A program made the translations under genes and the position numbers. This document shows, piece by piece, positions 1 through 63,329 of a stretch of 63,329 nt of DNA. The stretch lies in assembly GCF_018476525.1 (NCBI RefSeq), contig NZ_JAHCST010000014.1:141619-204947 (forward strand), written 5' to 3'. Under the pieces are notes generated by a model. The model was not told where the DNA came from. It did not search any database and saw only the letters and a program-made list of their open reading frames with translations. This DNA is from Acrocarpospora catenulata (GTDB lineage: Bacteria > Actinomycetota > Actinomycetes > Streptosporangiales > Streptosporangiaceae). Position 1 is the first letter of the stretch; each line of letters opens with the position of its first letter.

Positions 1-576
1 CTACCGGGGCGGCCTGTTGGACGAGATCCTCAACATGTTACCAGCCAGATCCCGGTGGTCGACGGCTACCGCAACATGCGGCGGGTGCACGGCACGATGG
101 GTTTCCGCAGGCTGCTCGCCCTGGTCGAGGAGGACCGCAGGCTGCGCGCCGGCGGCTCGGGCAAACGGCTCTACCTGCCGCACGCCGCCGCGGTGCCCCA
201 CGAGGAGATCTCCGCCTGGCCGTTCCCCGAGACGTACGAGACCTTCGCCGCGCTCAAGGCCAGCGAGGCGCCCGCGTACGAGAACCGCAGCACCGTCGAG
301 TCGGTGGCCCTGCTCATGGAGTACCACGTCGGGCCGTTCCTGGGCCGCCTGCTCCAGAACCCGGTGCTCATGATCGTGGCCGAGGGTGACGACCTGACCC
401 TGTGGGACCTGGAGATCGAGGCGTTCAACGCCATCCCCTCCCCCGTCAAGCGCCTGGAGATCCTCCCGCACACGACCCACATGACCCTCTACAGCGACCG
501 CGCGAAGCTGGAGAAGGCCGCCGCCCACGCGACCGACTGGTTCGTGACCCACCTGGCCGCCGGCCAGTCGACATGA
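1..576 (+). CDS. alpha/beta hydrolase, C-terminal part (5' truncated)
   Basis: The frame is open from the window edge, so the true start lies upstream; an internal GTG at 55 is not a convincing start. About 190 C-terminal residues are visible. The strand NPVLMIVAEGDD would carry the catalytic acid and PHTTHMTLYSD the catalytic His of an alpha/beta-hydrolase; the nucleophile elbow is outside the window. The stop overlaps the next start (ATGA, 573-576), so it is translationally coupled to the dehydrogenase-P450-ferredoxin operon. It probably hydrolyses an ester, lactone or C-C bond in the same pathway, but the substrate cannot be read from the sequence. Confidence 0.7.
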   Translation, partial: LPGRPVGRDPQHVTSQIPVVDGYRNMRRVHGTMGFRRLLALVEEDRRLRAGGSGKRLYLPHAAAVPHEEISAWPFPETYETFAALKASEAPAYENRSTVESVALLMEYHVGPFLGRLLQNPVLMIVAEGDDLTLWDLEIEAFNAIPSPVKRLEILPHTTHMTLYSDRAKLEKAAAHATDWFVTHLAAGQST

Positions 577-2519
577 CGGGGGCGGCGGCCAGGTTCCGGG
601 CGATGGTGCGGATCCGCCTGTTCGAGGACCACGCGGCCCGGCTCTACCGGGACGGGCTCATCCCCGGCTTCGTGCACCTGTCGACCGGGCAGGAGGCCGT
701 CGCGGTCGGCGTCTGCCACGCGCTGGAGCCCGGCGACGTGATCACCTCCACCCACCGGGGCCACGGCCACGCGATCGCCAAGGGGGCCGACGTCGCGGCG
801 ATGTTCGCCGAGCTGATGGGCCGGGCCACCGGCACCTGCGGCGGCATGGGCGGCTCCATGCACATCGCCGACCCCCGGCTCGGCGTCTTCGGCGCCAACG
901 GCATCGTCGGCGCGGGGGTGCCGATCGCGGGCGGCGCCGCCCTGGCCATGAAGCTGCGGGGCCAGCGGCGGGTGGCGGTGGCGTTCTTCGGCGACGGGGC
1001 CGTGGCCACCGGGGCCTTCCACGAGGCGGCCAACCTCGCGGCCTGCCTGTCGCTCCCGCTGCTGCTGGTCTGCGAGGACAACGGCTACTCGGAGTTCTCC
1101 CCGACCGGCGCGCAGCACCCGGTGCCGCTGGCGGAGCGGGCCCGCGCCTACGGCCTGCCGGTCGAGGTGGTCGACGGCAACGACGTGGAGGCCGTGCACA
1201 CGATTGCCGCCCGGATGGCGGGCGAGGTCAGGGCCGGTGCGGGTCCGGCCCTGCTGGTCGCCCGCACCCTGCGCCTGCGCGGCCACTACGAGGGCGACCC
1301 GCAGCGCTACCGCTCGGCCGAGGCCGACGCCGCCTTCGCCGACCCGCTCGACCTGGCCAGGCGGGCCCTGGCCGACGGGGGAGTGCCGGTCGCCGACGTC
1401 GAACGCTGGGAGCGGGAGGAACACGCCTCGGTTGAGGAGGCGCTGGCCGCCGCCGCGCGGGCCCCCTGGCCCGACCCTGATCAGGTGGTCTCGCCGCTGG
1501 CGGGCGTCTACCCGCAACCGGAGAAGGAACCGCCCGCCCCGGGAGCCGCCACCCGGGTGAGCCGGCTGCTGCGCAAGGCGATGGGCGACGCGCTCGCCGA
1601 CGACCCGGCCGTCTTCCTGGCCGGCATCGACGTCGGGGCGGGCGGCAACGTGTTCGGGCTGACCCGCGAGCTCGCGGCCCGCTTCCCCGGCCGGGTGATC
1701 GACACGCCGATCTCCGAGTCGGCCATCGTCGGCGCCGCCGTCGGCGCGGCCATGGACGGACTGTCGCCCGTTGTCGAGATCATGTACCTCGACTTCGTCG
1801 GCGTCTGCCTCGACCAGCTGCTGAACCAGGCGGCGAAGCTGCGCTTCATGACCGGCGGCGCGGCCCGCGTCGGCCTCACCGTGCGCACCCAGTACGGCGT
1901 CGGCCGCTCCTCGGCCGCCCAACACTCGCAGAGCCTGGAGGCGCTGCTCGCCCACATCCCCGGCCTGGTCGTGGTGATGCCCTCGGCCCCCGAGGACCAC
2001 TACGGCCTGCTGCGTTCGGCGATCGAATCGCCCGACCCCGTCGTCGTGATCGAGAACCGGCTGCTCTACGAGAAGCCGGCCGCCGAGCCGCCGCCCGGTT
2101 ACCGGGTGCCCCTGGGCCGGGCGCGCATCGCCCGGGAAGGGGAGGACGTCACCGTGGTGAGTGTGTCGCACGGCGTCTGGACCGCGCTCGAGGTCGCCGA
2201 GCGGGCCCGCGAGCACGGCATCTCCGTTGAGGTCGTCGACCTGCGGACGGTCAGCCCGTGGGACCGCGAGACCGTGCTCGGCTCGCTGGCCAAGACCTCC
2301 CGCATCATCGTCTACAGCGAGGCCGTGCGCGAGTTCGGCATCTCCGCCGAGATCCTCGCCGAGGCCGCCGACGCGGGCTTCTGGAGCCTGGACGCGCCGC
2401 CCAGGCGGCTGGCCGGGCGTTTCTCGCCCGTACCCTACTCACCACCGCTGGAGCGGGAGTGGCTGCCGTCGGCGGACGCGCTCCTCGCCGAGATCCGCCA
2501 CATCTGCCGCGACAAGTAA
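573..2519 (+). CDS. 2-oxoacid dehydrogenase E1, fused alpha and beta subunits (TPP-dependent)
   Basis: A 648-residue protein starting at the ATG that overlaps the previous stop. Residues ~1-310 match an E1 alpha subunit of the pyruvate/acetoin/branched-chain family: GFVHLSTGQEA, then the TPP/Mg motif starting GDGAVATGAFHE near residue 140 and ending EDNGYSEFS. From ~327 an E1 beta subunit follows: pyrimidine-binding domain with DTPISESAIVGAAVGAAMDG and a transketolase C-terminal domain to the end. Such enzymes decarboxylate a 2-oxo acid and pass the acyl group to a lipoyl E2. No E2 (lipoyl acyltransferase) or E3 is in the window, so these must come from elsewhere or the enzyme acts differently. 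Fused E1s exist but are less common than separate subunits. The substrate (acetoin-like or branched oxo acid) is unknown. Confidence 0.85.
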   Translation: MTGAAARFRAMVRIRLFEDHAARLYRDGLIPGFVHLSTGQEAVAVGVCHALEPGDVITSTHRGHGHAIAKGADVAAMFAELMGRATGTCGGMGGSMHIADPRLGVFGANGIVGAGVPIAGGAALAMKLRGQRRVAVAFFGDGAVATGAFHEAANLAACLSLPLLLVCEDNGYSEFSPTGAQHPVPLAERARAYGLPVEVVDGNDVEAVHTIAARMAGEVRAGAGPALLVARTLRLRGHYEGDPQRYRSAEADAAFADPLDLARRALADGGVPVADVERWEREEHASVEEALAAAARAPWPDPDQVVSPLAGVYPQPEKEPPAPGAATRVSRLLRKAMGDALADDPAVFLAGIDVGAGGNVFGLTRELAARFPGRVIDTPISESAIVGAAVGAAMDGLSPVVEIMYLDFVGVCLDQLLNQAAKLRFMTGGAARVGLTVRTQYGVGRSSAAQHSQSLEALLAHIPGLVVVMPSAPEDHYGLLRSAIESPDPVVVIENRLLYEKPAAEPPPGYRVPLGRARIAREGEDVTVVSVSHGVWTALEVAERAREHGISVEVVDLRTVSPWDRETVLGSLAKTSRIIVYSEAVREFGISAEILAEAADAGFWSLDAPPRRLAGRFSPVPYSPPLEREWLPSADALLAEIRHICRDK

Positions 2520-2530
2520 GGGATGAGCAC

Positions 2531-3775
2531 GTGAGCACAGCATTGGAAGCCCTCGACCTCCTCGCCCCCGACGCGATAGCGGATCCGTACACCTTCCTCG
2601 CCGGGACCCGGAGCAGACCGGGCCTTTCCTGGAGTTCCCGGCACAAGGCGTGGGTGGCGACCCGCCACGCCGACGTCACTGCCCTGCTCCGCGACCCCCG
2701 CTTCACCGCCAACCGGGTGGGCACCTACCTGGAGAAACACGGCGACAGCCCGGAGGCGCGGGCGGCGGCGACGTTCTACCGCGTCGCCCAGGAGTGGATG
2801 AGCCTCAAGGAGGGCCCCGACCACGGCCGCCTCCGGTCGCTGGTGCAGGCGGCGTTCAGCCCCCGGGTGGTCAAGAACATGGGGGGCCTGGTCGTGGAGC
2901 TGTCCGACGGGTTCGTCGACACCTTCCCGGTCGGTGAGCCGTTCGACCTGCTGCAGCGTTTCGCCTTCCCGCTGCCCGCCACCGTCATCGCGGGCATGCT
3001 CGGCGTGCCGGTCGAGGACCGCGACCAGTTCAAGGAGTGGTCGCAGGGCCTGTCGGCGCTGGTGTTCGCGGCCAGCGACGTCGAGGGCAGGCACGAGTCG
3101 GCCGCCCGCGCGACCGAGGAGTTGTCGGCGTACGTCGCCGATCTGATCGCCCAGCGGGAGGTAGACCCGCGCGACGACCTGATCTCCCACCTCATCGAGG
3201 CGGGCAGCAGGCAGGACAGGCTGACCCACCTGGAGATCGTGGCCCACGCGATCCTGCTGCTGTTCGCGGGCCACGAGACGACCACCAACCTGATCTGCAA
3301 CTCGGTCGTGGCGCTGCTGGCCAACCCGGCGGCCGCCGAGGCGCTGCGGTCGGGCGAGGCCGACGCCGGGCGGGCCGTGGAGGAGCTGCTGCGCTACGAC
3401 AGCCCGGCCAAGACCGTCATCAGGATCGCCCTGGAGGACGTCGAGGTGGCCGGCACCCAGGTCGCCGAGGGGGACAGGGTGCTGCTGCTCCAGTCGGCCG
3501 CCAACCGCGACCCCGCCGTGTTCGCCGACCCCGACGTGCTGGACCTCACCCGGGCCAACGCGGGCGCGCACACCGCGTTCGGCTCCGGGCCCCACTACTG
3601 CCTGGGCGCGCCGCTGGCCCGCCTGGAGGCCCGGCTCGCGCTGCCCATCCTGCTGCGCCGCACGCGGGGGCTCACCCTGGCCGGCGACCTGGAGTGGCAG
3701 CCCAACCTGCTCACCCGTGGCCTCGAACGCCTTGAGGTCACCATCACCGACCTGAAGGAGTCCTCGGATGAGTGA
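2531..3775 (+). CDS. cytochrome P450
   Basis: A 414-residue soluble bacterial P450. The GTG at 2531 is chosen because AAGGGA lies 7 nt upstream and the protein then begins MSTALEALDLLAPDAIADPY, typical for the family. Visible motifs: I-helix FAGHETTTN (~245) with the acid-Thr pair for oxygen activation, K-helix ExxR in EELLRYDSP, and the heme-binding loop FGSGPHYCLGAPLAR with the thiolate Cys at about 357. It sits directly before its own 3Fe-4S ferredoxin (8-nt overlap), the usual electron donor for CYP107/CYP105-like enzymes. It probably hydroxylates the substrate taken up by the neighbouring importer; that substrate is unknown. Confidence 0.95.
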   Translation: MSTALEALDLLAPDAIADPYTFLAGTRSRPGLSWSSRHKAWVATRHADVTALLRDPRFTANRVGTYLEKHGDSPEARAAATFYRVAQEWMSLKEGPDHGRLRSLVQAAFSPRVVKNMGGLVVELSDGFVDTFPVGEPFDLLQRFAFPLPATVIAGMLGVPVEDRDQFKEWSQGLSALVFAASDVEGRHESAARATEELSAYVADLIAQREVDPRDDLISHLIEAGSRQDRLTHLEIVAHAILLLFAGHETTTNLICNSVVALLANPAAAEALRSGEADAGRAVEELLRYDSPAKTVIRIALEDVEVAGTQVAEGDRVLLLQSAANRDPAVFADPDVLDLTRANAGAHTAFGSGPHYCLGAPLARLEARLALPILLRRTRGLTLAGDLEWQPNLLTRGLERLEVTITDLKESSDE

Positions 3776-3956
3776 CGTGGTGCGGCCGGTCGTCGACCGG
3801 GACGTCTGCGTGGGGTCCGCCAACTGCGTGCGCCTGGCCCCCGGGGTGTTCTCCCTCGTCGAGGGCCAGGGCCACGCCGACCCCGGGGGCTCGGCGGACG
3901 GCGACCTGATGCGCCAGGCCGCCGACGAGTGCCCGGTCTCGGCGATCGAGTGGTGA
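3768..3956 (+). CDS. 3Fe-4S ferredoxin, P450 redox partner
   Basis: 62 residues with the pattern C-x5-C (CVGSANC) and a later CP (DECPVSAI). This is the three-cysteine arrangement of actinobacterial 3Fe-4S ferredoxins that feed electrons to P450s. A GAAGGAG Shine-Dalgarno lies 7 nt before the ATG, inside the P450 gene; the overlap implies coupled translation and roughly equal amounts of the two proteins. It is the last gene of the rightward operon and meets the convergent lacI-type gene only 3 nt later. A ferredoxin reductase is not present nearby. Confidence 0.93.
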   Translation: MSDVVRPVVDRDVCVGSANCVRLAPGVFSLVEGQGHADPGGSADGDLMRQAADECPVSAIEW

Positions 3957-3959
3957 GGG

Positions 3960-4982
3960 TCAGCGCGCGGGCGGGCGCGCGCTGGACTCGCGCACCACGA
4001 GCTGGGGAGGGAAGACCAGCGGCTTTTTGGGGGGCGCGCCGCCGTTGATCAGCGACACCGCGAGGGTGCCCGCCTGGGTGCCGACGTCGTGGGCCGGGTA
4101 GCGCACGGTCGTCAGCGGCAGGGAGAAGTCCCTGGCCATCGTCGTGTCGTTGTAGCCGACCACCGACAGGTCGCGCGGCACCCGCAGGCCGGCCACCCTG
4201 GCCGCCTCGATCAGGCCCAGGGCCATCGGGTCGTTGTGGGCGAAGACCGCGGTGGGCAGCTGGTCGCGGGGCACCGAGAAGAGCCGCTCGCCCAGCCGCC
4301 GTCCCTCGGCGGCCGTGGCGTGGGCGGCGGACAGCGTGGGCGCGGGCGTGATGCCCCGCAGCCTGGCCGCCGTCTCGAAGCCGCGCGCGCGGTTGCGGAA
4401 GGTGGCCGACTCCGGCGGCCCCATGAGCTGCACCATCCGGGTGTGCCCGAGATCGGCGAGGTGGTTGGCGACCAGCGCGGCTCCCTTCACGTCGTCGCAG
4501 CACACCGTGGGGAGCTTGACGGAGTCGAGGGTGCGGATCGCCAGCACCGTCGGGATGGTGCGGGCCAGGCTGGCCATCAGGTCGGCGTCGGCCTCGGTGG
4601 CGGCCAGGGAGATGATCGCCTCGACCCGGCGGGCCCGGCACCGCTCCAGCGTGCGGCGGCTGCGTTCGGGGGAGTCGGCCGACTCGGCGATCAGGGCCGT
4701 CAGGTCGTTGCGCTCCAGCACCTCGCCGACCGCGCGGAACACGTTGATGATCGCCTCGTTGGCCAGGTCGGGGACAAGCACGCCGACCGTCGAGGAGCGC
4801 CGCCTGCGGGTGCTGGCCGCCGCCGGGTCGGGGGTGTAGCCGATCTCCTCGGCCGCGCGCACCACCCGCAGCCGCGTCGCCTCGGCGACCAGGTGGGATT
4901 TGTCGGGGTCGAGGGCCCGCGAGACCGTCGCGGGATTCAGACCGAGCGACTCAGCCAGGTGCTTCATCGTGATCTGGGTCAT
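3960..4982 (-). CDS. LacI-family transcriptional regulator
   Basis: 340 residues from the ATG at 4982. I prefer this start over one 18 codons upstream because MTQITMKHLAESLGLNPATV is the canonical beginning of a LacI helix-turn-helix, and GGGGGAAG lies 8 nt before it. HTH at ~1-22 (LAESLGLNPATVSRALD), hinge helix, then a periplasmic-binding-protein-like effector domain (GVLVPDLANEAIINVF; VVGYNDTTMARDFSLPLTTV). It is divergent from the ABC importer. A 14-bp LacI-type palindrome sits between them and an identical copy precedes the thiolase operon, so it most likely represses both until the effector, probably the imported substrate or an intermediate, binds. Confidence 0.93.
   Translation of the reverse strand: MTQITMKHLAESLGLNPATVSRALDPDKSHLVAEATRLRVVRAAEEIGYTPDPAAASTRRRRSSTVGVLVPDLANEAIINVFRAVGEVLERNDLTALIAESADSPERSRRTLERCRARRVEAIISLAATEADADLMASLARTIPTVLAIRTLDSVKLPTVCCDDVKGAALVANHLADLGHTRMVQLMGPPESATFRNRARGFETAARLRGITPAPTLSAAHATAAEGRRLGERLFSVPRDQLPTAVFAHNDPMALGLIEAARVAGLRVPRDLSVVGYNDTTMARDFSLPLTTVRYPAHDVGTQAGTLAVSLINGGAPPKKPLVFPPQLVVRESSARPPAR
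3961..3984. terminator. hairpin between convergent ferredoxin and LacI genes
   Basis: Perfect 8-bp stem CAGCGCGC / GCGCGCTG with an 8-nt loop, placed exactly where the ferredoxin operon and the oppositely oriented regulator gene meet. It lies inside the last codons of the regulator gene. No U-tract is visible, as is usual in high-GC actinobacteria. It could serve both directions. Confidence 0.45.
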
Positions 4983-5052
4983 CTGGTGTGCTTCCCCCAA
5001 CTCTTCGCGATCCGTCTCCGGACATCGCAGTATCATCCTACCGGTCTGTCAT

Positions 5053-5066
5053 TGCAATCGATTGAC
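5053..5066. promoter_or_regulatory. LacI-type operator, copy 1
   Basis: TGCAATCGATTGAC, containing the perfect 10-bp palindrome CAATCGATTG with the central CG typical of LacI-family operators. It overlaps the -35 hexamer of the importer promoter, a repressing position. The same 14 bases recur at 9779-9792. Confidence 0.8.
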
Positions 5067-5091
5067 GTGACGGCTTGCGTGGTCGTACGGT
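5062..5091 (+). promoter_or_regulatory. predicted sigma70-type promoter of the importer operon
   Basis: TTGACG (5062-5067), an 18-bp spacer and TACGGT (5086-5091) resemble a housekeeping promoter, about 44 nt before the importer start codon. The operator overlaps the -35 box, as at the second copy. Confidence 0.5.
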
Positions 5092-5134
5092 TTCGGCACT
5101 CGGTCGATGCCGACCATGCAAGAAAGGACCCCCC

Positions 5135-6457
5135 ATGACTGATCTTCGATGCTCTCGGGGCCTGGACCGGCGACGTTTCCTCCAACTCAGCGGCCTGGCC
5201 GTCGGCGGGTCCATCGTTCTGGCGGCCTGTGGCGAGGGGGGCTCCCCGGAGGGTGCGGCGCCCGCGGGCACCACCTCCGAACTCGGCAAGTTCCTGACCA
5301 TCGACCAGCACGCGGGCAAGGGCGCCACGCTCGACCTGGGGGTGGTCCTGCCGTCGTCCGGGTCCGGCTCGGCGTACGCCTCGGAGATGAAGAACGGCGT
5401 CGAACTCGCCGTCGCCCACCTGGCCGGCGCGGGCGCCCTCCAGTGGAAGCCGCAGTACAAGGACAACAAGAGCGGCGACCCGCAGGCGGGCATCGACGCC
5501 ACCAAGGACCTGGGCCTGTCGGGCACGCCCGCGATGCTCTGCTCGTACATCGCGAACCTGGGCTCGCAGGTGCCGGGCATCGAGCAGTACCAGATGCTCA
5601 CGCTCGACGGCGCGGGCGGCACGGGCACCTTCGCGCAGGGCAAGCCCTACTTCTACGGCGCGCGCATCATCATCCCCGACGACATCTACCCGGGCACGTT
5701 CCAGTGGTTCAAGCAGGCCCATCCCGAGATCACCAAGGTCGGCCACCTGACCTGGGACCTCGGCCCGTCCACCACCGACCTGCTGGAGTCCTCGCGCAAG
5801 GCGATCACGGCCGCGGGCTTCAGCCCCGCCGCCCACGTCTCCTCGGCCCCGGCCAACACCGACTACAGCGCGCAGATCCGCGAGATCGAGTCGTCGGGGG
5901 CCAACGCGGTCGTCATCTCGGTGCTCGACGACGTCAGCATCGCCGCGTTCCTGAAGCAGTACTCGGTGACCGGGCGCAAGGACGTCGTCTTCGTCAGCAC
6001 CACCAACTTCACCCCGAAGACCTACCAGACCGTCGCCGGCTCCGACGCCCTGGCCAACTACCACTTCTGCTACGACTACTTCGACGGCACCACCGCGACC
6101 AGCGACTTCGGCCGCTACTTCACCGAGTCCTACAAGCAGAAGCACCAGTCGGACCCGACCAGCCTGTCGGCCAACTTCTACGAGGACACCCTCGTGTTGT
6201 GGGAGTGCGTGCGCCGGGTCAACGCCAAGGGCGGCGACCCCGCGAAGGGCTCGGAACTGCTGGCCGCGTTCGAGTCCGACCCGGTCTTCCCCAGCGTCTA
6301 CGGCGGCAGCGGCGCGGAGCCGGGGGTGATCTCCTTCGACACCACCACCCACTCGGTCAGCAAGCGCCCCTCGGGGATCTACACCCAGAAGAACGGCACG
6401 GTGGTCGCGGTGGCCACGTTCGACGTGTCGGGCTCCGACTTCAAGCTCCTGGGCTGA
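5135..6457 (+). CDS. ABC importer substrate-binding lipoprotein, branched-chain amino acid (LivK) type
   Basis: 440 residues; ATG 5135 has AGAAAGGA upstream. The N-terminus combines a twin-arginine-like stretch (DRRRFLQLSGLAVGG) with a lipobox LAAC, so it is probably exported folded and lipid-anchored outside the membrane. The rest is a type I periplasmic-binding fold of the Leu/Ile/Val family (LGVVLPSSGSGSAYASEMKN; residues ~60-430). It is the first gene of a complete importer operon under LacI control. Despite the family name, such systems often take aromatic or short-chain acids, urea or amides; the neighbouring acyl-CoA synthetase and P450 suggest a carboxylic or cyclic compound here. It is well separated in sequence type from the BMP and PotD binding proteins elsewhere in the window. 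Confidence 0.9.
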   Translation: MTDLRCSRGLDRRRFLQLSGLAVGGSIVLAACGEGGSPEGAAPAGTTSELGKFLTIDQHAGKGATLDLGVVLPSSGSGSAYASEMKNGVELAVAHLAGAGALQWKPQYKDNKSGDPQAGIDATKDLGLSGTPAMLCSYIANLGSQVPGIEQYQMLTLDGAGGTGTFAQGKPYFYGARIIIPDDIYPGTFQWFKQAHPEITKVGHLTWDLGPSTTDLLESSRKAITAAGFSPAAHVSSAPANTDYSAQIREIESSGANAVVISVLDDVSIAAFLKQYSVTGRKDVVFVSTTNFTPKTYQTVAGSDALANYHFCYDYFDGTTATSDFGRYFTESYKQKHQSDPTSLSANFYEDTLVLWECVRRVNAKGGDPAKGSELLAAFESDPVFPSVYGGSGAEPGVISFDTTTHSVSKRPSGIYTQKNGTVVAVATFDVSGSDFKLLG

Positions 6458-6461
6458 TCTT

Positions 6462-7376
6462 ATGCGCGACACCGTCGGTGCCTTGCTCGAAGGGGGCGTC
6501 TCCGGCCTGGGCTATGCGCTCCTCGGTGCCTCGTTGATCCTCATCGTCGGCACGACCGGCCGCTTCCACTTCGCGATCGGCGTCAACTACCTGCTCGGCG
6601 CGTACGCGGCGGTCGTGGTCTCGCTGGTGGCGCCCTGGCCGCTGGCCGTCGCCGCCGGGATCGCCGCCGGGGCCGCCGGCGGGGCGCTGATCGAAGCCGG
6701 CCTCTACCGCCGGGTGGAACGGGCCGCCCCCGCCAGCGCCCTGCTCAACATCTTCGTGGTCGCCTTCGCGCTGATGTCGGTGACCGAGGCGGTGCTGCGG
6801 CTGGTGTTGTCGTCCGGCGGCGGGGTGCGCCGGGTGGACGGGTTCGCCGACGCGCAGATCTCCCTGTTCGGCGTGACCCTGACGAAGCTGAACCTGTGGC
6901 AGGCCGGTTACGTCGGGCTGACGCTCGTGGTGATCCACCTGCTGCTCGTCCTGACCGGCGCGGGCCTGCGCGTCCGGGGGGTGCGCTCGAACCGGGAGCT
7001 GGCCACCGTGCACGGCATGGACCCCCGGCGGGTGTACGTGCTGGTCTTCGCCCTCGGCTGCGGAGCCGTCGGCGGCCTGGGCGTCTTCGCCGCGCTGCGC
7101 ACCGCCGCCACCCCCGACATGGGGCTGGCTCCGGCGTTCTACGGCTTCGTGATCGCCTTCGTGACCGGCCTGGGGCGGCCCTTCCACCACGCGCTCGTGC
7201 CGGGACTGGCGGTCGGCGTCACCGAGCGCCTGCTGCTCAACGTCATGAGCCCGGCGCAGACCCAGATCACGATCTTCGGGGTGCTGTTCCTGCTCCTGGT
7301 CGTACGGGCGGCGCTGGCCAGCCGGTGGTTCGTCGCCTGGTCGACCAGGCGCGCCGGAGTGGGAGACCTCGCATGA
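6462..7376 (+). CDS. ABC importer permease, LivH type
   Basis: 304 residues, highly hydrophobic with about eight predicted membrane segments; begins 4 nt after the binding-protein stop. Contains the LivH-type stretch near the C-terminus that couples to the ATPases (FYGFVIAFVTGLGRPFHHAL). It forms half of the membrane channel together with the LivM half of the next protein. Its stop overlaps the next start (ATGA). Confidence 0.9.
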   Translation: MRDTVGALLEGGVSGLGYALLGASLILIVGTTGRFHFAIGVNYLLGAYAAVVVSLVAPWPLAVAAGIAAGAAGGALIEAGLYRRVERAAPASALLNIFVVAFALMSVTEAVLRLVLSSGGGVRRVDGFADAQISLFGVTLTKLNLWQAGYVGLTLVVIHLLLVLTGAGLRVRGVRSNRELATVHGMDPRRVYVLVFALGCGAVGGLGVFAALRTAATPDMGLAPAFYGFVIAFVTGLGRPFHHALVPGLAVGVTERLLLNVMSPAQTQITIFGVLFLLLVVRAALASRWFVAWSTRRAGVGDLA

Positions 7377-9070
7377 ACCCCCAGATCCAGCTCGACATCG
7401 TCAACGGCTGCCTCATCGCGGGCATGCTGGCCCTGTCGATCAACCTGCTGCTCGGCTACACCCGCCACATCTCGGTGGCCCACGCGGCGTTCGCCGGGGT
7501 GGGCGCGTACGGCGCCACCTGGTTCTCCGTCCAGCAGGGCCTGCCGTTCCCCGTGTGTGTGGCGATCGGCGCGGGGCTGGCGCTGGCCTGCGGGTTCGTC
7601 GTCGGGTTGCCGTCGCTCGGGCTGATGGACGAGTTCCTCATCCTGCTCACCCTCTGCATCGGGGCGTTGTTCACCGCCGTCGTCACCAGCGCGCCCGACC
7701 TGGGCGGGGCCTACGGGCTGCTCGGCATCGAGCGGGTGAGCGTGGCGGGCCGGACGCTGCTGCGGCCGTCGGACTGGCTGCCGTACCTGGCTTTGGGGTT
7801 CTGCGCGGTGGTGGCGGTCTGCTGGTATCTCACCCGCTCGCCGTACGGGCGGCGGTTGCGCGCGGTGGGGGACGAGCCCACGGCGGCCGGCGCGCTCGGG
7901 CTGCCGGTCCAGTTGCTGCGGTTGCAGGTGTTCACGCTGGCCGCCGGTCTGGCCGGGGTCGCCGGGGCGACCAGCGCGTACTACAACCAGGTGACCTCGC
8001 CCGCGATGTGGAACTTCAACCAGACGCTTCTGATCATCATCATGGTCATCGTCGGCGGCACGGGCACCCTGACCGGCCCGGTCCTCGGGGCCGTCCTGGT
8101 GACCGTGCTGCCGCGCGCACTCCAGTTCGCGGGCCTGCCGGCCGACCGCGCGGGCACCTACAGCCAGATCATCTTCGCCGTGCTGCTGGTCGTCATGGTG
8201 CTGGCCAGGCCGGGCGGGCTGGTGCGCCGCCGTCCGGGTGGCCGGATCGTCTCCGGCCTGTTCGCCGGGTCGGGCGAGGCCGGGGAGGAGAGCCCCGCCG
8301 TCACCAGGGAAGTCACGGTGCGCGCCGAGGGCCTGACCAAACACTTCGGCGGGGTCGTCGCGCTCGACGGGGTCACGATCGCCCTGCCGGAGCGGCAGAT
8401 CTCCGCCCTGGTGGGGCCCAACGGCGCGGGCAAGACGACGCTGTTCAACGCGCTGACCGGGTTCCTGCCGGTGGAACGGGGCCGGGTGTTCGTCGGCGAT
8501 GTCGACGTCACCGCGATGTCGCCGGCCCGGCGGGCCCGGCTCGGGCTGGTCCGCTCCTTCCAGGACGTGCGCTCCTTCGCGACCATGTCGCCGCTGGACA
8601 GCGTGGCGGCGGCCGTCCCGGCCCGGCACGGCGCCGACCTGACCAGCGCGCTGCTCCACCCGCGTGCCACCCGGCGGGGCGAGCGCACGGCCCGGCGCAC
8701 GGCCCGCCACTGGCTCGGGTACGTCGGCGTGGACCCCGGCCATGCCGGCCCGGTCGGCGACCTGTCGTTCGCGGAGCAGAAGCTCGTCGCCCTGGCCCGC
8801 ACGCTCGCCTCCGGCGCGGAGGTGCTGCTGCTGGACGAGCCGCTGAGCGGCGTCGACGAGAGATGGGTTGACTCGATCATGGAACTGCTCGAACGGCTGC
8901 GCGACGACGGCCACACGATCTGCATCGTCGAGCACAGCCTGCACGTCGTGAGCCGCCTGGCCACCCACGTCTTCTTCATGGAGTCGGGCGCGCTGACCGC
9001 TACCGGTACGGTCGAGGAGTTGCTCGGGCGGCCGGAGTTCGCCGACGTCTACTTCGGGGCGGCGTCATGA
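7373..9070 (+). CDS. fused LivM-type permease and LivG-type ATPase
   Basis: 565 residues. Residues ~1-290 are a LivM-like permease (INLLLGYTRHISVAHAAFAG; later GGTGTLTGPVLGAVL). After a short linker residues ~320-565 are an ABC ATPase: Walker A GPNGAGKT (~349), ABC signature region LSFAEQKLV, Walker B VLLLDEP and the H-loop IVEHSL. The start overlaps the LivH stop and the stop overlaps the LivF start, so all parts are made together. LivM and LivG are normally separate; actinobacterial fusions occur and give one membrane half its own motor domain. The continuous frame with both domains intact argues against a sequencing error. Confidence 0.92.
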   Translation: MNPQIQLDIVNGCLIAGMLALSINLLLGYTRHISVAHAAFAGVGAYGATWFSVQQGLPFPVCVAIGAGLALACGFVVGLPSLGLMDEFLILLTLCIGALFTAVVTSAPDLGGAYGLLGIERVSVAGRTLLRPSDWLPYLALGFCAVVAVCWYLTRSPYGRRLRAVGDEPTAAGALGLPVQLLRLQVFTLAAGLAGVAGATSAYYNQVTSPAMWNFNQTLLIIIMVIVGGTGTLTGPVLGAVLVTVLPRALQFAGLPADRAGTYSQIIFAVLLVVMVLARPGGLVRRRPGGRIVSGLFAGSGEAGEESPAVTREVTVRAEGLTKHFGGVVALDGVTIALPERQISALVGPNGAGKTTLFNALTGFLPVERGRVFVGDVDVTAMSPARRARLGLVRSFQDVRSFATMSPLDSVAAAVPARHGADLTSALLHPRATRRGERTARRTARHWLGYVGVDPGHAGPVGDLSFAEQKLVALARTLASGAEVLLLDEPLSGVDERWVDSIMELLERLRDDGHTICIVEHSLHVVSRLATHVFFMESGALTATGTVEELLGRPEFADVYFGAAS

Positions 9071-9768
9071 CCGCCGTGCCGCTCTCCTGCGACCGCGTCT
9101 CGGCGGGGTACGGCCGCAAGCGTGTCCTGCACGAGGTGAGCGTGGCGGCCACGGCCGGGCGGGTGCTCGCGGTGCTCGGGCACAACGGCGCGGGCAAGAC
9201 GACGCTGCTCAGGACCCTGGCCGGGCTGATGAGACCGCAGGCCGGCCAGGTGAGCTGCGCGGGCGGTTCGACCGCCGCGGCGCTCCGGTCGGGCTTCACC
9301 ACGTACGTCCCGGCCGAGCGGTTCGTCTACCCCGACCTGACCGTCGAGGAGAACCTGCTGCTGGCCACGCCGGCCAGAGCGCGGGCCGAGGCCCCGGAGC
9401 GTATGGCGCGGGCCTTCGGCTACTACCCCGTGCTCGCCGAGCGGCGGCGCGTCACGGCCGGGCTGTTCAGCGGCGGCCAGCAGCGCATGCTCAGCATCGG
9501 CATGGCGCTGATGCGCGCCCCCTCGGTGCTGCTGCTCGACGAGCCGTCCCTGGGCCTGGCCCCGGCCATCCAGGACCAGCTCTTCGCCTCGGTGCGCCGC
9601 CTGGCGGACGAGGAGTCCCTGGCGGTGGTGCTGGTCGAGCAGAACGTGACCAAGGCCCTGGGCGTCGCGGACGAGGCGGTCGTCATCAGGTCGGGCCGGA
9701 CCGTGCACCGCGGCCCGGCGCGCGACCTGGGCGGGCTCGACCGCACACAGTGGTGGGAACTGTTCTGA
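9067..9768 (+). CDS. ABC importer ATPase, LivF type
   Basis: 233 residues with Walker A GHNGAGKT (~38), signature FSGGQQRMLS, Walker B VLLLDEPSLGLAP and EQN at the H-loop position, as is normal for LivF. It pairs with the ATPase half of the preceding fusion. It is the last gene of the importer operon; 93 nt later the second LacI-controlled operon begins, with the operator only 11 nt after this stop. Confidence 0.93.
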   Translation: MTAVPLSCDRVSAGYGRKRVLHEVSVAATAGRVLAVLGHNGAGKTTLLRTLAGLMRPQAGQVSCAGGSTAAALRSGFTTYVPAERFVYPDLTVEENLLLATPARARAEAPERMARAFGYYPVLAERRRVTAGLFSGGQQRMLSIGMALMRAPSVLLLDEPSLGLAPAIQDQLFASVRRLADEESLAVVLVEQNVTKALGVADEAVVIRSGRTVHRGPARDLGGLDRTQWWELF

Positions 9769-9778
9769 TACCGGTTAA

Positions 9779-9792
9779 TGCAATCGATTGAC
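9779..9792. promoter_or_regulatory. LacI-type operator, copy 2
   Basis: Exactly the same 14 bases as at 5053-5066 (TGCAATCGATTGAC), again overlapping a -35 hexamer. It links the thiolase/ligase/lactonase operon to the LacI regulator. Confidence 0.8.
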
Positions 9793-9816
9793 TATGGATA
9801 GGTCCGAACCTAGGCT
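9788..9816 (+). promoter_or_regulatory. predicted promoter of the thiolase operon
   Basis: TTGACT (9788-9793), 17-bp spacer, TAGGCT (9811-9816); about 45 nt before the GTG start. The arrangement of -35 box and operator is the same as at the importer promoter. Confidence 0.5.
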
Positions 9817-9861
9817 CCCGAACAAGGGTCGGACCGAAACGGTGGAAGTGGGAAGTCCTAA

Positions 9862-11052
9862 GTGACAGATCAGCGTGTAGCCATCGCCGGGGTGGGCCAG
9901 ACCACCATCTGGCCCCGAGGCCAGTCGGCGCCCCTGACCGAGATCGACCTGACCTGCCAGGCGTTGACGTCGGCCTGCGCCGACGCGGGAATCCCCGTCA
10001 CCGACGTGGACGGCTTCGCCTTCTACCGGGGCGGCGTCGACGCCGGACTGCTCGCCCAGACCCTGGGCATCAAGGAGATCACCTTCTGCGCGTCCCTGTC
10101 GGGCGCGGGCGGCGGTTCGGCGGGCACCCTGGGCCTGGCCGCCGCCGCCATCCGGTCGGGCATGGCCACCGTCGTGGCCTGCCCGATGGCCTTCCAGCAG
10201 ATCGGCACCCGGTTCGGCGCGGCCTACGCCCGCGACGGCGTCGGCGGCGGTCCCCTCTACAACCACGCCGCCCCCGAGGACGACTTCCTCAGGCCCGCCG
10301 ACCTGGTGGCCCCCGCCCAGATGTTCGCCCTGATCACCCAGCGCCATATGCACAAGTACGGCACCACCCGCGAGGCGTTCGCCGAGGTGGCGACGACCTT
10401 CAGGGACAACGCCCGCAAGACCCCCGGTTCGCTGATGACCAAGCCGATGACCCGCGACGACTACTTCAACGCCCGGATGATCAGCGACCCCATCTGCCTC
10501 TACGACTGCTGTGTGGAGTCGGAGGGCGCCGGGGTCGTGCTGGTGACGTCCCTGGAGCGCGCCAGGGACCTGCGGCCGACCCCGGTGGAGGTGCTCGCCT
10601 CGGTCCACGGCGGCGAGGGCGACTGGGGCCAGGGCATCATGTGGCTGAACATGCCGGACGAGATCTTCTCCTCCTCCGGCCACCGCGGCGTCGCCCGGCG
10701 CATGTACGAGCGGGCGGGCATCACCCCCGCCGACGTCGACGTGGCGATGATCTACGACCACTTCTCGCCGATGGTCCTGCTGCAACTGGAGGACTACGGC
10801 TTCTGCGGCGTGGGGGAATCCAACGACTTCGTCCTGGACGGCAACATCCGCATGGACGGCGCCATCCCGGTCAACCCCAACGGCGGCCAGTTGTCCAACG
10901 GCTACCTCATCGGCTTCAGCCTGGTCACCGAGGCCGTGCGCCAGGTGCGCGGCGAGGGCGCCAACCAGGTGCCGGGTGCGGAGGTGGCCCTGGTCACCGG
11001 CGGCCCCGCCGCGCTGCCGGTGAGCGGCTCTCTGCTCGGGGCGGTGCGCTGA
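9862..11052 (+). CDS. thiolase-superfamily (SCP2/lipid-transfer type) protein, probable acyl-CoA lyase
   Basis: 396 residues from GTG 9862 with GGAAG upstream. Starts QRVAIAGVGQT like SCP2-type thiolases. At the site where thiolases have the nucleophilic Cys before AxxxIxxG the sequence is SGAGGGSAGTLGLAAAAIRS: by motif alignment the Cys is replaced by Gly. The C-terminal GGQLSNGY region is retained. In steroid side-chain catabolism such proteins (Ltp2) need a DUF35 partner and act as retro-aldolases releasing an acyl-CoA; here a DUF35 gene follows 1 nt later. A retro-aldol C-C cleavage role is therefore likely, but it is inference; a thiolase role is less likely without the Cys. Confidence 0.82.
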   Translation: MTDQRVAIAGVGQTTIWPRGQSAPLTEIDLTCQALTSACADAGIPVTDVDGFAFYRGGVDAGLLAQTLGIKEITFCASLSGAGGGSAGTLGLAAAAIRSGMATVVACPMAFQQIGTRFGAAYARDGVGGGPLYNHAAPEDDFLRPADLVAPAQMFALITQRHMHKYGTTREAFAEVATTFRDNARKTPGSLMTKPMTRDDYFNARMISDPICLYDCCVESEGAGVVLVTSLERARDLRPTPVEVLASVHGGEGDWGQGIMWLNMPDEIFSSSGHRGVARRMYERAGITPADVDVAMIYDHFSPMVLLQLEDYGFCGVGESNDFVLDGNIRMDGAIPVNPNGGQLSNGYLIGFSLVTEAVRQVRGEGANQVPGAEVALVTGGPAALPVSGSLLGAVR

Positions 11053-11053
11053 C

Positions 11054-11500
11054 ATGAAGACAGCTGACATGGAGACGATGGAGAAGCTCGCCCGGCTCGG
11101 GCTCTACCCGACGAAGGACACCCTGCCCTTCTGGGACGCCCTGCTCGCCGGTTCGCTGGTCACCTGCCGGTGCGCCGCGTGCGGCCGGTTCCGCCAGCCG
11201 CCGTCCGGGTTCTGCCCGGGATGCCGGCACACCGAGGTCGTCTGGCAGCGCTCGGACGGCGTCGGCACCGTCTACTCCTTCACCTGGGCCCGGCACGCCT
11301 TCACGCCTGGCCTTCGCGACCGGGTGCCGTACGTCATCGCGCTCGTCGAACTCGACGACGCGCCGGGCGTGCGCCTCATCGCCAACATTCTGGACGCCGG
11401 CGAGGACCAGGTGCGGGTCGGCGCGAGAGTCGTGGCCGACCACCGCAACGCCGCCGAGGCGCGGATCGACTTCGTCCTGCGGGGAGAGGCCGATGACTGA
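11054..11500 (+). CDS. DUF35 OB-fold / zinc-ribbon protein, partner of the thiolase-like enzyme
   Basis: 148 residues. An N-terminal rubredoxin-like zinc ribbon with two Cys pairs (CRCAAC and CPGC, ~residues 38-59) is followed by an OB-fold (TVYSFTWARHAF; PYVIALVELDD). DUF35 proteins almost always form a complex with a thiolase-fold partner and help bind the acyl-CoA. Lies 1 nt after the thiolase-like gene and overlaps the acyl-CoA synthetase start by 8 nt. Confidence 0.92.
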   Translation: MKTADMETMEKLARLGLYPTKDTLPFWDALLAGSLVTCRCAACGRFRQPPSGFCPGCRHTEVVWQRSDGVGTVYSFTWARHAFTPGLRDRVPYVIALVELDDAPGVRLIANILDAGEDQVRVGARVVADHRNAAEARIDFVLRGEADD

Positions 11501-13004
11501 CCCGACGCTCGTCACCCTGCTCCGCTCCGCCGACTCGGGCGGCGTCACGTTCGTCGGCGGGGAGACGATCCCCTGGCGGGAGGCGGCCTCCCGGGCCGCG
11601 GACACGGCCGGTCGGTTGAGCGGCCTCGGTGTGCGGCCGGGCGACCACGTCGCCGTCATGCTGCCCAACTCCGCCGCGTTCCTCGACGTGTTCTTCGGCG
11701 CGGTGGTCCTGGGGGCGGTCGTGCTGCCGGTCAACCTCGACTTCCGGGGGCCGATGCTGGAGCGGGTCCTCAGCGTCGTGGATCCCGCCCTGGTCGTCGT
11801 CGACGCGCACGCCGCCGTCCCCGCGGAACTGGCCGGCGTGCGTACGATCACCGCGGCCGAGCTCGGCCGTCTGCCGGTCGCCCCGCTGACTCCGCACGCC
11901 GCCAGGCCCGACGACCCCGCCGTGCTGATGCTGACCTCGGGCACGACGACCGGCCGGTCCAAGGTGGTCGTCTACAGCCACCGGGCCGCGCTCCAGTTCG
12001 CCGCCGCGACGGTCAGGTGCATGCCCTACGGCCCGGACGACGTGGTCTACACGTGCCTGCCGCTGGTGCACGGCGCGGCCCTGATGTGCGACCTGCTGGG
12101 GTCGCTGCTGTCGGGCGCGTCCATCGTGATCGCCGGACGGTTCAGCGCCTCGCGCTACTGGGACGACATCGCCGCCCACGGGGCCACCACGGCCAGCACC
12201 CTGGGCACGATCACGCAGATCCTCGTCCAGTCGCCGGTCCGTGCCGCCGAGCGCGCCCACCGGCTGCGCGTGGTGCGCCGCTCGGGGGTCACCGTCGAAC
12301 TGACCCGCGAGTTCGAGGCCAGGTTCGGGGTCGCCACCACCGAGATGTACGGCCTCACCGACGCCGGCCTGATCACCGGGCTGCTTCCCGGCGAGCACCG
12401 GCTGGGCTCCTGCGGGTCGCTGTTCGGCGAGTGGGAGGCCGAGCTGCGCGACCCGCTGGGCCGGGTGGTGCCACCCGGTGAGGCGGGCGAGCTGTTCGTC
12501 CGCCCGGCCGGCTCCGGCACGCTGCCCCTCGGTTACCTGGAGGACCCGGCGTTCGCCGCCACCCTGGCCGGCGGCTGGTTCCCCACGGGCGACGTGCTCG
12601 CCAGGGACACCGAGGGCTACTACGCCTTCGTGGGCCGCGCCAAGGACGTCATCCGCCGCGCGGGCGAGAACATCGCCCCGGCCGACGTCGAGTACGTGCT
12701 GGCCCGCCACCCCTCCGTCGTGGAGGTCGCGGTGTACGCGGTGCCGAGCTCCTACGGCGAGGACGAGGTCATGGCGGCGGTCGTGCTGGACGCGGGCCCG
12801 CTCGACGCCGCCGCGCTGCGCGCGTTCTGCGCCGAGCGCCTGCCCTACTTCGCCGTGCCCCGCTACTACCGGGCGCTGCCGGAGCTGCCGCGCACCGCCA
12901 CCCAGAAGGTGCGGGTCCAGTCGCTCCGGTCGACGGGCGTCTCGCCCGACACGGTCGACACCGGCTCGACCTCCCGATCGGCCGTACGAAAGGTGACGCA
13001 GTGA
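11493..13004 (+). CDS. AMP-forming acyl-CoA synthetase / ligase
   Basis: 503 residues of the ANL superfamily. Motifs in order: P-loop LTSGTTTGRSKVV, MYGLTDAG, GWFPTGDVLAR, the hinge GRAKDVIRRAGENIAP and the C-terminal catalytic Lys in RTATQKVRV. It activates a carboxylic acid to its CoA thioester via an acyl-adenylate. Within the operon it supplies the acyl-CoA for the dehydrogenation/lyase steps. Substrate not predictable; resembles medium-chain or crotonobetaine/carnitine-type ligases in architecture. Overlaps the next start (GTGA). Confidence 0.92.
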   Translation: MTDPTLVTLLRSADSGGVTFVGGETIPWREAASRAADTAGRLSGLGVRPGDHVAVMLPNSAAFLDVFFGAVVLGAVVLPVNLDFRGPMLERVLSVVDPALVVVDAHAAVPAELAGVRTITAAELGRLPVAPLTPHAARPDDPAVLMLTSGTTTGRSKVVVYSHRAALQFAAATVRCMPYGPDDVVYTCLPLVHGAALMCDLLGSLLSGASIVIAGRFSASRYWDDIAAHGATTASTLGTITQILVQSPVRAAERAHRLRVVRRSGVTVELTREFEARFGVATTEMYGLTDAGLITGLLPGEHRLGSCGSLFGEWEAELRDPLGRVVPPGEAGELFVRPAGSGTLPLGYLEDPAFAATLAGGWFPTGDVLARDTEGYYAFVGRAKDVIRRAGENIAPADVEYVLARHPSVVEVAVYAVPSSYGEDEVMAAVVLDAGPLDAAALRAFCAERLPYFAVPRYYRALPELPRTATQKVRVQSLRSTGVSPDTVDTGSTSRSAVRKVTQ

Positions 13005-13858
13005 GTGGAAAGACGCCCAGGGTCGCGGCCGTGACCGGGGGAGCCAGCGGCATCGGCCTGGGGATCGTGGAACGGCTGGTCGCCGACGGCTGGAAGGTCG
13101 TCGCCGGCGACATCAACCCCGTCACGCTTGAGCAGGCGTTCGCGTCCTTCGACGCCGGGGACGTCGCCGGGGTCGGCTGCGACGTCAGCGTGGAGGACGA
13201 CGTGGCCCGCCTGGTGGCCACCGCCGTCGAACGGTTCGGCCGCCTCGACTGCATGGTGAACAACGCCGGGATCTCCGGCGCGTTCGGGCCCATCCACGAG
13301 CTCGACGTCGCCCACTGGGACTTCACGTTCGCGATCCTGGCCAGGGGCGTCTTCCTGGGCACCAAACACGCCACCCGCCAGTTCCTGGCCCAGGGCGGCG
13401 GCGGGTCGATCGTCAACATGTGCTCGATCGCCGCGTGGGACGGCGGCACCGGCCCGCAGGCGTACTCGGCGGCCAAGGCGGCCGTGCAGAACCTCACCTG
13501 GAGCACCGCCGCCGAGCTGGCCGCCCACCGCATCCGGGTGAACGCGGTGGCCCCCGGATCGGTGATCACGCCGATGTGGATGAAGGGCCGCGACCAGAGC
13601 CACGTCGACCAGGCGCTGGCACTGCAACCGGTCAAGGAGCCGACGACCAGCGCGCATGTGGCCGAGGCGGTGGCCTTCCTCGCCGACCCCGAGCCCGCGA
13701 TGATCACCGGCACCTGTGTGGCCGTCGACGGGGGCATCTCGGCGGCCGGGACCGATCTGGCCCGCCGTCTGGGCAACAACCCCGGAGCCCTGAGGATCTC
13801 GGGGCTCAACATGGGGACCTCGGGGGCCAAGTCCGTCGTCAACGTCCTCGACAGCTAA
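13001..13858 (+). CDS. short-chain dehydrogenase/reductase
   Basis: 285 residues, classical SDR with extra C-terminal residues. Cofactor motif TGGASGIGLG at the N-terminus, acidic residue at the end of the second strand (AGDINP), suggesting NAD(H), the NNAG motif, catalytic Ser (CSIAAWDG) and YSAAK (Tyr-x3-Lys). It oxidises a secondary alcohol, plausibly the one made by the P450 or by hydration, to a ketone. The start GTG overlaps the ligase stop. Confidence 0.93.
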   Translation: MSGKTPRVAAVTGGASGIGLGIVERLVADGWKVVAGDINPVTLEQAFASFDAGDVAGVGCDVSVEDDVARLVATAVERFGRLDCMVNNAGISGAFGPIHELDVAHWDFTFAILARGVFLGTKHATRQFLAQGGGGSIVNMCSIAAWDGGTGPQAYSAAKAAVQNLTWSTAAELAAHRIRVNAVAPGSVITPMWMKGRDQSHVDQALALQPVKEPTTSAHVAEAVAFLADPEPAMITGTCVAVDGGISAAGTDLARRLGNNPGALRISGLNMGTSGAKSVVNVLDS

Positions 13859-13869
13859 AGGAAAATCAG

Positions 13870-14682
13870 GTGAGCAGAGGAATCCGCGTCCACCCCCTGA
13901 GCCTCGGCGAACTGACCAACGACCTGGGCCTGCCGCTCTACCTGGGCGGCCTGGCCATGCCGAGCGACCCCGAGCACGCCGCCGCGATGTGCACGCAGAG
14001 CATGAGCTCCTACGTCATCGAGCACCCGAAGGCCGGCCCGATCCTGTTCGACACGGGGGTCGCGCCCGAACGTGAGGGGTTGTGGCCCAAGGAGTCGATC
14101 GAGCTGGCCTCGCCCTCCCTTTACGAGCCGGAGCACCGCCTGGACAACGCGCTGAACGCGGCCGGGTTCGAGCTGTCGGACATCAAGGCGGTGGTGATCA
14201 GCCACCTGCACATGGACCACGGCGGCGGCCTGGAGTTCTTCCGTGGCACCGACGTGCCGGTGTTCGTGCACGAGATCGAGCTCAAGAACGCCTTCTACAA
14301 CGTGGCGACCGGTGAGGACTTCGGGCCGTACCTGCCGCACTACATCGACCCGACCTTCAACTGGGTGCCCATCCACGGCGAGAAGTGGGACCTGTTCGAG
14401 GGCATCACCCTGTACCAGATGTCGGGCCACGCCCACGGGCTGCTGGTGCTGCGCGCGGAGATGCGCAACCACGGCCACTGGATCTTCACCAGCGACCAGT
14501 TCCCGCTGCGGCAGAACTACGAGGAGCCCATCCCGCAGGGCTGGATCATGCGGGACCACCCCGGCTGGTGGCGGAGCTGGCGCTTCACCAAGAGCCTGGA
14601 ACAACGATTCGACGCGCGCATCGTCTTCGGTCACGACAAGGACGACTTCGCCGCCATCGCCGCGCAGCGCGTCTACGACTGA
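13870..14682 (+). CDS. metallo-beta-lactamase-fold lactonase (AHL-lactonase type)
   Basis: 270 residues from GTG 13870 (AAAGGAA upstream). Contains the metal-binding HLHMDH motif (SHLHMDHGGG) and a later GHAHG and GHD supplying further ligands, as in AiiA-type N-acyl homoserine lactonases. The family opens lactone rings of several kinds. In this operon, next to a second, unrelated lactonase, ring-opening of a pathway lactone is more likely than quorum quenching; that is inference from context. Confidence 0.85.
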   Translation: MSRGIRVHPLSLGELTNDLGLPLYLGGLAMPSDPEHAAAMCTQSMSSYVIEHPKAGPILFDTGVAPEREGLWPKESIELASPSLYEPEHRLDNALNAAGFELSDIKAVVISHLHMDHGGGLEFFRGTDVPVFVHEIELKNAFYNVATGEDFGPYLPHYIDPTFNWVPIHGEKWDLFEGITLYQMSGHAHGLLVLRAEMRNHGHWIFTSDQFPLRQNYEEPIPQGWIMRDHPGWWRSWRFTKSLEQRFDARIVFGHDKDDFAAIAAQRVYD

Positions 14683-14700
14683 GAAACAGGAGACAGGTCA

Positions 14701-15624
14701 ATGACGAGGTTCGACTTGTTCATACCCCCGGTGACCGAACTCGCCGAGAGCCCGGTCTGGGACGTCGACGAGCAGCGCCTCTACTGGGTGGACAGCACCG
14801 GCGGGGCCCTCTACCGGGCCGACGGCGCGGGCGGGAACATCCAGATCTGGAAGATGCCCGGCATGGTCGGCGCGATCAGCCTCAGAGCGGCCGGGGGAGC
14901 CCTGGTCACCCTCGACGACGGCGTCTACACCTTCGACTTCGACAGCTCCGAGCTGGTCAAGCTGGTCGACCCGGAGCCGTCGGCGGCCTCCCGGCTGAAC
15001 GACGGCAAGGTCGACCGGCAGGGCCGGTTCGTCACGGGCACCATGAGCTACGCCCTCATCGACCCGAGCACGAACTGGCTCGTCGGGAAGATCGAGACGG
15101 GCTGCTCGCTCTACCGCCTCGACCCCGACCTGTCCGCGGCGGAGATCCACCCGAACATCGGCATCACGAACGGCCCCTGCTTCAGCCCCGACGGGACCAC
15201 GATGTACTGCTCGGACAGCTGGGCCGAGGAGATCTACGCCTTCGACTACGACACCACGACCGGCGCGCTGAGCAACCAGCGGGTGTTCGCGTCGTACGCC
15301 AAGGACAAGGGCGTCACGGGCCTGGCGCAACCCGACGGCGCGACCGTGGACGCCGAGGGTTACCTGTGGAGCGTGGCCGTCTACGCGGGCGAGATCCGCA
15401 GGTACGCCCCCGACGGCACCCTCGACCGGCGGATCCAGACACCCACCATGAAGCCGACCAGCGTCACCTTCGGCGGCCCCGACCTCGACGTGCTGTTCGT
15501 GACGACGATGGCCAACCCCGACCTGCCGGTGCCCTACCCGAAGGACGGCCCGCTCGCCGGCGGCATCTTCGCGGTACGCGGGCTCGGGGTCACCGGGGTG
15601 CCGCAGCGGCGCTTCGCGGGCTGA
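14701..15624 (+). CDS. SMP-30/gluconolactonase-family lactonase
   Basis: 307 residues with a strong AGGAGAC ribosome site. Six-bladed propeller family: ELAESPVWD near the N-terminus (metal Glu), SRLNDGKVDRQGRFVTG (Asn/Asp), and QPDGATVDAEGYLW (metal Asp). These enzymes hydrolyse sugar or other lactones using a divalent metal. It is the last gene of the LacI-controlled operon and the second lactonase in it, after the MBL-fold one, suggesting two successive or stereochemically different lactones in the route. Confidence 0.9.
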   Translation: MTRFDLFIPPVTELAESPVWDVDEQRLYWVDSTGGALYRADGAGGNIQIWKMPGMVGAISLRAAGGALVTLDDGVYTFDFDSSELVKLVDPEPSAASRLNDGKVDRQGRFVTGTMSYALIDPSTNWLVGKIETGCSLYRLDPDLSAAEIHPNIGITNGPCFSPDGTTMYCSDSWAEEIYAFDYDTTTGALSNQRVFASYAKDKGVTGLAQPDGATVDAEGYLWSVAVYAGEIRRYAPDGTLDRRIQTPTMKPTSVTFGGPDLDVLFVTTMANPDLPVPYPKDGPLAGGIFAVRGLGVTGVPQRRFAG

Positions 15625-15631
15625 CCACTTC

Positions 15632-15655
15632 GCGCCGGCCCGGCCAGGGCCGCGC
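15632..15655. terminator. bidirectional hairpin terminator
   Basis: GCGC-C-GGCCC, loop GGCCA, GGGCC-GCGC: a 9-bp stem with one bulged C, in the 35-nt gap between the convergent lactonase and epimerase genes. Position and symmetry fit a shared terminator separating region 1 from region 2. Confidence 0.6.
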
Positions 15656-15659
15656 TGAT

Positions 15660-16109
15660 CTAGCGTGGGCCCGCCGGGCCGCCGCCCGTGGCGGGTTCCT
15701 GGACGAACTCCACCAGGACGCCGCCGAACGAGCGGGGATGGGCGAACGCGATCCGCGTCCCCATCCCGCCGGGGCGCGGTCGTTCGTCGACGAACCGCAC
15801 CCCCCGGGCGCGCAGCGCGGCGACCGTCGCGTCGATGTCGTCCACCTCGAACGCGAGATGGTGGAATCCCTCGCCGCGCTTGCGCAGCGAGTCGCGGACC
15901 ACGCCGTCGCCGGTCGCCTCCAGCGTCTGCACCCAGCAGTCGCCCGCCGGGATCATGCGCTCGACGAACCCGGCGGCCGACTCGGTGTGCCCCACCTCCA
16001 GGCCGAGCAGGTCGCACAGGAGCCGCGACCACACGGCACCGGTCTCCTCGGCGAACGCGATGTGGTGAATGCCGCGGACCAGGCTCAAACGGTTCTCCAT
16101 GATCGTCAC
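15660..16109 (-). CDS. VOC-family protein, methylmalonyl-CoA epimerase-like
   Basis: 149 residues from GTG 16109 (overlaps the permease stop), or 146 from ATG 16100. Two glyoxalase-fold halves with the metal ligands of methylmalonyl-CoA epimerase: RGIHHIAFA at the start, GFHHLAFEV in the middle and VLVEFVQEP near the end. It would interconvert the two epimers of a 2-substituted malonyl-CoA. It lies at the far end of the importer operon, while the matching B12 mutase lies on the other side of the divergent promoter, which supports one shared pathway. Confidence 0.87.
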   Translation of the reverse strand: MTIMENRLSLVRGIHHIAFAEETGAVWSRLLCDLLGLEVGHTESAAGFVERMIPAGDCWVQTLEATGDGVVRDSLRKRGEGFHHLAFEVDDIDATVAALRARGVRFVDERPRPGGMGTRIAFAHPRSFGGVLVEFVQEPATGGGPAGPR

Positions 16110-17176
16110 AGGGCTCGCCGGTCGAAGGGTTCGGCCAGCGCGGAGGGCACTCGGGCCCGGCCCACCAGCCCGGCGAGCGCGGCCAGGCTGAGAATGTAGG
16201 GGAGGGCCAGCCACAGCTGCGCGGGTAGCGACAGGCTGATCCCCAGCACCAGGGGAGCCGCGAACGCCGCCGCCACGACGCCCAGGACCCACCCGGCCCT
16301 GGCGCCGCCGCGGCGCAGCCGCAGGACCAGGAACACGACCGCCACCGCGACCGCGGCCAGCCACACCACGGGCGGGATCGTCTCGGCGTTCTGCAGGCGC
16401 AGCTGGAGCGCGTCGGCCCCGCCGAACAGCAGGCAGGCCAGCACCATCCCGCGCGGATGCCACTTGCCGAACACCACGGCGGCCAGCGCCAGGAATCCCC
16501 GGCCGCCGGTCATGCCCTCGATGAACAGCCCGACCTGGGCGACCGACAGGAACGCGCCGCCCAGTCCGGCCAGCCCTCCGGCGATCAGCACGGCGCCCCA
16601 GCGGACCCGGTTGACGTTGATCCCGGCGGTCTCGACCGCTTCGGGAAGCTCGCCGGAGCCCCGCACCGCCAGTCCCCACCTGCGCCGGTAGAGCGCCCAG
16701 GCGGTGACCGGGACGATCGCGTAACACAGGTACACCACCGGCGACTGGTCGAACAGGACCGGCCCGACGAGGGGCAGGTCGGCGAGCAGCGGGATCGGCA
16801 GCCGGGCCATCCGGTCCACGGTGACCTGTCCCGCGTCGAGGTACAACTGCCGGTTGAGGAAGATGGTGACGCCCGCGGCCAGCAGGTTGATCCCCACCCC
16901 CACGACGATCTGGTCGGCGCGCAGCGTGACCGCCAGCAGCGCCATCACCACCGCGAGGGCGGTTCCCGCGGCCACGCCGGCGAGCAGGCCGAGCCAGGTC
17001 GAGCCGGTCCGCTCGACCGTGAAGAAGCCGAAGAACGCGCCGAACAGCATCATCCCTTCGAGCCCGACGTTCATGACGCCGCTGCGCTGCGAGACCAGCT
17101 CGCCGCCCGCGGCCAGCAGGATGGGCACCGCGAGGACCACGGTCATCGCGAGCCACGCGGTGTCAAGGGGTGCCAT
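16106..17176 (-). CDS. BMP-type ABC importer permease (YufQ/NupQ type)
   Basis: 356 residues, very hydrophobic, with the family signature GVMNVGLEGMMLFGAFFG near the N-terminus. Relatives form nucleoside, riboflavin-like or purine importers with a BMP lipoprotein. The C-terminal ~70 residues add two extra hydrophobic stretches. Lies 12 nt after the other permease; both are required for the channel. Confidence 0.9.
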   Translation of the reverse strand: MAPLDTAWLAMTVVLAVPILLAAGGELVSQRSGVMNVGLEGMMLFGAFFGFFTVERTGSTWLGLLAGVAAGTALAVVMALLAVTLRADQIVVGVGINLLAAGVTIFLNRQLYLDAGQVTVDRMARLPIPLLADLPLVGPVLFDQSPVVYLCYAIVPVTAWALYRRRWGLAVRGSGELPEAVETAGINVNRVRWGAVLIAGGLAGLGGAFLSVAQVGLFIEGMTGGRGFLALAAVVFGKWHPRGMVLACLLFGGADALQLRLQNAETIPPVVWLAAVAVAVVFLVLRLRRGGARAGWVLGVVAAAFAAPLVLGISLSLPAQLWLALPYILSLAALAGLVGRARVPSALAEPFDRRAL

Positions 17177-17188
17177 CGCCCGGCCTCC

Positions 17189-18295
17189 TCATCGCGTCGG
17201 GTCCGAGGCGGGCGCCTCGGACGGCAGGGGCTGGGACGGGGCCTTGGCGGTCACCCGCCGGGTCCGCCGCCGTTCGAACAGATAACCCGCCCCCGCCACC
17301 AGGATGATGACCAGCCCCTGGGTGACCAGGACGAGCCCGGACGGCACACCGGCCCGCGCCTCAAGCAGGCCGCCGCCCTGCTTGAGGGAGGCGAACAGGA
17401 ACGCGGCGGGGATGCAGCCGAGCGGCGAGTTGCGGGCGAGCAGGGCGACCACGATGCCCTCGAAGCCGTAGTTGGCGGAGAAGTTGTCGGCCATGTTCGC
17501 CTGCGGGGTGGCGCCGATGAGCGAGGCCCCGGCCAGCCCGGCGATCCCGCCGGAGGCGACCAGCGCGAGCGCGGAGACCCGCGCGGTCCTGATGCCGGAG
17601 TACGCGGCGAAGGCGGGGTTGGCGCCGGTGGCCCGGAGCCTGAACCCGGCCGTGGTGCCGCGCAGGAAGAACGACAGGCCGACCGCCAGCAACGGCACCA
17701 GCAGGAGGTCCCAGTGCAGGACCGTGCCGGGGATCAGGACCGGCCACCGCGCGGTGGCCGCGATCGGCTCGGTCTGGCCGAGCGTGTGGGTCGGCTCCTC
17801 CAGCGGTCCCGAGACCAGCCAGCTCACCGCCTGCACCATGATCAGGTTGAGCAGCAGGGTGGCGATGATCTCGTTGACGTCGCGCTTGACCCAGAGCCAG
17901 GCGGCGATCCCCGCCCACAGGGCGCCGCCCGCGATGCCGCCGAGGACCAGCAGGGGCAGGTGCAGGGCGGCGGGGACGCCGCCGACCAGCAGCCCGATGG
18001 TGGCCGCGACCGCGCCCCCGGCCAGGATCTGGCCCTCCAGCCCGACGTTGATCCGCCGGGCCGAGAAGGCCAGCACCCAGCCGAGGGCGGCCAGGGTCAG
18101 CGGCACCGCCTTGGCCAGCATCGCCGCGGTCCTGTTCGTGCTGCCGAACGCGCCGTCGAACAGCGCCTGGGCGGCCTCGGCCGGGGAGCTGCCGGCCAGC
18201 GCGACCACCACGAGCGAGGCCAGCAGCGCCGTCACCACCGCGCCGATGGAGACCGCCCACGCGATGAGCAGTCCACGAATGCGATCCGACATCAT
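17189..18295 (-). CDS. BMP-type ABC importer permease (YufP/NupP type)
   Basis: 368 residues (start 18295, or 18292 at the second Met). Signature FSARRINVGLEGQILAGG and eight to nine membrane segments. It pairs with the YufQ-type permease to make the channel for the two-domain ATPase. The start overlaps the ATPase stop. Confidence 0.9.
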   Translation of the reverse strand: MMSDRIRGLLIAWAVSIGAVVTALLASLVVVALAGSSPAEAAQALFDGAFGSTNRTAAMLAKAVPLTLAALGWVLAFSARRINVGLEGQILAGGAVAATIGLLVGGVPAALHLPLLVLGGIAGGALWAGIAAWLWVKRDVNEIIATLLLNLIMVQAVSWLVSGPLEEPTHTLGQTEPIAATARWPVLIPGTVLHWDLLLVPLLAVGLSFFLRGTTAGFRLRATGANPAFAAYSGIRTARVSALALVASGGIAGLAGASLIGATPQANMADNFSANYGFEGIVVALLARNSPLGCIPAAFLFASLKQGGGLLEARAGVPSGLVLVTQGLVIILVAGAGYLFERRRTRRVTAKAPSQPLPSEAPASDPTR

Positions 18296-19848
18296 GCCAT
18301 CGCTTCCGCCGCGCCGGACATCAGATGCCCGACCGTCTCAGGGGTGGCCTCCGCGCCGGACAGGACACCGGCGACGCGGCCCTTCACCATGACCACGACC
18401 CGGTCCGACAGGGCCAGGATCTCGTCCATCTCGCTGGACACCAGCAGTGTCGCGCCGCCCTGCTCCCGGTGCCTGTTGACGCACCGGTAGACGAACTCCA
18501 TCGCGCCGATGTCCAGACCTCGGGTGGGTTGCGCGGCGATGAGCAGCCGGGGAGCACGGTCCAGCTCCCTGGCCACCACCGCCTTCTGCTGGTTGCCGCC
18601 CGACAGTTGCCGCATCCGCACGTCGATGCCGGGCACCCGGATGTCGTACTCGCGGACCAGCCTGCGGCAGTGCTCGCGGACGGCCTGCCGCCGCAGGATC
18701 CCCCACCGGGCGAACCGGGACTCGCCCAGGTTCTTCACGGTGAGGTTGTCGGCGAGCGACAGGGACAGGGCGACGGCGTCCCGGTGCCGGTCCTCGGGGA
18801 TCACGGCGGTCCCGGCGGCGGCGGCCTGGCGCGGGTCGAGCCGCTCGATCCGTACGTCGCCGATCCGCACCTCGCCCCGGGTGGGCTGCCGGGCCCCCGC
18901 CAGGATGTCGACCAGTTCGGTCTGGCCGTTGCCCTCGACCCCGGCGACGCCGACCACCTCGCCCGACCGGATGGACAGGTTCACGTCCTCCAGCCGGGTC
19001 CGGCCGTCGTCGTCGCGCAGGTGCACGCCCCGCACCTCGAGCACGACGGCTCCAGGCTCGGCCGCCGCCCGCGGGACGTTGAGCAGGACCTCCCGGCCCA
19101 CCATCATCCGCACCAGATCCCGCACGCTCGCCTCGGCGGTGGTCACCGTGCCGACCACCCGGCCGCCGCGCAGCACGGTGCAGCGGTCGGCGATGTCGAA
19201 CACCTCGCCGAGCTTGTGGGTGATGATGACCACGGACTTGCCGTGCCGGGCCAGCTCGCGCAGCACCGTGGCCAGGTGCTGCCACTCGCCGCCGGTGAGC
19301 ACGGCGGTCGGCTCGTCCAGGACCAGCAGGTCGGCGTCGCGGTAGAGGAGCTTGACGATCTCCACCCGCTGCCGCTCGCCGACCGACAGGTCGCTGATCC
19401 TGGCGTCCGGGTCGACCGCCAGCCCGTGTCGCTCGGCGAGCCGCCTGAGCCGGTCCCTGACCGCGGCCAGGTCCGCTCGCGCGGCCAGTCGTCCCGGCGC
19501 CGCGAGGGCGACGTTCTCGGTCACGGTCATGTCGTCCACCAGCATGAAGTGCTGGTGGACCATGCCGATGCCGAGTTGTTGCGCGTCCTTCGGCCGCCGG
19601 ATCGCGACCTGCCGGCCGCGGATCCAGATGGAGCCCTCGTCCGCCTGCGCGACACCGTCGAGGATCTTCATCAGGGTGCTCTTGCCCGCACCGTTCTCGC
19701 CGAGCAGTGCGTGGATCTCCCCGCTGCGCACCTCGAAGGTGACGTCCTCGTTGGCGACGACTCCGGGGTAGCGCTTGGTGATGCCCTGCATCCGCAGGAA
19801 TCCCCTGCCGGACGACTCGGGTGACTCGGGGGCCTCGGCCTGGCGCAT
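18292..19848 (-). CDS. BMP-type ABC importer ATPase with two nucleotide-binding domains
   Basis: 518 residues with two ATPase domains in tandem. Domain 1: Walker A GENGAGKS, Q-loop MVHQHFMLVDDMTV, signature LSVGERQRVEI, LLVLDEPTAVL. Domain 2 (~270-518): degenerate Walker A GVEGNGQTELV, signature LSGGNQQKAV, LLIAAQPTRGLDI. The loss of the Walker B Glu in domain 2 (AAQP instead of LDEP) is usual in this sugar/nucleoside family. It drives uptake for the BMP lipoprotein encoded 6 nt upstream. Confidence 0.93.
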   Translation of the reverse strand: MRQAEAPESPESSGRGFLRMQGITKRYPGVVANEDVTFEVRSGEIHALLGENGAGKSTLMKILDGVAQADEGSIWIRGRQVAIRRPKDAQQLGIGMVHQHFMLVDDMTVTENVALAAPGRLAARADLAAVRDRLRRLAERHGLAVDPDARISDLSVGERQRVEIVKLLYRDADLLVLDEPTAVLTGGEWQHLATVLRELARHGKSVVIITHKLGEVFDIADRCTVLRGGRVVGTVTTAEASVRDLVRMMVGREVLLNVPRAAAEPGAVVLEVRGVHLRDDDGRTRLEDVNLSIRSGEVVGVAGVEGNGQTELVDILAGARQPTRGEVRIGDVRIERLDPRQAAAAGTAVIPEDRHRDAVALSLSLADNLTVKNLGESRFARWGILRRQAVREHCRRLVREYDIRVPGIDVRMRQLSGGNQQKAVVARELDRAPRLLIAAQPTRGLDIGAMEFVYRCVNRHREQGGATLLVSSEMDEILALSDRVVVMVKGRVAGVLSGAEATPETVGHLMSGAAEAMA

Positions 19849-19854
19849 CTTCTA

Positions 19855-20853
19855 TCAGCCACCCTCGGGCATCGTGATCTCACCGGCGTTGATCTTGGCG
19901 GTGATCTCGTCCGCCTGGGCCTGCAACTGCGCCGAGTTGGGGCACATCGTCAGCTTCTGGATCTTGGGGTCCTCCAGCGCGTACTTCTTGGTGCCGGCGG
20001 GCAGTTTTCCGGCCAGGTAGTCCTGGAGGATCGTGGTCACCAGCTGCTGGTTGTTCTGGTAGTCGTAGCCGATGAGGGCGTCGGACTCCGCGCATCGGTC
20101 GGTGGTCGGGTTGAAGACCTTGACGTACTTGCCCGACTCCTCGATCGCCTGCAGCACGCCCGGCAGCCCGGCGTCCACGAACGCGTAGATCACGTCCACC
20201 CCGTCGGTGATCTGGGCGGCGGCGGCCTGCTTGGCCTTGGTGGCGTCGCTGAAGCTGCCGACGGTGACCGCCGCGTACCCGATGTCGGGCTTGGTGGCGC
20301 GGGCGCCCGCCTTGAAGTCGATGTCGGACTGGCTGGTCGGCGGGATCTGCGCGCCGCCGATGAAGCCGACCTTTCCGGTCTTGGAGGTCCCGGCGGCGAG
20401 CACGCCCGCCACGTAGGCGGGCACGCCCTGCAACATCATGTAGGCGTGCAGGTTGCTCACGCCCTCCTTGACCACGCCCGACATCACGAACGTCGTGTCG
20501 GGGTTGGCGGCCGCGACGGCGTTCGCCCCGGCGACCAGCGCGCTGCCCCCGCCGATGATGAGGTCGTTGTCGGCGGCCAGGTTGGTCAGCGCGTCGGTGA
20601 TCTGCTGCGGGTCGGTCAGGTTGTCGACGACCGACACCTTGAGGTTCATCGCCTCGGCGTTCTGGGTGACGCCCTCGAGGTAGGTCTGGTAGAAGGCGTT
20701 GTCGTTGCGGGGGCCCGCCAGCGCGACGCCGACCCGGATGGTCTTCTGGCCGTCGCCGCCGCCGGTGGTCTCGTCGGTCGTGGCACCACAGGCGGTGGCC
20801 AGGATCAGTGAGCCCGCGGCCACCGCCGCGGTGAAGAGTCGTGAACGCGACAT
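19855..20853 (-). CDS. BMP-family substrate-binding lipoprotein
   Basis: 332 residues; AAAGGAG precedes the ATG. Signal peptide with lipobox (SLILATACG), then a BMP/PnrA domain (RVGVALAGPRNDNAFYQ; GYDYQNNQQLV). Known relatives bind purine nucleosides and similar ring compounds outside the cell. Together with the following amidohydrolase it points to a nitrogen-containing, possibly heterocyclic, substrate for region 2. The ligand itself cannot be read from the sequence. Confidence 0.9.
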   Translation of the reverse strand: MSRSRLFTAAVAAGSLILATACGATTDETTGGGDGQKTIRVGVALAGPRNDNAFYQTYLEGVTQNAEAMNLKVSVVDNLTDPQQITDALTNLAADNDLIIGGGSALVAGANAVAAANPDTTFVMSGVVKEGVSNLHAYMMLQGVPAYVAGVLAAGTSKTGKVGFIGGAQIPPTSQSDIDFKAGARATKPDIGYAAVTVGSFSDATKAKQAAAAQITDGVDVIYAFVDAGLPGVLQAIEESGKYVKVFNPTTDRCAESDALIGYDYQNNQQLVTTILQDYLAGKLPAGTKKYALEDPKIQKLTMCPNSAQLQAQADEITAKINAGEITMPEGG

Positions 20854-20894
20854 TACGATGAAGCTCCTTTTTCGGGGCCCGAGGGGGGTGGGAG

Positions 20895-22316
20895 TCAGTA
20901 GATGGGCCAGGTGCCGCGGGGCTCGATTCCGATTTCCTTGAGCACGCGGCGGTCGATCCTTTCCACCTCCTCGCGGAGCGCGCCTTCGTCGACCCTCGTG
21001 AGCTTCTTGGCGTCCAGCAGGATGTCGCCGCCGACCAGGACGGTGTGCACGGAGTGGCCGGTCGCGCCGTACACCAGGTTGGCGACGGGGTTGTGCAGCG
21101 GCCGCCAGTCGAAGTCGTCGGCCTCGTAGACGACGAGGTCGGCCGCCTTGCCCGCCTCGATGCCGCCGACCACGTCGTCCCAGCCGAGCACCCGCGACCC
21201 GCCCAGGGTGCCCATCTCCAGCGCCTGCTCGGCGCTGACGGCGTTGGGGTCCTGCCGCGCGTCCCGCGGCAGCAGGGCGGCCAGCGAGATGGCCCGGGTG
21301 ATGTCCTGGTGGTTGGAGCAGTTCTCGGCGTCGGTGCCCAGGCAGACCGGGACCCCGGCGGCCAGCAGTTCCGGCCACTTGCCGAACTGGGTGGTGCCCT
21401 TGGCGAGCTTCAGCGCGGTGCTCGGGTTCTGGGAGATCCGGGCGCCGGAGTCGGCGATCAGGCCGACCTCCCAGTCCACCAGGCTGGTCACGTGGTTCAT
21501 CATGACCCGCTCGTTGAGCGCGCCGATCTTGTGCATGTGCTCGACCGGCCGGTGTCCGTACATCTTGAGCTCCAGCGCGACCTCGCGCTCGCTGGTGGAC
21601 TTGTGGATCACCATCAGCGACTCGGCCTCCAGGGCCAGCCTGGCCGCGCCCACGGTCAGCTCGTCGGAGCAGGTGCCGACGCCTTCGATCGTCACCGCGT
21701 CCCTGATGCGCGGGTTGCCGAAGGCGCGGACCGTCTCCACGCCCGTTTCGAGCCGCTTGATGGCCGTCTTGGCGTCGAACCGCAGCCAGTCGGGCAGGTC
21801 GTCGGGGCCGGCCGAGCCGTTCTGGTCCCAGGTCCACGGCCCGATCCGGCAGCGCATGCCGGAGGTCGCCACCGCCGTCATGACCGCCTCGATGTGGTTG
21901 CAGCCGGGTTCCTCGAAACTCGTGGTGCCGAAGCGCACCATCTCGGCGGTGGCGTGCAGGGCGTAGGTGTGCATGTCCTCGGCGGTCAGCCGGGAGAAGG
22001 ACGGGTAGATGAACCGGCGCAGCGCGTCCAGGGTGGTGCCGCCCTCGGGCATCGCGCCTTTGGCGCAGCAGAGCAGGTGGCGGTGGCCGTTGGAGAGGCC
22101 GGGGATGGTCACCTTGTTCCGGCCGTCGATGACGCGCCCGGCCCGGTAGCGGCCGGCCAAATCGGCGCGGCGCCCCACGTCGACGATCACACCGTCCCGG
22201 ATGGCGATCAGACCGTCCTGGAAGATGCGGCGTTGCGGGTCGAGGCTGAGGACCCAGCCACCGTCGATGACGATGTCGACGTTCACCGCGGGTTGGCCGG
22301 TCTGCTCTTCTGACAT
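20895..22316 (-). CDS. amidohydrolase of the TrzA/AtzA-like deaminase group
   Basis: 473 residues. Pyrimidine/triazine-deaminase architecture: short N-terminal beta-sandwich, then PGLSNGHRHLL (the HxH motif is here HRH), VIHKSTSE in place of the usual HxHxxE, and GTDAEN for the catalytic Asp, ending in the second sandwich half (IEAGKAADLVVYEAD). Relatives deaminate or dechlorinate N-heterocycles (guanine, cytosine, S-adenosylhomocysteine, triazines). It is the first gene of the leftward operon that continues with the BMP importer. Nearby GntR-type palindromes suggest induction by substrate. HKS instead of HxH at the second site is unusual but the Glu is kept. Confidence 0.87.
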   Translation of the reverse strand: MSEEQTGQPAVNVDIVIDGGWVLSLDPQRRIFQDGLIAIRDGVIVDVGRRADLAGRYRAGRVIDGRNKVTIPGLSNGHRHLLCCAKGAMPEGGTTLDALRRFIYPSFSRLTAEDMHTYALHATAEMVRFGTTSFEEPGCNHIEAVMTAVATSGMRCRIGPWTWDQNGSAGPDDLPDWLRFDAKTAIKRLETGVETVRAFGNPRIRDAVTIEGVGTCSDELTVGAARLALEAESLMVIHKSTSEREVALELKMYGHRPVEHMHKIGALNERVMMNHVTSLVDWEVGLIADSGARISQNPSTALKLAKGTTQFGKWPELLAAGVPVCLGTDAENCSNHQDITRAISLAALLPRDARQDPNAVSAEQALEMGTLGGSRVLGWDDVVGGIEAGKAADLVVYEADDFDWRPLHNPVANLVYGATGHSVHTVLVGGDILLDAKKLTRVDEGALREEVERIDRRVLKEIGIEPRGTWPIY

Positions 22317-22375
22317 CTCTTACGCCCTCCATGCATACGATGGCGTGTCAAGTTCCCGCAGTTCGCGGGCTTTTG

Positions 22376-22395
22376 GAATCTGAGATCTGATATCG
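22376..22395. promoter_or_regulatory. GntR-type operator, site A
   Basis: GAATCTGAGATCTGATATCG; 14 of 20 positions agree with the consensus GCATATCAGATCTGATATGC derived from the four sites. It lies 60 nt upstream of the amidohydrolase gene. Confidence 0.5.
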
Positions 22396-22467
22396 TGTGC
22401 CCGCAATTTAGCCATGGGTGATGTGGACCGTCAACGGCTGCACCCGGAACTTTGCCGCATTGACGCT

Positions 22468-22487
22468 AGATCTGAGATCTCAGATCT
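22468..22487. promoter_or_regulatory. GntR-type operator, site B (perfect 20-bp palindrome)
   Basis: AGATCTGAGATCTCAGATCT reads the same on both strands over all 20 bases. It shares the AGATCT centre with sites A and C but its outer arms differ, so it could be bound with different affinity. Confidence 0.55.
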
Positions 22488-22531
22488 GATGGAGGATGGC
22501 CCTTACGCGGCTTAGTGGGCTCTGCTACATT

Positions 22532-22551
22532 GCATATCAGATCTTAGATGC
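22532..22551. promoter_or_regulatory. GntR-type operator, site C
   Basis: GCATATCAGATCTTAGATGC; 18 of 20 match the consensus. It sits right after the possible -10 hexamer TACATT (22526-22531), where a bound repressor would block transcription of the rightward operon. Confidence 0.65.
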
Positions 22552-22645
22552 CGTGGTTGATGGCCCTTCGGCCCAGCCACGAGCCCGGTGCTCCGCTCGG
22601 ACGACCCCATCGAACCGTCCGCGGTCAGCGAGGAAAGGACACGGA

Positions 22646-23854
22646 ATGACCACCGAGGTAAGCGACGACGCGGCCTCACGCGCGGTTGGTGCGATCAACT
22701 ACGAGCGGCTGACGAGCCTCGTGCAGGAGGTCTGCCGGATCCCGAGCATTCTCGGCGACGAGGGCCCGCTGGCGAACTTCCTGTACGAGCAGATGAAGGC
22801 ATCCGGCTTCGAGGGGGTCGCCCTGCAGAAGGTGCTGCCGGACCGGCCGAACGCGGTCGGCGAGATCACCTTCGGGACCGGGCCGCGGGTGGTCCTCACC
22901 GGCCACATGGACACCAAGCCGGTCTCCCAGGGCTGGGCCAAGGCGGAGCCGTTCTCCGGCGACATTGTCGACGGAGCCATCTACGGCCACGGCATCATGG
23001 ACATGAAAGCGGCCCTGGTCTGCCAGATCGTCGCCATCGAGGCGCTGCGCGACTCCGGTGTCCCGCTCAACGGCTCGGTCGCGATGGCGGCCGTCTCCGA
23101 CCACATGGGCGACCAGCTCGGCTCGATCGCCTACTTCGAGGAGTACCCGGCCGACCTGTGCGTGCTCGGCGAGCTGTCCGGCAACGAGATCTTCCTCGGC
23201 CACCGGGGACGCTACTACTTCGACATCACAGTGCGCGGCAGGTCCGCCCACACCTGCCACAAGCCGCTCGCGGTCAACGCCAACGCGCTGGCCGCGCACG
23301 CCCTGATCGAACTCGACGCCTCCCGCCTCACGCCCGAGCTCGACGACTGGGTCGCCGACCTGTTCGGCGAGGAGACCTACATGGCCCCCGGCCGCGTCTA
23401 CGGCGGCCTGCCGCCCGGCGGTCCCTCGATGATCCCCGACGAGTGCGTGATCCGGGTGGACTGCCGCCCGCAGCCGGGCGTCACCGTGGAGCAGGTGCGG
23501 GCCGAGATCGACCGGTGCCTGCGCGCGGCCGAGGCCCGCGACCCGCGCTTCCAGGCCGAGGTACGGCTGGCCGATGTCAAGTCCGGCTACCTCGCCGCCC
23601 CGGGTGACGAGGTCGTGGAGCTGATGCGCGACTCGGTGCGGTCGGTCCGCGGCGCCGAGCCGCCGCTGCTGGCGGCCGGCTGGCTCGGCGACACCGCGAG
23701 CTTCGGCCGGAAGGTGCCGACGATCATCTTCGGCCCCGGCGGGGAGCCCGTGTACTGCGCCGACGAGCACCTGTCGATCGACGACATCGTCGAGGCGACC
23801 AGGGTTTACACCACCTTCGCGGCACTCGCGCTTGGGGACCGGGAGCGCCGATGA
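22646..23854 (+). CDS. M20-family (ArgE/DapE-like) protein lacking the catalytic Glu pair
   Basis: 402 residues; GAGGAAAGGA precedes ATG 22646. M20 landmarks: LTGHMDTKPV (His, Asp), GHGIMDMKAA (bridging Asp), then a lid domain, and a C-terminal half resuming with GWLGDTASFG. The usual Asp-Glu-Glu motif that provides the catalytic base and a metal ligand reads SDHMGDQLGS, so both Glu are replaced (His-Met). It might use another residue, be a divergent subfamily, or be inactive. First gene of the rightward operon, coupled to the B12 subunit. Family members remove acyl or carbamoyl groups from amino compounds; compare the intact M20 protein later in the same operon. Confidence 0.82.
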   Translation: MTTEVSDDAASRAVGAINYERLTSLVQEVCRIPSILGDEGPLANFLYEQMKASGFEGVALQKVLPDRPNAVGEITFGTGPRVVLTGHMDTKPVSQGWAKAEPFSGDIVDGAIYGHGIMDMKAALVCQIVAIEALRDSGVPLNGSVAMAAVSDHMGDQLGSIAYFEEYPADLCVLGELSGNEIFLGHRGRYYFDITVRGRSAHTCHKPLAVNANALAAHALIELDASRLTPELDDWVADLFGEETYMAPGRVYGGLPPGGPSMIPDECVIRVDCRPQPGVTVEQVRAEIDRCLRAAEARDPRFQAEVRLADVKSGYLAAPGDEVVELMRDSVRSVRGAEPPLLAAGWLGDTASFGRKVPTIIFGPGGEPVYCADEHLSIDDIVEATRVYTTFAALALGDRERR

Positions 23855-24273
23855 GCCGACCGGCCGTCGTCCGCCCGAGGATCGTCCTGGCCAAGCCGGG
23901 ACTGGACGGCCACGACCGAGGGATCAAGGTCGTCGGGATGGCGCTGCGCGACGCCGGGGCCGAGGTCGTCTACCTCGGTCTCCAGCAGACGGCGCCCCAG
24001 ATCGTCGGCGCCGCGCTGGCCGAGGACGCGGACGTGATCGGACTGTCGGTGCTCTCCGGCGTGCACCTCGCGGTGGCCGCGCAGCTGCTCACGGCCTGCC
24101 GTGAGGCGGGCCTGGACGACGTGCCGGTGGTCGTCGGCGGGACGATCCCGCCCACCGACGTCGACCGGCTCAAGGCGCTCGGCGTCCGCGACGTCTTCCC
24201 GGTCGGCACGCCGCTGCCCGACGTGGTGGAACGCATCTTCGACATAGCCCGGCAAGGGGGGAGGTCATCATGA
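23851..24273 (+). CDS. cobalamin-binding small subunit of an acyl-CoA mutase
   Basis: 140 residues with the B12 signature DxHxxG (GLDGHDRGIKV, His as lower cobalt ligand), then GLSVLSG and VVVGGTIPP for the nucleotide tail. This is the C-terminal domain of methylmalonyl-CoA mutase as a free subunit, as in 2-hydroxyisobutyryl-, isobutyryl- and archaeal methylmalonyl-CoA mutases. It overlaps the M20 gene upstream and the large subunit downstream by 4 nt each. Confidence 0.95.
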   Translation: MSRPAVVRPRIVLAKPGLDGHDRGIKVVGMALRDAGAEVVYLGLQQTAPQIVGAALAEDADVIGLSVLSGVHLAVAAQLLTACREAGLDDVPVVVGGTIPPTDVDRLKALGVRDVFPVGTPLPDVVERIFDIARQGGRSS

Positions 24274-25862
24274 GCGAAGCGCCGCGGGAGGTGGTCACCG
24301 ACTCGGGCATCCCGCTCCAGCCGGTCTACGTCGCGGACTCGGTCGCGGACGGCCTGGAGGAACGGCTCGGCCTGCCAGGCAAGCCCCCGTTCACCCGGGG
24401 GCCGTACCCGACCATGTACCGGGAACGCCTGTGGACCATGCGTCAGTACGCGGGCTACGGATCGGCCGAGGACACCAACGCCCGCTACCGGTTCCTGCTC
24501 GCGCAGGGCCAGACCGCGCTGTCGGTGGCCTTCGACCTGCCCACCCAGCTGGGATACGACTCGACCGACCCCGAGGTGGCCTCCGAGGTGGGCAGGGTGG
24601 GCGTGGCCATCGACACCGTCGAGGACATGGAGACGGTGTTCGACGGCCTGCCCATCGACCAGCTGTCGGTGAACTTCACCATCAACGCCACCGCGCCCAT
24701 CATCCTGGCCTTCTACCTGGTCGCCGCCGAGCGCCAGGGCGTGGCCCGCAAGGACGTCGCGGGCACCCTGCAGAACGACATCCTCAAGGAGTTCCTGGCC
24801 CGCAAGACGTTCATCTTCCCGCCGGAGGAGTCCATCCGGCTGGTCGCCGACGTGGTGGAGTACGCCTCCGCGGAGCTGCCCAGGTTCAACGGCATCTCGA
24901 TCACCGGCTACCACGCGCGGGAGGCGGGCTGCGACGCGGTCCAGGAGGTCGGGCTGACCATGGCCTCGGCGATCGCCTACAGCCAGGCGTTCCTCGCCAG
25001 GGGCCTCGACTTCGACTTCTTCGCGCCCCGGCTGTCCTTCCACTTCTCCAGCCAGCTGGACCTGTTCGAGGAGGCGGCCAAGGTCCGCGCGGCCCGCCGC
25101 ATGTGGCACCGGCTGGCCACCGAGCGGTTCGGCGCCAAGAAGGAGAACTCGGCGCGGCTGCGCTTCTTCTCCGGCTGTTCGGGGGCCACGCTGACCGCGC
25201 AGCAGCCGCTGAACAACGTGGTCCGCTCCACCCTGCAGTGCCTCGCGGCGGTGCTCGGCGGGGCCCAGTCGATCCACGTCATGGGCTACGACGAGGCACT
25301 GGAGATCCCCACCGAGGAGTCGGTACGGCTGGCCCTGCGCACCCAGCAGATCATCGCCCACGAGTCGGGCGTGGCCAAGGTCATCGACCCGCTGGCCGGC
25401 TCCTACTACGTGGAGAGCCTCACCGACGAGATCGAGCGGCGCGCCTGGGCACTGGTCGAGAAGGTGGACGCGGGCGGCGGGCTGGTCGAACTGCTCGCCC
25501 AGGGCGTCCCGCAACGGTGGGTGGCCGAGTCGGCCTACGCCTACGAGCGGCAGATCCTCAGCGGCGAGCGGGTCAAGGTCGGGGTGAACAAGTACACCGA
25601 CGGCTCGGACGTGGCTCCGCCATTGTTCGAGATCGACGAGACCGCGGGCGACCGCCAGCGGGAGAAACTGCGCGCCCGGATCGCGGCCCGCGACGCTCAG
25701 GCGGTCGGCGAGTCGCTCGCGGACCTCGGCCGTGCGCTGGACGAGGGCGCCAACACCATGCCGTACATCATGCAGTGCGGGCGGGTCGGCGCGACACTCG
25801 GCGAGATCGCCGACACGATGCGGTCCAGATTCGGCCGGTACCGGGAGCCGCAGCCATGGTGA
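24270..25862 (+). CDS. acyl-CoA mutase large (substrate-binding) subunit, B12-dependent
   Basis: 530 residues: the TIM-barrel substrate domain of the methylmalonyl-CoA mutase family without the B12 domain, which is supplied by the preceding gene. Conserved stretches: RGPYPTMYRERLWTMRQYAG, AFDLPTQLGYDS, LQNDILKEFLARKTFIFPP, ISITGYH. Aligning from memory to P. shermanii MCM, the Tyr in TMY and the Arg in FLARK correspond to Tyr89 and Arg207, which hold the substrate carboxylate; isobutyryl- and hydroxyisobutyryl-CoA mutases have Gln at the Arg site. A carboxylated substrate (methylmalonyl-CoA-like) is therefore favoured. No MeaB-type G-protein chaperone is in the window. Confidence 0.93.
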   Translation: MSEAPREVVTDSGIPLQPVYVADSVADGLEERLGLPGKPPFTRGPYPTMYRERLWTMRQYAGYGSAEDTNARYRFLLAQGQTALSVAFDLPTQLGYDSTDPEVASEVGRVGVAIDTVEDMETVFDGLPIDQLSVNFTINATAPIILAFYLVAAERQGVARKDVAGTLQNDILKEFLARKTFIFPPEESIRLVADVVEYASAELPRFNGISITGYHAREAGCDAVQEVGLTMASAIAYSQAFLARGLDFDFFAPRLSFHFSSQLDLFEEAAKVRAARRMWHRLATERFGAKKENSARLRFFSGCSGATLTAQQPLNNVVRSTLQCLAAVLGGAQSIHVMGYDEALEIPTEESVRLALRTQQIIAHESGVAKVIDPLAGSYYVESLTDEIERRAWALVEKVDAGGGLVELLAQGVPQRWVAESAYAYERQILSGERVKVGVNKYTDGSDVAPPLFEIDETAGDRQREKLRARIAARDAQAVGESLADLGRALDEGANTMPYIMQCGRVGATLGEIADTMRSRFGRYREPQPW

Positions 25863-27046
25863 GTCGAACAGCGGCGAGTCAGCGGCCCCTCGCGGGCATC
25901 CGGGTCGTCGATCTGACCCGGTTCGTCTCCGGGGCGTACGCCTCGATGCTGCTGGCCTCGCTCGGCGCCGATGTGATCAAGGTCGAGGTGGGCGCCGAGG
26001 GCGACCCGTACCGGACCCAGGGGACCGCGTTCGTCGGGACGGAGAGCGCGCTGTTCCAGGTGCTCAACACCGGCAAGCGCGGGATCAGGCTGGACCTGAA
26101 GTCCGCCGCGGGGCTGCGCGTCATGGAGGCCCTGCTCGGCTCGGCCGACGTGCTGATCGAGAACGGCCGGCCGGGGTCGCTCCGGGGGGTGGGGCTGGAC
26201 GCCGAGTCGGTGCGGACCCGCCACCCGCGCCTGGTGTACGGCTCCATCTCCGGCTACGGGCAGGTCGGGCCGGACGCCGCGCGGGGCGGGTTCGACCTGA
26301 TCCTGCAGGCCGAGGGCGGGCTGATGAGCGTCACCGGGGTGGCGGGCGGGGAGCCGGTCAAGGTCGGCGTGCCCGCGCTCGACATCGGCAGCGCCGTCTC
26401 GTGCGCACTGGCCGTGACCGCGGCGCTGCTGGGCCGGGAACGTCACGGGGCGGGGTCGCAGGTGTCGGCCTCCTTGCTGGAGTTCGCCACCGCCTGCTTC
26501 GCCAGCACGGCCCCCGCGTTCCTGGTGGACGGCGAGGTACCCCGGCAGATGGGCAGCCATTCGCCGACGTTCGCTCCCTACGGGGCGTTCCGGGCCAGGG
26601 ACGGCTACCTGGTCATGGCCGGAGCAGGGAGCGAGGACCTCTGGCACCGGGTATGCGCCGCCATCGGCGCCCCCCACCTGCTCGCGGACCCCCGTTTCAG
26701 CACCAACGCCGACCGGGTGCGCAACCTCGGCCCGCTCATCGGCGAGATCGAGGCTGTCCTGGCCGAACACGACGTGGCGGACTGGCTGTCCCGGCTCGGC
26801 GCGGCGGGCATCCCCGCCGCCCAGGTCCGCGACCTCGCCCAGGTGCTCACCTCACCGCAGGCGCAGGCTCTCGGCCTGGTACGCGAGCAACGGACCCGCG
26901 CGGGAACCTATCGGTACATCGGCCCGCCGTTCCAGGTCGACGGCCCGCTGCGGTTCGAGCGGGGCGCGCCGGAACTGGGGGAGCACACCGCGGAGATCCT
27001 GGCCGAGCTGGGCCTGGACGAAGATCAGGAGGTGACAGGACCATGA
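25856..27046 (+). CDS. family III (CaiB/BaiF) CoA-transferase
   Basis: 396 residues starting at ATG 25856, overlapping the mutase stop. N-terminal PLAGIRVVDLTRFVSGAYAS and NTGKRGIRLDLKS are typical; the Asp of LDIGSAVSCAL is the likely acyl-anhydride nucleophile. Such enzymes move CoA between two acids, often from succinyl-CoA. Next to a mutase that can produce succinyl-CoA, it could charge a free dicarboxylic acid using the pathway's own end product; this is inference. Confidence 0.92.
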   Translation: MVSRTAASQRPLAGIRVVDLTRFVSGAYASMLLASLGADVIKVEVGAEGDPYRTQGTAFVGTESALFQVLNTGKRGIRLDLKSAAGLRVMEALLGSADVLIENGRPGSLRGVGLDAESVRTRHPRLVYGSISGYGQVGPDAARGGFDLILQAEGGLMSVTGVAGGEPVKVGVPALDIGSAVSCALAVTAALLGRERHGAGSQVSASLLEFATACFASTAPAFLVDGEVPRQMGSHSPTFAPYGAFRARDGYLVMAGAGSEDLWHRVCAAIGAPHLLADPRFSTNADRVRNLGPLIGEIEAVLAEHDVADWLSRLGAAGIPAAQVRDLAQVLTSPQAQALGLVREQRTRAGTYRYIGPPFQVDGPLRFERGAPELGEHTAEILAELGLDEDQEVTGP

Positions 27047-28158
27047 CCGGATCAGTCACCGAAACGGCGGTCGCCGAGGCGGGCAGGGTCATCGAGCGCA
27101 CGATCGAGCTGTCGCTGATCCCCGCGCCGCCCCTGCAGGAAGCCGCGCGCGCCGAGCGGGTCGCCGGTTGGTGGCGCGCCGACGGTCTGGCCGAGGTCGC
27201 GATCGACCCGACCGGCAACGTGTGGGCGCGGGTCCGCGCGGGCAGCGGGCCAGCCATCCTGGTCGCCGCGCACCTCGACACCGTGTTCGGCCACGACGTA
27301 CGGCACGGCCTCACCGACGACGGCGCGGGACGGCTGGTCGGTCCCGGCTGCGGCGACGACACGGTGGCCGTCGCCGCCCTGTCCGTCCTGGACCGCCTGC
27401 TGCCCGAGCGGACCGGGGGCCAGGTCTGGATCGTGGCCACCGTCGGGGAGGAGGGCCTCGGCAACCTCCGGGGCGTCACCGCCGCCCTGGACCGGCCGCC
27501 CGTCCCCCTCGGGGCGCTGATCGCCCTGGAGGGCAACTACCTTGGCCGGGTGAACCTGATCGGGGTCGGCTCGGTACGCAAACGTGTCACGGTGACCGCA
27601 CCCGGCGGGCACGCCTGGGAGGACCCGCACGTCCCGAGCGCGGTGCACGTGGCGGCGGGGATGATCCATGACCTGGCCCGCCTGCGGCCGGGCGGCGACG
27701 CGAAGGCGACCGTCAACATCGGCACCCTGCACGGCGGCGAGTCCATCAACGCCCGCGCCCGGCGATGCGTGTTCGACCTCGACCTGCGCTCGGCGGACGA
27801 ACCCACCCTGCGTCTGCTCGAGGACGGCGCGCGGGAGATCCTGGAGCGGGTCCCCGCGCAGGTGAACGTGGCGATCGAGGAGATCGGGAACCGCCCGGCG
27901 GGCCGGCTGGCCGAGGACCATCCCCTCGTCCTGGCCGCCGAGGCGGCGCTGCGGACGATCGGCGTCGAGCCCCGCCACACCGCCGCGAGCACCGACGCCA
28001 ACGCCGCCTACAGGATCGGCCTCCCGGCGGTCACCCTCGGCATCACCTACGGGGACGGCACGCACACCGAGGCCGAATGGATCGAGACAGGTCCGGTCCC
28101 GCTCGGCCTCCAGGCGCTCGCCGCCACCATCTTGACCTACGGCTCCCAAGGAGAATGA
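27043..28158 (+). CDS. M20-family metallohydrolase (intact active site)
   Basis: 371 residues with a strong AGGAGGTGACAGGA start region and ATGA overlap with the CoA-transferase. All M20 elements are present: AAHLDTVF (His/Asp), GCGDDTVA (bridging Asp), VGEEGLGN (catalytic Glu pair), LEGN and THTEAEW (C-terminal His). No signal peptide, so it acts in the cytoplasm. Likely hydrolyses an N-acyl, N-carbamoyl or amide bond of a pathway intermediate. It contrasts with the first M20 protein of the operon, which lacks the Glu pair. Confidence 0.9.
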   Translation: MTGSVTETAVAEAGRVIERTIELSLIPAPPLQEAARAERVAGWWRADGLAEVAIDPTGNVWARVRAGSGPAILVAAHLDTVFGHDVRHGLTDDGAGRLVGPGCGDDTVAVAALSVLDRLLPERTGGQVWIVATVGEEGLGNLRGVTAALDRPPVPLGALIALEGNYLGRVNLIGVGSVRKRVTVTAPGGHAWEDPHVPSAVHVAAGMIHDLARLRPGGDAKATVNIGTLHGGESINARARRCVFDLDLRSADEPTLRLLEDGAREILERVPAQVNVAIEEIGNRPAGRLAEDHPLVLAAEAALRTIGVEPRHTAASTDANAAYRIGLPAVTLGITYGDGTHTEAEWIETGPVPLGLQALAATILTYGSQGE

Positions 28159-28159
28159 C

Positions 28160-29161
28160 ATGCACAGCGGAGTGGCTCTGCAGCCCGTGGACCCGCCGGA
28201 CGAGTTCGGTTCCATGGTCGCGGAGATCGAGGACCGCGGCTTCGAGGAGCTGTGGCTCACCGACTCCTCCCTGCACGCGCGCAACGTGTACGTGTACCTG
28301 ACCCTGGCCGCGCTGCGCACCGAGCGGATCCGGCTGGGCACGGCGGTGACCAACCCCATCACCCGGCACCCGGCGGTCACCGCCACCGCGGCCACCACGA
28401 TCGACGAGGTCTCCGGCGGGCGCGCGGTGCTCGGCATCGGCGCCGGGGACCGCCCGCTGCTCGCGCTCGGCTCCAAGCCGGCGCCGCTGGCCCGGCTGGA
28501 GGCGGCCATCGGCGCGATCCGCCGGCTGTGGGCCGGGGAGCACGTGACCCTCCAGGCGCCAGGGTTCACGCTGGACGACGCGCACATGCGCGACCCCGGG
28601 CGGCCCGGCCTCCCGGTCTACGTCTCGGCGAGCGGCCCGAAGACGCTGGAGCTGGCCGGCCGGGTCGCCGACGGTGTCATCCTGCTGGCCGGGCTGCACC
28701 CCGAGGGGCTGCGCTGGGCCATCGACCACATCGACCGCGGCGCGGACCAGGCGGGCCGTCCGGCCCGTCCGAAGATCACGGTGTTCGCCTACGGCGCCAT
28801 CGACGAGGACGAGGAGCAGGCCCTGCGGGCCGGGCGGACCATCGCCGCCTGGTTCCCGCAGACCGCCCCCGTGTACTGCGAGATGGCCGGTCTCTCCGCC
28901 GACCTGGTCGCCGAGGTCCGCGAGCGGTACGCGGGCGGGGAGTTCCAGGAGGCCGAGCAGGCGGCCAACCTGCTGCCCGAGGACTTCGTGCACCGGATGG
29001 CGCTGGCCGGGAACAAGGACCGGGCCAGGGGACACATCGCCAACATGCTCGAGCTCGGGGTGGACTGCGTCAGCGTGTTCCCGCTCGGCGCGGACCGGAT
29101 GGCGACCGTCCGCGGCTTCAAGGAGGCGTTCGACGACGTGGTGGGAGCTGGTCGCCGGTGA
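28160..29161 (+). CDS. luciferase-like (LLM) flavin-dependent oxidoreductase
   Basis: 333 residues, single TIM barrel of the luciferase-like superfamily. Visible: GVALQPVDPPDEFGSMVAEI, ELWLTDSSLHARNVY, RLGTAVTNPITRHPAVTA and VYVSASGPKTLELAG. It could use FMN with a separate reductase, or F420 as in many actinomycetes; the sequence alone does not decide. Proposed role: oxidation or oxygenation of the substrate, comparable in type to RutA opening a pyrimidine ring, though no close relationship is claimed. One nt after the M20 gene and overlapping the next. Confidence 0.88.
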   Translation: MHSGVALQPVDPPDEFGSMVAEIEDRGFEELWLTDSSLHARNVYVYLTLAALRTERIRLGTAVTNPITRHPAVTATAATTIDEVSGGRAVLGIGAGDRPLLALGSKPAPLARLEAAIGAIRRLWAGEHVTLQAPGFTLDDAHMRDPGRPGLPVYVSASGPKTLELAGRVADGVILLAGLHPEGLRWAIDHIDRGADQAGRPARPKITVFAYGAIDEDEEQALRAGRTIAAWFPQTAPVYCEMAGLSADLVAEVRERYAGGEFQEAEQAANLLPEDFVHRMALAGNKDRARGHIANMLELGVDCVSVFPLGADRMATVRGFKEAFDDVVGAGRR

Positions 29162-30120
29162 TCCCCGACCGCACCCTGGCGACCGTCCTCGACCAGTGCC
29201 TGGGGGCCGGGCCGGGGGAGGAGGTGGTCCTGCTCACCGACGCGGGCACCGCGGCGGACGTGGTCGAGGCGCTGGTCACCGGACTGGAGGACCGGGGCTG
29301 CGTGCCGGTGGTGGCCAGGCTGCCGCGGTACGAGGTGCCGGGCAGCGAGCCGCCCTCGGCGGTGGCCGGGCTGCTGGCCGGAGCCGCCGCCGCGATCGAG
29401 CTGACCTCGACGTTCGTCGGGTCCAGCCAGGCGCGCCGGCGGGCGACGGCCGCCGGGACACGGTATCTGGCCATGCCGGGCGTGATCGCCGACACCTTCC
29501 GGCTCGGCGGGCCGTTCGACGTGGACTTCGACGAGTTGCGGACGCTGACCGAGCGGCTCGCCCGCGCCTGGGGCGAGGCGTCGGTCTTCCGGCTCACCAC
29601 TCCGGCCGGCACCGACCTGTCCGGTTCGGTGGAGGGGCGGCCGGGCCGGGCCCTGTTCGGCGTCGCCCGGGACCGGGGGGCGTACATGGCGCCGCCCGAT
29701 GTCGAGGCGGGGACCGCGCCGGTCGAGTACAGCGCCAACGGCGTCGTGGTCATCGACGGCGACTTCCTGTTCATGGGCCCGGGGCCGGTCACCCGGCCGG
29801 TCGCGCTGCACTTCGCCGCCGGACGACTGGTGTCGGTGGAGGGCGATGAGGGCATTCGGCTGACCGAGATGATGGATCGCTGCCAGGATGCGAGGATGGG
29901 CAATCTCGCCGAGGTCTCCATGGGGCTCAACCCCAACGGCCGCGTGTGCGGGGTCGCGATGGAGACCGAGTCCACCCTCGGCAGCGCGCACATCGCGCTC
30001 GGCAACTCGATCGCCTACGGCGGCACCGTGGACGCCCCGGCTCACCTGGACTGCGTCATGCGGGAGGCGACCCTGGAACTCGACGGGCGCCCGGTCCTGA
30101 TCAACGGGATACCCGCCTGA
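29158..30120 (+). CDS. M29 aminopeptidase/NicX-like metalloenzyme
   Basis: 320 residues from GTG 29158 (GTGA overlap). The C-terminal half carries the M29-fold metal site: AEVSMGLNPNGR, then GSAHIALGNSIAYGG and APAHLDCVM, which contain the conserved Glu/His/Asp ligands. Two kinds of enzyme share this fold: thermophilic leucyl aminopeptidases and NicX-type 2,5-dihydroxypyridine dioxygenases that open an N-heterocycle. In an operon with an amidohydrolase, LLM enzyme and M20 hydrolases, a ring-opening or amide-cleaving role is more plausible than peptide digestion; not proven by sequence. Confidence 0.8.
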   Translation: MIPDRTLATVLDQCLGAGPGEEVVLLTDAGTAADVVEALVTGLEDRGCVPVVARLPRYEVPGSEPPSAVAGLLAGAAAAIELTSTFVGSSQARRRATAAGTRYLAMPGVIADTFRLGGPFDVDFDELRTLTERLARAWGEASVFRLTTPAGTDLSGSVEGRPGRALFGVARDRGAYMAPPDVEAGTAPVEYSANGVVVIDGDFLFMGPGPVTRPVALHFAAGRLVSVEGDEGIRLTEMMDRCQDARMGNLAEVSMGLNPNGRVCGVAMETESTLGSAHIALGNSIAYGGTVDAPAHLDCVMREATLELDGRPVLINGIPA

Positions 30121-30130
30121 TCCTCGTCTT

Positions 30131-30150
30131 GCGTATCACATCTGATATGC
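30131..30150. promoter_or_regulatory. GntR-type operator, site D (autoregulation)
   Basis: GCGTATCACATCTGATATGC; 18 of 20 match the consensus shared with sites A-C. It lies 93 nt before the gntR start codon, in the gap after the NicX-like gene, so the regulator probably controls its own gene. Confidence 0.65.
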
Positions 30151-30242
30151 GAAAATACCCAGTGCGCGCTGAGCACTCCCCATGGCACCTCTCTTCGGAG
30201 CCCCGCGCGCAGCCTCGACACATCAAACCATCTGGGGGCCCG

Positions 30243-30920
30243 ATGGCAACGGGAGAAGGCCTCGGTCTGGACGAGTTGCCGCACATGCAGCTCAAGGACC
30301 GGGTCTACCACCGCCTTCGCCAGAGCATCGTGAACGGCGAATTCGAAATCGGCTTCGCGCTCCGCGAGGTGGACATCGCCACCCGTCTCGGCGTCAGCAA
30401 GACGCCCATCCGGGAGGCGTTCGTCCGGCTGCAGAAAGATCGGCTGGTCCAGCTGATCCCCTATCGGGGCGCGGTCGTCGCGGGCTACAGCCGCCAGGAC
30501 CTCCGTGAGGTCTACGAGGTGCGCGCCCTCATCGAGGGCGCCTGCGCGGCCACGGCCGCCGCCGAGCCGACCGGCCAGGTCCGCGCCGACCTGGAGCGCA
30601 ACGTGGAGGCGGGCCGCCAGGCCCTGGCCGCCGGTGACGTCGAGGAGGTGATCCGGTTGTTCGAGGAGTTCGACCGGCTCATCTACCGTCAGTCCAGGAA
30701 CCAGTGGGTCAACGACCTCATCGAGAACCTGGAAGGCCACCAGCGGCGCATCGGGCGGCTCACCGTCGGCATCCCCGGCCGCCTGGAGCAGTCGATCGAG
30801 GAGCACTCCCGGATCTGCGACGCCATCGCCAGGGGCGACGCCGAGGACGCCGAGAAACTGATGCGGGCGCACATCACCTCGGTCATGACCGACCAACTGG
30901 AGAACCTCCAGGACGGCTAG
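30243..30920 (+). CDS. GntR-family regulator (FadR/FCD subgroup)
   Basis: 225 residues; ATG 30243. Winged helix at ~15-75 (YHRLRQSIVNGEFEIG; VSKTPIREAFVRLQKD), then an all-helical FCD effector domain with metal/ligand His residues in SIEEHSRICDAI and MRAHITSV. Probably the substrate- or intermediate-responsive repressor of both divergent operons of region 2, given the shared palindromes. The Shine-Dalgarno is weak (GGGGG), consistent with low expression. Confidence 0.92.
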   Translation: MATGEGLGLDELPHMQLKDRVYHRLRQSIVNGEFEIGFALREVDIATRLGVSKTPIREAFVRLQKDRLVQLIPYRGAVVAGYSRQDLREVYEVRALIEGACAATAAAEPTGQVRADLERNVEAGRQALAAGDVEEVIRLFEEFDRLIYRQSRNQWVNDLIENLEGHQRRIGRLTVGIPGRLEQSIEEHSRICDAIARGDAEDAEKLMRAHITSVMTDQLENLQDG

Positions 30921-30941
30921 CAGCCCGGCCGGACCCACGGG

Positions 30942-32243
30942 TCAGGGGATGAGGGAGACCTCGGGGAAGCGGGTGTCGGGGCCCGCGAACAGGCGGGTCG
31001 GCTTGCCTCGCAGGTGCAGGTCGAAGAAGGCCCCGACGTAGGCGCGCTGCGCCGCCACCGAACGGCCGGGATTGATGGTGCCCACGTAGTCCGCGAGCGG
31101 CACCGTGGGGAGCTTGGCCGCGATCTGCGGCAGCAGCGGCTGCAGGTCGGTGAACGAGCCGTGGGCCGCGCCCTTGAAACGCAGCTCCCGCTTCCAACCG
31201 GTCGAGGCCCGCCAGAACGACTTCCAGCTCGGCTCGCTGTCCCGCGTGTGGGTCTCGGCCGCCAGTTGCAGGAACGGCCTGGTCACACCGCGGGTGGCCA
31301 CGGGGCCGACATAGGCGCCGTCGAGGTTGACGCCCGCGTCCACGCGGGTGTCGTCGCGGGTCAGCTGCGCGGCGACCGAACCGCCCAGCGACTGTCCCAG
31401 CACCCCCACCCGCGAGGCGTCGGGCGCGCCGAGCATCCCCTTGGGCAGCTTGCCGCCGATCGGGCGACCGTGGGCCAGGGCGGTGACCTGGTCCAGCACG
31501 TAGCGCATGTCCGCCAGGCGCGCCCGCGAATGCTTGGCCAGCAACTTGGCGATGACCTTCGGCGTCAGCTTCGCGGGCAGCGGCAGGGCGCGCACCAGGC
31601 GCCGGCCGGGAAACTCCACCTGGTCGGCCTCGTAGGTGTGGTCGACGGTGACGACCAGGTAGCCGCGCGAGGCCAGGTCCTCGACCAGGGTGGTGCCCAG
31701 CGTGCGCGGCCCGCCGTCCCCCGAACCGAACAGCACCACCGGCAGCTTGCCCGCACGCGGCTCGACCGGCGCGCCGACGCGGGCCTGGGTGCGCGTGGCG
31801 GCCCAGGCGACGGTGCCCTTGGCGATGCCCAGGGGCGGCGCCGAGTGCCGATCCCAGTCGGCGGCGGCCAGCGGCGCCATGTGCGGCGCGAGCGGCCCGC
31901 CGCCGGCCGCCGGATACCACAGGCTGATTATCAGTTCCCGGTACGGCTTGGCCGCCACCAGCGGATCGGGCCGCGAGCGGTCGACCAGCCGCATGGCCAC
32001 GGTCCCGACCGGATACGGGCCGCCGGGCGCGGGCAGGCTCACGCCGATCGGGCTCCCGGCGTCGGCGGAGGCCGCGGGCAGGGAGCCCGCCAGCACCAGC
32101 ACGGCCAGCCCCGCGACCTTGCCCGCGGCTTTCGAGACGGCGGACGCCGCCCTTCTGGAGACAGCCGCCCTTCTGGAGACAGTGGACGAACCGGCGGCCG
32201 TGGCCCCGAAGGCAAGATCCGCATTTTTCGTGACAAAGGACAT
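30942..32243 (-). CDS. secreted alpha/beta hydrolase, PAF-acetylhydrolase-like
   Basis: 433 residues; GAGGAG precedes the ATG. A long N-terminal region (~60 residues) with a hydrophobic core VAGLAVLVLAGSLPAASADA looks like an extended signal peptide. The mature part resembles bacterial lipases of the platelet-activating-factor acetylhydrolase group: oxyanion segment LFGSGDGG, nucleophile GQSLGGS and C-terminal AHGSFTD with the His. It would hydrolyse an ester outside the cell. The signal region contains a 6-residue repeat caused by an 18-bp duplication. Divergent from the two-component genes. Confidence 0.82.
   Translation of the reverse strand: MSFVTKNADLAFGATAAGSSTVSRRAAVSRRAASAVSKAAGKVAGLAVLVLAGSLPAASADAGSPIGVSLPAPGGPYPVGTVAMRLVDRSRPDPLVAAKPYRELIISLWYPAAGGGPLAPHMAPLAAADWDRHSAPPLGIAKGTVAWAATRTQARVGAPVEPRAGKLPVVLFGSGDGGPRTLGTTLVEDLASRGYLVVTVDHTYEADQVEFPGRRLVRALPLPAKLTPKVIAKLLAKHSRARLADMRYVLDQVTALAHGRPIGGKLPKGMLGAPDASRVGVLGQSLGGSVAAQLTRDDTRVDAGVNLDGAYVGPVATRGVTRPFLQLAAETHTRDSEPSWKSFWRASTGWKRELRFKGAAHGSFTDLQPLLPQIAAKLPTVPLADYVGTINPGRSVAAQRAYVGAFFDLHLRGKPTRLFAGPDTRFPEVSLIP
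32146..32181. repeat. perfect 18-bp tandem duplication
   Basis: GCCGCCCTTCTGGAGACA occurs twice head to tail. It lies in frame in the signal-peptide region of the secreted hydrolase and adds six residues (VSRRAA repeated). A recent slippage event is likely. Confidence 0.9.
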
Positions 32244-32402
32244 GCGAAAGCTCCTCAAACGGAAAGGATGTCCGACGAGGCTGGCAGTCCGGCACGCCCG
32301 CGGGCCAGCGGCGGAGGTCGCACCCGCGCATGCGACTTTCGGATGACGGTCATCCCTCGGGAGGAGCGGGAGCGAACCCGCAGCCCAACTAGGGTGAAGC
32401 GC

Positions 32403-33584
32403 ATGGAACCAGCCGACCGTCCGGCGGCCCGCCTCATCGCGCTGAGCCGACGGTCGACCGTACCCGCGGACGCGCTGCTGGCCGCCGCGCTGTTCCTGGC
32501 CACGCTCGGACCCGGCCAGGTGCTGTCCGGCCCCCCATGGCTGCTCGCGCTGCAGACGGCGCTGGTGGCTCCACTGGCCTGGAGACGGCGCGCTCCGATG
32601 ACGGTCCTGGGCGCGATCGGCGTCGCCGCCGCCGTCCAGTGGGGGCTGGACGTTCAGCTTCCCGCCGACGCCGCCCTCCTGGTGGCCCTGTACACGGTCG
32701 CCGCGCGCCGCCCGTGGCGCGACACCCTGCCGGCGGCGCTCGCGGTGCAGGCCGGGGTGCTGCTGGCCGCCGCCCGCTGGGCTCCGCCCGGCCAGTTCCC
32801 CTTCACGGCGGCCGCGCTGAGCGCGATGGCGGCCGCCGCCCTCATGACCGGCCTGTGGATGCGGGCACGACGGGCGTACGTGACCTCCCTGGAGCGCGAC
32901 CGTGAGCAGCGGGCACGGCTGGCCGTAGCCGAGGAACGCGCGCGGATGACCCGCGACATGCACGACATCGTCACCCACAACCTCTCGGTCATGGTGGCGC
33001 TGGCCGACAGCGCCGGCCACGTCCGCCACAGCGCGCCGGACCGGGCCGCGGCGGCGATGGAGCAGATCGCCGCGACTGGACACCAAGCCCTGCAGGACAT
33101 GCGCCGCTCCCTGAGCACCGGCCGCGCGATCTCGGGCGAGGAGGGCCTCGGCGGGACGTTTCAGCCCGCGCCCGGGATCGCCGAGCTCGGCCCGCTGGCC
33201 GAGCGGATGCGCGCGACCGGGCTGGCGACGTGTGTCCGGGTGGCCGGTGACACCGAGGCGGTTCCCGCCGCCGCCCAGCTGACGATCTACCGGCTGGTTC
33301 AGGAGGCGCTGACGAACACGCTGCGGCACGCGCCCGGGGCCCGCGCCGAGGTGCGGGTCGACGTATCGTCGCGCCGTGCCGAGGTGGAGGTCACCGACGT
33401 TCGCGAGCCACTCGACGCCGAGACCTGGGTGTCCGGGCCCCGCTCCGGGCTCCGGGGCGATGGGCGCGGGATCGCGGGCATGCGGGAACGGGTGGCCGCC
33501 TACGGCGGGACCCTGGAGGCCGGGCCGGTGACGGGCGGCGGATGGCGGGTGCTGGCCGTGCTGGACCTGGGAGCGCCACGATGA
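32403..33584 (+). CDS. sensor histidine kinase (DesK/NarL-partner type)
   Basis: 393 residues; about five N-terminal membrane segments (~20-155), a coiled linker, then the HisKA_3 box RDMHDIVTHNLSVM with the phosphorylated His at ~187. ATPase domain: N-box EALTNTLRHA and GRGIAGMRER. No extracytoplasmic sensor domain, so it may sense a membrane or intramembrane signal. Its stop overlaps the response regulator start. Divergent from the secreted hydrolase, which may be a target gene. Confidence 0.92.
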   Translation: MEPADRPAARLIALSRRSTVPADALLAAALFLATLGPGQVLSGPPWLLALQTALVAPLAWRRRAPMTVLGAIGVAAAVQWGLDVQLPADAALLVALYTVAARRPWRDTLPAALAVQAGVLLAAARWAPPGQFPFTAAALSAMAAAALMTGLWMRARRAYVTSLERDREQRARLAVAEERARMTRDMHDIVTHNLSVMVALADSAGHVRHSAPDRAAAAMEQIAATGHQALQDMRRSLSTGRAISGEEGLGGTFQPAPGIAELGPLAERMRATGLATCVRVAGDTEAVPAAAQLTIYRLVQEALTNTLRHAPGARAEVRVDVSSRRAEVEVTDVREPLDAETWVSGPRSGLRGDGRGIAGMRERVAAYGGTLEAGPVTGGGWRVLAVLDLGAPR

Positions 33585-34249
33585 TCCGGCTGCTGATCGC
33601 CGACGACGAGTCGCTGCTGCGGATGGCCTTCCGCATGGTCTTCGAGGCCGAGCCGGACATGGAGGTGGCGGGGGAGGCGGATGACGGCGAGCAGGCGGCC
33701 CGGCTGGCGCGGCGCCTGCGTCCGGACGTGGTGCTGATGGACGTGCGCATGCCCGGTCTGGACGGCATCGAGGCCACCCGCCGGATCGTGCGCGACAGCC
33801 CGCGCTCGCGCGTGCTCATCCTGACCACCTTCGATCTGGACGAGTACGCCTTCGCCGGGCTGAAGGCCGGAGCGGCCGGGTTCCTGCCGAAGAACACCCG
33901 GCCGCGGGAACTGCTGAGCGCGATCCGCGATGTCGCGGCCGGAGAGGCGGCGCTGTCGCCGCGCGTCACCCGCCGCGTGCTGGAGAGGTTCGCGCCGCAG
34001 ATGACTCCAGGGCCCGCCCTGCGGGACGAACGGCTGGCGCAGCTGACCGCGCGCGAGCACGAGGTGCTGGTGCAGGTGGCACGCGGGCTCTCCAACGCCG
34101 AGGTCGCCGCGGCGTTGCATCTGGCCGAGGCGACGGTCAAGACACATCTGAGCCGCGTGCTGGTCAAGCTCGGCCTGCGCGACCGCGCCCAGGTGGTGGT
34201 CTTCGCCTACGAAAGCGGCCTCATCCGCCCCGCCACCCCCGACCCCTGA
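33581..34249 (+). CDS. LuxR-type response regulator
   Basis: 222 residues starting at ATG 33581 (ATGA overlap; an in-frame start 13 codons upstream lacks support). Receiver: acidic ADDES, phospho-acceptor Asp in VLMDVRMPGLDG, Lys in PKNT. C-terminal LuxR helix-turn-helix: LTAREHEVLVQVARGLSNAE and TVKTHLSRVLVKLG. Partner of the preceding kinase; target genes unknown. Confidence 0.95.
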   Translation: MIRLLIADDESLLRMAFRMVFEAEPDMEVAGEADDGEQAARLARRLRPDVVLMDVRMPGLDGIEATRRIVRDSPRSRVLILTTFDLDEYAFAGLKAGAAGFLPKNTRPRELLSAIRDVAAGEAALSPRVTRRVLERFAPQMTPGPALRDERLAQLTAREHEVLVQVARGLSNAEVAAALHLAEATVKTHLSRVLVKLGLRDRAQVVVFAYESGLIRPATPDP

Positions 34250-34267
34250 CCGCCCCTGCCCGGTCAG
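34246..34267. terminator. short bidirectional hairpin
   Basis: CTGACCG, 8-nt loop, CGGTCAG: a perfect 7-bp stem that includes the stop codons of the two convergent genes on either side. Confidence 0.5.
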
Positions 34268-34914
34268 CGCAGTCCGGCGCGCTTGTCGAGGGCGACGACG
34301 GTGAGCCAGAGGAGGGTCGTCAGGGACCCGAGGGCGAGGGTGAGCGAGCCCGCGTGCCCGCCGGACAGTGCCCAGCCCAGGCCGCCCAGGAAGATCACCG
34401 CGCTGGCCGCCGAGCCCACCGCGTATCCCGTACGACCGGCCCGGCTGTAATGGCGTCCGAAAATGAAGCACGCCACCACGAGCGCGATGAAGCCGATCGA
34501 GGAAACGGCGTTGTGCGCGATGTTGTGCCAGCTCATCGTGGCCGGCACGCCGAGCGGGGTGCCGGTCGGGAAGCCGTCCACCGGGTCCATCGTGAAGATC
34601 CCGGCCAGGCAGGTGGTGACGCCGAACACCAGGACCAGACTGGGGGCCCACCTCCCGCCGGGCCGACCGCTCATGGCACGGCGGAGCCCGACCGATCCGG
34701 CGACGGCCAGCACGCCCATGAGGAGGAATGTGGTGATCTGGAGCCAGCCGAGGTCGCCGTTGCTCAGCAGGCTGAGCGGGTGGCGGGTCAGGTCGAAGCT
34801 CTCTCTGGTGAAGGCCTGGCCGAAGGAGAGGATCCCGTAGACGGGGGCGACCAGCGCGGCGGCGACCAGGAGCGGGCCGGTGCTGGTGGGGGTGCTGGTG
34901 TGGGTGGCGGTCAT
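34264..34914 (-). CDS. DUF998 membrane protein
   Basis: 216 residues with six likely membrane helices, matching the DUF998 family pattern (LSLLSNGDLGWLQITTFLL; GIFTMDPVDGFPTGTP; HNIAHNAVSSIGF). Function of the family is unknown. Convergent with the response regulator; upstream lies a 260-bp gap with a 16-bp palindrome. Confidence 0.85.
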   Translation of the reverse strand: MTATHTSTPTSTGPLLVAAALVAPVYGILSFGQAFTRESFDLTRHPLSLLSNGDLGWLQITTFLLMGVLAVAGSVGLRRAMSGRPGGRWAPSLVLVFGVTTCLAGIFTMDPVDGFPTGTPLGVPATMSWHNIAHNAVSSIGFIALVVACFIFGRHYSRAGRTGYAVGSAASAVIFLGGLGWALSGGHAGSLTLALGSLTTLLWLTVVALDKRAGLR

Positions 34915-34937
34915 GGCCGATTCCCTTCTGTGGCGGG

Positions 34938-34953
34938 GCCGGTTCGAACCGGC
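34938..34953. repeat. perfect 16-bp palindrome
   Basis: GCCGGTTCGAACCGGC, 24 nt upstream of the DUF998 start codon. It looks like a tRNA T-arm at first sight but the loop is one base short and no other tRNA parts are present. Could be a binding site for a regulator of the DUF998 gene. Confidence 0.5.
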
Positions 34954-35174
34954 ATCGCTGACGCGTCGATCGGCGACTCCCGGAATCGACCGCCTTGTCT
35001 CCCCCTCCCGCTGACCAGCAGTTATCCGGATATATCGGCATTATCTGTCGTAGGTTGATGGTGCATTACCTGTCACATCCCGCCGAATCCCCAGGTCACG
35101 CACGATCAGTCGATTCCGGGGCCGCCCGTGCGACGTGTTGACTGACGGAACGGAAACGAGCAAGGAGAAGCACC

Positions 35175-35501
35175 ATGAGGTTCCTGATGACCACCAAGGG
35201 CGGCGGGCAGGCTCCGGACGAGGCGATGTACGCGGAGATGGGGAAGTTCGTCGAGGAGATGACCAAAGCGGGCGTGCTGCTGGCGACCGGTGGGCTCGAC
35301 CCCGTGGGCACCCGCTTCACCTCCTCGGGCGGCGAGGTCACCGTCACCGACGGGCCCTTCACGGAGGCGCGGGAGGCGATCGTCAGCTTCGCGCTGATCG
35401 AGGTGCGCTCCAAGGAGGAGGCCATCGAGATCACCCGCCGGTTCTGGAAGATCGCCGGTGACGGGGTGGGTGGCATGCAGCAGGTGTACGGCCCCGAATA
35501 A
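35175..35501 (+). CDS. YCII/DGPF-domain protein
   Basis: 108 residues; AAGGAGAAG precedes ATG 35175. The name-giving motif TDGPFTEA is present, and the protein opens with MRFLMTTKGGG as usual. DGPF proteins are the standard neighbours of ECF42 sigma factors, and one follows 8 nt later. Their biochemical role is unclear; a regulatory or stress role with the sigma factor is supposed. Confidence 0.92.
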   Translation: MRFLMTTKGGGQAPDEAMYAEMGKFVEEMTKAGVLLATGGLDPVGTRFTSSGGEVTVTDGPFTEAREAIVSFALIEVRSKEEAIEITRRFWKIAGDGVGGMQQVYGPE

Positions 35502-35509
35502 ACACGATC

Positions 35510-37435
35510 ATGACGTCGTGGGACGCCCACACCGCCGTTGACGCGGTCTGGAAGCTGGAGTCCGCGAGGATCATCGCGGGCCTGGTCCGGATGGTGGGTG
35601 ATGTCGGGCTGGCCGAGGAGTTCGCGCAGGACGCGCTCCTGGCCGCGCTGGAGCGATGGCCGGAAGGCGTCCCGGACAATCCGGGTGCCTGGCTGATGGC
35701 CATCGCCAAGCGCAGGGCCGTCGACCACCTACGGCGCGCCGAACGGCTGGACCGGGGGCACGAGCGGCTCGCCCACGAGCTCTCGGTCCAGCCGGACCCC
35801 GGCGTCGCGGAACCGGACCCGGCAGACGGCCTCGACGACGACGTCCTGCGGCTGATGTTCGTCTCCTGCCATCCCGCCCTGTCCACCCGGGCGCGGGCGG
35901 CGCTGACCCTGCGGCTCGTCGGCGGCCTGCGGACCGAGGAGATCGCGCGGGCCTTCCTGGTGTCGGAGACCGCGGTCGCGCAGCGCATCGTCCGGGCCAA
36001 GCGCACGCTGGCCGCCCGGCGCATCCCCTTCGAGGTGCCCCCGCAGGGGGAGCGCGCGGCCCGGCTCTCCTCGGTGCTCGAAGTCGTTTACCTGGTGTTC
36101 AACGAGGGGTACGCGGCCACGGCGGGCGATGACCTGATGCGGCCCGGGCTGTGCCTGGAAGCGCTGCGGCTCGGCCGGCTGCTGGCCCGGCTGATGCCCG
36201 GCGAGGCCGAGGTGCACGGTCTGGTCGCGCTGATGGAACTCCAGGCCTCGCGGGCCGGGGCCCGTACCGGCCCGCAGGGGGAGCCGATCCCGCTGCACGA
36301 GCAGAACAGGGGGCGCTGGGACCGGCTGCTCATCCACCGGGGCATGGCGGCGTTGCTCCAGGCCAGGGCCGTCGGCGGGCCGTTCGGCCCGTACGTGCTC
36401 CAGGCCGCCATCGCGGTGTGCCACGCGCAGGCCGCCACCGCCGAGGACACCGACTGGGCCCAGATCGCGGCCCTCTACGCTGCCCTGTCCCGGGTGCTGC
36501 CCACCCCGGTCGTACGGCTCAACCAGGCGGTCGCGGTCGCGATGGCGGACGGTCCCGAGGCGGGGCTGGCCCTGATCGATCCGCTGCTCGCCGAGCCGGC
36601 GATGCGCAACTACCACCTGCTGCCGGGGGTCCGGGGCGACCTGCTGGCCCGGCTCGGGCGGTCCGCCGAGGCGCGGGCCGAGTTCGAGCGGGCCGCCGCG
36701 CTCGCCCAGAACGGTCCCGAACGGGCGATCCTCCTGAAACGCGCCGCCGTGTTGCCCGCCCTGCCGGTCACGTTCGGCCCCGCTGTGGCCGCGTTCCTGG
36801 ACCGGGAGGGCCTGGACCCGGCGACCGTGCGCTCCTACCGCAAGACGCTGACCCGGCTGCTCCGCGAAGTCGGGGCGGATCGGGCCCTCGCGGAGGTCAC
36901 CGCGGGACAGATCGCCGAGACCTTCGCCGCCGTCTGGGGGCGGGCGGCCGCGGCGACCTGGAACCGGCACCGGGCCGCCGTCCGGTCCTTCGCGGCCTGG
37001 GCGGAGGCGGGTGAGCTGGGGGCGCTGCTGGAGCGGCGGCCCGAACCTCGCGGCAGGTCCCGGCCGATGGACCCCGCCGCCGTCGAGACGCTGCTCGCCC
37101 GGCCCGGCCTCGCACTCCGCGAACGGGCGTTCTGGACGCTGCTCTACGAGCACGCGGCCAGGGCGGAATGGGCGCTCGCCCTCGACGTCGAGGACGGTGG
37201 ACGCCTGCCCTGGCCGCCACGGACCGCCGCCCTGCTCGCCCAGCTCATCGGCGACCGCGTCCGGGGGCCGTTATTCCTGGCCGATCGGCGATCGCCGCGG
37301 ACCACGCGTGACCGCTGCCCCGACACCGGGCGGGGCCGGCTGTCGTACGAGCGGGCGGAATACCTGTTCAAACAGGCCAGCGGGTGCACGTTGCGCCAGC
37401 TGAGCCAGGCCGGCACGCCGCCGTCGCCCGCCTGA
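35510..37435 (+). CDS. ECF42-type sigma factor fused to a degenerate tyrosine-recombinase domain
   Basis: 641 residues in one open frame. Residues ~1-180: ECF sigma regions 2 and 4 (AEEFAQDALLAALERWP; LRTEEIARAFLVSETAVAQR). ~180-415: the long helical/TPR-like C-terminal extension of ECF42 (VYLVFNEGYAAT; LYAALSRVLPTPVVRLNQAV). From ~420 a sequence very like the core-binding domain of XerC/D integrases appears (VAAFLDREGLDPATVRSYRK; TWNRHRAAVRSFAAWAEAGE), then part of the catalytic domain including the first Arg (LLYEHAARAEWALALDVED) and LSYERAEYLFKQASG. It stops around TLRQLS, before any catalytic Tyr. So recombination activity is unlikely; the domain may bind DNA or be the scar of an integration. 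Downstream of the DGPF gene. Confidence 0.85.
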   Translation: MTSWDAHTAVDAVWKLESARIIAGLVRMVGDVGLAEEFAQDALLAALERWPEGVPDNPGAWLMAIAKRRAVDHLRRAERLDRGHERLAHELSVQPDPGVAEPDPADGLDDDVLRLMFVSCHPALSTRARAALTLRLVGGLRTEEIARAFLVSETAVAQRIVRAKRTLAARRIPFEVPPQGERAARLSSVLEVVYLVFNEGYAATAGDDLMRPGLCLEALRLGRLLARLMPGEAEVHGLVALMELQASRAGARTGPQGEPIPLHEQNRGRWDRLLIHRGMAALLQARAVGGPFGPYVLQAAIAVCHAQAATAEDTDWAQIAALYAALSRVLPTPVVRLNQAVAVAMADGPEAGLALIDPLLAEPAMRNYHLLPGVRGDLLARLGRSAEARAEFERAAALAQNGPERAILLKRAAVLPALPVTFGPAVAAFLDREGLDPATVRSYRKTLTRLLREVGADRALAEVTAGQIAETFAAVWGRAAAATWNRHRAAVRSFAAWAEAGELGALLERRPEPRGRSRPMDPAAVETLLARPGLALRERAFWTLLYEHAARAEWALALDVEDGGRLPWPPRTAALLAQLIGDRVRGPLFLADRRSPRTTRDRCPDTGRGRLSYERAEYLFKQASGCTLRQLSQAGTPPSPA

Positions 37436-37501
37436 CCGGACGGTTCCGGCCGGGAGGCGTGTGTTGCGCATCACAGACGGTCTACACGACAGACCCAGCA
37501 G

Positions 37502-37523
37502 GTTCACCGTCAGTTCATTTTGG
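37502..37523 (+). promoter_or_regulatory. PHO box (PhoP-binding direct repeats)
   Basis: GTTCACCGTCA followed directly by GTTCATTTTGG: two 11-nt direct repeats of the Streptomyces-type PhoP unit, 74 nt before the pstS start codon. Another GTTCGTTCC lies at 37541. This is the expected activator site for phosphate starvation. Confidence 0.75.
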
Positions 37524-37596
37524 TTTTGGGTTTCGGCCCAGTTCGTTCCCTAATTTCTGTTGCGCGATTAATGAAGCGATTGGGGAGGGACCCAAG

Positions 37597-38709
37597 GTGA
37601 AGTACGCAGGCCGACTGGCCGCCTTCGTCCTTACAGGCGCGCTAGCGCTTGCTGCTTGCGGCACCGACGACAACACCGGTGCGGCGACCGACACTGGTGC
37701 GCCCGCGGCCTCCGCGGGTACGGGTGACAACGGCCTGAGCGGCACGATCAACGCGGCGGGCTCCTCCGCCCAGGCGAACGCCATGGACGAGTGGAAGAAG
37801 AACTTCCAGCAGGCCAACCCCGGGGTGAGCCTGAACTACCAGCCCAGTGGTTCCGGCGCCGGCATCCAGGCGTTCACCGACGGCACGGTGGCTTTCGCGG
37901 GGTCGGACTCCGCGCTCAACCCGGAGAAGGGCGAGCCGGAGAAGGCCGACGCGCGCTGCCAGACCGGCAAGGCGATCAACCTGCCCATGGTGACCGGCCC
38001 CGTCGCGGTGGTCTACAACCTGCCCGGCGTGGACGGCCTGCAGCTCAAGCCGAAGACGATCTCCGACATCTTCAACAGCAAGATCACCAAGTGGGACGAC
38101 CCGGCGATCAAGGCCGACAACCCGGACGCCTCGCTGCCCTCGACCGCGATCCAGGCGGTGCACCGCTCCGACGAGTCGGGCACCAGTGACAACTTCACCA
38201 AGTTCCTGGTCGCGACCGGCGAGTGGCCGTACGAGCACGCCAAGGCGTGGCCGGCCGAGGCCAAGGGCGTCGGCGCCAAGGGTTCCGACGGGGTGAGCCA
38301 GGCGGTCAAGACGACCGAGGGCGCCATCAGCTACGTCGAGCTCTCCTACGCGGAGAACTCCGCCCTGCAGAAGTCCAAGGTCGCCAACGGCTCCGGCGAG
38401 TTCGTCGAGCTGACCCCGGAGAGCGCCGCCAAGACCGTCGAGGCCGCCGAGGTCAAGGGCACCGGCAACGACCTGTCGCTCAGCATCGACTACGCCACCT
38501 CGGCCGCCGGCGCGTACCCGATCGTCCTGGTGACCTACGAGATCACCTGCGAGAAGGGCCTCGCCGCCGAGGAGGTCAATCTGGTCAAGGCGTTCCTGAC
38601 CTACACCGCCAGCGACGAGGGCCAGGCCTCGCTGACGAGCCTGGGCTACGCGCCGCTGCCGACCAGCCTGCTGGCCAAGGTCAGGACCTCGATCAGCGCG
38701 ATCTCCTAG
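37597..38709 (+). CDS. pstS: phosphate-binding lipoprotein PstS
   Basis: 370 residues from GTG 37597, with GGGGAGGGA upstream. Signal peptide with lipobox (LALAACG), then the phosphate-binding fold: TINAAGSSAQANAM, YQPSGSGAGIQAFTDG (phosphate loop), HRSDESGTSDNF. It captures phosphate outside the cell for the PstCAB channel encoded directly downstream. A PHO box precedes it. Confidence 0.97.
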   Translation: MKYAGRLAAFVLTGALALAACGTDDNTGAATDTGAPAASAGTGDNGLSGTINAAGSSAQANAMDEWKKNFQQANPGVSLNYQPSGSGAGIQAFTDGTVAFAGSDSALNPEKGEPEKADARCQTGKAINLPMVTGPVAVVYNLPGVDGLQLKPKTISDIFNSKITKWDDPAIKADNPDASLPSTAIQAVHRSDESGTSDNFTKFLVATGEWPYEHAKAWPAEAKGVGAKGSDGVSQAVKTTEGAISYVELSYAENSALQKSKVANGSGEFVELTPESAAKTVEAAEVKGTGNDLSLSIDYATSAAGAYPIVLVTYEITCEKGLAAEEVNLVKAFLTYTASDEGQASLTSLGYAPLPTSLLAKVRTSISAIS

Positions 38710-38710
38710 C

Positions 38711-39688
38711 ATGACCGCTCCGACGAGCACCCGTGCGGGCGGACCGGCGGCCAGCCGGTCCGCCCCCGGGCGTACCCGCGGTGAGGGCGCGTTCCGCTAC
38801 CTGGCGACCGGCGCCGGGATCCTGGTCCTGGTGATCATGGCCGCGATCGCGGTCTTCCTGGTCGTCGAGGCCGTCCCGGCGCTGCGGGCCAATGAGGGCG
38901 ACTTCCTCACCGAAGTCATCTGGGATCCCAACGGCAGCCACACCTTCGGCATCGCCGCGCTGGCGTTCGGCACTGTGCTCAGCTCGCTGCTGGCCCTGGT
39001 CATGGCGGTGCCGGTCGCGGTCGGGGTGGCGCTGTTCATCTCGCACTACGCGCCGCGCCGGCTCGCCGCCGCGCTGGGCTACGTGATCGACCTGCTGGCC
39101 GCGGTGCCCAGCGTCGTGTACGGCCTGTGGGGCATCGTCTTCCTGGTGCCGTTCATCACCGGCCCGGAGGGGTTCCTCAACGAGTACTTCGGCTGGATCC
39201 CGCTGTTCGCCGGGGAGAGCGTGGCCGGACGGTCGATGTTCACCGCCTCGGTCATCCTCGCGGTCATGATCCTGCCGATCATCGCGGCGATCTCCAGGGA
39301 GGTGTTCCTCCAGGTACCCAAGTCGCACGAGGAGGCCGCGCTGGCGCTCGGCGCCACCCGCTGGGAGATGATCAGGATGGCGGTGCTGCCGTTCGGCAGG
39401 CCCGGCGTGATCAGCGCGGCCATGCTGGGCCTGGGCCGGGCGATGGGCGAGACGATCGCGGTCGCGCTGATCCTGCCCGCCACCTTCGGCATCAGCTTCC
39501 AGATCCTCACCGCGCAGGGCAACAGCATCGCGGCCAACATCGCCAACGGCTTCGGCGAGGCCACGCCTATCGGCCGCGGCGCGCTGATCGCCTCCGGCCT
39601 GGTGCTGTTCGCGATCACGATGGTGATGAACATGGCGGCCCGGTTGGTCGTGGCCCGTCGCAAGGAGTACTCGGGAGCGGGAGCATGA
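38711..39688 (+). CDS. pstC: phosphate ABC permease PstC
   Basis: 325 residues, six membrane segments and the ABC coupling loop ALGATRWEMIRMAVLPFGRP. One nt after pstS; overlaps pstA by 4 nt. Confidence 0.96.
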   Translation: MTAPTSTRAGGPAASRSAPGRTRGEGAFRYLATGAGILVLVIMAAIAVFLVVEAVPALRANEGDFLTEVIWDPNGSHTFGIAALAFGTVLSSLLALVMAVPVAVGVALFISHYAPRRLAAALGYVIDLLAAVPSVVYGLWGIVFLVPFITGPEGFLNEYFGWIPLFAGESVAGRSMFTASVILAVMILPIIAAISREVFLQVPKSHEEAALALGATRWEMIRMAVLPFGRPGVISAAMLGLGRAMGETIAVALILPATFGISFQILTAQGNSIAANIANGFGEATPIGRGALIASGLVLFAITMVMNMAARLVVARRKEYSGAGA

Positions 39689-40578
39689 CCGCGATCGAAG
39701 AGGCGACCCCGATCCAGCACGTCTCGCCCCGGCGGCGGCTGACGGACCTGGTCGTGCGGGTCCTGGTCTACCTGGCCTTCGCGATCGCGGTGGTGCCGCT
39801 GGTCGCGGTGCTCTGGATGGTGATCAGCAACGGCCTGGCCCGTTTCGACATCGAATTCCTGACCCACTCGATGCGCAACATCGGCGCCAGGGACGCCGGC
39901 GGCGGGGCCTACCACGCCATCCTCGGCACGCTGGAGCAGGTGGCGCTCTCCTCGCTGATCTCCGTCCCCATCGGCCTGCTCACCGCGATCTACCTGGTGG
40001 AGTACGGCCGGGGCACCCGCCTGGCCCGCTCGATCAGCTTCTTCGTCGACGTCATGACCGGCGTCCCGTCGGTGGTGGCGGGCCTGTTCATCCTGGCCTT
40101 CTGGATCCTCGCGCTCGGCATGCCGTTCTCCGGTTTCGCCGGCGCGCTGGCGCTGTCGATCCTGATGATGCCGACCGTGGTCCGCGCGGCGGAGGAGATG
40201 CTCCGCCTGGTCCCCGCCGACCTGCGCGAGGCCGCGTACGCGCTGGGCGTGCCCAAGTGGCGCACCATCCTGAAGGTGGTGCTGCCCACCGCGCTGACCG
40301 GCATCGTCACCGGCGTCATGCTGGCCATCGCCCGCGTCGCCGGGGAGACCGCGCCGCTGCTGCTGACGGTGTTCTTCACCGACTCCATCAACGAGGACCC
40401 GTTCAACGGCCCGCAGATGGGCCTCCCCCTGTACGTCTTCGACCAGGCGGCACGCCCGACCGACACGGCGATCGACCGGGCGTGGGCGGGCGCGCTCACC
40501 CTCATCCTGATCGTCATGCTGCTCAACCTCGCCGCCCGCCTCATCGCCTGGTGGCGCTCGCCCGCCAGATCCCGGTAG
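39685..40578 (+). CDS. pstA: phosphate ABC permease PstA
   Basis: 297 residues with six membrane segments and the coupling loop ALGVPKWRTILKVVLPTALT. Starts at the ATG overlapping the pstC stop. Forms the channel with PstC. Confidence 0.96.
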   Translation: MTAIEEATPIQHVSPRRRLTDLVVRVLVYLAFAIAVVPLVAVLWMVISNGLARFDIEFLTHSMRNIGARDAGGGAYHAILGTLEQVALSSLISVPIGLLTAIYLVEYGRGTRLARSISFFVDVMTGVPSVVAGLFILAFWILALGMPFSGFAGALALSILMMPTVVRAAEEMLRLVPADLREAAYALGVPKWRTILKVVLPTALTGIVTGVMLAIARVAGETAPLLLTVFFTDSINEDPFNGPQMGLPLYVFDQAARPTDTAIDRAWAGALTLILIVMLLNLAARLIAWWRSPARSR

Positions 40579-40602
40579 CCGAACCAGGAGGAACCACCAC
40601 CG

Positions 40603-41379
40603 ATGTCCAAACAGATCACGGTCTCCGGCCTGGACGCCTACTACGGCTCGCACAAGGCCATCGAGGACGTCTCCATGACGATCGAGCCCCGCTCGGTCAC
40701 CGCGTTCATCGGCCCCTCGGGCTGCGGCAAGTCCACCTTCCTGCGCACGCTCAACCGCATGCACGAGGTCATCCCCGGCGCGCGGGTGGAGGGCAAGGTG
40801 CTGCTCGACGGCGTCGACCTGTACGGCTCCGGCGTCGAGCCGGTGTCGGTGCGCCGCTCGATCGGCATGGTCTTCCAGCGCCCCAACCCGTTCCCCACCA
40901 TGTCGATCTACGAGAACGTGGCCGCCGGGCTCCGCCTGAACCGGCGTATGCCCAGGTCACAGACCGACGAGGTGGTGGAGGAGTCGCTCAGGGGCGCTAA
41001 CCTGTGGAACGAGGTCAAGGACCGGCTGAACAAGCCGGGCGCGGGCCTGTCGGGCGGGCAGCAGCAGCGTCTGTGCATCGCCCGCGCCATCGCGGTCAAG
41101 CCGCAGGTGCTGCTGATGGACGAGCCGTGCTCGGCGCTCGACCCGATCTCGACCCTGGCGATCGAGGATCTGATCACCAAGCTCAAGCAGGAGTACACGA
41201 TCGTCATCGTCACCCACAACATGCAGCAGGCGGCCCGGATCAGCGACCGCACCGCGTTCTTCAACCTCGCGGCGCAGGGTCAGCCCGGCAAGGTGATCGA
41301 GATGGATGTCACCACACGCATGTTCACCAGCCCGTCGGAGAAGGCCACCGAGGACTACATCACCGGCCGCTTCGGCTGA
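40603..41379 (+). CDS. pstB: phosphate ABC ATPase PstB
   Basis: 258 residues. Walker [11 protein letters not shown]-loop [20 protein letters not shown], signature [14 protein letters not shown], Walker [15 protein letters not shown]-loop IVTHN. AGGAGGAA precedes the ATG. Powers PstCA. No phoU follows; an atypical regulator gene does. Confidence 0.97.
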
Positions 41380-41425
41380 GCCGGGGCCTTCACAGGACGC
41401 CGAAGGACGAACGGGAGGAAGCAGC

Positions 41426-42130
41426 GTGATCCAGTCGGCACCCGACGGGCGCGGGGACACCACGCTGCTGGTCGCCGATCCCGACGCCTCCTACCTCGCG
41501 GAACTGGCGGTCGCCCTGGAACGCGAGGGGGTGCGCGTGATCGGCGTTGCCGACGGCGCCCAGGCGCTGCTGACGACCGGCGCGGAGGATCCGGACATGC
41601 TGCTGGTCAGCGCCGACCTGCCGGTCATCGGCGCCGTGGAGTTCATCCGCACCGTACGGAAGACCAGGGCCGTGCCGGTGCTGCTCGGCATCGGTGAGGG
41701 AAACGCCGAGCTCGCCGTACGCGCCCTGGCGGTCGGGGCCACCGCCTGCGTGGCCCGGCCGTACCGGATGCCGGAGCTGATGCCGCTCATCCAGGCGGCT
41801 GCCCACGAGGAACACGCGCCCCGGCCGGTGGTCAAGGTGGGCCACATCGAGCTCAACACCACCTCCTACCAGGTGCACGTCTCCGGCGAGCTGGTCCACC
41901 TGCCGCTGCGTGAGTTCGAGCTCCTCCACTTCCTGATGCGCAACGTGGACCGCATCGTCACCCGCGAACAGATCACCCGCTACGTCTGGAGCTCCGCCAC
42001 CCCCGCCGCCACGAACACGATCGCCGTCCACCTCAAACGCCTACGCGCCCGCCTGAACGACCACGACGACCACCTCATCCAGACCGTACGCGGCGTCGGC
42101 TACCGCATGGTCTCCCCGCGGCCGCACTGA
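41426..42130 (+). CDS. OmpR-type transcriptional regulator with a non-canonical receiver
   Basis: 234 residues from GTG 41426 with GGGAGGAAGC upstream. The N-terminal half folds like a receiver (LLVADPDASYLAELAVALE) but the phospho-acceptor position in DMLLVSADLPV is Ser by motif alignment, and the conserved Lys is replaced (ARPYRMPEL). The C-terminal winged helix is normal (LPLREFELLHFLMRNVDRIV; IAVHLKRLRARL; VRGVGYRM). It lies 46 nt after pstB, so it may respond to something other than phosphorylation and adjust phosphate genes; inference. Confidence 0.88.
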   Translation: MIQSAPDGRGDTTLLVADPDASYLAELAVALEREGVRVIGVADGAQALLTTGAEDPDMLLVSADLPVIGAVEFIRTVRKTRAVPVLLGIGEGNAELAVRALAVGATACVARPYRMPELMPLIQAAAHEEHAPRPVVKVGHIELNTTSYQVHVSGELVHLPLREFELLHFLMRNVDRIVTREQITRYVWSSATPAATNTIAVHLKRLRARLNDHDDHLIQTVRGVGYRMVSPRPH

Positions 42131-42145
42131 GCACGAAGCCGCCAC

Positions 42146-42607
42146 CTATGGCGCCAGGTGCGGGGCGGCTTCTCGGAGGCGGTCCAGGAGTTTGTCCAGG
42201 GTGTCCAGGTCGCTCTCGCCGAAGTCGGCGAAGACCTCGCGCAGATTGCGGGCGTGTACGGTCGCGGCCCGGTTGAGGACGCCGCGGCCGGTGTCGGTGA
42301 GGCACGCGTAGGAGACGCGGCGGTCGGTGGGGCAGGGGCGGCGCTCGACGTACCCGGCCGCCTCCATCCGGTCGATCAGCCGGGTGACGCCGCCGGTGGT
42401 GAGCGTGATCTGTTCGGCCAGTGCGCTCATGCTCAACTGCTCGCCTTCGGAGCGGGCCAGCCGGAGCAGCACTTCGAACCAGACGTGCGGCAGCCCGGCC
42501 TCGGCTTGCATGGCCGGACCGAGCCGTCGTTCGAGGCGGTTATAGGCCTCGGCCAGGCGGCCGAAAGTGGTGATCAGGCGGTCGTCGATCACGGGCGAGG
42601 AGAACAT
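42146..42607 (-). CDS. MarR-family regulator
   Basis: 153 residues with the MarR winged helix (LSMSALAEQITLTTGGVTRL; DRMEAAGYVERRPCPTDRRV). Divergent from the exported SnoaL-like gene; an 18-bp imperfect inverted repeat lies between them and is a likely operator. The typical ligand would be a small aromatic or drug-like molecule. Confidence 0.93.
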   Translation of the reverse strand: MFSSPVIDDRLITTFGRLAEAYNRLERRLGPAMQAEAGLPHVWFEVLLRLARSEGEQLSMSALAEQITLTTGGVTRLIDRMEAAGYVERRPCPTDRRVSYACLTDTGRGVLNRAATVHARNLREVFADFGESDLDTLDKLLDRLREAAPHLAP

Positions 42608-42643
42608 GGCCGAATCCTATCCCGGTGATAGTTGATTCGTCAT

Positions 42644-42661
42644 TAGTTGCATTGTCAACAA
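42644..42661. promoter_or_regulatory. possible MarR operator
   Basis: TNGTTG-N6-CAACNA inverted repeat (TAGTTGCATTGTCAACAA) in the short AT-rich gap between the MarR gene and the divergent SnoaL-like gene. Size and half-site fit MarR-type operators. Confidence 0.45.
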
Positions 42662-42746
42662 TCTTCGGGTGTATGGTTGCGCCGTCAGTATCTGATCAGT
42701 CGGAGTTCTTGGGGTCAGGCCCGGTCCGACAGATCGAGGAGCAATC

Positions 42747-43349
42747 ATGGAACGTCGTTCGCTACTCAGGGGCGGAGCCGCCGCCTTCGGCGCACTCGCC
42801 ATCACCGCCGTCGTGAGCGGCACCGACCTGGCAGGAGCCGCGGAGGCGAGCCCGGGCCTCTATCCGGACCCGGCCACCACTCCGGTGCCCAACCCGCCCT
42901 TCCCCCGCAATCTGACCGGCGCCGAGCGGCAGCACCTGAAGACCTTCGATGAGCTGGACTTCAACGTCTTCACCCACGCCGACTGGGCTCGCCTGGGCGA
43001 AAGCCACTCCAAGAACATCCGCGTGCACTGGCCGGACGGGCACTACACCGACGGCATCGACAAGCACATCCAGGACCTGGCGGCGTTGTTCGTCTGGGCA
43101 CCGGACACGCGGATCGTTTCGCACCCGCTGCGGGTGGCCAAGAACGAACTGACCGCGGTCACCGGGGTGATGCAGGGCACCTTCACCCGCCCGATGCCCG
43201 ATGGGAAGGGCGGCTTCATCCAGCCGACCGGCAAGGCGTACTCGATCAATATGGCCACGGTCGGAATCTGGAACCGGCGCGGCACCATGGACGAGGAATT
43301 CCTGTTCTGGGACAACCAGACGTTCTACCAGCAGATCGGCCTCGCCTGA
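42747..43349 (+). CDS. Tat-exported SnoaL/NTF2-like protein
   Basis: 200 residues; GAGGAG-type site before ATG 42747. The N-terminus (MERRSLLRGGAAAFGALAIT, ending near GAAEA) is a twin-arginine-like signal. The mature part has the cone-shaped SnoaL/NTF2 fold pattern of ester-cyclase-like proteins (FDELDFNVFTHADWARLGES; ATVGIWNRRGTMDEEFLFWD). No catalytic assignment possible. Divergent from the MarR regulator, which probably controls it. Confidence 0.8.
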   Translation: MERRSLLRGGAAAFGALAITAVVSGTDLAGAAEASPGLYPDPATTPVPNPPFPRNLTGAERQHLKTFDELDFNVFTHADWARLGESHSKNIRVHWPDGHYTDGIDKHIQDLAALFVWAPDTRIVSHPLRVAKNELTAVTGVMQGTFTRPMPDGKGGFIQPTGKAYSINMATVGIWNRRGTMDEEFLFWDNQTFYQQIGLA

Positions 43350-43463
43350 TCTTTCCGTGCACAGGTCGCCTGACCAGCGCGGCGGAAGCACCGGAGGCGA
43401 CGGGGACTGAGTTCCTTCGCCCTGTGAAAATGCGTGGGCGATCCCGCTCGGACGCCCTGTGAT

Positions 43464-43492
43464 GGGGCCGGCCTGTGCGACGGGCCGGCCCC
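43464..43492. terminator. strong hairpin terminator
   Basis: Perfect 10-bp stem GGGGCCGGCC / GGCCGGCCCC with a 9-nt loop, in the gap between two convergent genes. The rest of that 244-bp gap shows nothing else. Confidence 0.7.
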
Positions 43493-43593
43493 GCCACCTC
43501 GAAGCATCCGGGGTGGTCAGTGCGGTTTCGGGTGGCGGCGCCGTCTAACTGCGTGGGGCCGGTCCCCTTGCCCCGCTGAGATCGCCGGGTCGC

Positions 43594-43968
43594 TTAGAGG
43601 ATGTTCTCGCACGGGTACCCGATGCGCGTACCGTTGACCCAGCCTGAGACGCAGTACTTGCCGACGACGGCAGGGATGCCGGTCCACTCCTGCTTGGCCT
43701 CGAACGCACCGTTCTTCCACGTCCGGGTGGCGCCGTGCCGATACAGCCCGAGAGGGCCCACGAGATCGAAGTTTCCGTAGAAGCTGCCGCTCTTGGGGTA
43801 CGCCTGGACGTACACAGTGCCGTTCTTCGGCGTGGAGAGGTACATGCAGACGTTTCCGTTGCAGCCGAGGGCATCCGCTTGCGCCGAGGAGGCGCCTGCG
43901 AAGAGCATCCCAGAGACAAGGGTGGTGGCCATCGCCATTTTTCCGAGTTTCGGGCGCAGTCTGCGCAT
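43594..43968 (-). CDS. small secreted cysteine-containing protein, unknown function
   Basis: 124 residues from ATG 43968 with AAAGGAG upstream (an in-frame start 14 codons earlier lacks a ribosome site). Signal peptide MATTLVSGMLFAGASSAQA. The mature ~80 residues contain four Cys (GCNGNVCMYLS near the start, KYCVSGW and YPCENIL at the end), suggesting two disulfides, and several aromatic/Gly-rich turns. It resembles small exported actinomycete proteins of unknown role. Monocistronic. Confidence 0.8.
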   Translation of the reverse strand: MRRLRPKLGKMAMATTLVSGMLFAGASSAQADALGCNGNVCMYLSTPKNGTVYVQAYPKSGSFYGNFDLVGPLGLYRHGATRTWKNGAFEAKQEWTGIPAVVGKYCVSGWVNGTRIGYPCENIL

Positions 43969-44103
43969 GTCTGAGCTCCTTTCAATTGGCTCAGGCGGAG
44001 CCTCGCCCACGTCGGTATATGCGAGGTATAGGCCCAGCTAGGACATGCGGAGAGCCGGCGTCGGGTGACGGTCGCCGTGGGTCGGAGCGTCTGCGGATGA
44101 GGC

Positions 44104-45114
44104 TCAGGATCGGTCGAGCAGGCGGGCGGGCTCCCGTACCGTCATGGTGGTGAGGGTCTCCGGGGGGATGCCGCGGCGGGCGAGTTCGGGGACCATTCGG
44201 CCGAGTGGGTGGGCGAGTCCGCCGCCGCCGTACCGGGTGAGCTGGATCTTGGTCCAGGTGGAGCCGCCGATCACCCACCGAGAGGAAGGGTAGGCGTCGA
44301 GGAAGCGGACGAGGAAGTCCAGGCGTTCCCGGTCCGAGGGGTTCTCCACGCGGCCGAGGTGCTGGAATTCGGTGCCGAAGCACATTTCGAGGGTGGCTCC
44401 GGCGGCGGAGAGGTCGGCGAGGTACGGGGCGTCGAGGAACTCGTCGCAGTTGGTGAAGAGGACCTTGTCCGCCGCCATTCCCTGCCCGGTGAGCAGGTCG
44501 ATGACGTCGGTTCCGGATCGGGTGTCCGGGTCGAGCCGGACGGTGACGGCGGCGCCGGTCCGGGCCGCGGCCCGGGCCGCGGCGCGGAGCCGGGCGCGTT
44601 CGACGGCGGTGACCGTGCCGGTGGTGCCCATGATGCCGAGCAGGCCCGCGCGGTAGCCGGTGCCCGGGACGTGGTCCTCCAGGGCGCCGGTCAGGTGTTT
44701 CTCGAGCGCGGTCTCGTCGAGGGCCGCGGCCCACTCGGGCAGCACCGAGGACAGGTAGATCCCGTACGCGGCCACGACGTGGACCCCGGAGCGGCGGGAA
44801 AGCTCCGGCAGGCCGTCGTGCCCGGGTCCCAGGCCGACGCTGGTGGCCTCGACGACGGTGCCGACGCCGGCGTTCCGGGCCAGGACGAGTTCCTCGACCG
44901 CGGTGTCCGCGGAGTCCAGCCGGAGGTTGTCGGCCAGGGCGAGCGCGTTCCAGCGCAGGTAGCCGAGCACCTCCGGGCGCACCTCGGAGTGCTCCGGCGT
45001 CGGCTCGGCCACCCCGTCCCGGCGCAGGCCGCCGGCGTCCAGGAGCAGATGCTCGTGCATGTCGACGGCGCCGAGCGCCTCGGCGGGGACGGGCCCGAGC
45101 ACCGTCTCGATCAT
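44104..45114 (-). CDS. phosphotriesterase-family protein with lost metal ligands (probable pseudoenzyme)
   Basis: 336 residues from ATG 45114 (ATGA overlap with the ATPase gene). It clearly aligns with the intact paralogue at 61950 (shared GYLRWNAL, SRRSGVHV) and keeps the first pair DMHEH. But where the paralogue has LLGEIG, VYVHLS, VIGHLDE and VIGADVW, this one has LLGIMG, VTVRLD, LFTNCDE and VIGGSTW. Thus the bridging carboxylate, two His and the catalytic Asp are gone. It likely does not hydrolyse like its relatives; it may bind a ligand or partner. Last gene of the importer operon. Confidence 0.85.
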   Translation of the reverse strand: MIETVLGPVPAEALGAVDMHEHLLLDAGGLRRDGVAEPTPEHSEVRPEVLGYLRWNALALADNLRLDSADTAVEELVLARNAGVGTVVEATSVGLGPGHDGLPELSRRSGVHVVAAYGIYLSSVLPEWAAALDETALEKHLTGALEDHVPGTGYRAGLLGIMGTTGTVTAVERARLRAAARAAARTGAAVTVRLDPDTRSGTDVIDLLTGQGMAADKVLFTNCDEFLDAPYLADLSAAGATLEMCFGTEFQHLGRVENPSDRERLDFLVRFLDAYPSSRWVIGGSTWTKIQLTRYGGGGLAHPLGRMVPELARRGIPPETLTTMTVREPARLLDRS

Positions 45115-46175
45115 GCGACGACCAGTTCCTGCGCGTCGTCGTTGGCCGTCGCGGCGATCACGTGCACCCGGTCGGGGTGGGCGCAGCCGAGCCGGACCCG
45201 GTTGCCGTCCAGGAGGGTGCCGGCGTCCGTCTGCGGTGGCAGCGAGCACACGACGCGCCCGCCGGTGTCGCTGACGACTTCGAGCCGGAACCGCGAGCCC
45301 TGGAAGCTGAGCAGCCGTACCACGCCGGAGACCGACCAGGCGTCGGCCGGTTCGGCTCCGGTCAGGACCCGCAGGTCTTCCGGGCGGATGACGGCGGTGC
45401 CGGTGCGGCCGTCGGTGACGCCGTCGGGGAGCAGTTCGCCGCCGCGCGCCGGGAACAGGTTGGCCTCGCCGACGAAACGGGCGACGTACTCGGTGGCCGG
45501 TTTGCGGTAGATGTTCTCCGGCGTGTCGATCTGGACGAAACGGCCGTCCCGCATCACGGCCACCCGGTCCGACATGGTCATCGCCTCGGCCTGGTCGTGG
45601 GTGACCGAGACCGTGGTGATGCCCACCTGCCGCTGGATGCGAGTGACCTCCACCTGCATCTGCTCGCGGAGCTGCTTGTCGAGCGCGGCCATCGGCTCGT
45701 CGAGCAGGAGGATGCCGGGGTTGGCGGCCAGGGCGCGGGCCAGCGCGACGCGCTGCCGCTGGCCGCCAGAGAGCTGGGCGGGCCGTCGGCCGATCATCTC
45801 GCCGAGTTGCACCAGTTCGAGCATCTCGCGGGCGACCTTGGCCCGTTCCGCGGCGGGGCGGCGGGCGGCGCGCAGCGGGAAGGCGACGTTCTCGCCGACC
45901 GTCATGTGCGGGAAGAGCGCGTAGGACTGGAAGACGACGCCGACGCCGCGCTTGCGTGGCGGGCGCTTCTCGACGTTGGTCCCGTCGAAGGCGACGTGGC
46001 CGCGGTCGATGCCCTGCAGGCCGGCGATGACGTTGAGCAGTGTCGACTTGCCGCTGCCGCTCGCGCCGAGCAGCGTGACGAACTCTCCGGGCCGGGCGTC
46101 GATGCTGACGCCCTTGAGCACGTGGTTCTGGCCGAGGGTGACGTGAACGTCCTGAACGGAGAGCGCGACGGTCAT
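45111..46175 (-). CDS. ABC importer ATPase, spermidine/putrescine (PotA) type
   Basis: 354 residues. Walker A GASGSGKST, Q-loop VVFQSYALFPHMTV, signature LSGGQRQRVALARAL, Walker B ILLLDEPMAALD, H-loop VTHDQ, then a C-terminal TOBE domain (~240-354). The start overlaps the permease stop. It drives the two permeases upstream; the binding protein is encoded separately at 59202. Confidence 0.94.
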   Translation of the reverse strand: MTVALSVQDVHVTLGQNHVLKGVSIDARPGEFVTLLGASGSGKSTLLNVIAGLQGIDRGHVAFDGTNVEKRPPRKRGVGVVFQSYALFPHMTVGENVAFPLRAARRPAAERAKVAREMLELVQLGEMIGRRPAQLSGGQRQRVALARALAANPGILLLDEPMAALDKQLREQMQVEVTRIQRQVGITTVSVTHDQAEAMTMSDRVAVMRDGRFVQIDTPENIYRKPATEYVARFVGEANLFPARGGELLPDGVTDGRTGTAVIRPEDLRVLTGAEPADAWSVSGVVRLLSFQGSRFRLEVVSDTGGRVVCSLPPQTDAGTLLDGNRVRLGCAHPDRVHVIAATANDDAQELVVA

Positions 46176-47014
46176 GCCGATGCCTTTCGCCGGAGCCGTG
46201 CGGCGCGGTTGCGCCGGTTGGACGCGAGCTGGGCGCCGCCGAGGACGAGGATCGCCAGCAGCGAGACCATCGTGGAGGCCGCGGTCAGCTCGGGGGAGAA
46301 CGCCTCCTGCGAGGCCGTGAACATCTTCAGGGGCAGGGTCTGGGTGCCCGGAGGCAGCAGCAGTACGGACAGGACGACCTCGTCGAACACCACGGTGAAG
46401 GCGAACAGCGCGCCGCCGAGGATGCTGGGCAGCAGCGGCGGCAGCTCGATCCGCCAGAGGATCATGGGCCAGGACGCGCCGAGCGTGCTCGCCGCCGGTC
46501 GCAGCGAGGGGTCGGTGCCCGCGAGCCCGCTGGACACCAGCGCGAAGACGTACGGCACGGCGAGCAGGGTCTCCCCGACCACCAGGCTGACCAGGGTGTC
46601 GTCGAGGAACGGCAACCGGCGGTCGACCGACCAGAGCCCGACCGCGTACGCGATGGGGGGCAGCGCGATCGGCGCGATGAACAGGGTGCGCACCCACCGC
46701 TGGAGCGCGCGGCTGCGGATCCGGGTGAGGCCGAGCGCGCCGAGGGTGCCGAGCAGCACCGCGGCCACCGTGGAGATCACCGCCACCACGACCGACAGCC
46801 AGAACGAGTTCAGCCACTGCCGGTCGGTGAGCACCGTCTCGTACCACTGGAGGGAGAACCCGGTCGGCGGGAAGAGGATGAACGACCCGGACGTCCACGA
46901 GGTGGCGACGACCACCAGGAACGGCACGAAGAACAGCAGGCTCGCCAGCAGCCCGATCGCGATGATGGGCGTCCGGTACCAGCCGATGGCGCGGAGCAGC
47001 GAACGATCGGTCAT
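46172..47014 (-). CDS. ABC importer permease, PotC type
   Basis: 280 residues, six membrane segments and a coupling motif (AASTLGASWPMILWRIELPP). Works with the PotB-type permease to carry a cationic amine, opine or similar small N-compound. Confidence 0.93.
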   Translation of the reverse strand: MTDRSLLRAIGWYRTPIIAIGLLASLLFFVPFLVVVATSWTSGSFILFPPTGFSLQWYETVLTDRQWLNSFWLSVVVAVISTVAAVLLGTLGALGLTRIRSRALQRWVRTLFIAPIALPPIAYAVGLWSVDRRLPFLDDTLVSLVVGETLLAVPYVFALVSSGLAGTDPSLRPAASTLGASWPMILWRIELPPLLPSILGGALFAFTVVFDEVVLSVLLLPPGTQTLPLKMFTASQEAFSPELTAASTMVSLLAILVLGGAQLASNRRNRAARLRRKASA

Positions 47015-47018
47015 CGGG

Positions 47019-47897
47019 TCAGCCCCACTTCTCGCTGACTTTGAACAGGCGGTCGGCGACCAGGTAGATCGCGATGGTGCCGCCGACCAGCAGGATGCTC
47101 ATCGCGGCGCCGAGGTCGGGGCGGCCGGCGGTGCGCAGCTGCCCGGAGATGACGCCGGAGACCGTCATGTTGGCCGGGCCGCCGAGCAGCAGCGGGGTGA
47201 CGTAGAAGCCGAGCGCCATGACGAAGACGAGGACGCCGCCGCTGATCATCGCGGGCGTGATGGCGGGGCGGATGATGGTGCGGAAGGTGAGCAGCGGTCC
47301 CGCGCCGAAGACCGCGGCGGCGTTGAGCTGTTCGCGGTCGATGGCGGCGAGGGCGGAGGTGATGGGGAGCACGGCGAACGGCAGCATCACGGCGACCATC
47401 GCCGGGTACATGGCGACGGCCGTCTGGTAGATCCCGAGCGGCTCGTCCATCAGCCCGAGGTTGCCGCCGAGCCAGAAGATCGCGCCGCGCGGCAGTTCGA
47501 GCAGCATCCAGCCGAAGGTCCTGACCATGATCGAGGTCCACAGGGAGAGCAGCAGGGCCGCGATGAGCAGCATCTTCAGCCAGCCGGGTGAGACGGCGAC
47601 GGCGGTCGCGTAGGCGGTGCCGAGCAGAACGGTCAGCGCGGTGACGACGGCCGCCATCAGCACGGTCCGGCCCAGCGCGTCCAGGAAGACGGGCATCGTC
47701 AGAGCGGCGGTGAAGCTGTTGCCCCCGGTCTCGTTGTCGAGGGCCCGCAGGACCAGGGCGGCCAGCGGCACCCCGAGGGCGACCACGAAGAAGGCCAGCG
47801 GCGGCCAGAGCAACCAGCGGGCCTCCGCGCGGTTGCGCCCCGGTTCGTGCCGGTCTGCCGGGGCGGCGTGCTCCGGGGGAGCGGTCGTGGTGCTCAC
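47019..47897 (-). CDS. ABC importer permease, PotB type
   Basis: 292 residues from GTG 47897; a start at 47984 (321 residues) is possible but would run through one of the repeated operator hexamers. Six to seven membrane segments and coupling loop AAAVFGAGPLLTFRTIIRPA. First gene of the leftward operon PotB-PotC-PotA-phosphotriesterase-like. The chosen start overlaps the stop of a 16-codon frame with a good ribosome site, which may couple its translation. Confidence 0.9.
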   Translation of the reverse strand: MSTTTAPPEHAAPADRHEPGRNRAEARWLLWPPLAFFVVALGVPLAALVLRALDNETGGNSFTAALTMPVFLDALGRTVLMAAVVTALTVLLGTAYATAVAVSPGWLKMLLIAALLLSLWTSIMVRTFGWMLLELPRGAIFWLGGNLGLMDEPLGIYQTAVAMYPAMVAVMLPFAVLPITSALAAIDREQLNAAAVFGAGPLLTFRTIIRPAITPAMISGGVLVFVMALGFYVTPLLLGGPANMTVSGVISGQLRTAGRPDLGAAMSILLVGGTIAIYLVADRLFKVSEKWG

Positions 47898-47944
47898 CGC
47901 GACCCGCCAGGCGTCGCGTGTGATCGCTTGAGGGGTGGGGCCAC
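47894..47944 (-). CDS. possible 16-residue leader peptide
   Basis: GTG start 5 nt after AAGGAG, 16 codons (VAPPLKRSHATPGGSR), TGA overlapping the GTG start of the permease gene. No better ribosome site exists for the permease, so translation through this short frame may supply the ribosomes. Too short to judge by itself. Confidence 0.3.
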   Translation of the reverse strand: MAPPLKRSHATPGGSR

Positions 47945-47976
47945 GCTTTCTCCTTGGCGAGTCACGATGATTCTGA

Positions 47977-48003
47977 GGATCCAAAAACGTCGATGTCGGA
48001 TCC
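47977..48003. promoter_or_regulatory. paired GGATCC operator, site 1
   Basis: GGATCC at 47977 and again at 47998, 21 bp apart (two helical turns), 80 nt upstream of the permease start and just beyond the end of the RidA gene. Confidence 0.7.
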
Positions 48004-48048
48004 GAAACTACTGGGCGTGCGTATCGGCCGTGTTACAGCTTGGCCTCG

Positions 48049-48546
48049 TCACACCGCCTCCCGGCTCTCGAAGGTCGGCCACAGCTCGACGGAGTTGCGC
48101 CGGGAGAGGCCGGTCACGCCCATGGTGGCACGGGCGGTGATGCCGATCTCGGGGCCGAACACCTCCAGGAACAGATCGGACATCCCCGCCGCGACCAGGT
48201 GATGCTCCTCGAACTCCGGTACGGCGGCGACGAACACCTGGACCCGGGGGATGGCGGTCACCTCGTCCAGGGAGCCTATGGCGTACCTGACCATACCGAG
48301 GCAGTTGACGGCCGCCTGCCGGGCGGAGGCGTAGCCCTGTTCGACGGTCAGGCCGGCGCCGAGCACGCCCGGGTGGAGGCGTTCGCCGTCCCGGGACTCC
48401 GAGGTGATCCCGCCGAGCAGGACCAGGCGCCCGGACCGGTGGAACGCCTTCACTTTGCCGTAGCGCTGTCCGTACGGCGGGTTGGCGTAGTCGGGGATGG
48501 CGAGCCCGAGCTCGGCCACCCGCTGCTCTGCGGTCAAGTCGGTCAC
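48049..48546 (-). CDS. RidA/YjgF-family protein
   Basis: 165 residues from GTG 48546 with GAGGAG upstream. RidA-like: KAFHRSGRLVLLGGI near the start, and the C-terminal ITARATMGVTGL with the Arg that in RidA proteins holds the substrate carboxylate. Members hydrolyse enamines/imines or act as ring-product amidohydrolases (RutC-like). Divergent from a phosphotriesterase-like gene with a paired operator between them. Confidence 0.88.
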   Translation of the reverse strand: MTDLTAEQRVAELGLAIPDYANPPYGQRYGKVKAFHRSGRLVLLGGITSESRDGERLHPGVLGAGLTVEQGYASARQAAVNCLGMVRYAIGSLDEVTAIPRVQVFVAAVPEFEEHHLVAAGMSDLFLEVFGPEIGITARATMGVTGLSRRNSVELWPTFESREAV

Positions 48547-48580
48547 AGCACTCCTCTGAACGGCGTACGGCCCTATTATT

Positions 48581-48607
48581 GGATCCCAAGTTGGCGATTG
48601 GGAATCC
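48581..48607. promoter_or_regulatory. paired GGATCC operator, site 2
   Basis: GGATCC at 48581 and GAATCC at 48602, again 21 bp apart, between the divergent RidA and phosphotriesterase-like genes. TATTAT (48574-48579) lies 7 nt before the first hexamer, exactly as at site 6. Confidence 0.7.
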
Positions 48608-48675
48608 ATAATTCGGACTTTTTGGCTGTGACGCCCCCGCGCCACCCCCTTCCCCAGCCAGACCGGAGGTATCGC

Positions 48676-49698
48676 ATGGCTGCGCTCACCAGCGTCAACA
48701 GCGTGACGGGACCGATCGCACCCGCCGAACTCGGCGTGACCCTGCCGCACGAGCACGTCTTCATCAACATGCTGCCGACCGCCCCCAGGGACGGCCTGCT
48801 CAACGTCTGGGAGGAACAGGAGGCCGAGCTGCGCCGGTACGTCGAGGCCGGCGGAACCACCATCCTCGACGTCACCAACGGCGAGCTGAGCGAACTCGCC
48901 GCACCGCTCTTCTGGGGCGAGGAGGTCGGCATGAGCCCCCACCAGGACCCGGTCACCGGCTCACGGTCGCCCGCCAACGTGCTGGCCACCAGGGCGATGG
49001 CCGAGACCGTCGGGCTCACCGTGGTGCTCGGCACCGGCCACTACCACGACAGCTACCTGAACAGACAGTGGTTCGAGACCACGCCGACCAACCGGCTGGC
49101 GGACTTCCTGATCCGCGACCTGGTCGAGGAGATCCCGGGCACCGGGGTGCGCGCGGGCTTCCTGGGCGAGATCGCGGCCGACCACGCCTACGTCACCACG
49201 GCCGAGGAGCGCTCCTTCCGCGCCGCAGGCCGGGCCGCGCGGGAGACCGGCGTCATGATCAGCACCCACGCGCCGACCCATCCCGTCGGCCTGGCCCAGC
49301 TCGACATCCTGACCGAGGAGGGCGTGCCGCCGGAGCGGATCGTCGTCGGGCACGCCGACACGGTCAAGCACATCCGCTACTCGCTCGAACTCGCCCGCCG
49401 GGGCGTGTTCGTCCAGTACGACTGCCTGATGACCTGCCGGATCGGCGGGCACCTGGTCATGCCGGAGCTGGAACGCCGCATCTCCTACCTGCTCCAGCTG
49501 GTGGACGCCGGTTACGCCGACCAGATCCTCCTCTCCCAGGACGTGTGCGCCCGCTCGCACCTGCACCTCAAGGGCGGCCCCGGCTACGCCTTCCTGTTCA
49601 CCGACTTCTTCCCGCTGGCCGTGGAACGCGGGCTCGACCCCGGCCTGATCCGCAAGTTCACCGTGGACAATCCCCGCCGGGCGCTGTTCGGCGCCTGA
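48676..49698 (+). CDS. phosphotriesterase-family hydrolase (intact metal site)
   Basis: 340 residues; CGGAGGT precedes ATG 48676. Metal site complete: LPHEHVF, FLGEIAAD (bridging Glu), ISTHAPTH, IVVGHADTV, LLSQDVCAR. Members are lactonases or amide/phosphoester hydrolases. The substrate is probably a lactone or cyclic amide intermediate of region 3. Monocistronic; convergent with the amidase gene. Confidence 0.92.
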   Translation: MAALTSVNSVTGPIAPAELGVTLPHEHVFINMLPTAPRDGLLNVWEEQEAELRRYVEAGGTTILDVTNGELSELAAPLFWGEEVGMSPHQDPVTGSRSPANVLATRAMAETVGLTVVLGTGHYHDSYLNRQWFETTPTNRLADFLIRDLVEEIPGTGVRAGFLGEIAADHAYVTTAEERSFRAAGRAARETGVMISTHAPTHPVGLAQLDILTEEGVPPERIVVGHADTVKHIRYSLELARRGVFVQYDCLMTCRIGGHLVMPELERRISYLLQLVDAGYADQILLSQDVCARSHLHLKGGPGYAFLFTDFFPLAVERGLDPGLIRKFTVDNPRRALFGA

Positions 49699-49709
49699 CC
49701 GGCGGGGGC

Positions 49710-51155
49710 TCAGTCCGGAATGGCGGTCGGCGCGCTGCCGACGAGGCCGAGTGCCTTCTCGATCGCCGCGCCGATCGCCAGGAGCCGTGCGTCGCCGCGC
49801 GACGGGCCGACCACCTGGAGGCCCACGGGCAGCCCCGCCTCGGTGAAACCGCCCGGGGTGACGAGGGCGGGGTGGCCGGTCGCCGTGATCCGGTTGGCGA
49901 CCAGCTGCCAGCGGAAGTACCGGTCGAAGCGCACCCCGTCGATCTCGGGTACCCACTCCAGCTCCGCCGGGGGAGGCGGCACCGGGGTCGCGGGCAGCAC
50001 CAGCGCGTCCACGTCCGCCAGCAGGCGGGCGGTGTCCCGGAACAGTTCGGTGCGCCACGCGAACGCCTCGGCGAGCGTACGCGCGCTGGTCCCGCGGCCC
50101 TGTTCCACGTTGCGCAGGAAGTTCTCGCGGTAGTCCGCGCGCGCGGCCTCGGGCAGCGCGTCCACCCGCTCGTGGCCGTAGGAGAAGAACTCGAACATCT
50201 CGATCGTCTCCCAGGCCTGGTCGGCGCGGGAGAAGTCCGGTTCGCGGTCCATGACGGTCGCGCCGGCGGACTCCAGGGCGGCGCGGGCCCGTGCGTGCAC
50301 GGCGCGGATCTCCGGGTCGATCGGCAGGCCGCCGACGTCGGCGCTCCAGGCGAGGCGGAGCCCGCGCAGGTCGAGTTCGTCCAGGCAGGCCAGCCCGTAC
50401 GGATCCTCGATCCAGGACAGCGGCCACCGGCGGTCGTGCCCCGCGATCCCGCTCAGCAGCAGGGCCGCGTCGGCCGAGTCGCGGGCCATCGGGCCGAGCA
50501 CCCCGTGCGGGCTCCAGGCGTTGCCGGGACGGCCGCTCGGCACGGCTCCCGGGGTCGGGCGCAGGCCGACCACGTTGCAGAACGCCGCCGGGTAGCGGAT
50601 GCTGCCGCCGCTGTCGGAGCCGTCCGCGATCGGCAGCATCCCGCTGGCCAGGGCGGCCGCGGCCCCGCCGCTGCTGCCCCCGGCGTGCCGGGTGAGGTCC
50701 CACGGGTTGCGGGTGGTGCCGAAGACGGGGTTGAAGGTCAGGGTGCCGAGGCCCATCTCGGGGGTGTTGGTCTTCCCGATGATGAGCGCCCCGGCGCCGC
50801 GGAGGTGTTCGGCCAGGACGCTGTCGTGTGCCGCGGGCGGGGCGTCCGCGTGGACCGCGGAGCCGTGCACCGTCGGCAGGCCGGCGACGTCGACGAGGTC
50901 CTTCACCGCGGTGGGCAGCCCGTGCAGTGGGCCCAGCTCGTCCCCACGGGCGACGGCGCGGTCCGCCTCTTCCGCCATCGCCAGCGCCGTCTCCCGTGGC
51001 AGGGCGGAGACGATCGCGTTGAGCGAGCCGTTGAGCTGGTCGATGCGGTCGAGGTGGGCACGCATCACCTCGACGGCGGAGACGCGCCGCTCCCTGATGG
51101 CCGCCGCGAGGTCACGGGCCGGCCAGCGGTGCAGGGCGTCGGGGGAAGTGGTCAT
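49710..51155 (-). CDS. amidase (amidase-signature family)
   Basis: 481 residues. Ser-cisSer-Lys triad: Lys in PTAVKDLVDVAG, the two Ser in HAGGSSGGAAAALASG and the SDSGGSIRYPAAFC stretch. Hydrolyses amides (relatives include AtzF, GatA and urea-carboxylate hydrolases). Last gene of a leftward operon of three amide-related hydrolases; start overlaps the amidohydrolase stop by one base. Confidence 0.94.
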   Translation of the reverse strand: MTTSPDALHRWPARDLAAAIRERRVSAVEVMRAHLDRIDQLNGSLNAIVSALPRETALAMAEEADRAVARGDELGPLHGLPTAVKDLVDVAGLPTVHGSAVHADAPPAAHDSVLAEHLRGAGALIIGKTNTPEMGLGTLTFNPVFGTTRNPWDLTRHAGGSSGGAAAALASGMLPIADGSDSGGSIRYPAAFCNVVGLRPTPGAVPSGRPGNAWSPHGVLGPMARDSADAALLLSGIAGHDRRWPLSWIEDPYGLACLDELDLRGLRLAWSADVGGLPIDPEIRAVHARARAALESAGATVMDREPDFSRADQAWETIEMFEFFSYGHERVDALPEAARADYRENFLRNVEQGRGTSARTLAEAFAWRTELFRDTARLLADVDALVLPATPVPPPPAELEWVPEIDGVRFDRYFRWQLVANRITATGHPALVTPGGFTEAGLPVGLQVVGPSRGDARLLAIGAAIEKALGLVGSAPTAIPD

Positions 51156-52489
51156 CAGGACTCCCGGAAGACGGTTCGGCCGCCGACCTCGGTACGGAGC
51201 ACGCGTACCGAACGGAGGTCGTCGGCGGGCAGGGCGGTGGGGTCGCGGTCGACGGCGATCCAGTCGGCCAGGCGCCCGGCGCGCAGGACGCCGCGGTCGG
51301 CGCCCGCGAACGCGGCGTCGGCGGCGGAGCGGGTGTATCCGGCCAGCGCCTCCGCGACGGTGATCGCCTCGGTCGGGCCGAGCGGGTCGTCCCTGCGGTC
51401 GACGCGCCGGGTCACCGCCGTCCACATCAGCTGCCAGGGGTCGAAAGGGAAGAACGGCCCGTCGGAGCCGAGGGCCACCCTGGCCCCGGCGTCGAGCCAG
51501 GACCGGAGTGGGTTGATCGTGTCGGTCCGCGCGCCCAGCTCCTCGGCCAGCCGCGCGCCGTTGAACCAGGTGATGGACGGCTGCGCGCTCGCCACCAGAC
51601 CGAGCTCCGCGGCCCGGGCGATCGTGGCGGGGGCGACGTCGAGGTAGCCGTGGATGATCTGGAACCGGCCGTCGCGCAGCGAGCGCTCCCCGGCCGCGCG
51701 GGCGAGCAGGTCGACCACCTTGGCGACGGCGCCGCCGCCGACCGCGTGCACGCCCATCGACCAGCCGTACTCAATGCAGAAGCGGGCGAACTCGGCGAAG
51801 TCCTCGTCCGCGAGGAGCTGCCGTCCCGGCGACCCGGTGGACGGCCACGGCGCGTCCAGCAGCGCCTCGCTCTTCAGACCCTCGCCGTCGAAGTAGACCT
51901 TCACCCCGCCGATCCGCAGCACGTCATCGCCGAACCCGGTGTGCAGGCCGAGCCCGCTCAGCCGCCCGATCGCGTCCTCGACGGTGGGCGCCCGCGGCGT
52001 GCCCAGCCCGGGGTACGGCATCGCCGTCACCCGCACGGTGAGCTCGCCGCGCCGCCACGACTCCTGGTATCCGCGCAGCTCCGGCTCGGTGACCGCCGGA
52101 TCGACGACACCGGTGATCCCGAGCCCGTGGAGCAGCGGCTGGACCCGGCGCAGGGCGTCGGCGCGTTCCGCCGGCGACCGGGGGACGTCCCACTCCTCGC
52201 CGTGCCAGTCCCTGGCCATGATCTCCAGGAAACCGGGGACGTCGGGTTCGGCCCCGCCCGCGTCGTGCTCGAACTTGAGCGCCGCCCGGGCCAGGTGCAG
52301 GTGGGCGTCGATCAGGCCGGGCAGTACGGCGCCCGCGTCCGGCCTCTCGACGGCGGCCTCCGGGTAGGCGGCGCGCACCTCCGCGAGGGATCCGACGGCG
52401 GCGATCCGGCCCGCGACCACGGCCATGGCCTCGGCGACCGGCCGCTCGGGATCCATCGTGACCAGGTGCCCGGCCACGATCGTCGTCAT
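51155..52489 (-). CDS. YtcJ-like amidohydrolase
   Basis: 444 residues of the amidohydrolase_3 group: GLIDAHLHLA, GVKVYFDGEG (Lys expected to bridge the metals), MGVHAVGGGA, IIHGYLD, LGSDGPFFPFDP. Likely paralogue of the protein at 60313 (both open with AGxxxTMDPxRPxAEAM). Substrate could be an N-acyl, N-formyl or cyclic amide compound. It overlaps the gamma-glutamyltransferase stop by 4 nt. Confidence 0.92.
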   Translation of the reverse strand: MTTIVAGHLVTMDPERPVAEAMAVVAGRIAAVGSLAEVRAAYPEAAVERPDAGAVLPGLIDAHLHLARAALKFEHDAGGAEPDVPGFLEIMARDWHGEEWDVPRSPAERADALRRVQPLLHGLGITGVVDPAVTEPELRGYQESWRRGELTVRVTAMPYPGLGTPRAPTVEDAIGRLSGLGLHTGFGDDVLRIGGVKVYFDGEGLKSEALLDAPWPSTGSPGRQLLADEDFAEFARFCIEYGWSMGVHAVGGGAVAKVVDLLARAAGERSLRDGRFQIIHGYLDVAPATIARAAELGLVASAQPSITWFNGARLAEELGARTDTINPLRSWLDAGARVALGSDGPFFPFDPWQLMWTAVTRRVDRRDDPLGPTEAITVAEALAGYTRSAADAAFAGADRGVLRAGRLADWIAVDRDPTALPADDLRSVRVLRTEVGGRTVFRES

Positions 52490-54021
52490 CGGTGTCCCCC
52501 CTCGATCAGCTCGCCCGCGCCGTCGGCGCGGGGATCGCTCGCGGCGTCCAGCCGGGTCGTCCCGTCGGGCCCCACCCGGCGGCGAGTGAGCTGGACGTGC
52601 CCGGCGATGTCCTCAGGGCCGGTGCGTTCGTCGACCGGCAGCCCCATGGACCGCGCCGCGCGGAGCACCGCGTCGAGGCCGGGTTCGGCGACCAGGGTGG
52701 TGCGGTCGTGCCCGAGGTCCACGTCGCCGACGACCCAGCGTGGCTCGGCGAGCACCTCCGCGGGATCCTTGCCGGGGTCGGCGAGCAGGACGGGGGCGAC
52801 CTGCGCCAGGATCCACGGCTGGGCGCGGCCTCCTTGGCAGCCGATCGCGAGCACCCCGTCAGGGGAGTCGACGATCAGCGGGCAGAGCGTGTGCGGCGGC
52901 CGGGAGCCGGGGGTCAGCCGGGCCGGGCCGGCCGGGTCGAGACTGAAGGCCGCGCCGCGGTTGTGCAGGACGATGCCGGTCTCGGGTTCGAGCAGGCCCG
53001 CGCCGAAGGTCTGGAACACACTCTGGATCAGCACCACCGAGAGCCCCGAGTCGTCGCTCGCGGAAATCGCCACCGTGTCCCCATGGGCGGGCGGCTCCGA
53101 CCCCGGGGCCGTGGCGAGGGCCAGCGGGTTGAGGGCCAGGATCGCCGGGATGTTCACCGGCGCTGTTCGCGGGTCGCCGAGGTGGGAGGCGCGTACCTGG
53201 ATGGCCCGCAGGCAGGCGTCGAGCAGGGAGCCGGACGCGGCTGCGCTCGCCACGCCGAGCAGGAGGGGCCCAGCAGTCGGGGGCGGGGCGGCCCACCAGG
53301 TGTCCTGGCCGATCCGGGCGGACAGCGCGGGGACGACCTCCGCCTGGTGGGCGGCGAAGTCGGCGGCGGTGTGCAGGCCCCCGGTGGCGCGGAGTCCGGC
53401 GACCAGGCGTTCGGCGATCTCGCCGTGGTAGAAGCTCGCCGGGTCGTCGGCCAGGTGCGCGAGAGTGCGGGCGAGCGCGGGCTGGGTGAAGCGTGCGCCG
53501 GTGGGCAGCAGGTCGCCGTCGGGCGCGAAGAGGGCGCGCAGGCCGGGATCGGCGAGTACGGCCTCGCCCCGGCTGTCGAGCGCCCGCCGCAGCCCGTCCG
53601 TGACGGTGGATCCCCGCTCGGCCAGCCCTTGGGCGTACCGGAGAGAATCGCTCAGGGGGAGCCGGGCGCCCAGGCCCGCCAGTGCCTGCCAGCCTGCGAC
53701 GACACCGGGGACGGTGACGGTGTGCGGGCCCTGCCGCGGCATGGCGGGGCCAGGGAGCCGGTCAGAGGTGAGGGCGGCGGGCGCGGCTCCGGCCGACACG
53801 ACGGCCGTCGTCTCCGGGCCGTCCGGTCCGGCTTGGCGGACCAGCGCCACCAGGTCGCCGCCGAGCGCGCACTGGTGCGGGTAGACGACGGTCAGGGCGG
53901 TGGCGGCGGCGAGGGCGGCGTCGAGCGCGTTGCCTCTCGCGGACACCGCGTGCCGGCCGGCGTCGATGGCCGCACGATGTGGTGCCGCTAGGGCAACTTT
54001 GGATCCGATCGGCGTACTCAT
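52486..54021 (-). CDS. gamma-glutamyltransferase-like protein
   Basis: 511 residues, no signal peptide, so cytoplasmic (classical GGTs are exported). NAxDAAxA-type start (RGNALDAALAAATAL) and the autoprocessing Thr region AHGDTVAISASDDSG, followed by FGAGLLEPETGIVLHNRGAA. Cytoplasmic GGT-like enzymes cleave gamma-glutamyl or other amide bonds, including gamma-glutamylated amines in amine catabolism. First gene of the operon; a paired operator covers its start codon. Confidence 0.9.
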   Translation of the reverse strand: MSTPIGSKVALAAPHRAAIDAGRHAVSARGNALDAALAAATALTVVYPHQCALGGDLVALVRQAGPDGPETTAVVSAGAAPAALTSDRLPGPAMPRQGPHTVTVPGVVAGWQALAGLGARLPLSDSLRYAQGLAERGSTVTDGLRRALDSRGEAVLADPGLRALFAPDGDLLPTGARFTQPALARTLAHLADDPASFYHGEIAERLVAGLRATGGLHTAADFAAHQAEVVPALSARIGQDTWWAAPPPTAGPLLLGVASAAASGSLLDACLRAIQVRASHLGDPRTAPVNIPAILALNPLALATAPGSEPPAHGDTVAISASDDSGLSVVLIQSVFQTFGAGLLEPETGIVLHNRGAAFSLDPAGPARLTPGSRPPHTLCPLIVDSPDGVLAIGCQGGRAQPWILAQVAPVLLADPGKDPAEVLAEPRWVVGDVDLGHDRTTLVAEPGLDAVLRAARSMGLPVDERTGPEDIAGHVQLTRRRVGPDGTTRLDAASDPRADGAGELIEGGHR

Positions 54022-54027
54022 GGATTC
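54001..54027. promoter_or_regulatory. paired GGATCC operator, site 3
   Basis: GGATCC at 54001 and GGATTC at 54022, 21 bp apart, spanning the start codon of the leftward GGT-like gene and about 130 nt before the rightward MFS gene. A possible -10 hexamer TACAAT (54095) for the rightward gene is nearby. Confidence 0.6.
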
Positions 54028-54160
54028 AGTATGCGGAGAATCACGTCAAAATGGGATGAACATCAGCCAACTGTGTTGATAATCGAGACATGGATACAAT
54101 CGTCGCGTCTCATAGCTTCCCCGGCGAGAACGCGGATCTCAACTCAGCCGACCGCCGCGG

Positions 54161-55432
54161 ATGAGGCGGGGTGGCGCGCCGCGCTTCTCGACGCCCGCCT
54201 TCTGGCTGATCTTCGTTTCGTCCTCGCTCAGCAACGTCGCCTACAGCAGCACGGCGCCCGTGCTGCCACGCTACGTGGTGGAGGTGCTCGGCGGCGGCCC
54301 CGCCCTGGTCGGGGCGCTGGTCGGGCTCTCCCCGATCGCGTCGCTCGTGGTCCAGCCGTTCGCCGGCGTACTGGCCGACCGGTACGGCTACCGCGTGGTC
54401 TCGGTGGCCAGCGGCCTGCTCGGCTCCGTCGGCGTGCTGTTCCTGGTCCTGTCGGCCACCGTCCCCGGCGTCGCCGCGGGCCGGGTGCTCTTCGGGGCGG
54501 GCGGCTCGGCGATCGCGACGGCGCTGATGGCCTGGGTGCTCGCGATCGTCCCCGCCGAGCGGCGCGGGCAGGCGCTGGGGGTGTTCGGCCTCGGCGTGTG
54601 GATCGGGCTCGCCCTCGGGCCCGTGGTCGGCGAGAACACCTTCCATCTGGCCGGGTTCGGCGCGGTCTGGCTGGTCTGCGGGGCGCTGCAACTGGGGTCC
54701 GTGCTCGCCGCGCTGGTCGTCCGGCACCGGGCCGACGGATTCCCGCCGGAGGAGACCGCGGTCGTGACGGGGGAGAACCTGGCCGGTGGCGCGGCGGGTC
54801 CCACCGACGGCGCGCCCAATAGTGCGCCCAGTGCGCCCATCACGCCCGGCTGGCGGGTCGCGGTGCGGTCGGTGACCCTCGCCGGAGTGGTCGCGGGCCT
54901 GGTCTGGGCCACCGAGGGTGTGCTGCTCACCTACCTGGTGCTGCACCTGGAGTCCCGGGGGATCCGGCCGGACGGCGTGTTCGGCGGGGCGAGCGTGTTC
55001 ACCGTCTTCGCGGCCTCGGTGGTGCTGGCCCGGCTGGCGGTCGGAACGCTGCCCGACCGGATCGGCGCCCGGCGGTCGGCCGCGCTGGCGTTGAGCTGCG
55101 TGGCCGCCGGGCTGCTGGTGGTCGCGGCGGCGGGGTCGTTCGCGCTGGCCGCCGTCGGCGCGGTGGTGCTCGGGGTGGGGTTCGCCCCGTTGTTCCCGTC
55201 CCTCACCATGATCGCCACAGAACGGCTGCCGTCGAGCCTGCGCGCCACCGGGCTCGGCTTCTTCAACGCGTACATCGCGGTCGGGCTGGCCGGGGGTTCG
55301 TTCGTCGGCGGTGTGCTGTCCGGCTGGTGGGGGGAGTGGTCGGCGTTCGTGGCCGCCGCCGCCCTGGCCGTGGCCGGGCTCGGCGTGCTCGCCGCCGAGC
55401 CTGGACACGGCCTGCGCACCTGGCGCCGCTGA
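54161..55432 (+). CDS. MFS transporter
   Basis: 423 residues with 12 likely membrane segments and MFS loop motif GVLADRYGYRVV between segments 2 and 3. Resembles drug/metabolite exporters or importers of the DHA1 type. Divergent from the GGT operon and probably under the same regulator; may move the substrate or a toxic intermediate. Confidence 0.9.
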   Translation: MRRGGAPRFSTPAFWLIFVSSSLSNVAYSSTAPVLPRYVVEVLGGGPALVGALVGLSPIASLVVQPFAGVLADRYGYRVVSVASGLLGSVGVLFLVLSATVPGVAAGRVLFGAGGSAIATALMAWVLAIVPAERRGQALGVFGLGVWIGLALGPVVGENTFHLAGFGAVWLVCGALQLGSVLAALVVRHRADGFPPEETAVVTGENLAGGAAGPTDGAPNSAPSAPITPGWRVAVRSVTLAGVVAGLVWATEGVLLTYLVLHLESRGIRPDGVFGGASVFTVFAASVVLARLAVGTLPDRIGARRSAALALSCVAAGLLVVAAAGSFALAAVGAVVLGVGFAPLFPSLTMIATERLPSSLRATGLGFFNAYIAVGLAGGSFVGGVLSGWWGEWSAFVAAAALAVAGLGVLAAEPGHGLRTWRR

Positions 55433-56041
55433 CTAAGGGATCGCCACCGGCTCACGGGCGTCGAGCCACGCCGTCACCTCTTCGCTGGTCACCAGCGCGT
55501 CCCGCTGGAGGTACTGGACGGCCTCCAGCGCGGCGTCGTGGGCGCGCTGCGAGGAGCCGCCGACGCAGTCGGTCAGCACCTTGACGTGGTAGTCGTGCTG
55601 GTGCGCGTCCACCGCCGTGTAGTGGATGCAGACGTCGGTCAGCCCGCCGATCAGCAGCACGGTCTCGGCCCGGTACGCCTTGAGCACGATCTCCAGCTCG
55701 GTGCCGAAGAACGCCGAGTAGCGGCGCTTGCGGATCAGGAACTCCTCGGGCCGGGGCCGGATGTGCGGCGCCAGCTCGGTCTCCGGCCAGCCCTCGACGC
55801 AGTGCGGGCCCTCCACACCGTCCAGCTCGCGCCCGATGTCGACCAGCGAGGGCTTGTGGACCTCCTGGATGAACACGACGGGGACACCCTTGGCGCGGCA
55901 GTCGTCGATCAGCTTCTCGACCCGCGCGACACGTTCGTACCGGCCGCCCATGTGCGGGATCTCGGTCCGGGACTCCGCCTCGGGCACCCCGCCGCCCTGG
56001 ATGTCGACCACGATGAGGACGGCGTTTCCAATGATCTCCAT
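55433..56041 (-). CDS. isochorismatase-fold cysteine hydrolase
   Basis: 202 residues from ATG 56041. Asp-Lys-Cys triad: VLIVVDIQGG, IRKRRYSAF, GGLTDVCIHYTAVDA. This subgroup includes N-carbamoyl/ureidoacrylate (RutB) and biuret amidohydrolases. Starts 3 nt after the cupin stop. Fits a late amide-cleaving step. Confidence 0.92.
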   Translation of the reverse strand: MEIIGNAVLIVVDIQGGGVPEAESRTEIPHMGGRYERVARVEKLIDDCRAKGVPVVFIQEVHKPSLVDIGRELDGVEGPHCVEGWPETELAPHIRPRPEEFLIRKRRYSAFFGTELEIVLKAYRAETVLLIGGLTDVCIHYTAVDAHQHDYHVKVLTDCVGGSSQRAHDAALEAVQYLQRDALVTSEEVTAWLDAREPVAIP

Positions 56042-56043
56042 GC

Positions 56044-56409
56044 TCAGGCCTCCTTGTAGACGACGTAAACCTTGCGCAGCCGCTCGTGCACGGTCCACTC
56101 CCCGGTCCAGCCGATGGGGAAGTAGGCGGTGCTGCCCGCGGCCAGTTCTACCGGCTCCCCGCCGTCGCGCCGCACGGTCATCCGCCCGGCCAGCACGTGG
56201 ATGATCTCGCCACGGGTGTCGAACTCCCACCGGGAGCGGCCCGGCTCGCTCTCCCAGATGCCGGAGATGACGGTGCGCGCCTCGTTGGTGAAGTCCACCC
56301 GGCTGCGCACCAGCACCTCGCCGTCGAGCGGGGTGGCGCTCGGCGGCGCGAGGGGTTTCTCGGCGAGTTCGCCCGCGGCGACCTCCAGCGGCCGATTGGT
56401 CAGAGTCAC
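56044..56409 (-). CDS. cupin-domain protein
   Basis: 121 residues from GTG 56409 (GAGGAG upstream). Single small beta-barrel with RSRWEFDTRGEIIHVLAGRM and STAYFPIGWTGEWTVHERLR, the pattern of (S)-ureidoglycine/ectoine-type and DUF861 cupins. May be a small lyase, hydrolase or binding protein. First gene of a two-gene operon beside the dimethylformamidase genes. Confidence 0.85.
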   Translation of the reverse strand: MTLTNRPLEVAAGELAEKPLAPPSATPLDGEVLVRSRVDFTNEARTVISGIWESEPGRSRWEFDTRGEIIHVLAGRMTVRRDGGEPVELAAGSTAYFPIGWTGEWTVHERLRKVYVVYKEA

Positions 56410-56443
56410 GGTGGCACTCCTCGGGGGGTTAGACGTCAGATCT

Positions 56444-56470
56444 GGATCCTAAATCATCTTGCTAGGATCC
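56444..56470. promoter_or_regulatory. paired GGATCC operator, site 4
   Basis: GGATCC at 56444 and 56465, exactly 21 bp apart, centred in the 91-bp gap between the leftward cupin and rightward dimethylformamidase operons. Confidence 0.75.
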
Positions 56471-56500
56471 AGAATGGTCACTTGTCTGAGGGGAGCCCGC

Positions 56501-56833
56501 ATGGTCCTGAGCGTCCAGGACGAGTTCATCCGCGCCAACCGGATCCGCGCCCTCGTCACCCCGGAGCTGCTGGCCGAGGCACGCGCCAACCCGCCGCGCG
56601 GCAGGCAGTCCGCCGCGCTGGTCGAGGTGCTGGACTTCCTGCGCCGCAACCCCGACCCCGAACTGCCGCGGTACGCCGTGCTGCGGACACCGGACGGCTT
56701 CGCGGTCGTCCGCCGCGCCCCGGTCCGCGGCGCGCCACCGACGCCGGACGGTGCCGATCGGTACCCCACCCGCCAGGAGGCCGAGCACGCGGTGCTGCTG
56801 CGCAGGCTGCGGGACTACGAGGTGCTTTCGTGA
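56501..56833 (+). CDS. dmfA1: N,N-dimethylformamidase-like small subunit
   Basis: 110 residues from ATG 56501 with TGAGGGGAG upstream. Mostly helical, no known catalytic residues. Identified mainly from position directly before, and overlapping, the large subunit, and from size near the ~130-residue small subunit of known dimethylformamidases (RNPDPELPRYAVLRTPDGFA). It would stabilise the large subunit. Confidence 0.75.
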   Translation: MVLSVQDEFIRANRIRALVTPELLAEARANPPRGRQSAALVEVLDFLRRNPDPELPRYAVLRTPDGFAVVRRAPVRGAPPTPDGADRYPTRQEAEHAVLLRRLRDYEVLS

Positions 56834-59064
56834 GCGGGCGTCTCGGGGTAATGGGGTACACCGACCGGATCTCCTACCGGCCAGGCGACGACGTGACCTG
56901 CTACGTGAGCACCACCGCGGCCGAGTGGACCGCCCGGCTGGTCCGCCTGTTCGCGCTGTCGATCCCGAGCGCGGGTATGCCACGGCGGATCGAGCCGGTG
57001 CCAGGGGTCGCTCCGATCACCCGTCCGGGGATCGCGCAGGAGACAGTCGTGGGCTCGTCTGTGCGAGTCGAGGACTTCCCTGTTGTTGGACCCGCCGGGC
57101 TGACCGTGGCCGTCGCGGTGATGCCGACCCGGCCGGGTGTGGACGCCCAGTCGGTGCTCGCGCACTGGGACGGGACGGCGGGCTGGACGCTCGGTCTGGC
57201 CGCCGACGGGCGGGCGCGGCTCGTGGTGGCAACGGAGGCGGGCGTGGTCGAGCTGGTCGCCGGGGCGCCGCTGGTGTCCGGGTGCTGGTACGAGCTGCGG
57301 GCCTCGATCGGCGGCGTCGCAGGGGCGGCCGTCGAGCTGGAGGTCGCCTCGTGTGGCACGTTCGAGTCCGACAGGGTGGTGCTGCCCCGCACCGCCCCGG
57401 CTCAGGCCGAGACCCGGCTGCCCGGGGATCCCCTTCTCCCGGAGGGCGTCCCACTGCGCTGGGCGCGGCGGTCGGAGCGCGGTGAGCGGGATGAGCGTTA
57501 CGACGGGCGGGTCGAGAACCCGGTCATCGTCGGGCGGGCGGGGGCGCCCGGCGACCGGGGAACGCTCGCCGCGCATCCGGACGTCGTCGCCGCCTGGGAT
57601 CTGGCGGCGGGTATCGGTCCCAGGGGCGTCAGCCGTACCGGGCATGTCGCCGACGCCGGGCCGTACGGGCGGCACGGGACGGCGGTACACCACCCGCAAC
57701 GCGCAGTGACCGCGTCAGGCTGGACGGGAGACGTCACCGACTTCCGGTTCGCTCCCGATCAATACGCCGCGATCCACTTCCACCGGGACGATATGACCGA
57801 CTGCGGCTGGCGTGACCAGGCTGTACTCCGCCTGCCGGACGACCTGCCGAGCGGCGTCTACGCGCTGGAGCTGACCGACACCGACGGCGCCGCCGACACG
57901 GTGCCGGTGTTCGTCCGCCCGGCCGAGGGGGCGCGCCCCGCGCCGGTGTTGCTCGTCCTGCCCACCAACAGCTACCTCGCCTACGGCAACGACCACGTCG
58001 GGGTGGACAGCCCGCGCACCCAGGTGTGGACCCAGCAGGTCCCGGCCCTGGACGACTTCGAGCTGTTCCGGGACGCCCACCGCGAGCTCGGCTACTCCCT
58101 GTACGAGGCGCACGCCGACGGCACCGGCGTCTGCTACTCCAGCTGGCGGCGCCCGCTGCTCACCCTGCGCGAGCGCGTCTACGACCACAACGCGCCGGTC
58201 TGGCAGTTCACCGGCGACATGCAGCTGGTCGACTGGCTCGACCGGGCCGGCCTCGCGTTCGACGTCGCCACCGACCGGGACCTGCACCGCGAGGGCGTCG
58301 GCCTGCTCTCGGAGTACGCCGTGGTCCTCACCGGGACGCATCCGGAATATCCCACCCTGGAGATGCTGACCGCCTACGAGGAGTACGCGGCCACCGGCGG
58401 GCGGCTCTGCTACCTCGGCGGCAACGGGATGTACTGGGTGACCGGCGTCGATCCGCAGGACGAGCAGGTGATCGAGATCCGGCGGTGGGGCGGCACCCAG
58501 GCCTGGCTGGCCGAGCCCGGCGAGTACCACCTGGGGTTCACCGGCCAGCAGGGCGGCATCTGGCGGTTCCGTGGCCGGGCGCCGCAGAAGACCTTCGGGG
58601 TCGGGTTCGTCGCCGCGGGCAACCCGGGCTCGGGGGCCCCGTACCGCCGGATCGCCTACGACCCCGCCACCGACTGGGTGTTCGACGGCGTCCGCGCCCG
58701 GGACTTCGGCGCCGACGGCGTGTCGGGCGGCGCGGCCGGGCTGGAGATCGATTCGGCCGGCCCGCTGCTGGGCACCGCGGACGAGGCGATCGTGCTCGCG
58801 ACCTCGGTCGGACACGACGACGACATGCTGGAGGCCAGGGAGAACTTCAACATGACCAGCCGAGTGCTGGGCGGCGGGCGGAACCCGCGGGTCCACGCGG
58901 ACCTGGTGCTCGTGCCCCGGGCCGGTGGGGGAGCGGTCTTCTCGGTCGGGTCCATCGCGTTCGCGGGGGCGCTCCGTGAGCTCGACGGGGAGGTCAGCCG
59001 GCTGCTCGGCAACGTGGTCCGCAGGTTCGCCTCGGGGGCGCCGGTGCTGGACGAGCCGGGGTGA
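56830..59064 (+). CDS. dmfA2: N,N-dimethylformamidase-like large subunit
   Basis: 744 residues from GTG 56830 (GTGA overlap; ATG 56851 also possible). N-terminal beta-sandwich domains with a laminin-like concanavalin segment (~70-290), then the catalytic region. Candidate mononuclear iron ligands match the known Tyr/His/Glu/Glu set: the Tyr in LPTNSYLAYGND, His-x-Glu in TGTHPEYPT and Glu in EARENFNM. The known enzyme splits dimethylformamide into formate and dimethylamine; the true substrate here may be another formamide or N-alkyl amide. Identification from memory of the family, domain length and these motifs. Confidence 0.85.
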   Translation: MSGRLGVMGYTDRISYRPGDDVTCYVSTTAAEWTARLVRLFALSIPSAGMPRRIEPVPGVAPITRPGIAQETVVGSSVRVEDFPVVGPAGLTVAVAVMPTRPGVDAQSVLAHWDGTAGWTLGLAADGRARLVVATEAGVVELVAGAPLVSGCWYELRASIGGVAGAAVELEVASCGTFESDRVVLPRTAPAQAETRLPGDPLLPEGVPLRWARRSERGERDERYDGRVENPVIVGRAGAPGDRGTLAAHPDVVAAWDLAAGIGPRGVSRTGHVADAGPYGRHGTAVHHPQRAVTASGWTGDVTDFRFAPDQYAAIHFHRDDMTDCGWRDQAVLRLPDDLPSGVYALELTDTDGAADTVPVFVRPAEGARPAPVLLVLPTNSYLAYGNDHVGVDSPRTQVWTQQVPALDDFELFRDAHRELGYSLYEAHADGTGVCYSSWRRPLLTLRERVYDHNAPVWQFTGDMQLVDWLDRAGLAFDVATDRDLHREGVGLLSEYAVVLTGTHPEYPTLEMLTAYEEYAATGGRLCYLGGNGMYWVTGVDPQDEQVIEIRRWGGTQAWLAEPGEYHLGFTGQQGGIWRFRGRAPQKTFGVGFVAAGNPGSGAPYRRIAYDPATDWVFDGVRARDFGADGVSGGAAGLEIDSAGPLLGTADEAIVLATSVGHDDDMLEARENFNMTSRVLGGGRNPRVHADLVLVPRAGGGAVFSVGSIAFAGALRELDGEVSRLLGNVVRRFASGAPVLDEPG

Positions 59065-59117
59065 CCGAAATCCGATACCTGTCCTTAACCTACGGATGCA
59101 TCCTAGGCGCTTAAATG

Positions 59118-59144
59118 GGATCCAAGACGCCTCAAACTGAATCC
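59118..59144. promoter_or_regulatory. paired GGATCC operator, site 5
   Basis: GGATCC at 59118 and GAATCC at 59139, 21 bp apart, in the 137-bp gap before the binding-protein gene. A further partial repeat (GGATGCATCC, 59094-59103) lies just upstream. Confidence 0.7.
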
Positions 59145-59201
59145 ACGATCCCCTGAGGTATCTGCGCCACCGCAGCGTCCCGACTTGGAGGCTCGAAGCC
59201 T

Positions 59202-60323
59202 ATGTCCGCTCCACGGCCGCTCCGTCCCGCTCTCTCACGTCCTGCCCGCCGCCTGTTCTCCGCGGTGGCGCTCTCCCTTACCGCCGCGCTCGCGCTGAGC
59301 GCCTGCGGCGGCGGCACCGAGTCCACCACGAGCGGCGCGCCCGGCACGGCCGCACCGTCCGGCGGGCAGAAGCTGTCCGGAAAGATCATCTGGGCCGACT
59401 TCGGCGGCCCCACCAACAAGGCCCGCCAGCAGACCTACTTCGACGGGTTCACCGGCGACACCGGGGTGGAGGTGGTCTCCACCGTCGAGGAGGACGCGCT
59501 CGTCGACACCATGCTCAACGGCGGCGCGGGCGACTACGACGCCATGCACGTCGGCCTCGACTTCGCCTACCGGTACAAGGACAACATCCTCTCCCGGCCC
59601 GCCGGCGCCACCCTGGACCAGCAGCTGCCGGAGGACATCAGGGACAAGGCCTGGGGCACCTTCCTGGTCGGCCACGCCCAGGGCTACCTGACCAGTACCT
59701 TCCCGAACGGCGGCCCGCAGACCTGGGCCGACTTCTGGGACGTCAAGAAGTTCCCCGGCAAGCGGGCCTGGCCCGGCACCCCCGGCAGCTACGACAGCAC
59801 CTGTGAGGTCGCGCTTCTCGCCGACGGCGTGGCCCCCGACCAGCTCTACCCGCTCGACCTCGACCGGTGCACCAAGAAGCTGAACGAGCTGCGGCCGAAC
59901 ATGGTCTTCTACAACTCCTACCCGGAGATCCAGCAGCTGATCGCCTCCGGGACCGCCGCGGTCGCGCTCGGCCCGAGCGGTCAGTACGCCGCGCTCCGCA
60001 ACGGCGGCCAGGACGTCACCGTCTCCTGGAACCAGGCGGTCGTCGCGCCGAACGTGATGGTCACCCCGGCCAAGGCGCCGAACGCGGACAACATCTTCGC
60101 GCTCGCGGAGTGGATGAGCGACCCGCAGCGGCAGGCCGAGTTCGCCAAGCTGACCGGCTACGGCCCCGGCAACCCCGACGCGTTCCAGCACATGACCAAG
60201 GAGACCCTTGACAACGTCGTCACCGCTCCCGCGCACGACAAGATCGTCTGGCAGAACTCCCGTGCGCGTTCGGAGCAGCGGGACGCTCTCCTCGCCTGGT
60301 ACACGGGCTGGCTTGGCCAGTAG
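59202..60323 (+). CDS. ABC importer substrate-binding lipoprotein, PotD type
   Basis: 373 residues. Signal peptide with lipobox (LALSACG), then a PotD-like fold (KIIWADFGGPTNKARQQTYF; TWADFWDVKKFPGKRAW). No permease or ATPase adjoins it, while the PotABC-type genes at 45.1-47.9 kb lack a binding protein; matching operators support the pairing. Likely ligand: an amine, betaine-like or opine-like N-compound. Confidence 0.9.
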   Translation: MSAPRPLRPALSRPARRLFSAVALSLTAALALSACGGGTESTTSGAPGTAAPSGGQKLSGKIIWADFGGPTNKARQQTYFDGFTGDTGVEVVSTVEEDALVDTMLNGGAGDYDAMHVGLDFAYRYKDNILSRPAGATLDQQLPEDIRDKAWGTFLVGHAQGYLTSTFPNGGPQTWADFWDVKKFPGKRAWPGTPGSYDSTCEVALLADGVAPDQLYPLDLDRCTKKLNELRPNMVFYNSYPEIQQLIASGTAAVALGPSGQYAALRNGGQDVTVSWNQAVVAPNVMVTPAKAPNADNIFALAEWMSDPQRQAEFAKLTGYGPGNPDAFQHMTKETLDNVVTAPAHDKIVWQNSRARSEQRDALLAWYTGWLGQ

Positions 60324-61941
60324 CCCGGATCCGGCCGGCCCGGCGACCGTGGTCGCCGGGCGCATCCGGACCATGGACCCGGCGCGCCCGCTGGCCGAGG
60401 CGATGCTCGTGGTCGGCGACCGGATCGCCGCCACGGGCGACCTCGCCGAGGTCCGCGCGCTGGCGGGCGAGCACGTCCCCGTCCACCAGGCGGCGGGGCC
60501 CGTGCTCCCCGGGTTCATCGACTCCCACATCCACGTGCTCACCGTCGGTCTGGAACGCCGCCGGCTGACCATCTCGGAGGCGGGGTCGGTGGCCGAGGTG
60601 GTCGACCGGATCCGGGACTGGCTCGCGGCCAACCCCGGCCACGACTGGGTCGTGGTCGGGGCCCACTTCCACGAGGAGGACCTCGCCGAGGGCCGGCTGC
60701 CCACCGCGGCCGATCTGGACCCCGTTTCCCCGGGCGTGGCCCTCTACCTGGACCGGCGTACCCACGACGCGATCGTGAACAGCGAGGCGATGCGCCGCGC
60801 CGGGATCGACCGCGGCACTCCCGACCCGCCCGGCGGGCGCATCGAGCGGACCCCGGACGGCGAGCCGACCGGCGTCCTGATCGAGCGCCCGGCGGCCGAC
60901 CTGGTCTTCTCGCTGATCCCGCCGCCGTCGGCGGAGGAACTGGACGCCGCCCTGGACGAGGCCCAGCGTCACCTGCACTCGCTGGGCGTCACCGGGGCCA
61001 GCGAGCCCGGCCTGTTCCCCCACGAGATGGCCGTCTACCAGGACGCCTGGCGGACCGGACGGCTCACCATGCGGACCATGGGCATGCCGCTGGCCGACAC
61101 CGACATCCCACCCGAGCAGTTCCTGCGTGGGCTCGGCGGGCTCGGGGTAAGGACAGGGTTCGGCGACGAGCTGTTCAAGCTGGGGCCGCTCAAGGTCTAC
61201 CTGGACGGCACCGGCGGCTTCGGCACGGCGCTGCTCTCCCGGCCCTGGCCGGGCACCGACGGGTACCACGGCAACCAGACCTGCGGGTCGGAGACCTTCG
61301 AGGAACTCGTCCGGTTCTGCGCACGCGAAGGCTGGTCGATGGCGATCCACGCCGTCGGCGACGAGGCGGTCCGGGTCGCCCTGGCCGCGTTCGAGCGCGC
61401 GGACGCGGAGTGGCCCATCCGTGACCTGCGGTTCTCGATCATGCACTGCTACCTCTGGCCGTCGGCGGAGAGCATGGCGCTGGCCGAGCGGCTCGGCGTG
61501 CTGCTCTCCACCCAGCCGGCCATGCAGTGGCGGGTGGCGTCCGGGATCGCCGCGCGGTTCGGGGAACCGGCCGCCGGGACCGCGCCGCTGCGGGACTGGT
61601 TCGACGCCGGGGTGACGGTGGCGGGCGGTTCCGACGGCCCGGACTTCCCGATGTCGCCGCTGTTCGGCATGTGGCAGGCCAGGACCCGGCGGGTCCGCGG
61701 CCTGGAAGAACCGCTCGGGCCCGAGCAGGCGATCACCGCCGAGGAGGCGCTCCGCATGTACACCGTGGACGCCGCCAGGTACTGCTTCGCCGACGGGGAA
61801 CGCGGGTGGCTCGCGCCGGGCGCGCTCGCCGACTGGGTGGAGCTCAGCGCGGACCCGGTGGAGACCGAGGACGAGCGGGTCGCCGACATCCAGGTGCTCC
61901 GGACCGTCGTCGGCGGCCAGACCGTGTACGCGGATCGATAG
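60313..61941 (+). CDS. YtcJ-like amidohydrolase
   Basis: 542 residues if TTG 60313 (overlapping the binding-protein stop) is used, 530 from GTG 60349; neither has a clear ribosome site. Motifs: GFIDSHIHVLTVG, LGPLKVYLDGTG (Lys bridge), MAIHAVGDEA, IMHCYLWP, GGSDGPDFPM. Paralogue of the protein at 51155 with an additional ~100-residue insertion near residue 90. Precedes the phosphotriesterase-like gene in the same operon. Confidence 0.88.
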   Translation: MASSPDPAGPATVVAGRIRTMDPARPLAEAMLVVGDRIAATGDLAEVRALAGEHVPVHQAAGPVLPGFIDSHIHVLTVGLERRRLTISEAGSVAEVVDRIRDWLAANPGHDWVVVGAHFHEEDLAEGRLPTAADLDPVSPGVALYLDRRTHDAIVNSEAMRRAGIDRGTPDPPGGRIERTPDGEPTGVLIERPAADLVFSLIPPPSAEELDAALDEAQRHLHSLGVTGASEPGLFPHEMAVYQDAWRTGRLTMRTMGMPLADTDIPPEQFLRGLGGLGVRTGFGDELFKLGPLKVYLDGTGGFGTALLSRPWPGTDGYHGNQTCGSETFEELVRFCAREGWSMAIHAVGDEAVRVALAAFERADAEWPIRDLRFSIMHCYLWPSAESMALAERLGVLLSTQPAMQWRVASGIAARFGEPAAGTAPLRDWFDAGVTVAGGSDGPDFPMSPLFGMWQARTRRVRGLEEPLGPEQAITAEEALRMYTVDAARYCFADGERGWLAPGALADWVELSADPVETEDERVADIQVLRTVVGGQTVYADR

Positions 61942-61949
61942 GACACAGC

Positions 61950-62969
61950 ATGCCCATTCACACCGTTCTCGGGCCCATCGACCCCGCCGAGCTGGGGCCC
62001 ACCTCGATGCACGAGCACCTGCTCAGCGACCTGCGGGTGTGGAGCAGGCCGAGCGCGGAGGAACCGCCGCCAGGGGTGCCGATCGGCCCGGAACTCCTCG
62101 GCTACCTGCGGTGGAACGCCCTGTCCATCCCCGAGAACCTGGTGCTGCACGATCCGGACGTCGCGGTGCGGGAGCTGGCGGACGCGCGGGCCGCCGGCGC
62201 GAGCGCCGTGGTCGAGCTGACCCTGGAGGGCATGGGACGGCGGCTGGCCGAGCTGCCGGACATCTCCCGCCGCAGCGGCGTGCACATCTGCGTCGGCGGC
62301 GGCTTCTACGTGGAGCAGACCCACCCGGATCGGGTACGCGCCGCCGACGTGGACGGCGTCACCGAGATGCTCCTGGACGAGCTGCGGAACGGCATCGGCG
62401 GCACCGGCATCCGCCCGGCGCTGCTCGGTGAGATCGGCACCAGCTGGCCGGTCACCGACGGCGAGTGGAAGGTGCTCCGCGCGGCCGGCCGGGCCGGGGC
62501 GGAGACCGGCGCCGCCGTCTACGTGCACCTGTCCTTCCGTGGCAAACCCGCCATCCCGGTGCTGGAGGCGCTGGTCGAGGAGGGGATGGACCCCTCGCGA
62601 GTGGTCATCGGCCACCTCGACGAGTACTTCGACCCCGGCTACCACCGGGAGGTCGCGCAGTCCGGGGCGATGCTCGCCTACGACACCTTCGGCTCGGACT
62701 TCCTGTACGGCGACCCCGCGCAGCGCAACCCCACCGACGCGGAACGCTTCGAGATGGTGGCCTGGCTGCTGTCCGAGGGCTTCGCGGACCGGCTGGTCAT
62801 CGGGGCCGACGTGTGGGCGCAGGCCAACCTCAAGCACAACGGCGGGTTCGGCTACGACCACCTGTTCCGGCGGATCGGCCCCGGGATCACCCGGCTGGCG
62901 GGCGGGGACGGCAAGGTCGTCGAACGGATCCTCGTCGAGAACCCGCGCCGCCTACTGGACCGGCCGTAA
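61950..62969 (+). CDS. phosphotriesterase-family hydrolase (intact metal site)
   Basis: 339 residues from ATG 61950. Complete metal site: TSMHEHLL, LLGEIGTS, VYVHLSF, VVIGHLDEY, VIGADVWAQ. Closely related along its length to the degenerate protein at 44104. Possible lactonase or amide hydrolase. Last gene of the binding protein-amidohydrolase-hydrolase operon. Confidence 0.92.
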   Translation: MPIHTVLGPIDPAELGPTSMHEHLLSDLRVWSRPSAEEPPPGVPIGPELLGYLRWNALSIPENLVLHDPDVAVRELADARAAGASAVVELTLEGMGRRLAELPDISRRSGVHICVGGGFYVEQTHPDRVRAADVDGVTEMLLDELRNGIGGTGIRPALLGEIGTSWPVTDGEWKVLRAAGRAGAETGAAVYVHLSFRGKPAIPVLEALVEEGMDPSRVVIGHLDEYFDPGYHREVAQSGAMLAYDTFGSDFLYGDPAQRNPTDAERFEMVAWLLSEGFADRLVIGADVWAQANLKHNGGFGYDHLFRRIGPGITRLAGGDGKVVERILVENPRRLLDRP

Positions 62970-63042
62970 CCGGGTCCTGAATCGCCATGGTGGGCCAACA
63001 ACCGACCCCCTGGGCGTAAAGGCGCGATCAAATCGTATTATT

Positions 63043-63069
63043 GGATCCAAGGGTTGAAAGTTAGGATCC
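63043..63069. promoter_or_regulatory. paired GGATCC operator, site 6
   Basis: GGATCC at 63043 and 63064, 21 bp apart, before the aldehyde dehydrogenase gene. TATTAT (63036-63041) precedes the first hexamer by the same 7 nt as at site 2, suggesting the same promoter-operator geometry. Confidence 0.75.
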
Positions 63070-63096
63070 CTTCTGGCCATTGGGGGCACGACGTAC

Positions 63097-63329
63097 ATGA
63101 GCACCACCGCAGCCGGCACCGGCAGGTTGGTTCCGCTCCGCGACGAGGAGCCGTTCCTCGTCGGCGGGGCGTGGGTTCCCCCGGGCGACCGGGACCGGAT
63201 CGACGTCCTCGATCCCGCGTCCGGCGCCCTGCTCAGCCGGGTCGCCCAGGCGACCGCCGCCGATGTCGACGACGCCGTCGCCGCGGCGGCCCAGGCGCAC
63301 GCCGACGCGCGCTGGCGAGGTCTGCCGCC
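63097..63329 (+). CDS. aldehyde dehydrogenase, N-terminal part (3' truncated)
   Basis: ATG 63097 opens a frame that runs off the window. The 77 visible residues match the start of NAD(P)-dependent aldehyde dehydrogenases: FLVGGAWVPPGDRDRIDVLD, PASGALLSRVAQATAADVDD. Catalytic parts lie beyond the end. Under the region 3 operator motif, so likely oxidises an aldehyde made by the same pathway. Confidence 0.85.
   Translation, partial: MSTTAAGTGRLVPLRDEEPFLVGGAWVPPGDRDRIDVLDPASGALLSRVAQATAADVDDAVAAAAQAHADARWRGLP

What the first reader, a model, noticed from the sequence alone, without database searches (positions are those of the whole stretch)
47977..63069. Six GGATCC-N15-GGATCC repeats define an undescribed regulon
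Pairs of GGATCC (second copy sometimes GAATCC or GGATTC) spaced exactly 21 bp start-to-start occur at 47977, 48581, 54001, 56444, 59118 and 63043. Each is at a promoter region, and between them they cover every transcription unit of region 3. Two of them share TATTAT at the same 7-bp offset. Two helical turns between palindromic half-sites suggest a regulator binding as a dimer of dimers. No regulator gene is present between 44 and 63 kb.
Basis: seen in the sequence. Interest (0 to 1): 0.82.

Follow-up and report, generated by a model that had tools for sequence, protein, structure and literature searches.

The report
GntR-type regulon with paired GGATCC operators
Six paired GGATCC sites mark the promoters of an amine- and amide-breakdown gene cluster in a soil actinomycete, and comparison with related bacteria points to a GntR-family switch protein, encoded just past the end of the window, as the protein that binds them.

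Summary
All six GGATCC-N15-GGATCC pairs are at the stated places; about 0.1 is expected in 15 kb. The window ends at a contig end. A contig of the same genome overlaps it by 128 bases and, 3.7-4.4 kb on, carries a GntR/FCD regulator gene with an exact pair in its own promoter region. Two congeners keep seven sites: 84 of 84 half-site columns identical against 579 of 763 other intergenic columns. Of 80 named actinobacterial loci with the regulator's orthologue, 79 carry a pair; spacing 21 gives 206 pairs, other spacings a median of 14; in 71 of 80 the nearest pair lies 58-202 bp upstream of the regulator. The box is ATTGGATCCAAT, sometimes in threes at 21-bp steps. Best reading: an autoregulated, metal-site FCD repressor of an amine/amide catabolic regulon, binding as paired dimers. 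Binding, repression, oligomeric state and inducer are inferred. Six searches of an open-access library found no report of it.

The parts
47977..48003 (.). Operator 1 (exact), upstream of the leftward ABC-permease/ATPase/PTE genes
   Evidence: conserved in G002 and G004
48581..48607 (.). Operator 2 (1 mismatch), between RidA-like gene (-) and phosphotriesterase-family gene (+)
   Evidence: conserved
54001..54027 (.). Operator 3 (1 mismatch), over the likely start codon of a gamma-glutamyltranspeptidase gene (-), divergent MFS gene (+)
   Evidence: conserved
56444..56470 (.). Operator 4 (exact), between cupin/isochorismatase genes (-) and dimethylformamidase genes (+)
   Evidence: conserved
59118..59144 (.). 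Operator 5 (1 mismatch), upstream of the solute-binding protein/amidohydrolase/PTE genes
   Evidence: conserved
63043..63069 (.). Operator 6 (exact), 27 bp before the ATG of an aldehyde dehydrogenase gene; half-sites conserved 12/12 while the spacer is only 5/15 conserved
44104..45249 (-). Phosphotriesterase-family hydrolase (ORF limits; true start uncertain)
   Evidence: Pfam PTE 2.2e-34
45111..46898 (-). ABC transporter ATPase with TOBE_2 (ORF limits)
46172..47014 (-). ABC permease
   Evidence: BPD_transp_1 8.2e-14
47019..47984 (-). ABC permease (ORF limits; start near 47899 judged by eye)
   Evidence: BPD_transp_1 1.4e-08
48049..48942 (-). RidA/YjgF-like protein (ORF limits; start near 48547 judged by eye)
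   Evidence: YjgF_endoribonc 1.4e-09
48676..49698 (+). Phosphotriesterase-family hydrolase
   Evidence: PTE 3.1e-49
49710..51425 (-). Amidase (ORF limits)
   Evidence: Amidase 5.6e-96
51155..52489 (-). Amidohydrolase
   Evidence: Amidohydro_3 1.9e-49
52486..54021 (-). Gamma-glutamyltranspeptidase
   Evidence: G_glu_transpept 1.3e-83
54161..55432 (+). MFS transporter
   Evidence: MFS_1 2.7e-50
55433..56230 (-). Isochorismatase-like hydrolase (ORF limits)
   Evidence: Isochorismatase 1.9e-39
56044..56409 (-). EutQ-like cupin
   Evidence: Cupin_3 2.2e-19
56501..56833 (+). Probable N,N-dimethylformamidase small subunit (inferred from position; the ORF 56459-56833 gave no Pfam hit)
56086..59064 (+). 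N,N-dimethylformamidase beta subunit-like (ORF limits; gene occupies the 3' part)
   Evidence: DMFA2_C 2.2e-85
59202..60323 (+). ABC solute-binding protein
   Evidence: SBP_bac_8 4.9e-29
60208..61941 (+). Amidohydrolase (ORF limits)
   Evidence: Amidohydro_3 1.1e-90
61527..62969 (+). Phosphotriesterase-family hydrolase (ORF limits)
   Evidence: PTE 2.7e-61
63097..63329 (+). Start of aldehyde dehydrogenase, cut by the contig end; continues as L005:10881-12254 (-). Beyond the window on contig C171 (locus L005): copper amine oxidase 5593-7560 (-), operator 7565-7591, GntR/FCD regulator about 7763-8476 (+; start uncertain), operator 5458-5484 before the Rieske/GS-like genes

Best explanation
The GGATCC-N15-GGATCC elements are operators of a GntR-family, FCD-subfamily regulator encoded 3.7-4.4 kb beyond the window (L005, about 7763-8476), which represses its own gene and an amine/amide-catabolic regulon. 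In this genome that regulon comprises ABC and MFS transporters, phosphotriesterase-type hydrolases, amidase, amidohydrolases, gamma-glutamyltranspeptidase, dimethylformamidase-like genes, RidA, cupin, isochorismatase-like hydrolase, aldehyde dehydrogenase, aminotransferase/oxidase, copper amine oxidase and a Rieske/glutamine-synthetase-like pair. Each half (ATTGGATCCAAT) is itself a palindrome that one dimer would read; two dimers sit two helical turns apart on the same DNA face, as a tetramer or as cooperating dimers, over or next to the promoter and start codon. A pathway metabolite would bind at the conserved Asn/His metal site of the FCD domain and release the DNA. Shown by computation: sites, conservation, association with the regulator gene, fold family. 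Inferred: binding, repression, oligomeric state, inducer.
For: Regulator gene with the motif in its own promoter region. Seven sites conserved in two congeners, 84/84 half-site columns vs 579/763. 80 named loci with the orthologue: 79 with a pair at most 1 mismatch from GGATCC-N15-GGATCC; spacing 21 gives 206 pairs (71 exact), the other 52 spacings from 8 to 60 have median 14, max 38 at 42 bp. In 71 of 80 loci the nearest pair lies 58-202 bp before the regulator's match start. Co-occurrence: TTGGATCCAA-N13-GGATCC (at most 1 mismatch) in 6 of 6 regulator-positive (E <= 1e-50) and 6 of 291 regulator-negative genomes of the family, 4 of 4 and 8 of 390 in the class sample; Fisher 1e-9 and 5e-7 (G000 and other genomes are in both samples). 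Of 29 other FCD loci of the same genome, 2 hold a pair with at most 1 mismatch, both with GC-rich spacers. 32 orthologue rows form one clade, 99/99, against 27 control and 4 distant rows. Conserved N143, H147, H193, H215 resemble the Zn ligands N137/H141/H192/H214 of Atu1419. AlphaFold2 model (pLDDT 87.2) closest by E-value to Atu1419 6za7, a palindrome-binding tetramer.
Against: No binding or expression data. Repression is inferred from position only; TAnnnT enrichment inside the spacer is modest (offset 15: 21 seen, 8.4 expected; offset 14: 27 and 18.3) and coupling to a -35-like hexamer is weak (best: 5 of 27 at 18 bp for offset 14, against 12 of 261 overall; most combinations nothing). In 9 of 80 loci the nearest standard pair is not just upstream of the regulator; in a search of -400 to +100 with up to 3 mismatches 8 of those 9 show a 20- or 22-bp-spaced, 2-mismatch or weak-partner variant, some of which may be chance, and L115 shows none. 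The operator departs from the GntR signature GT..AC. Third boxes at 21-bp steps suit cooperating dimers as well as a tetramer. One of the two control FCD loci with a pair (L134) is the control nearest to the orthologue clade in the tree. The 80 loci were fetched by the regulator, so that test is conditioned on it; the pattern-first genome scans are not.
Confidence: 0.9

Rival explanations
1. The same regulator binds the same sites but works as an activator (or as a dual regulator) rather than a repressor.
For: Some FCD proteins activate (CitO, start of abstract seen in the listing). Some sites lie about 57-77 bp before the likely start codon (window sites 1, 2 towards the PTE gene, 5).
Against: Several sites lie within about 35 bp of a likely start codon or over it (sites 3, 4, 6 and the copper amine oxidase site), which leaves little room for an upstream activator site unless the mRNA is leaderless. 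The regulator's own gene carries a pair in 71 of 80 loci, as is usual for autorepressors (recalled).
Confidence: 0.18
2. The sites belong to another regulator that travels with the cluster, or to an AraC/XylS-type protein that binds direct repeats 21 bp apart.
For: 21-bp direct-repeat spacing is known for AraC-type half-sites (recalled, no call).
Against: Each half is itself palindromic, which does not fit asymmetric AraC half-sites. No other regulator domain turned up in the 17 window frames and 6 L005 frames scanned. One member each of the gene clusters found in 10 or more of the 82 sources was scanned with Pfam: none is another regulator, but clusters 13 and 23 gave no hit and 22 and 24 were not scanned. 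The long pattern marks regulator-positive genomes far above background.
Confidence: 0.05
3. Chance or a by-product of sequence composition or of a repeat family (GGATCC is also the BamHI site).
For: With up to 1 mismatch 67 places exist genome-wide, 8 of them in this cluster.
Against: Spacing 21 stands alone among 53 spacings; spacers and flanks differ between sites, 199 of 214 37-mers unique; half-sites are conserved while spacers drift.
Confidence: 0.01

Closest known systems
Atu1419 (VanR group, FCD/GntR) of Agrobacterium fabrum (PMC7797058; passages read)
   Same: FCD fold (best Foldseek E-value); an Asn and three His in similar order (4, 46 and 22 residues apart here, 4, 51 and 22 there; compared by spacing, not by alignment); 10-bp palindrome per dimer; tetramer able to hold two palindromes
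   Different: Its palindrome is ATGTATACAT, ours ATTGGATCCAAT; its palindromes in the atu1418-1419 promoter lie 190 bp apart and are bridged by looping, ours are 21 bp apart; about 28% identity in the structural alignment
NanR (FCD/GntR) of E. coli (PMC8012715; passages read)
   Same: Several dimers cooperate on repeated boxes
   Different: NanR boxes are GGTATA direct repeats with dimers about half a turn apart; ours are palindromic boxes two turns apart. NanR cooperativity depends on a 32-residue N-terminal extension; ours has about 12 residues before the conserved part if GTG 7763 is the start (start uncertain)
FadR-subfamily regulons collected by Suvorova et al. (PMC4494728; passages and two sections read)
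   Same: Palindromic A/T-rich operators in divergent promoters; extra boxes near sites
   Different: Their consensus is TKGT/ACMA; the second core base here is G/C (TTGGATCCAA); GGATCC does not occur in that paper's main text (supplements not searched)

Membership tests
GntR family, FCD subfamily | N-terminal GntR winged helix plus C-terminal FCD domain | tested here: met
   Pfam GntR 1.5e-18 and FCD 1.4e-23, both over cut-off; model matches FCD structures
Metal-binding FCD proteins | Asp/Asn and three His ligands | tested here: met
   H147, H193, H215 invariant and N143 at least 90% in 44 orthologues; similar spacing to Atu1419. Metal binding itself not testable
GntR/FadR-type operator | Palindrome with GT...AC core (TKGT/ACMA) | tested here: not met
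   Consensus ATTGGATCCAAT: the T of GT is G and the A of AC is C; palindromy and a 2-bp core are met
Atu1419-like tetramer | Tetramer binding two palindromes | not testable with these tools
   Only the 21-bp pairing supports it; third boxes leave cooperating dimers open
NanR-like cooperative repeats | Direct repeats of an asymmetric box | tested here: not met
   Boxes are palindromic, 21 bp apart
Autoregulated catabolic regulator | Own promoter region carries the operator; targets are catabolic | tested here: met
   71 of 80 loci; target families. Regulation itself, and its sign, not tested
AraC/XylS family | AraC-type gene travelling with the sites | tested here: not met
   None among the 17 window and 6 L005 frames scanned nor among the locus families scanned; not every cluster was scanned

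The most novel reading that the evidence does not exclude
A widespread actinobacterial FCD regulator reads not one palindrome but a 21-bp ladder of two or three GGATCC-cored palindromes, each bound by a dimer on the same DNA face. That would be an operator geometry and a core sequence not described for the GntR family in the papers read here, controlling an unassigned amine/amide (Rieske + glutamine-synthetase-like + copper amine oxidase) catabolic pathway.
Probability: 0.5. Interest if true: 0.55.

Novelty: new variant of a known kind. Interest (0 to 1): 0.45.

Why it matters
It assigns an operator and a regulator to a catabolic regulon found in more than twenty actinobacterial genera (24 genus names), gives a simple sequence handle (paired ATTGGATCCAAT) for finding its members and the unknown substrate, and offers a tractable case of a GntR protein whose core base differs from the GT...AC rule and whose dimers may be held in register over two or three boxes.

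Tried and rejected
AraC-type and chance/BamHI readings were considered and set aside (see rivals). The TATTAT element was tested as a fixed -10 box: not enriched at that offset; TAnnnT inside the spacer is moderately enriched and coupling to a -35-like hexamer is weak, so promoter anatomy stays open. Looser matching (2 mismatches) drowns the signal. A specificity residue was sought (Gln38, at least 90% in 44 orthologues, near the place of Atu1419 Glu34); my control comparison failed: the residue numbers printed are shifted and the pattern caught only 5 of 29 control loci, so no claim is made. Two further pairs in the genome were examined: C67:35087 (exact) lies inside a long ORF; C118:35728 (1 mismatch) lies near a possible start, but the frame I translated, which was not in register with that ATG, showed nothing recognisable; neither is counted, and C118 stays unresolved. 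Of 14 regulator-negative genomes with the long pattern (6 family, 8 class), three have an FCD relative (31-44% identity) within 1.5 kb of it and a fourth at about 4 kb. In the tree the four such rows that could be placed (two from L166, one each from L158 and L207) do not sit directly beside the orthologue clade, with long-branch warnings, and L179 dropped out as too short, so wider use of the motif stays open. (an alignment with five of nine rows in the wrong strand) was discarded and redone. The promoter columns were redone with expectations. Literature: six searches gave no report of this motif or regulon among the papers listed; the library holds open-access papers only, and the lists were cut (15 of 128 papers, 12 of 25). 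The HypR paper (PMC6608401, passages) describes a different motif.
Full report
CHECK OF THE OBSERVATION. A first-order Markov model of the window expects 0.107 such pairs in 15.1 kb, with a maximum of 2 in 300 runs. Within the window the only other pair with at most 1 mismatch is at 19599. Genome-wide there are 67 places with at most 1 mismatch and 5 exact ones; of the 5 exact ones, four belong to this cluster and one (C67:35087) lies inside a 1451-aa ORF. So the loose pattern is not specific by itself; the clustering is the point. The other places, whose list was cut short, were not examined except C118:35728 (unresolved).

THE WINDOW ENDS AT A CONTIG END. The window is contig C46:141619-204947 and the contig is 204,947 bases long. 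The last 128 bases of the window equal the first 128 bases of the reverse complement of locus L005, the end of contig C171, and the aldehyde dehydrogenase cut at the window end continues there. In congeners G002 and G004 the same sites lie on one contig each, which supports the order.

THE REGULATOR. Beyond the aldehyde dehydrogenase and an aminotransferase/oxidase ORF, L005 carries a GntR/FCD regulator (about 7763-8476, +; Pfam GntR 1.5e-18, FCD 1.4e-23) divergent from a copper amine oxidase (5593-7560, -; 3.6e-143). Measured from the window end, its near edge is 3.7 kb and its start 4.4 kb away. An exact pair lies between them at 7565, four bases from the oxidase's ATG. A further pair (one mismatch, with a third, weaker box 21 bp away) lies at 5458 before a Rieske oxygenase gene (ORF start 5385) and a glutamine-synthetase-like gene. 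No regulator domain was found among the 17 frames scanned between 44 and 63 kb.

CONSERVATION. All 84 half-site columns are identical in the three genomes, against 88 of 105 spacer columns and 579 of 763 remaining intergenic columns (Fisher 6e-10, half-sites against the rest). At the aldehyde dehydrogenase the half-sites are 12/12 and the spacer 5/15. The two congeners without the regulator (G001, G003) have 1 and 2 exact matches to the plain pattern and none to the longer pattern.

BEYOND THE GENUS. One scan of the genome-contig collection with an alignment of nine orthologues (A2) returned 80 loci (51-97% identity in the best segment), in 24 named genera, among them Streptomyces, Pseudonocardia, Actinoplanes, Kineosporia, Jiangella, Microbacterium, Rhodococcus and Patulibacter. 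In their 1,596,820 bases, pairs of GGATCC with at most 1 mismatch number 206 at 21 bp; the other 52 spacings from 8 to 60 have median 14, mean 14.8, maximum 38 at 42 bp, i.e. two steps. Exact pairs: 71 at 21 bp, 9 at 22 bp, at most 5 at any other spacing. 79 of 80 loci have a pair. In 71 of 80 the nearest lies 58-202 bp before the regulator's match start; the nine others are L063, L071, L073, L083, L085, L091, L099, L115, L124, eight of which show a 20- or 22-bp, 2-mismatch or weak-partner variant in the -400 to +100 stretch and one (L115) none. These loci were fetched through the regulator, so I also ran the test from the other side. TTGGATCCAA-N13-GGATCC with at most 1 mismatch occurs in 6 of 6 regulator-positive (E <= 1e-50) and 6 of 291 regulator-negative genomes of the family and in 4 of 4 and 8 of 390 of a class sample; the samples share G000 and some other genomes. 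As a further control, 29 of the other 39 FCD matches of the same genome were scanned (the ten weakest had no locus): two hold a pair with at most 1 mismatch (L134, L142), both with GC-rich spacers; L134 is also the control nearest to the orthologue clade.

THE BOX. From 199 unique sites of 214 the symmetrised profile reads ATT-GGATCC-AA-(T/A), i.e. ATTGGATCCAAT, falling to background about seven bases out. A third box (at most 2 mismatches) occurs at the next 21-bp step in 52 of 208 sites downstream and 34 of 208 upstream, against 4-25 at the other offsets tested. The six window sites have no third box.

TARGETS. Gene families heading the sites in the 82 sources include the regulator itself (68 of 214 sites), aminotransferase class V, Rieske oxygenase, a ferredoxin-type reductase, copper amine oxidase, cyclase, ABC transporter parts, aldehyde dehydrogenase, amidohydrolase, gamma-glutamyltranspeptidase, cupin and PTE-type hydrolases (one member of each cluster named). 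Glutamine-synthetase-like ligases are in 45 of 82 sources, creatininase-like in 23, isochorismatase-like in 19, amidase in 13. My gene calls are heuristic (codon-position GC); 186 of 214 sites have an adjacent downstream gene, 28 have none, and 19 of these lie inside an ORF. Together this looks like uptake and stepwise breakdown of amines or amides; the substrate is unknown.

HOW IT PROBABLY WORKS. The regulator looks like a metal-site FCD protein: N143, H147, H193, H215 are kept, spaced 4, 46 and 22, against 4, 51 and 22 for the Zn ligands N137, H141, H192, H214 of Atu1419. The AlphaFold2 model (L045 orthologue, 44 sequences, pLDDT 87.2, pTM 0.81) matches Atu1419 best by E-value (6za7, TM 0.58, rmsd 7.3) and a Brucella GntR structure (7u5q, TM 0.77) best by TM-score among the rows shown; I infer that the low TM to Atu1419 reflects a different domain arrangement. 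Atu1419 is a tetramer whose dimers each hold a 10-bp palindrome. By analogy, one dimer per ATTGGATCCAAT box and two boxes two turns apart put two dimers on the same face. Sites overlap or closely precede likely start codons (27-34 bp at sites 4 and 6, overlap at site 3, four bases at the oxidase), which fits repression by occlusion; sites 1, 2 and 5 lie 57-77 bp away on one side. Relief by a pathway metabolite at the metal site is inference.

KNOWN OR NEW. The operator keeps the palindromy and 2-bp core of part of the GntR family but has GG..CC where the published consensus has GT..AC. Six searches of the open-access library found no report of this motif or regulon among the papers listed; subscription papers and RegPrecise entries could not be searched. 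I call it a new variant of a known kind: an ordinary family, an unusual operator, a regulon I found no description of.

Noticed in passing
L023:5543 and 6006; L024:5519 and 6100: A second locus with two pairs each in A. macrocephala and A. pleiomorpha (G002, G004), at a GMC oxidoreductase gene (beside a gamma-glutamyltranspeptidase gene in G002). No such exact pair was listed in the window's own genome.
   Followed up: partly
L203:8871 and L204:9019 (G681, G647): Near-perfect paired ATTGGATCCAAT before an unscanned membrane-protein-like frame in 1.6-1.8 Mb genomes (49% GC in these loci), without a regulator orthologue at E 1e-50 or a tblastn relative in the 18 kb fetched; another regulator may read the same box.
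   Followed up: partly
L158, L166, L179, L207: Distant FCD relatives (31-44% identity) lie within 1.5 kb (three) or about 4 kb (one) of a matching pair in four regulator-negative genomes.
   Followed up: partly
window 29946-30920: Another GntR/FCD regulator in the window (FCD 2.6e-31) whose 3.4-kb neighbourhood lacks the motif (L125).
   Followed up: yes
L005:8503-11466: One ORF holds both a class-V aminotransferase and a FAD-dependent oxidoreductase (DAO) domain, apparently a fusion.
   Followed up: no
window 44104-45249, 48676-49698, 61527-62969: Three separate phosphotriesterase-family hydrolases in one cluster; why three are kept is unclear.
   Followed up: no
L075, L076, L078, L081, L082, L089 (about 55-90 bp before the regulator): Exact GGATCC pairs at 22 bp beside the regulator in Curtobacterium and Rathayibacter, so one extra base seems tolerated.
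   Followed up: partly
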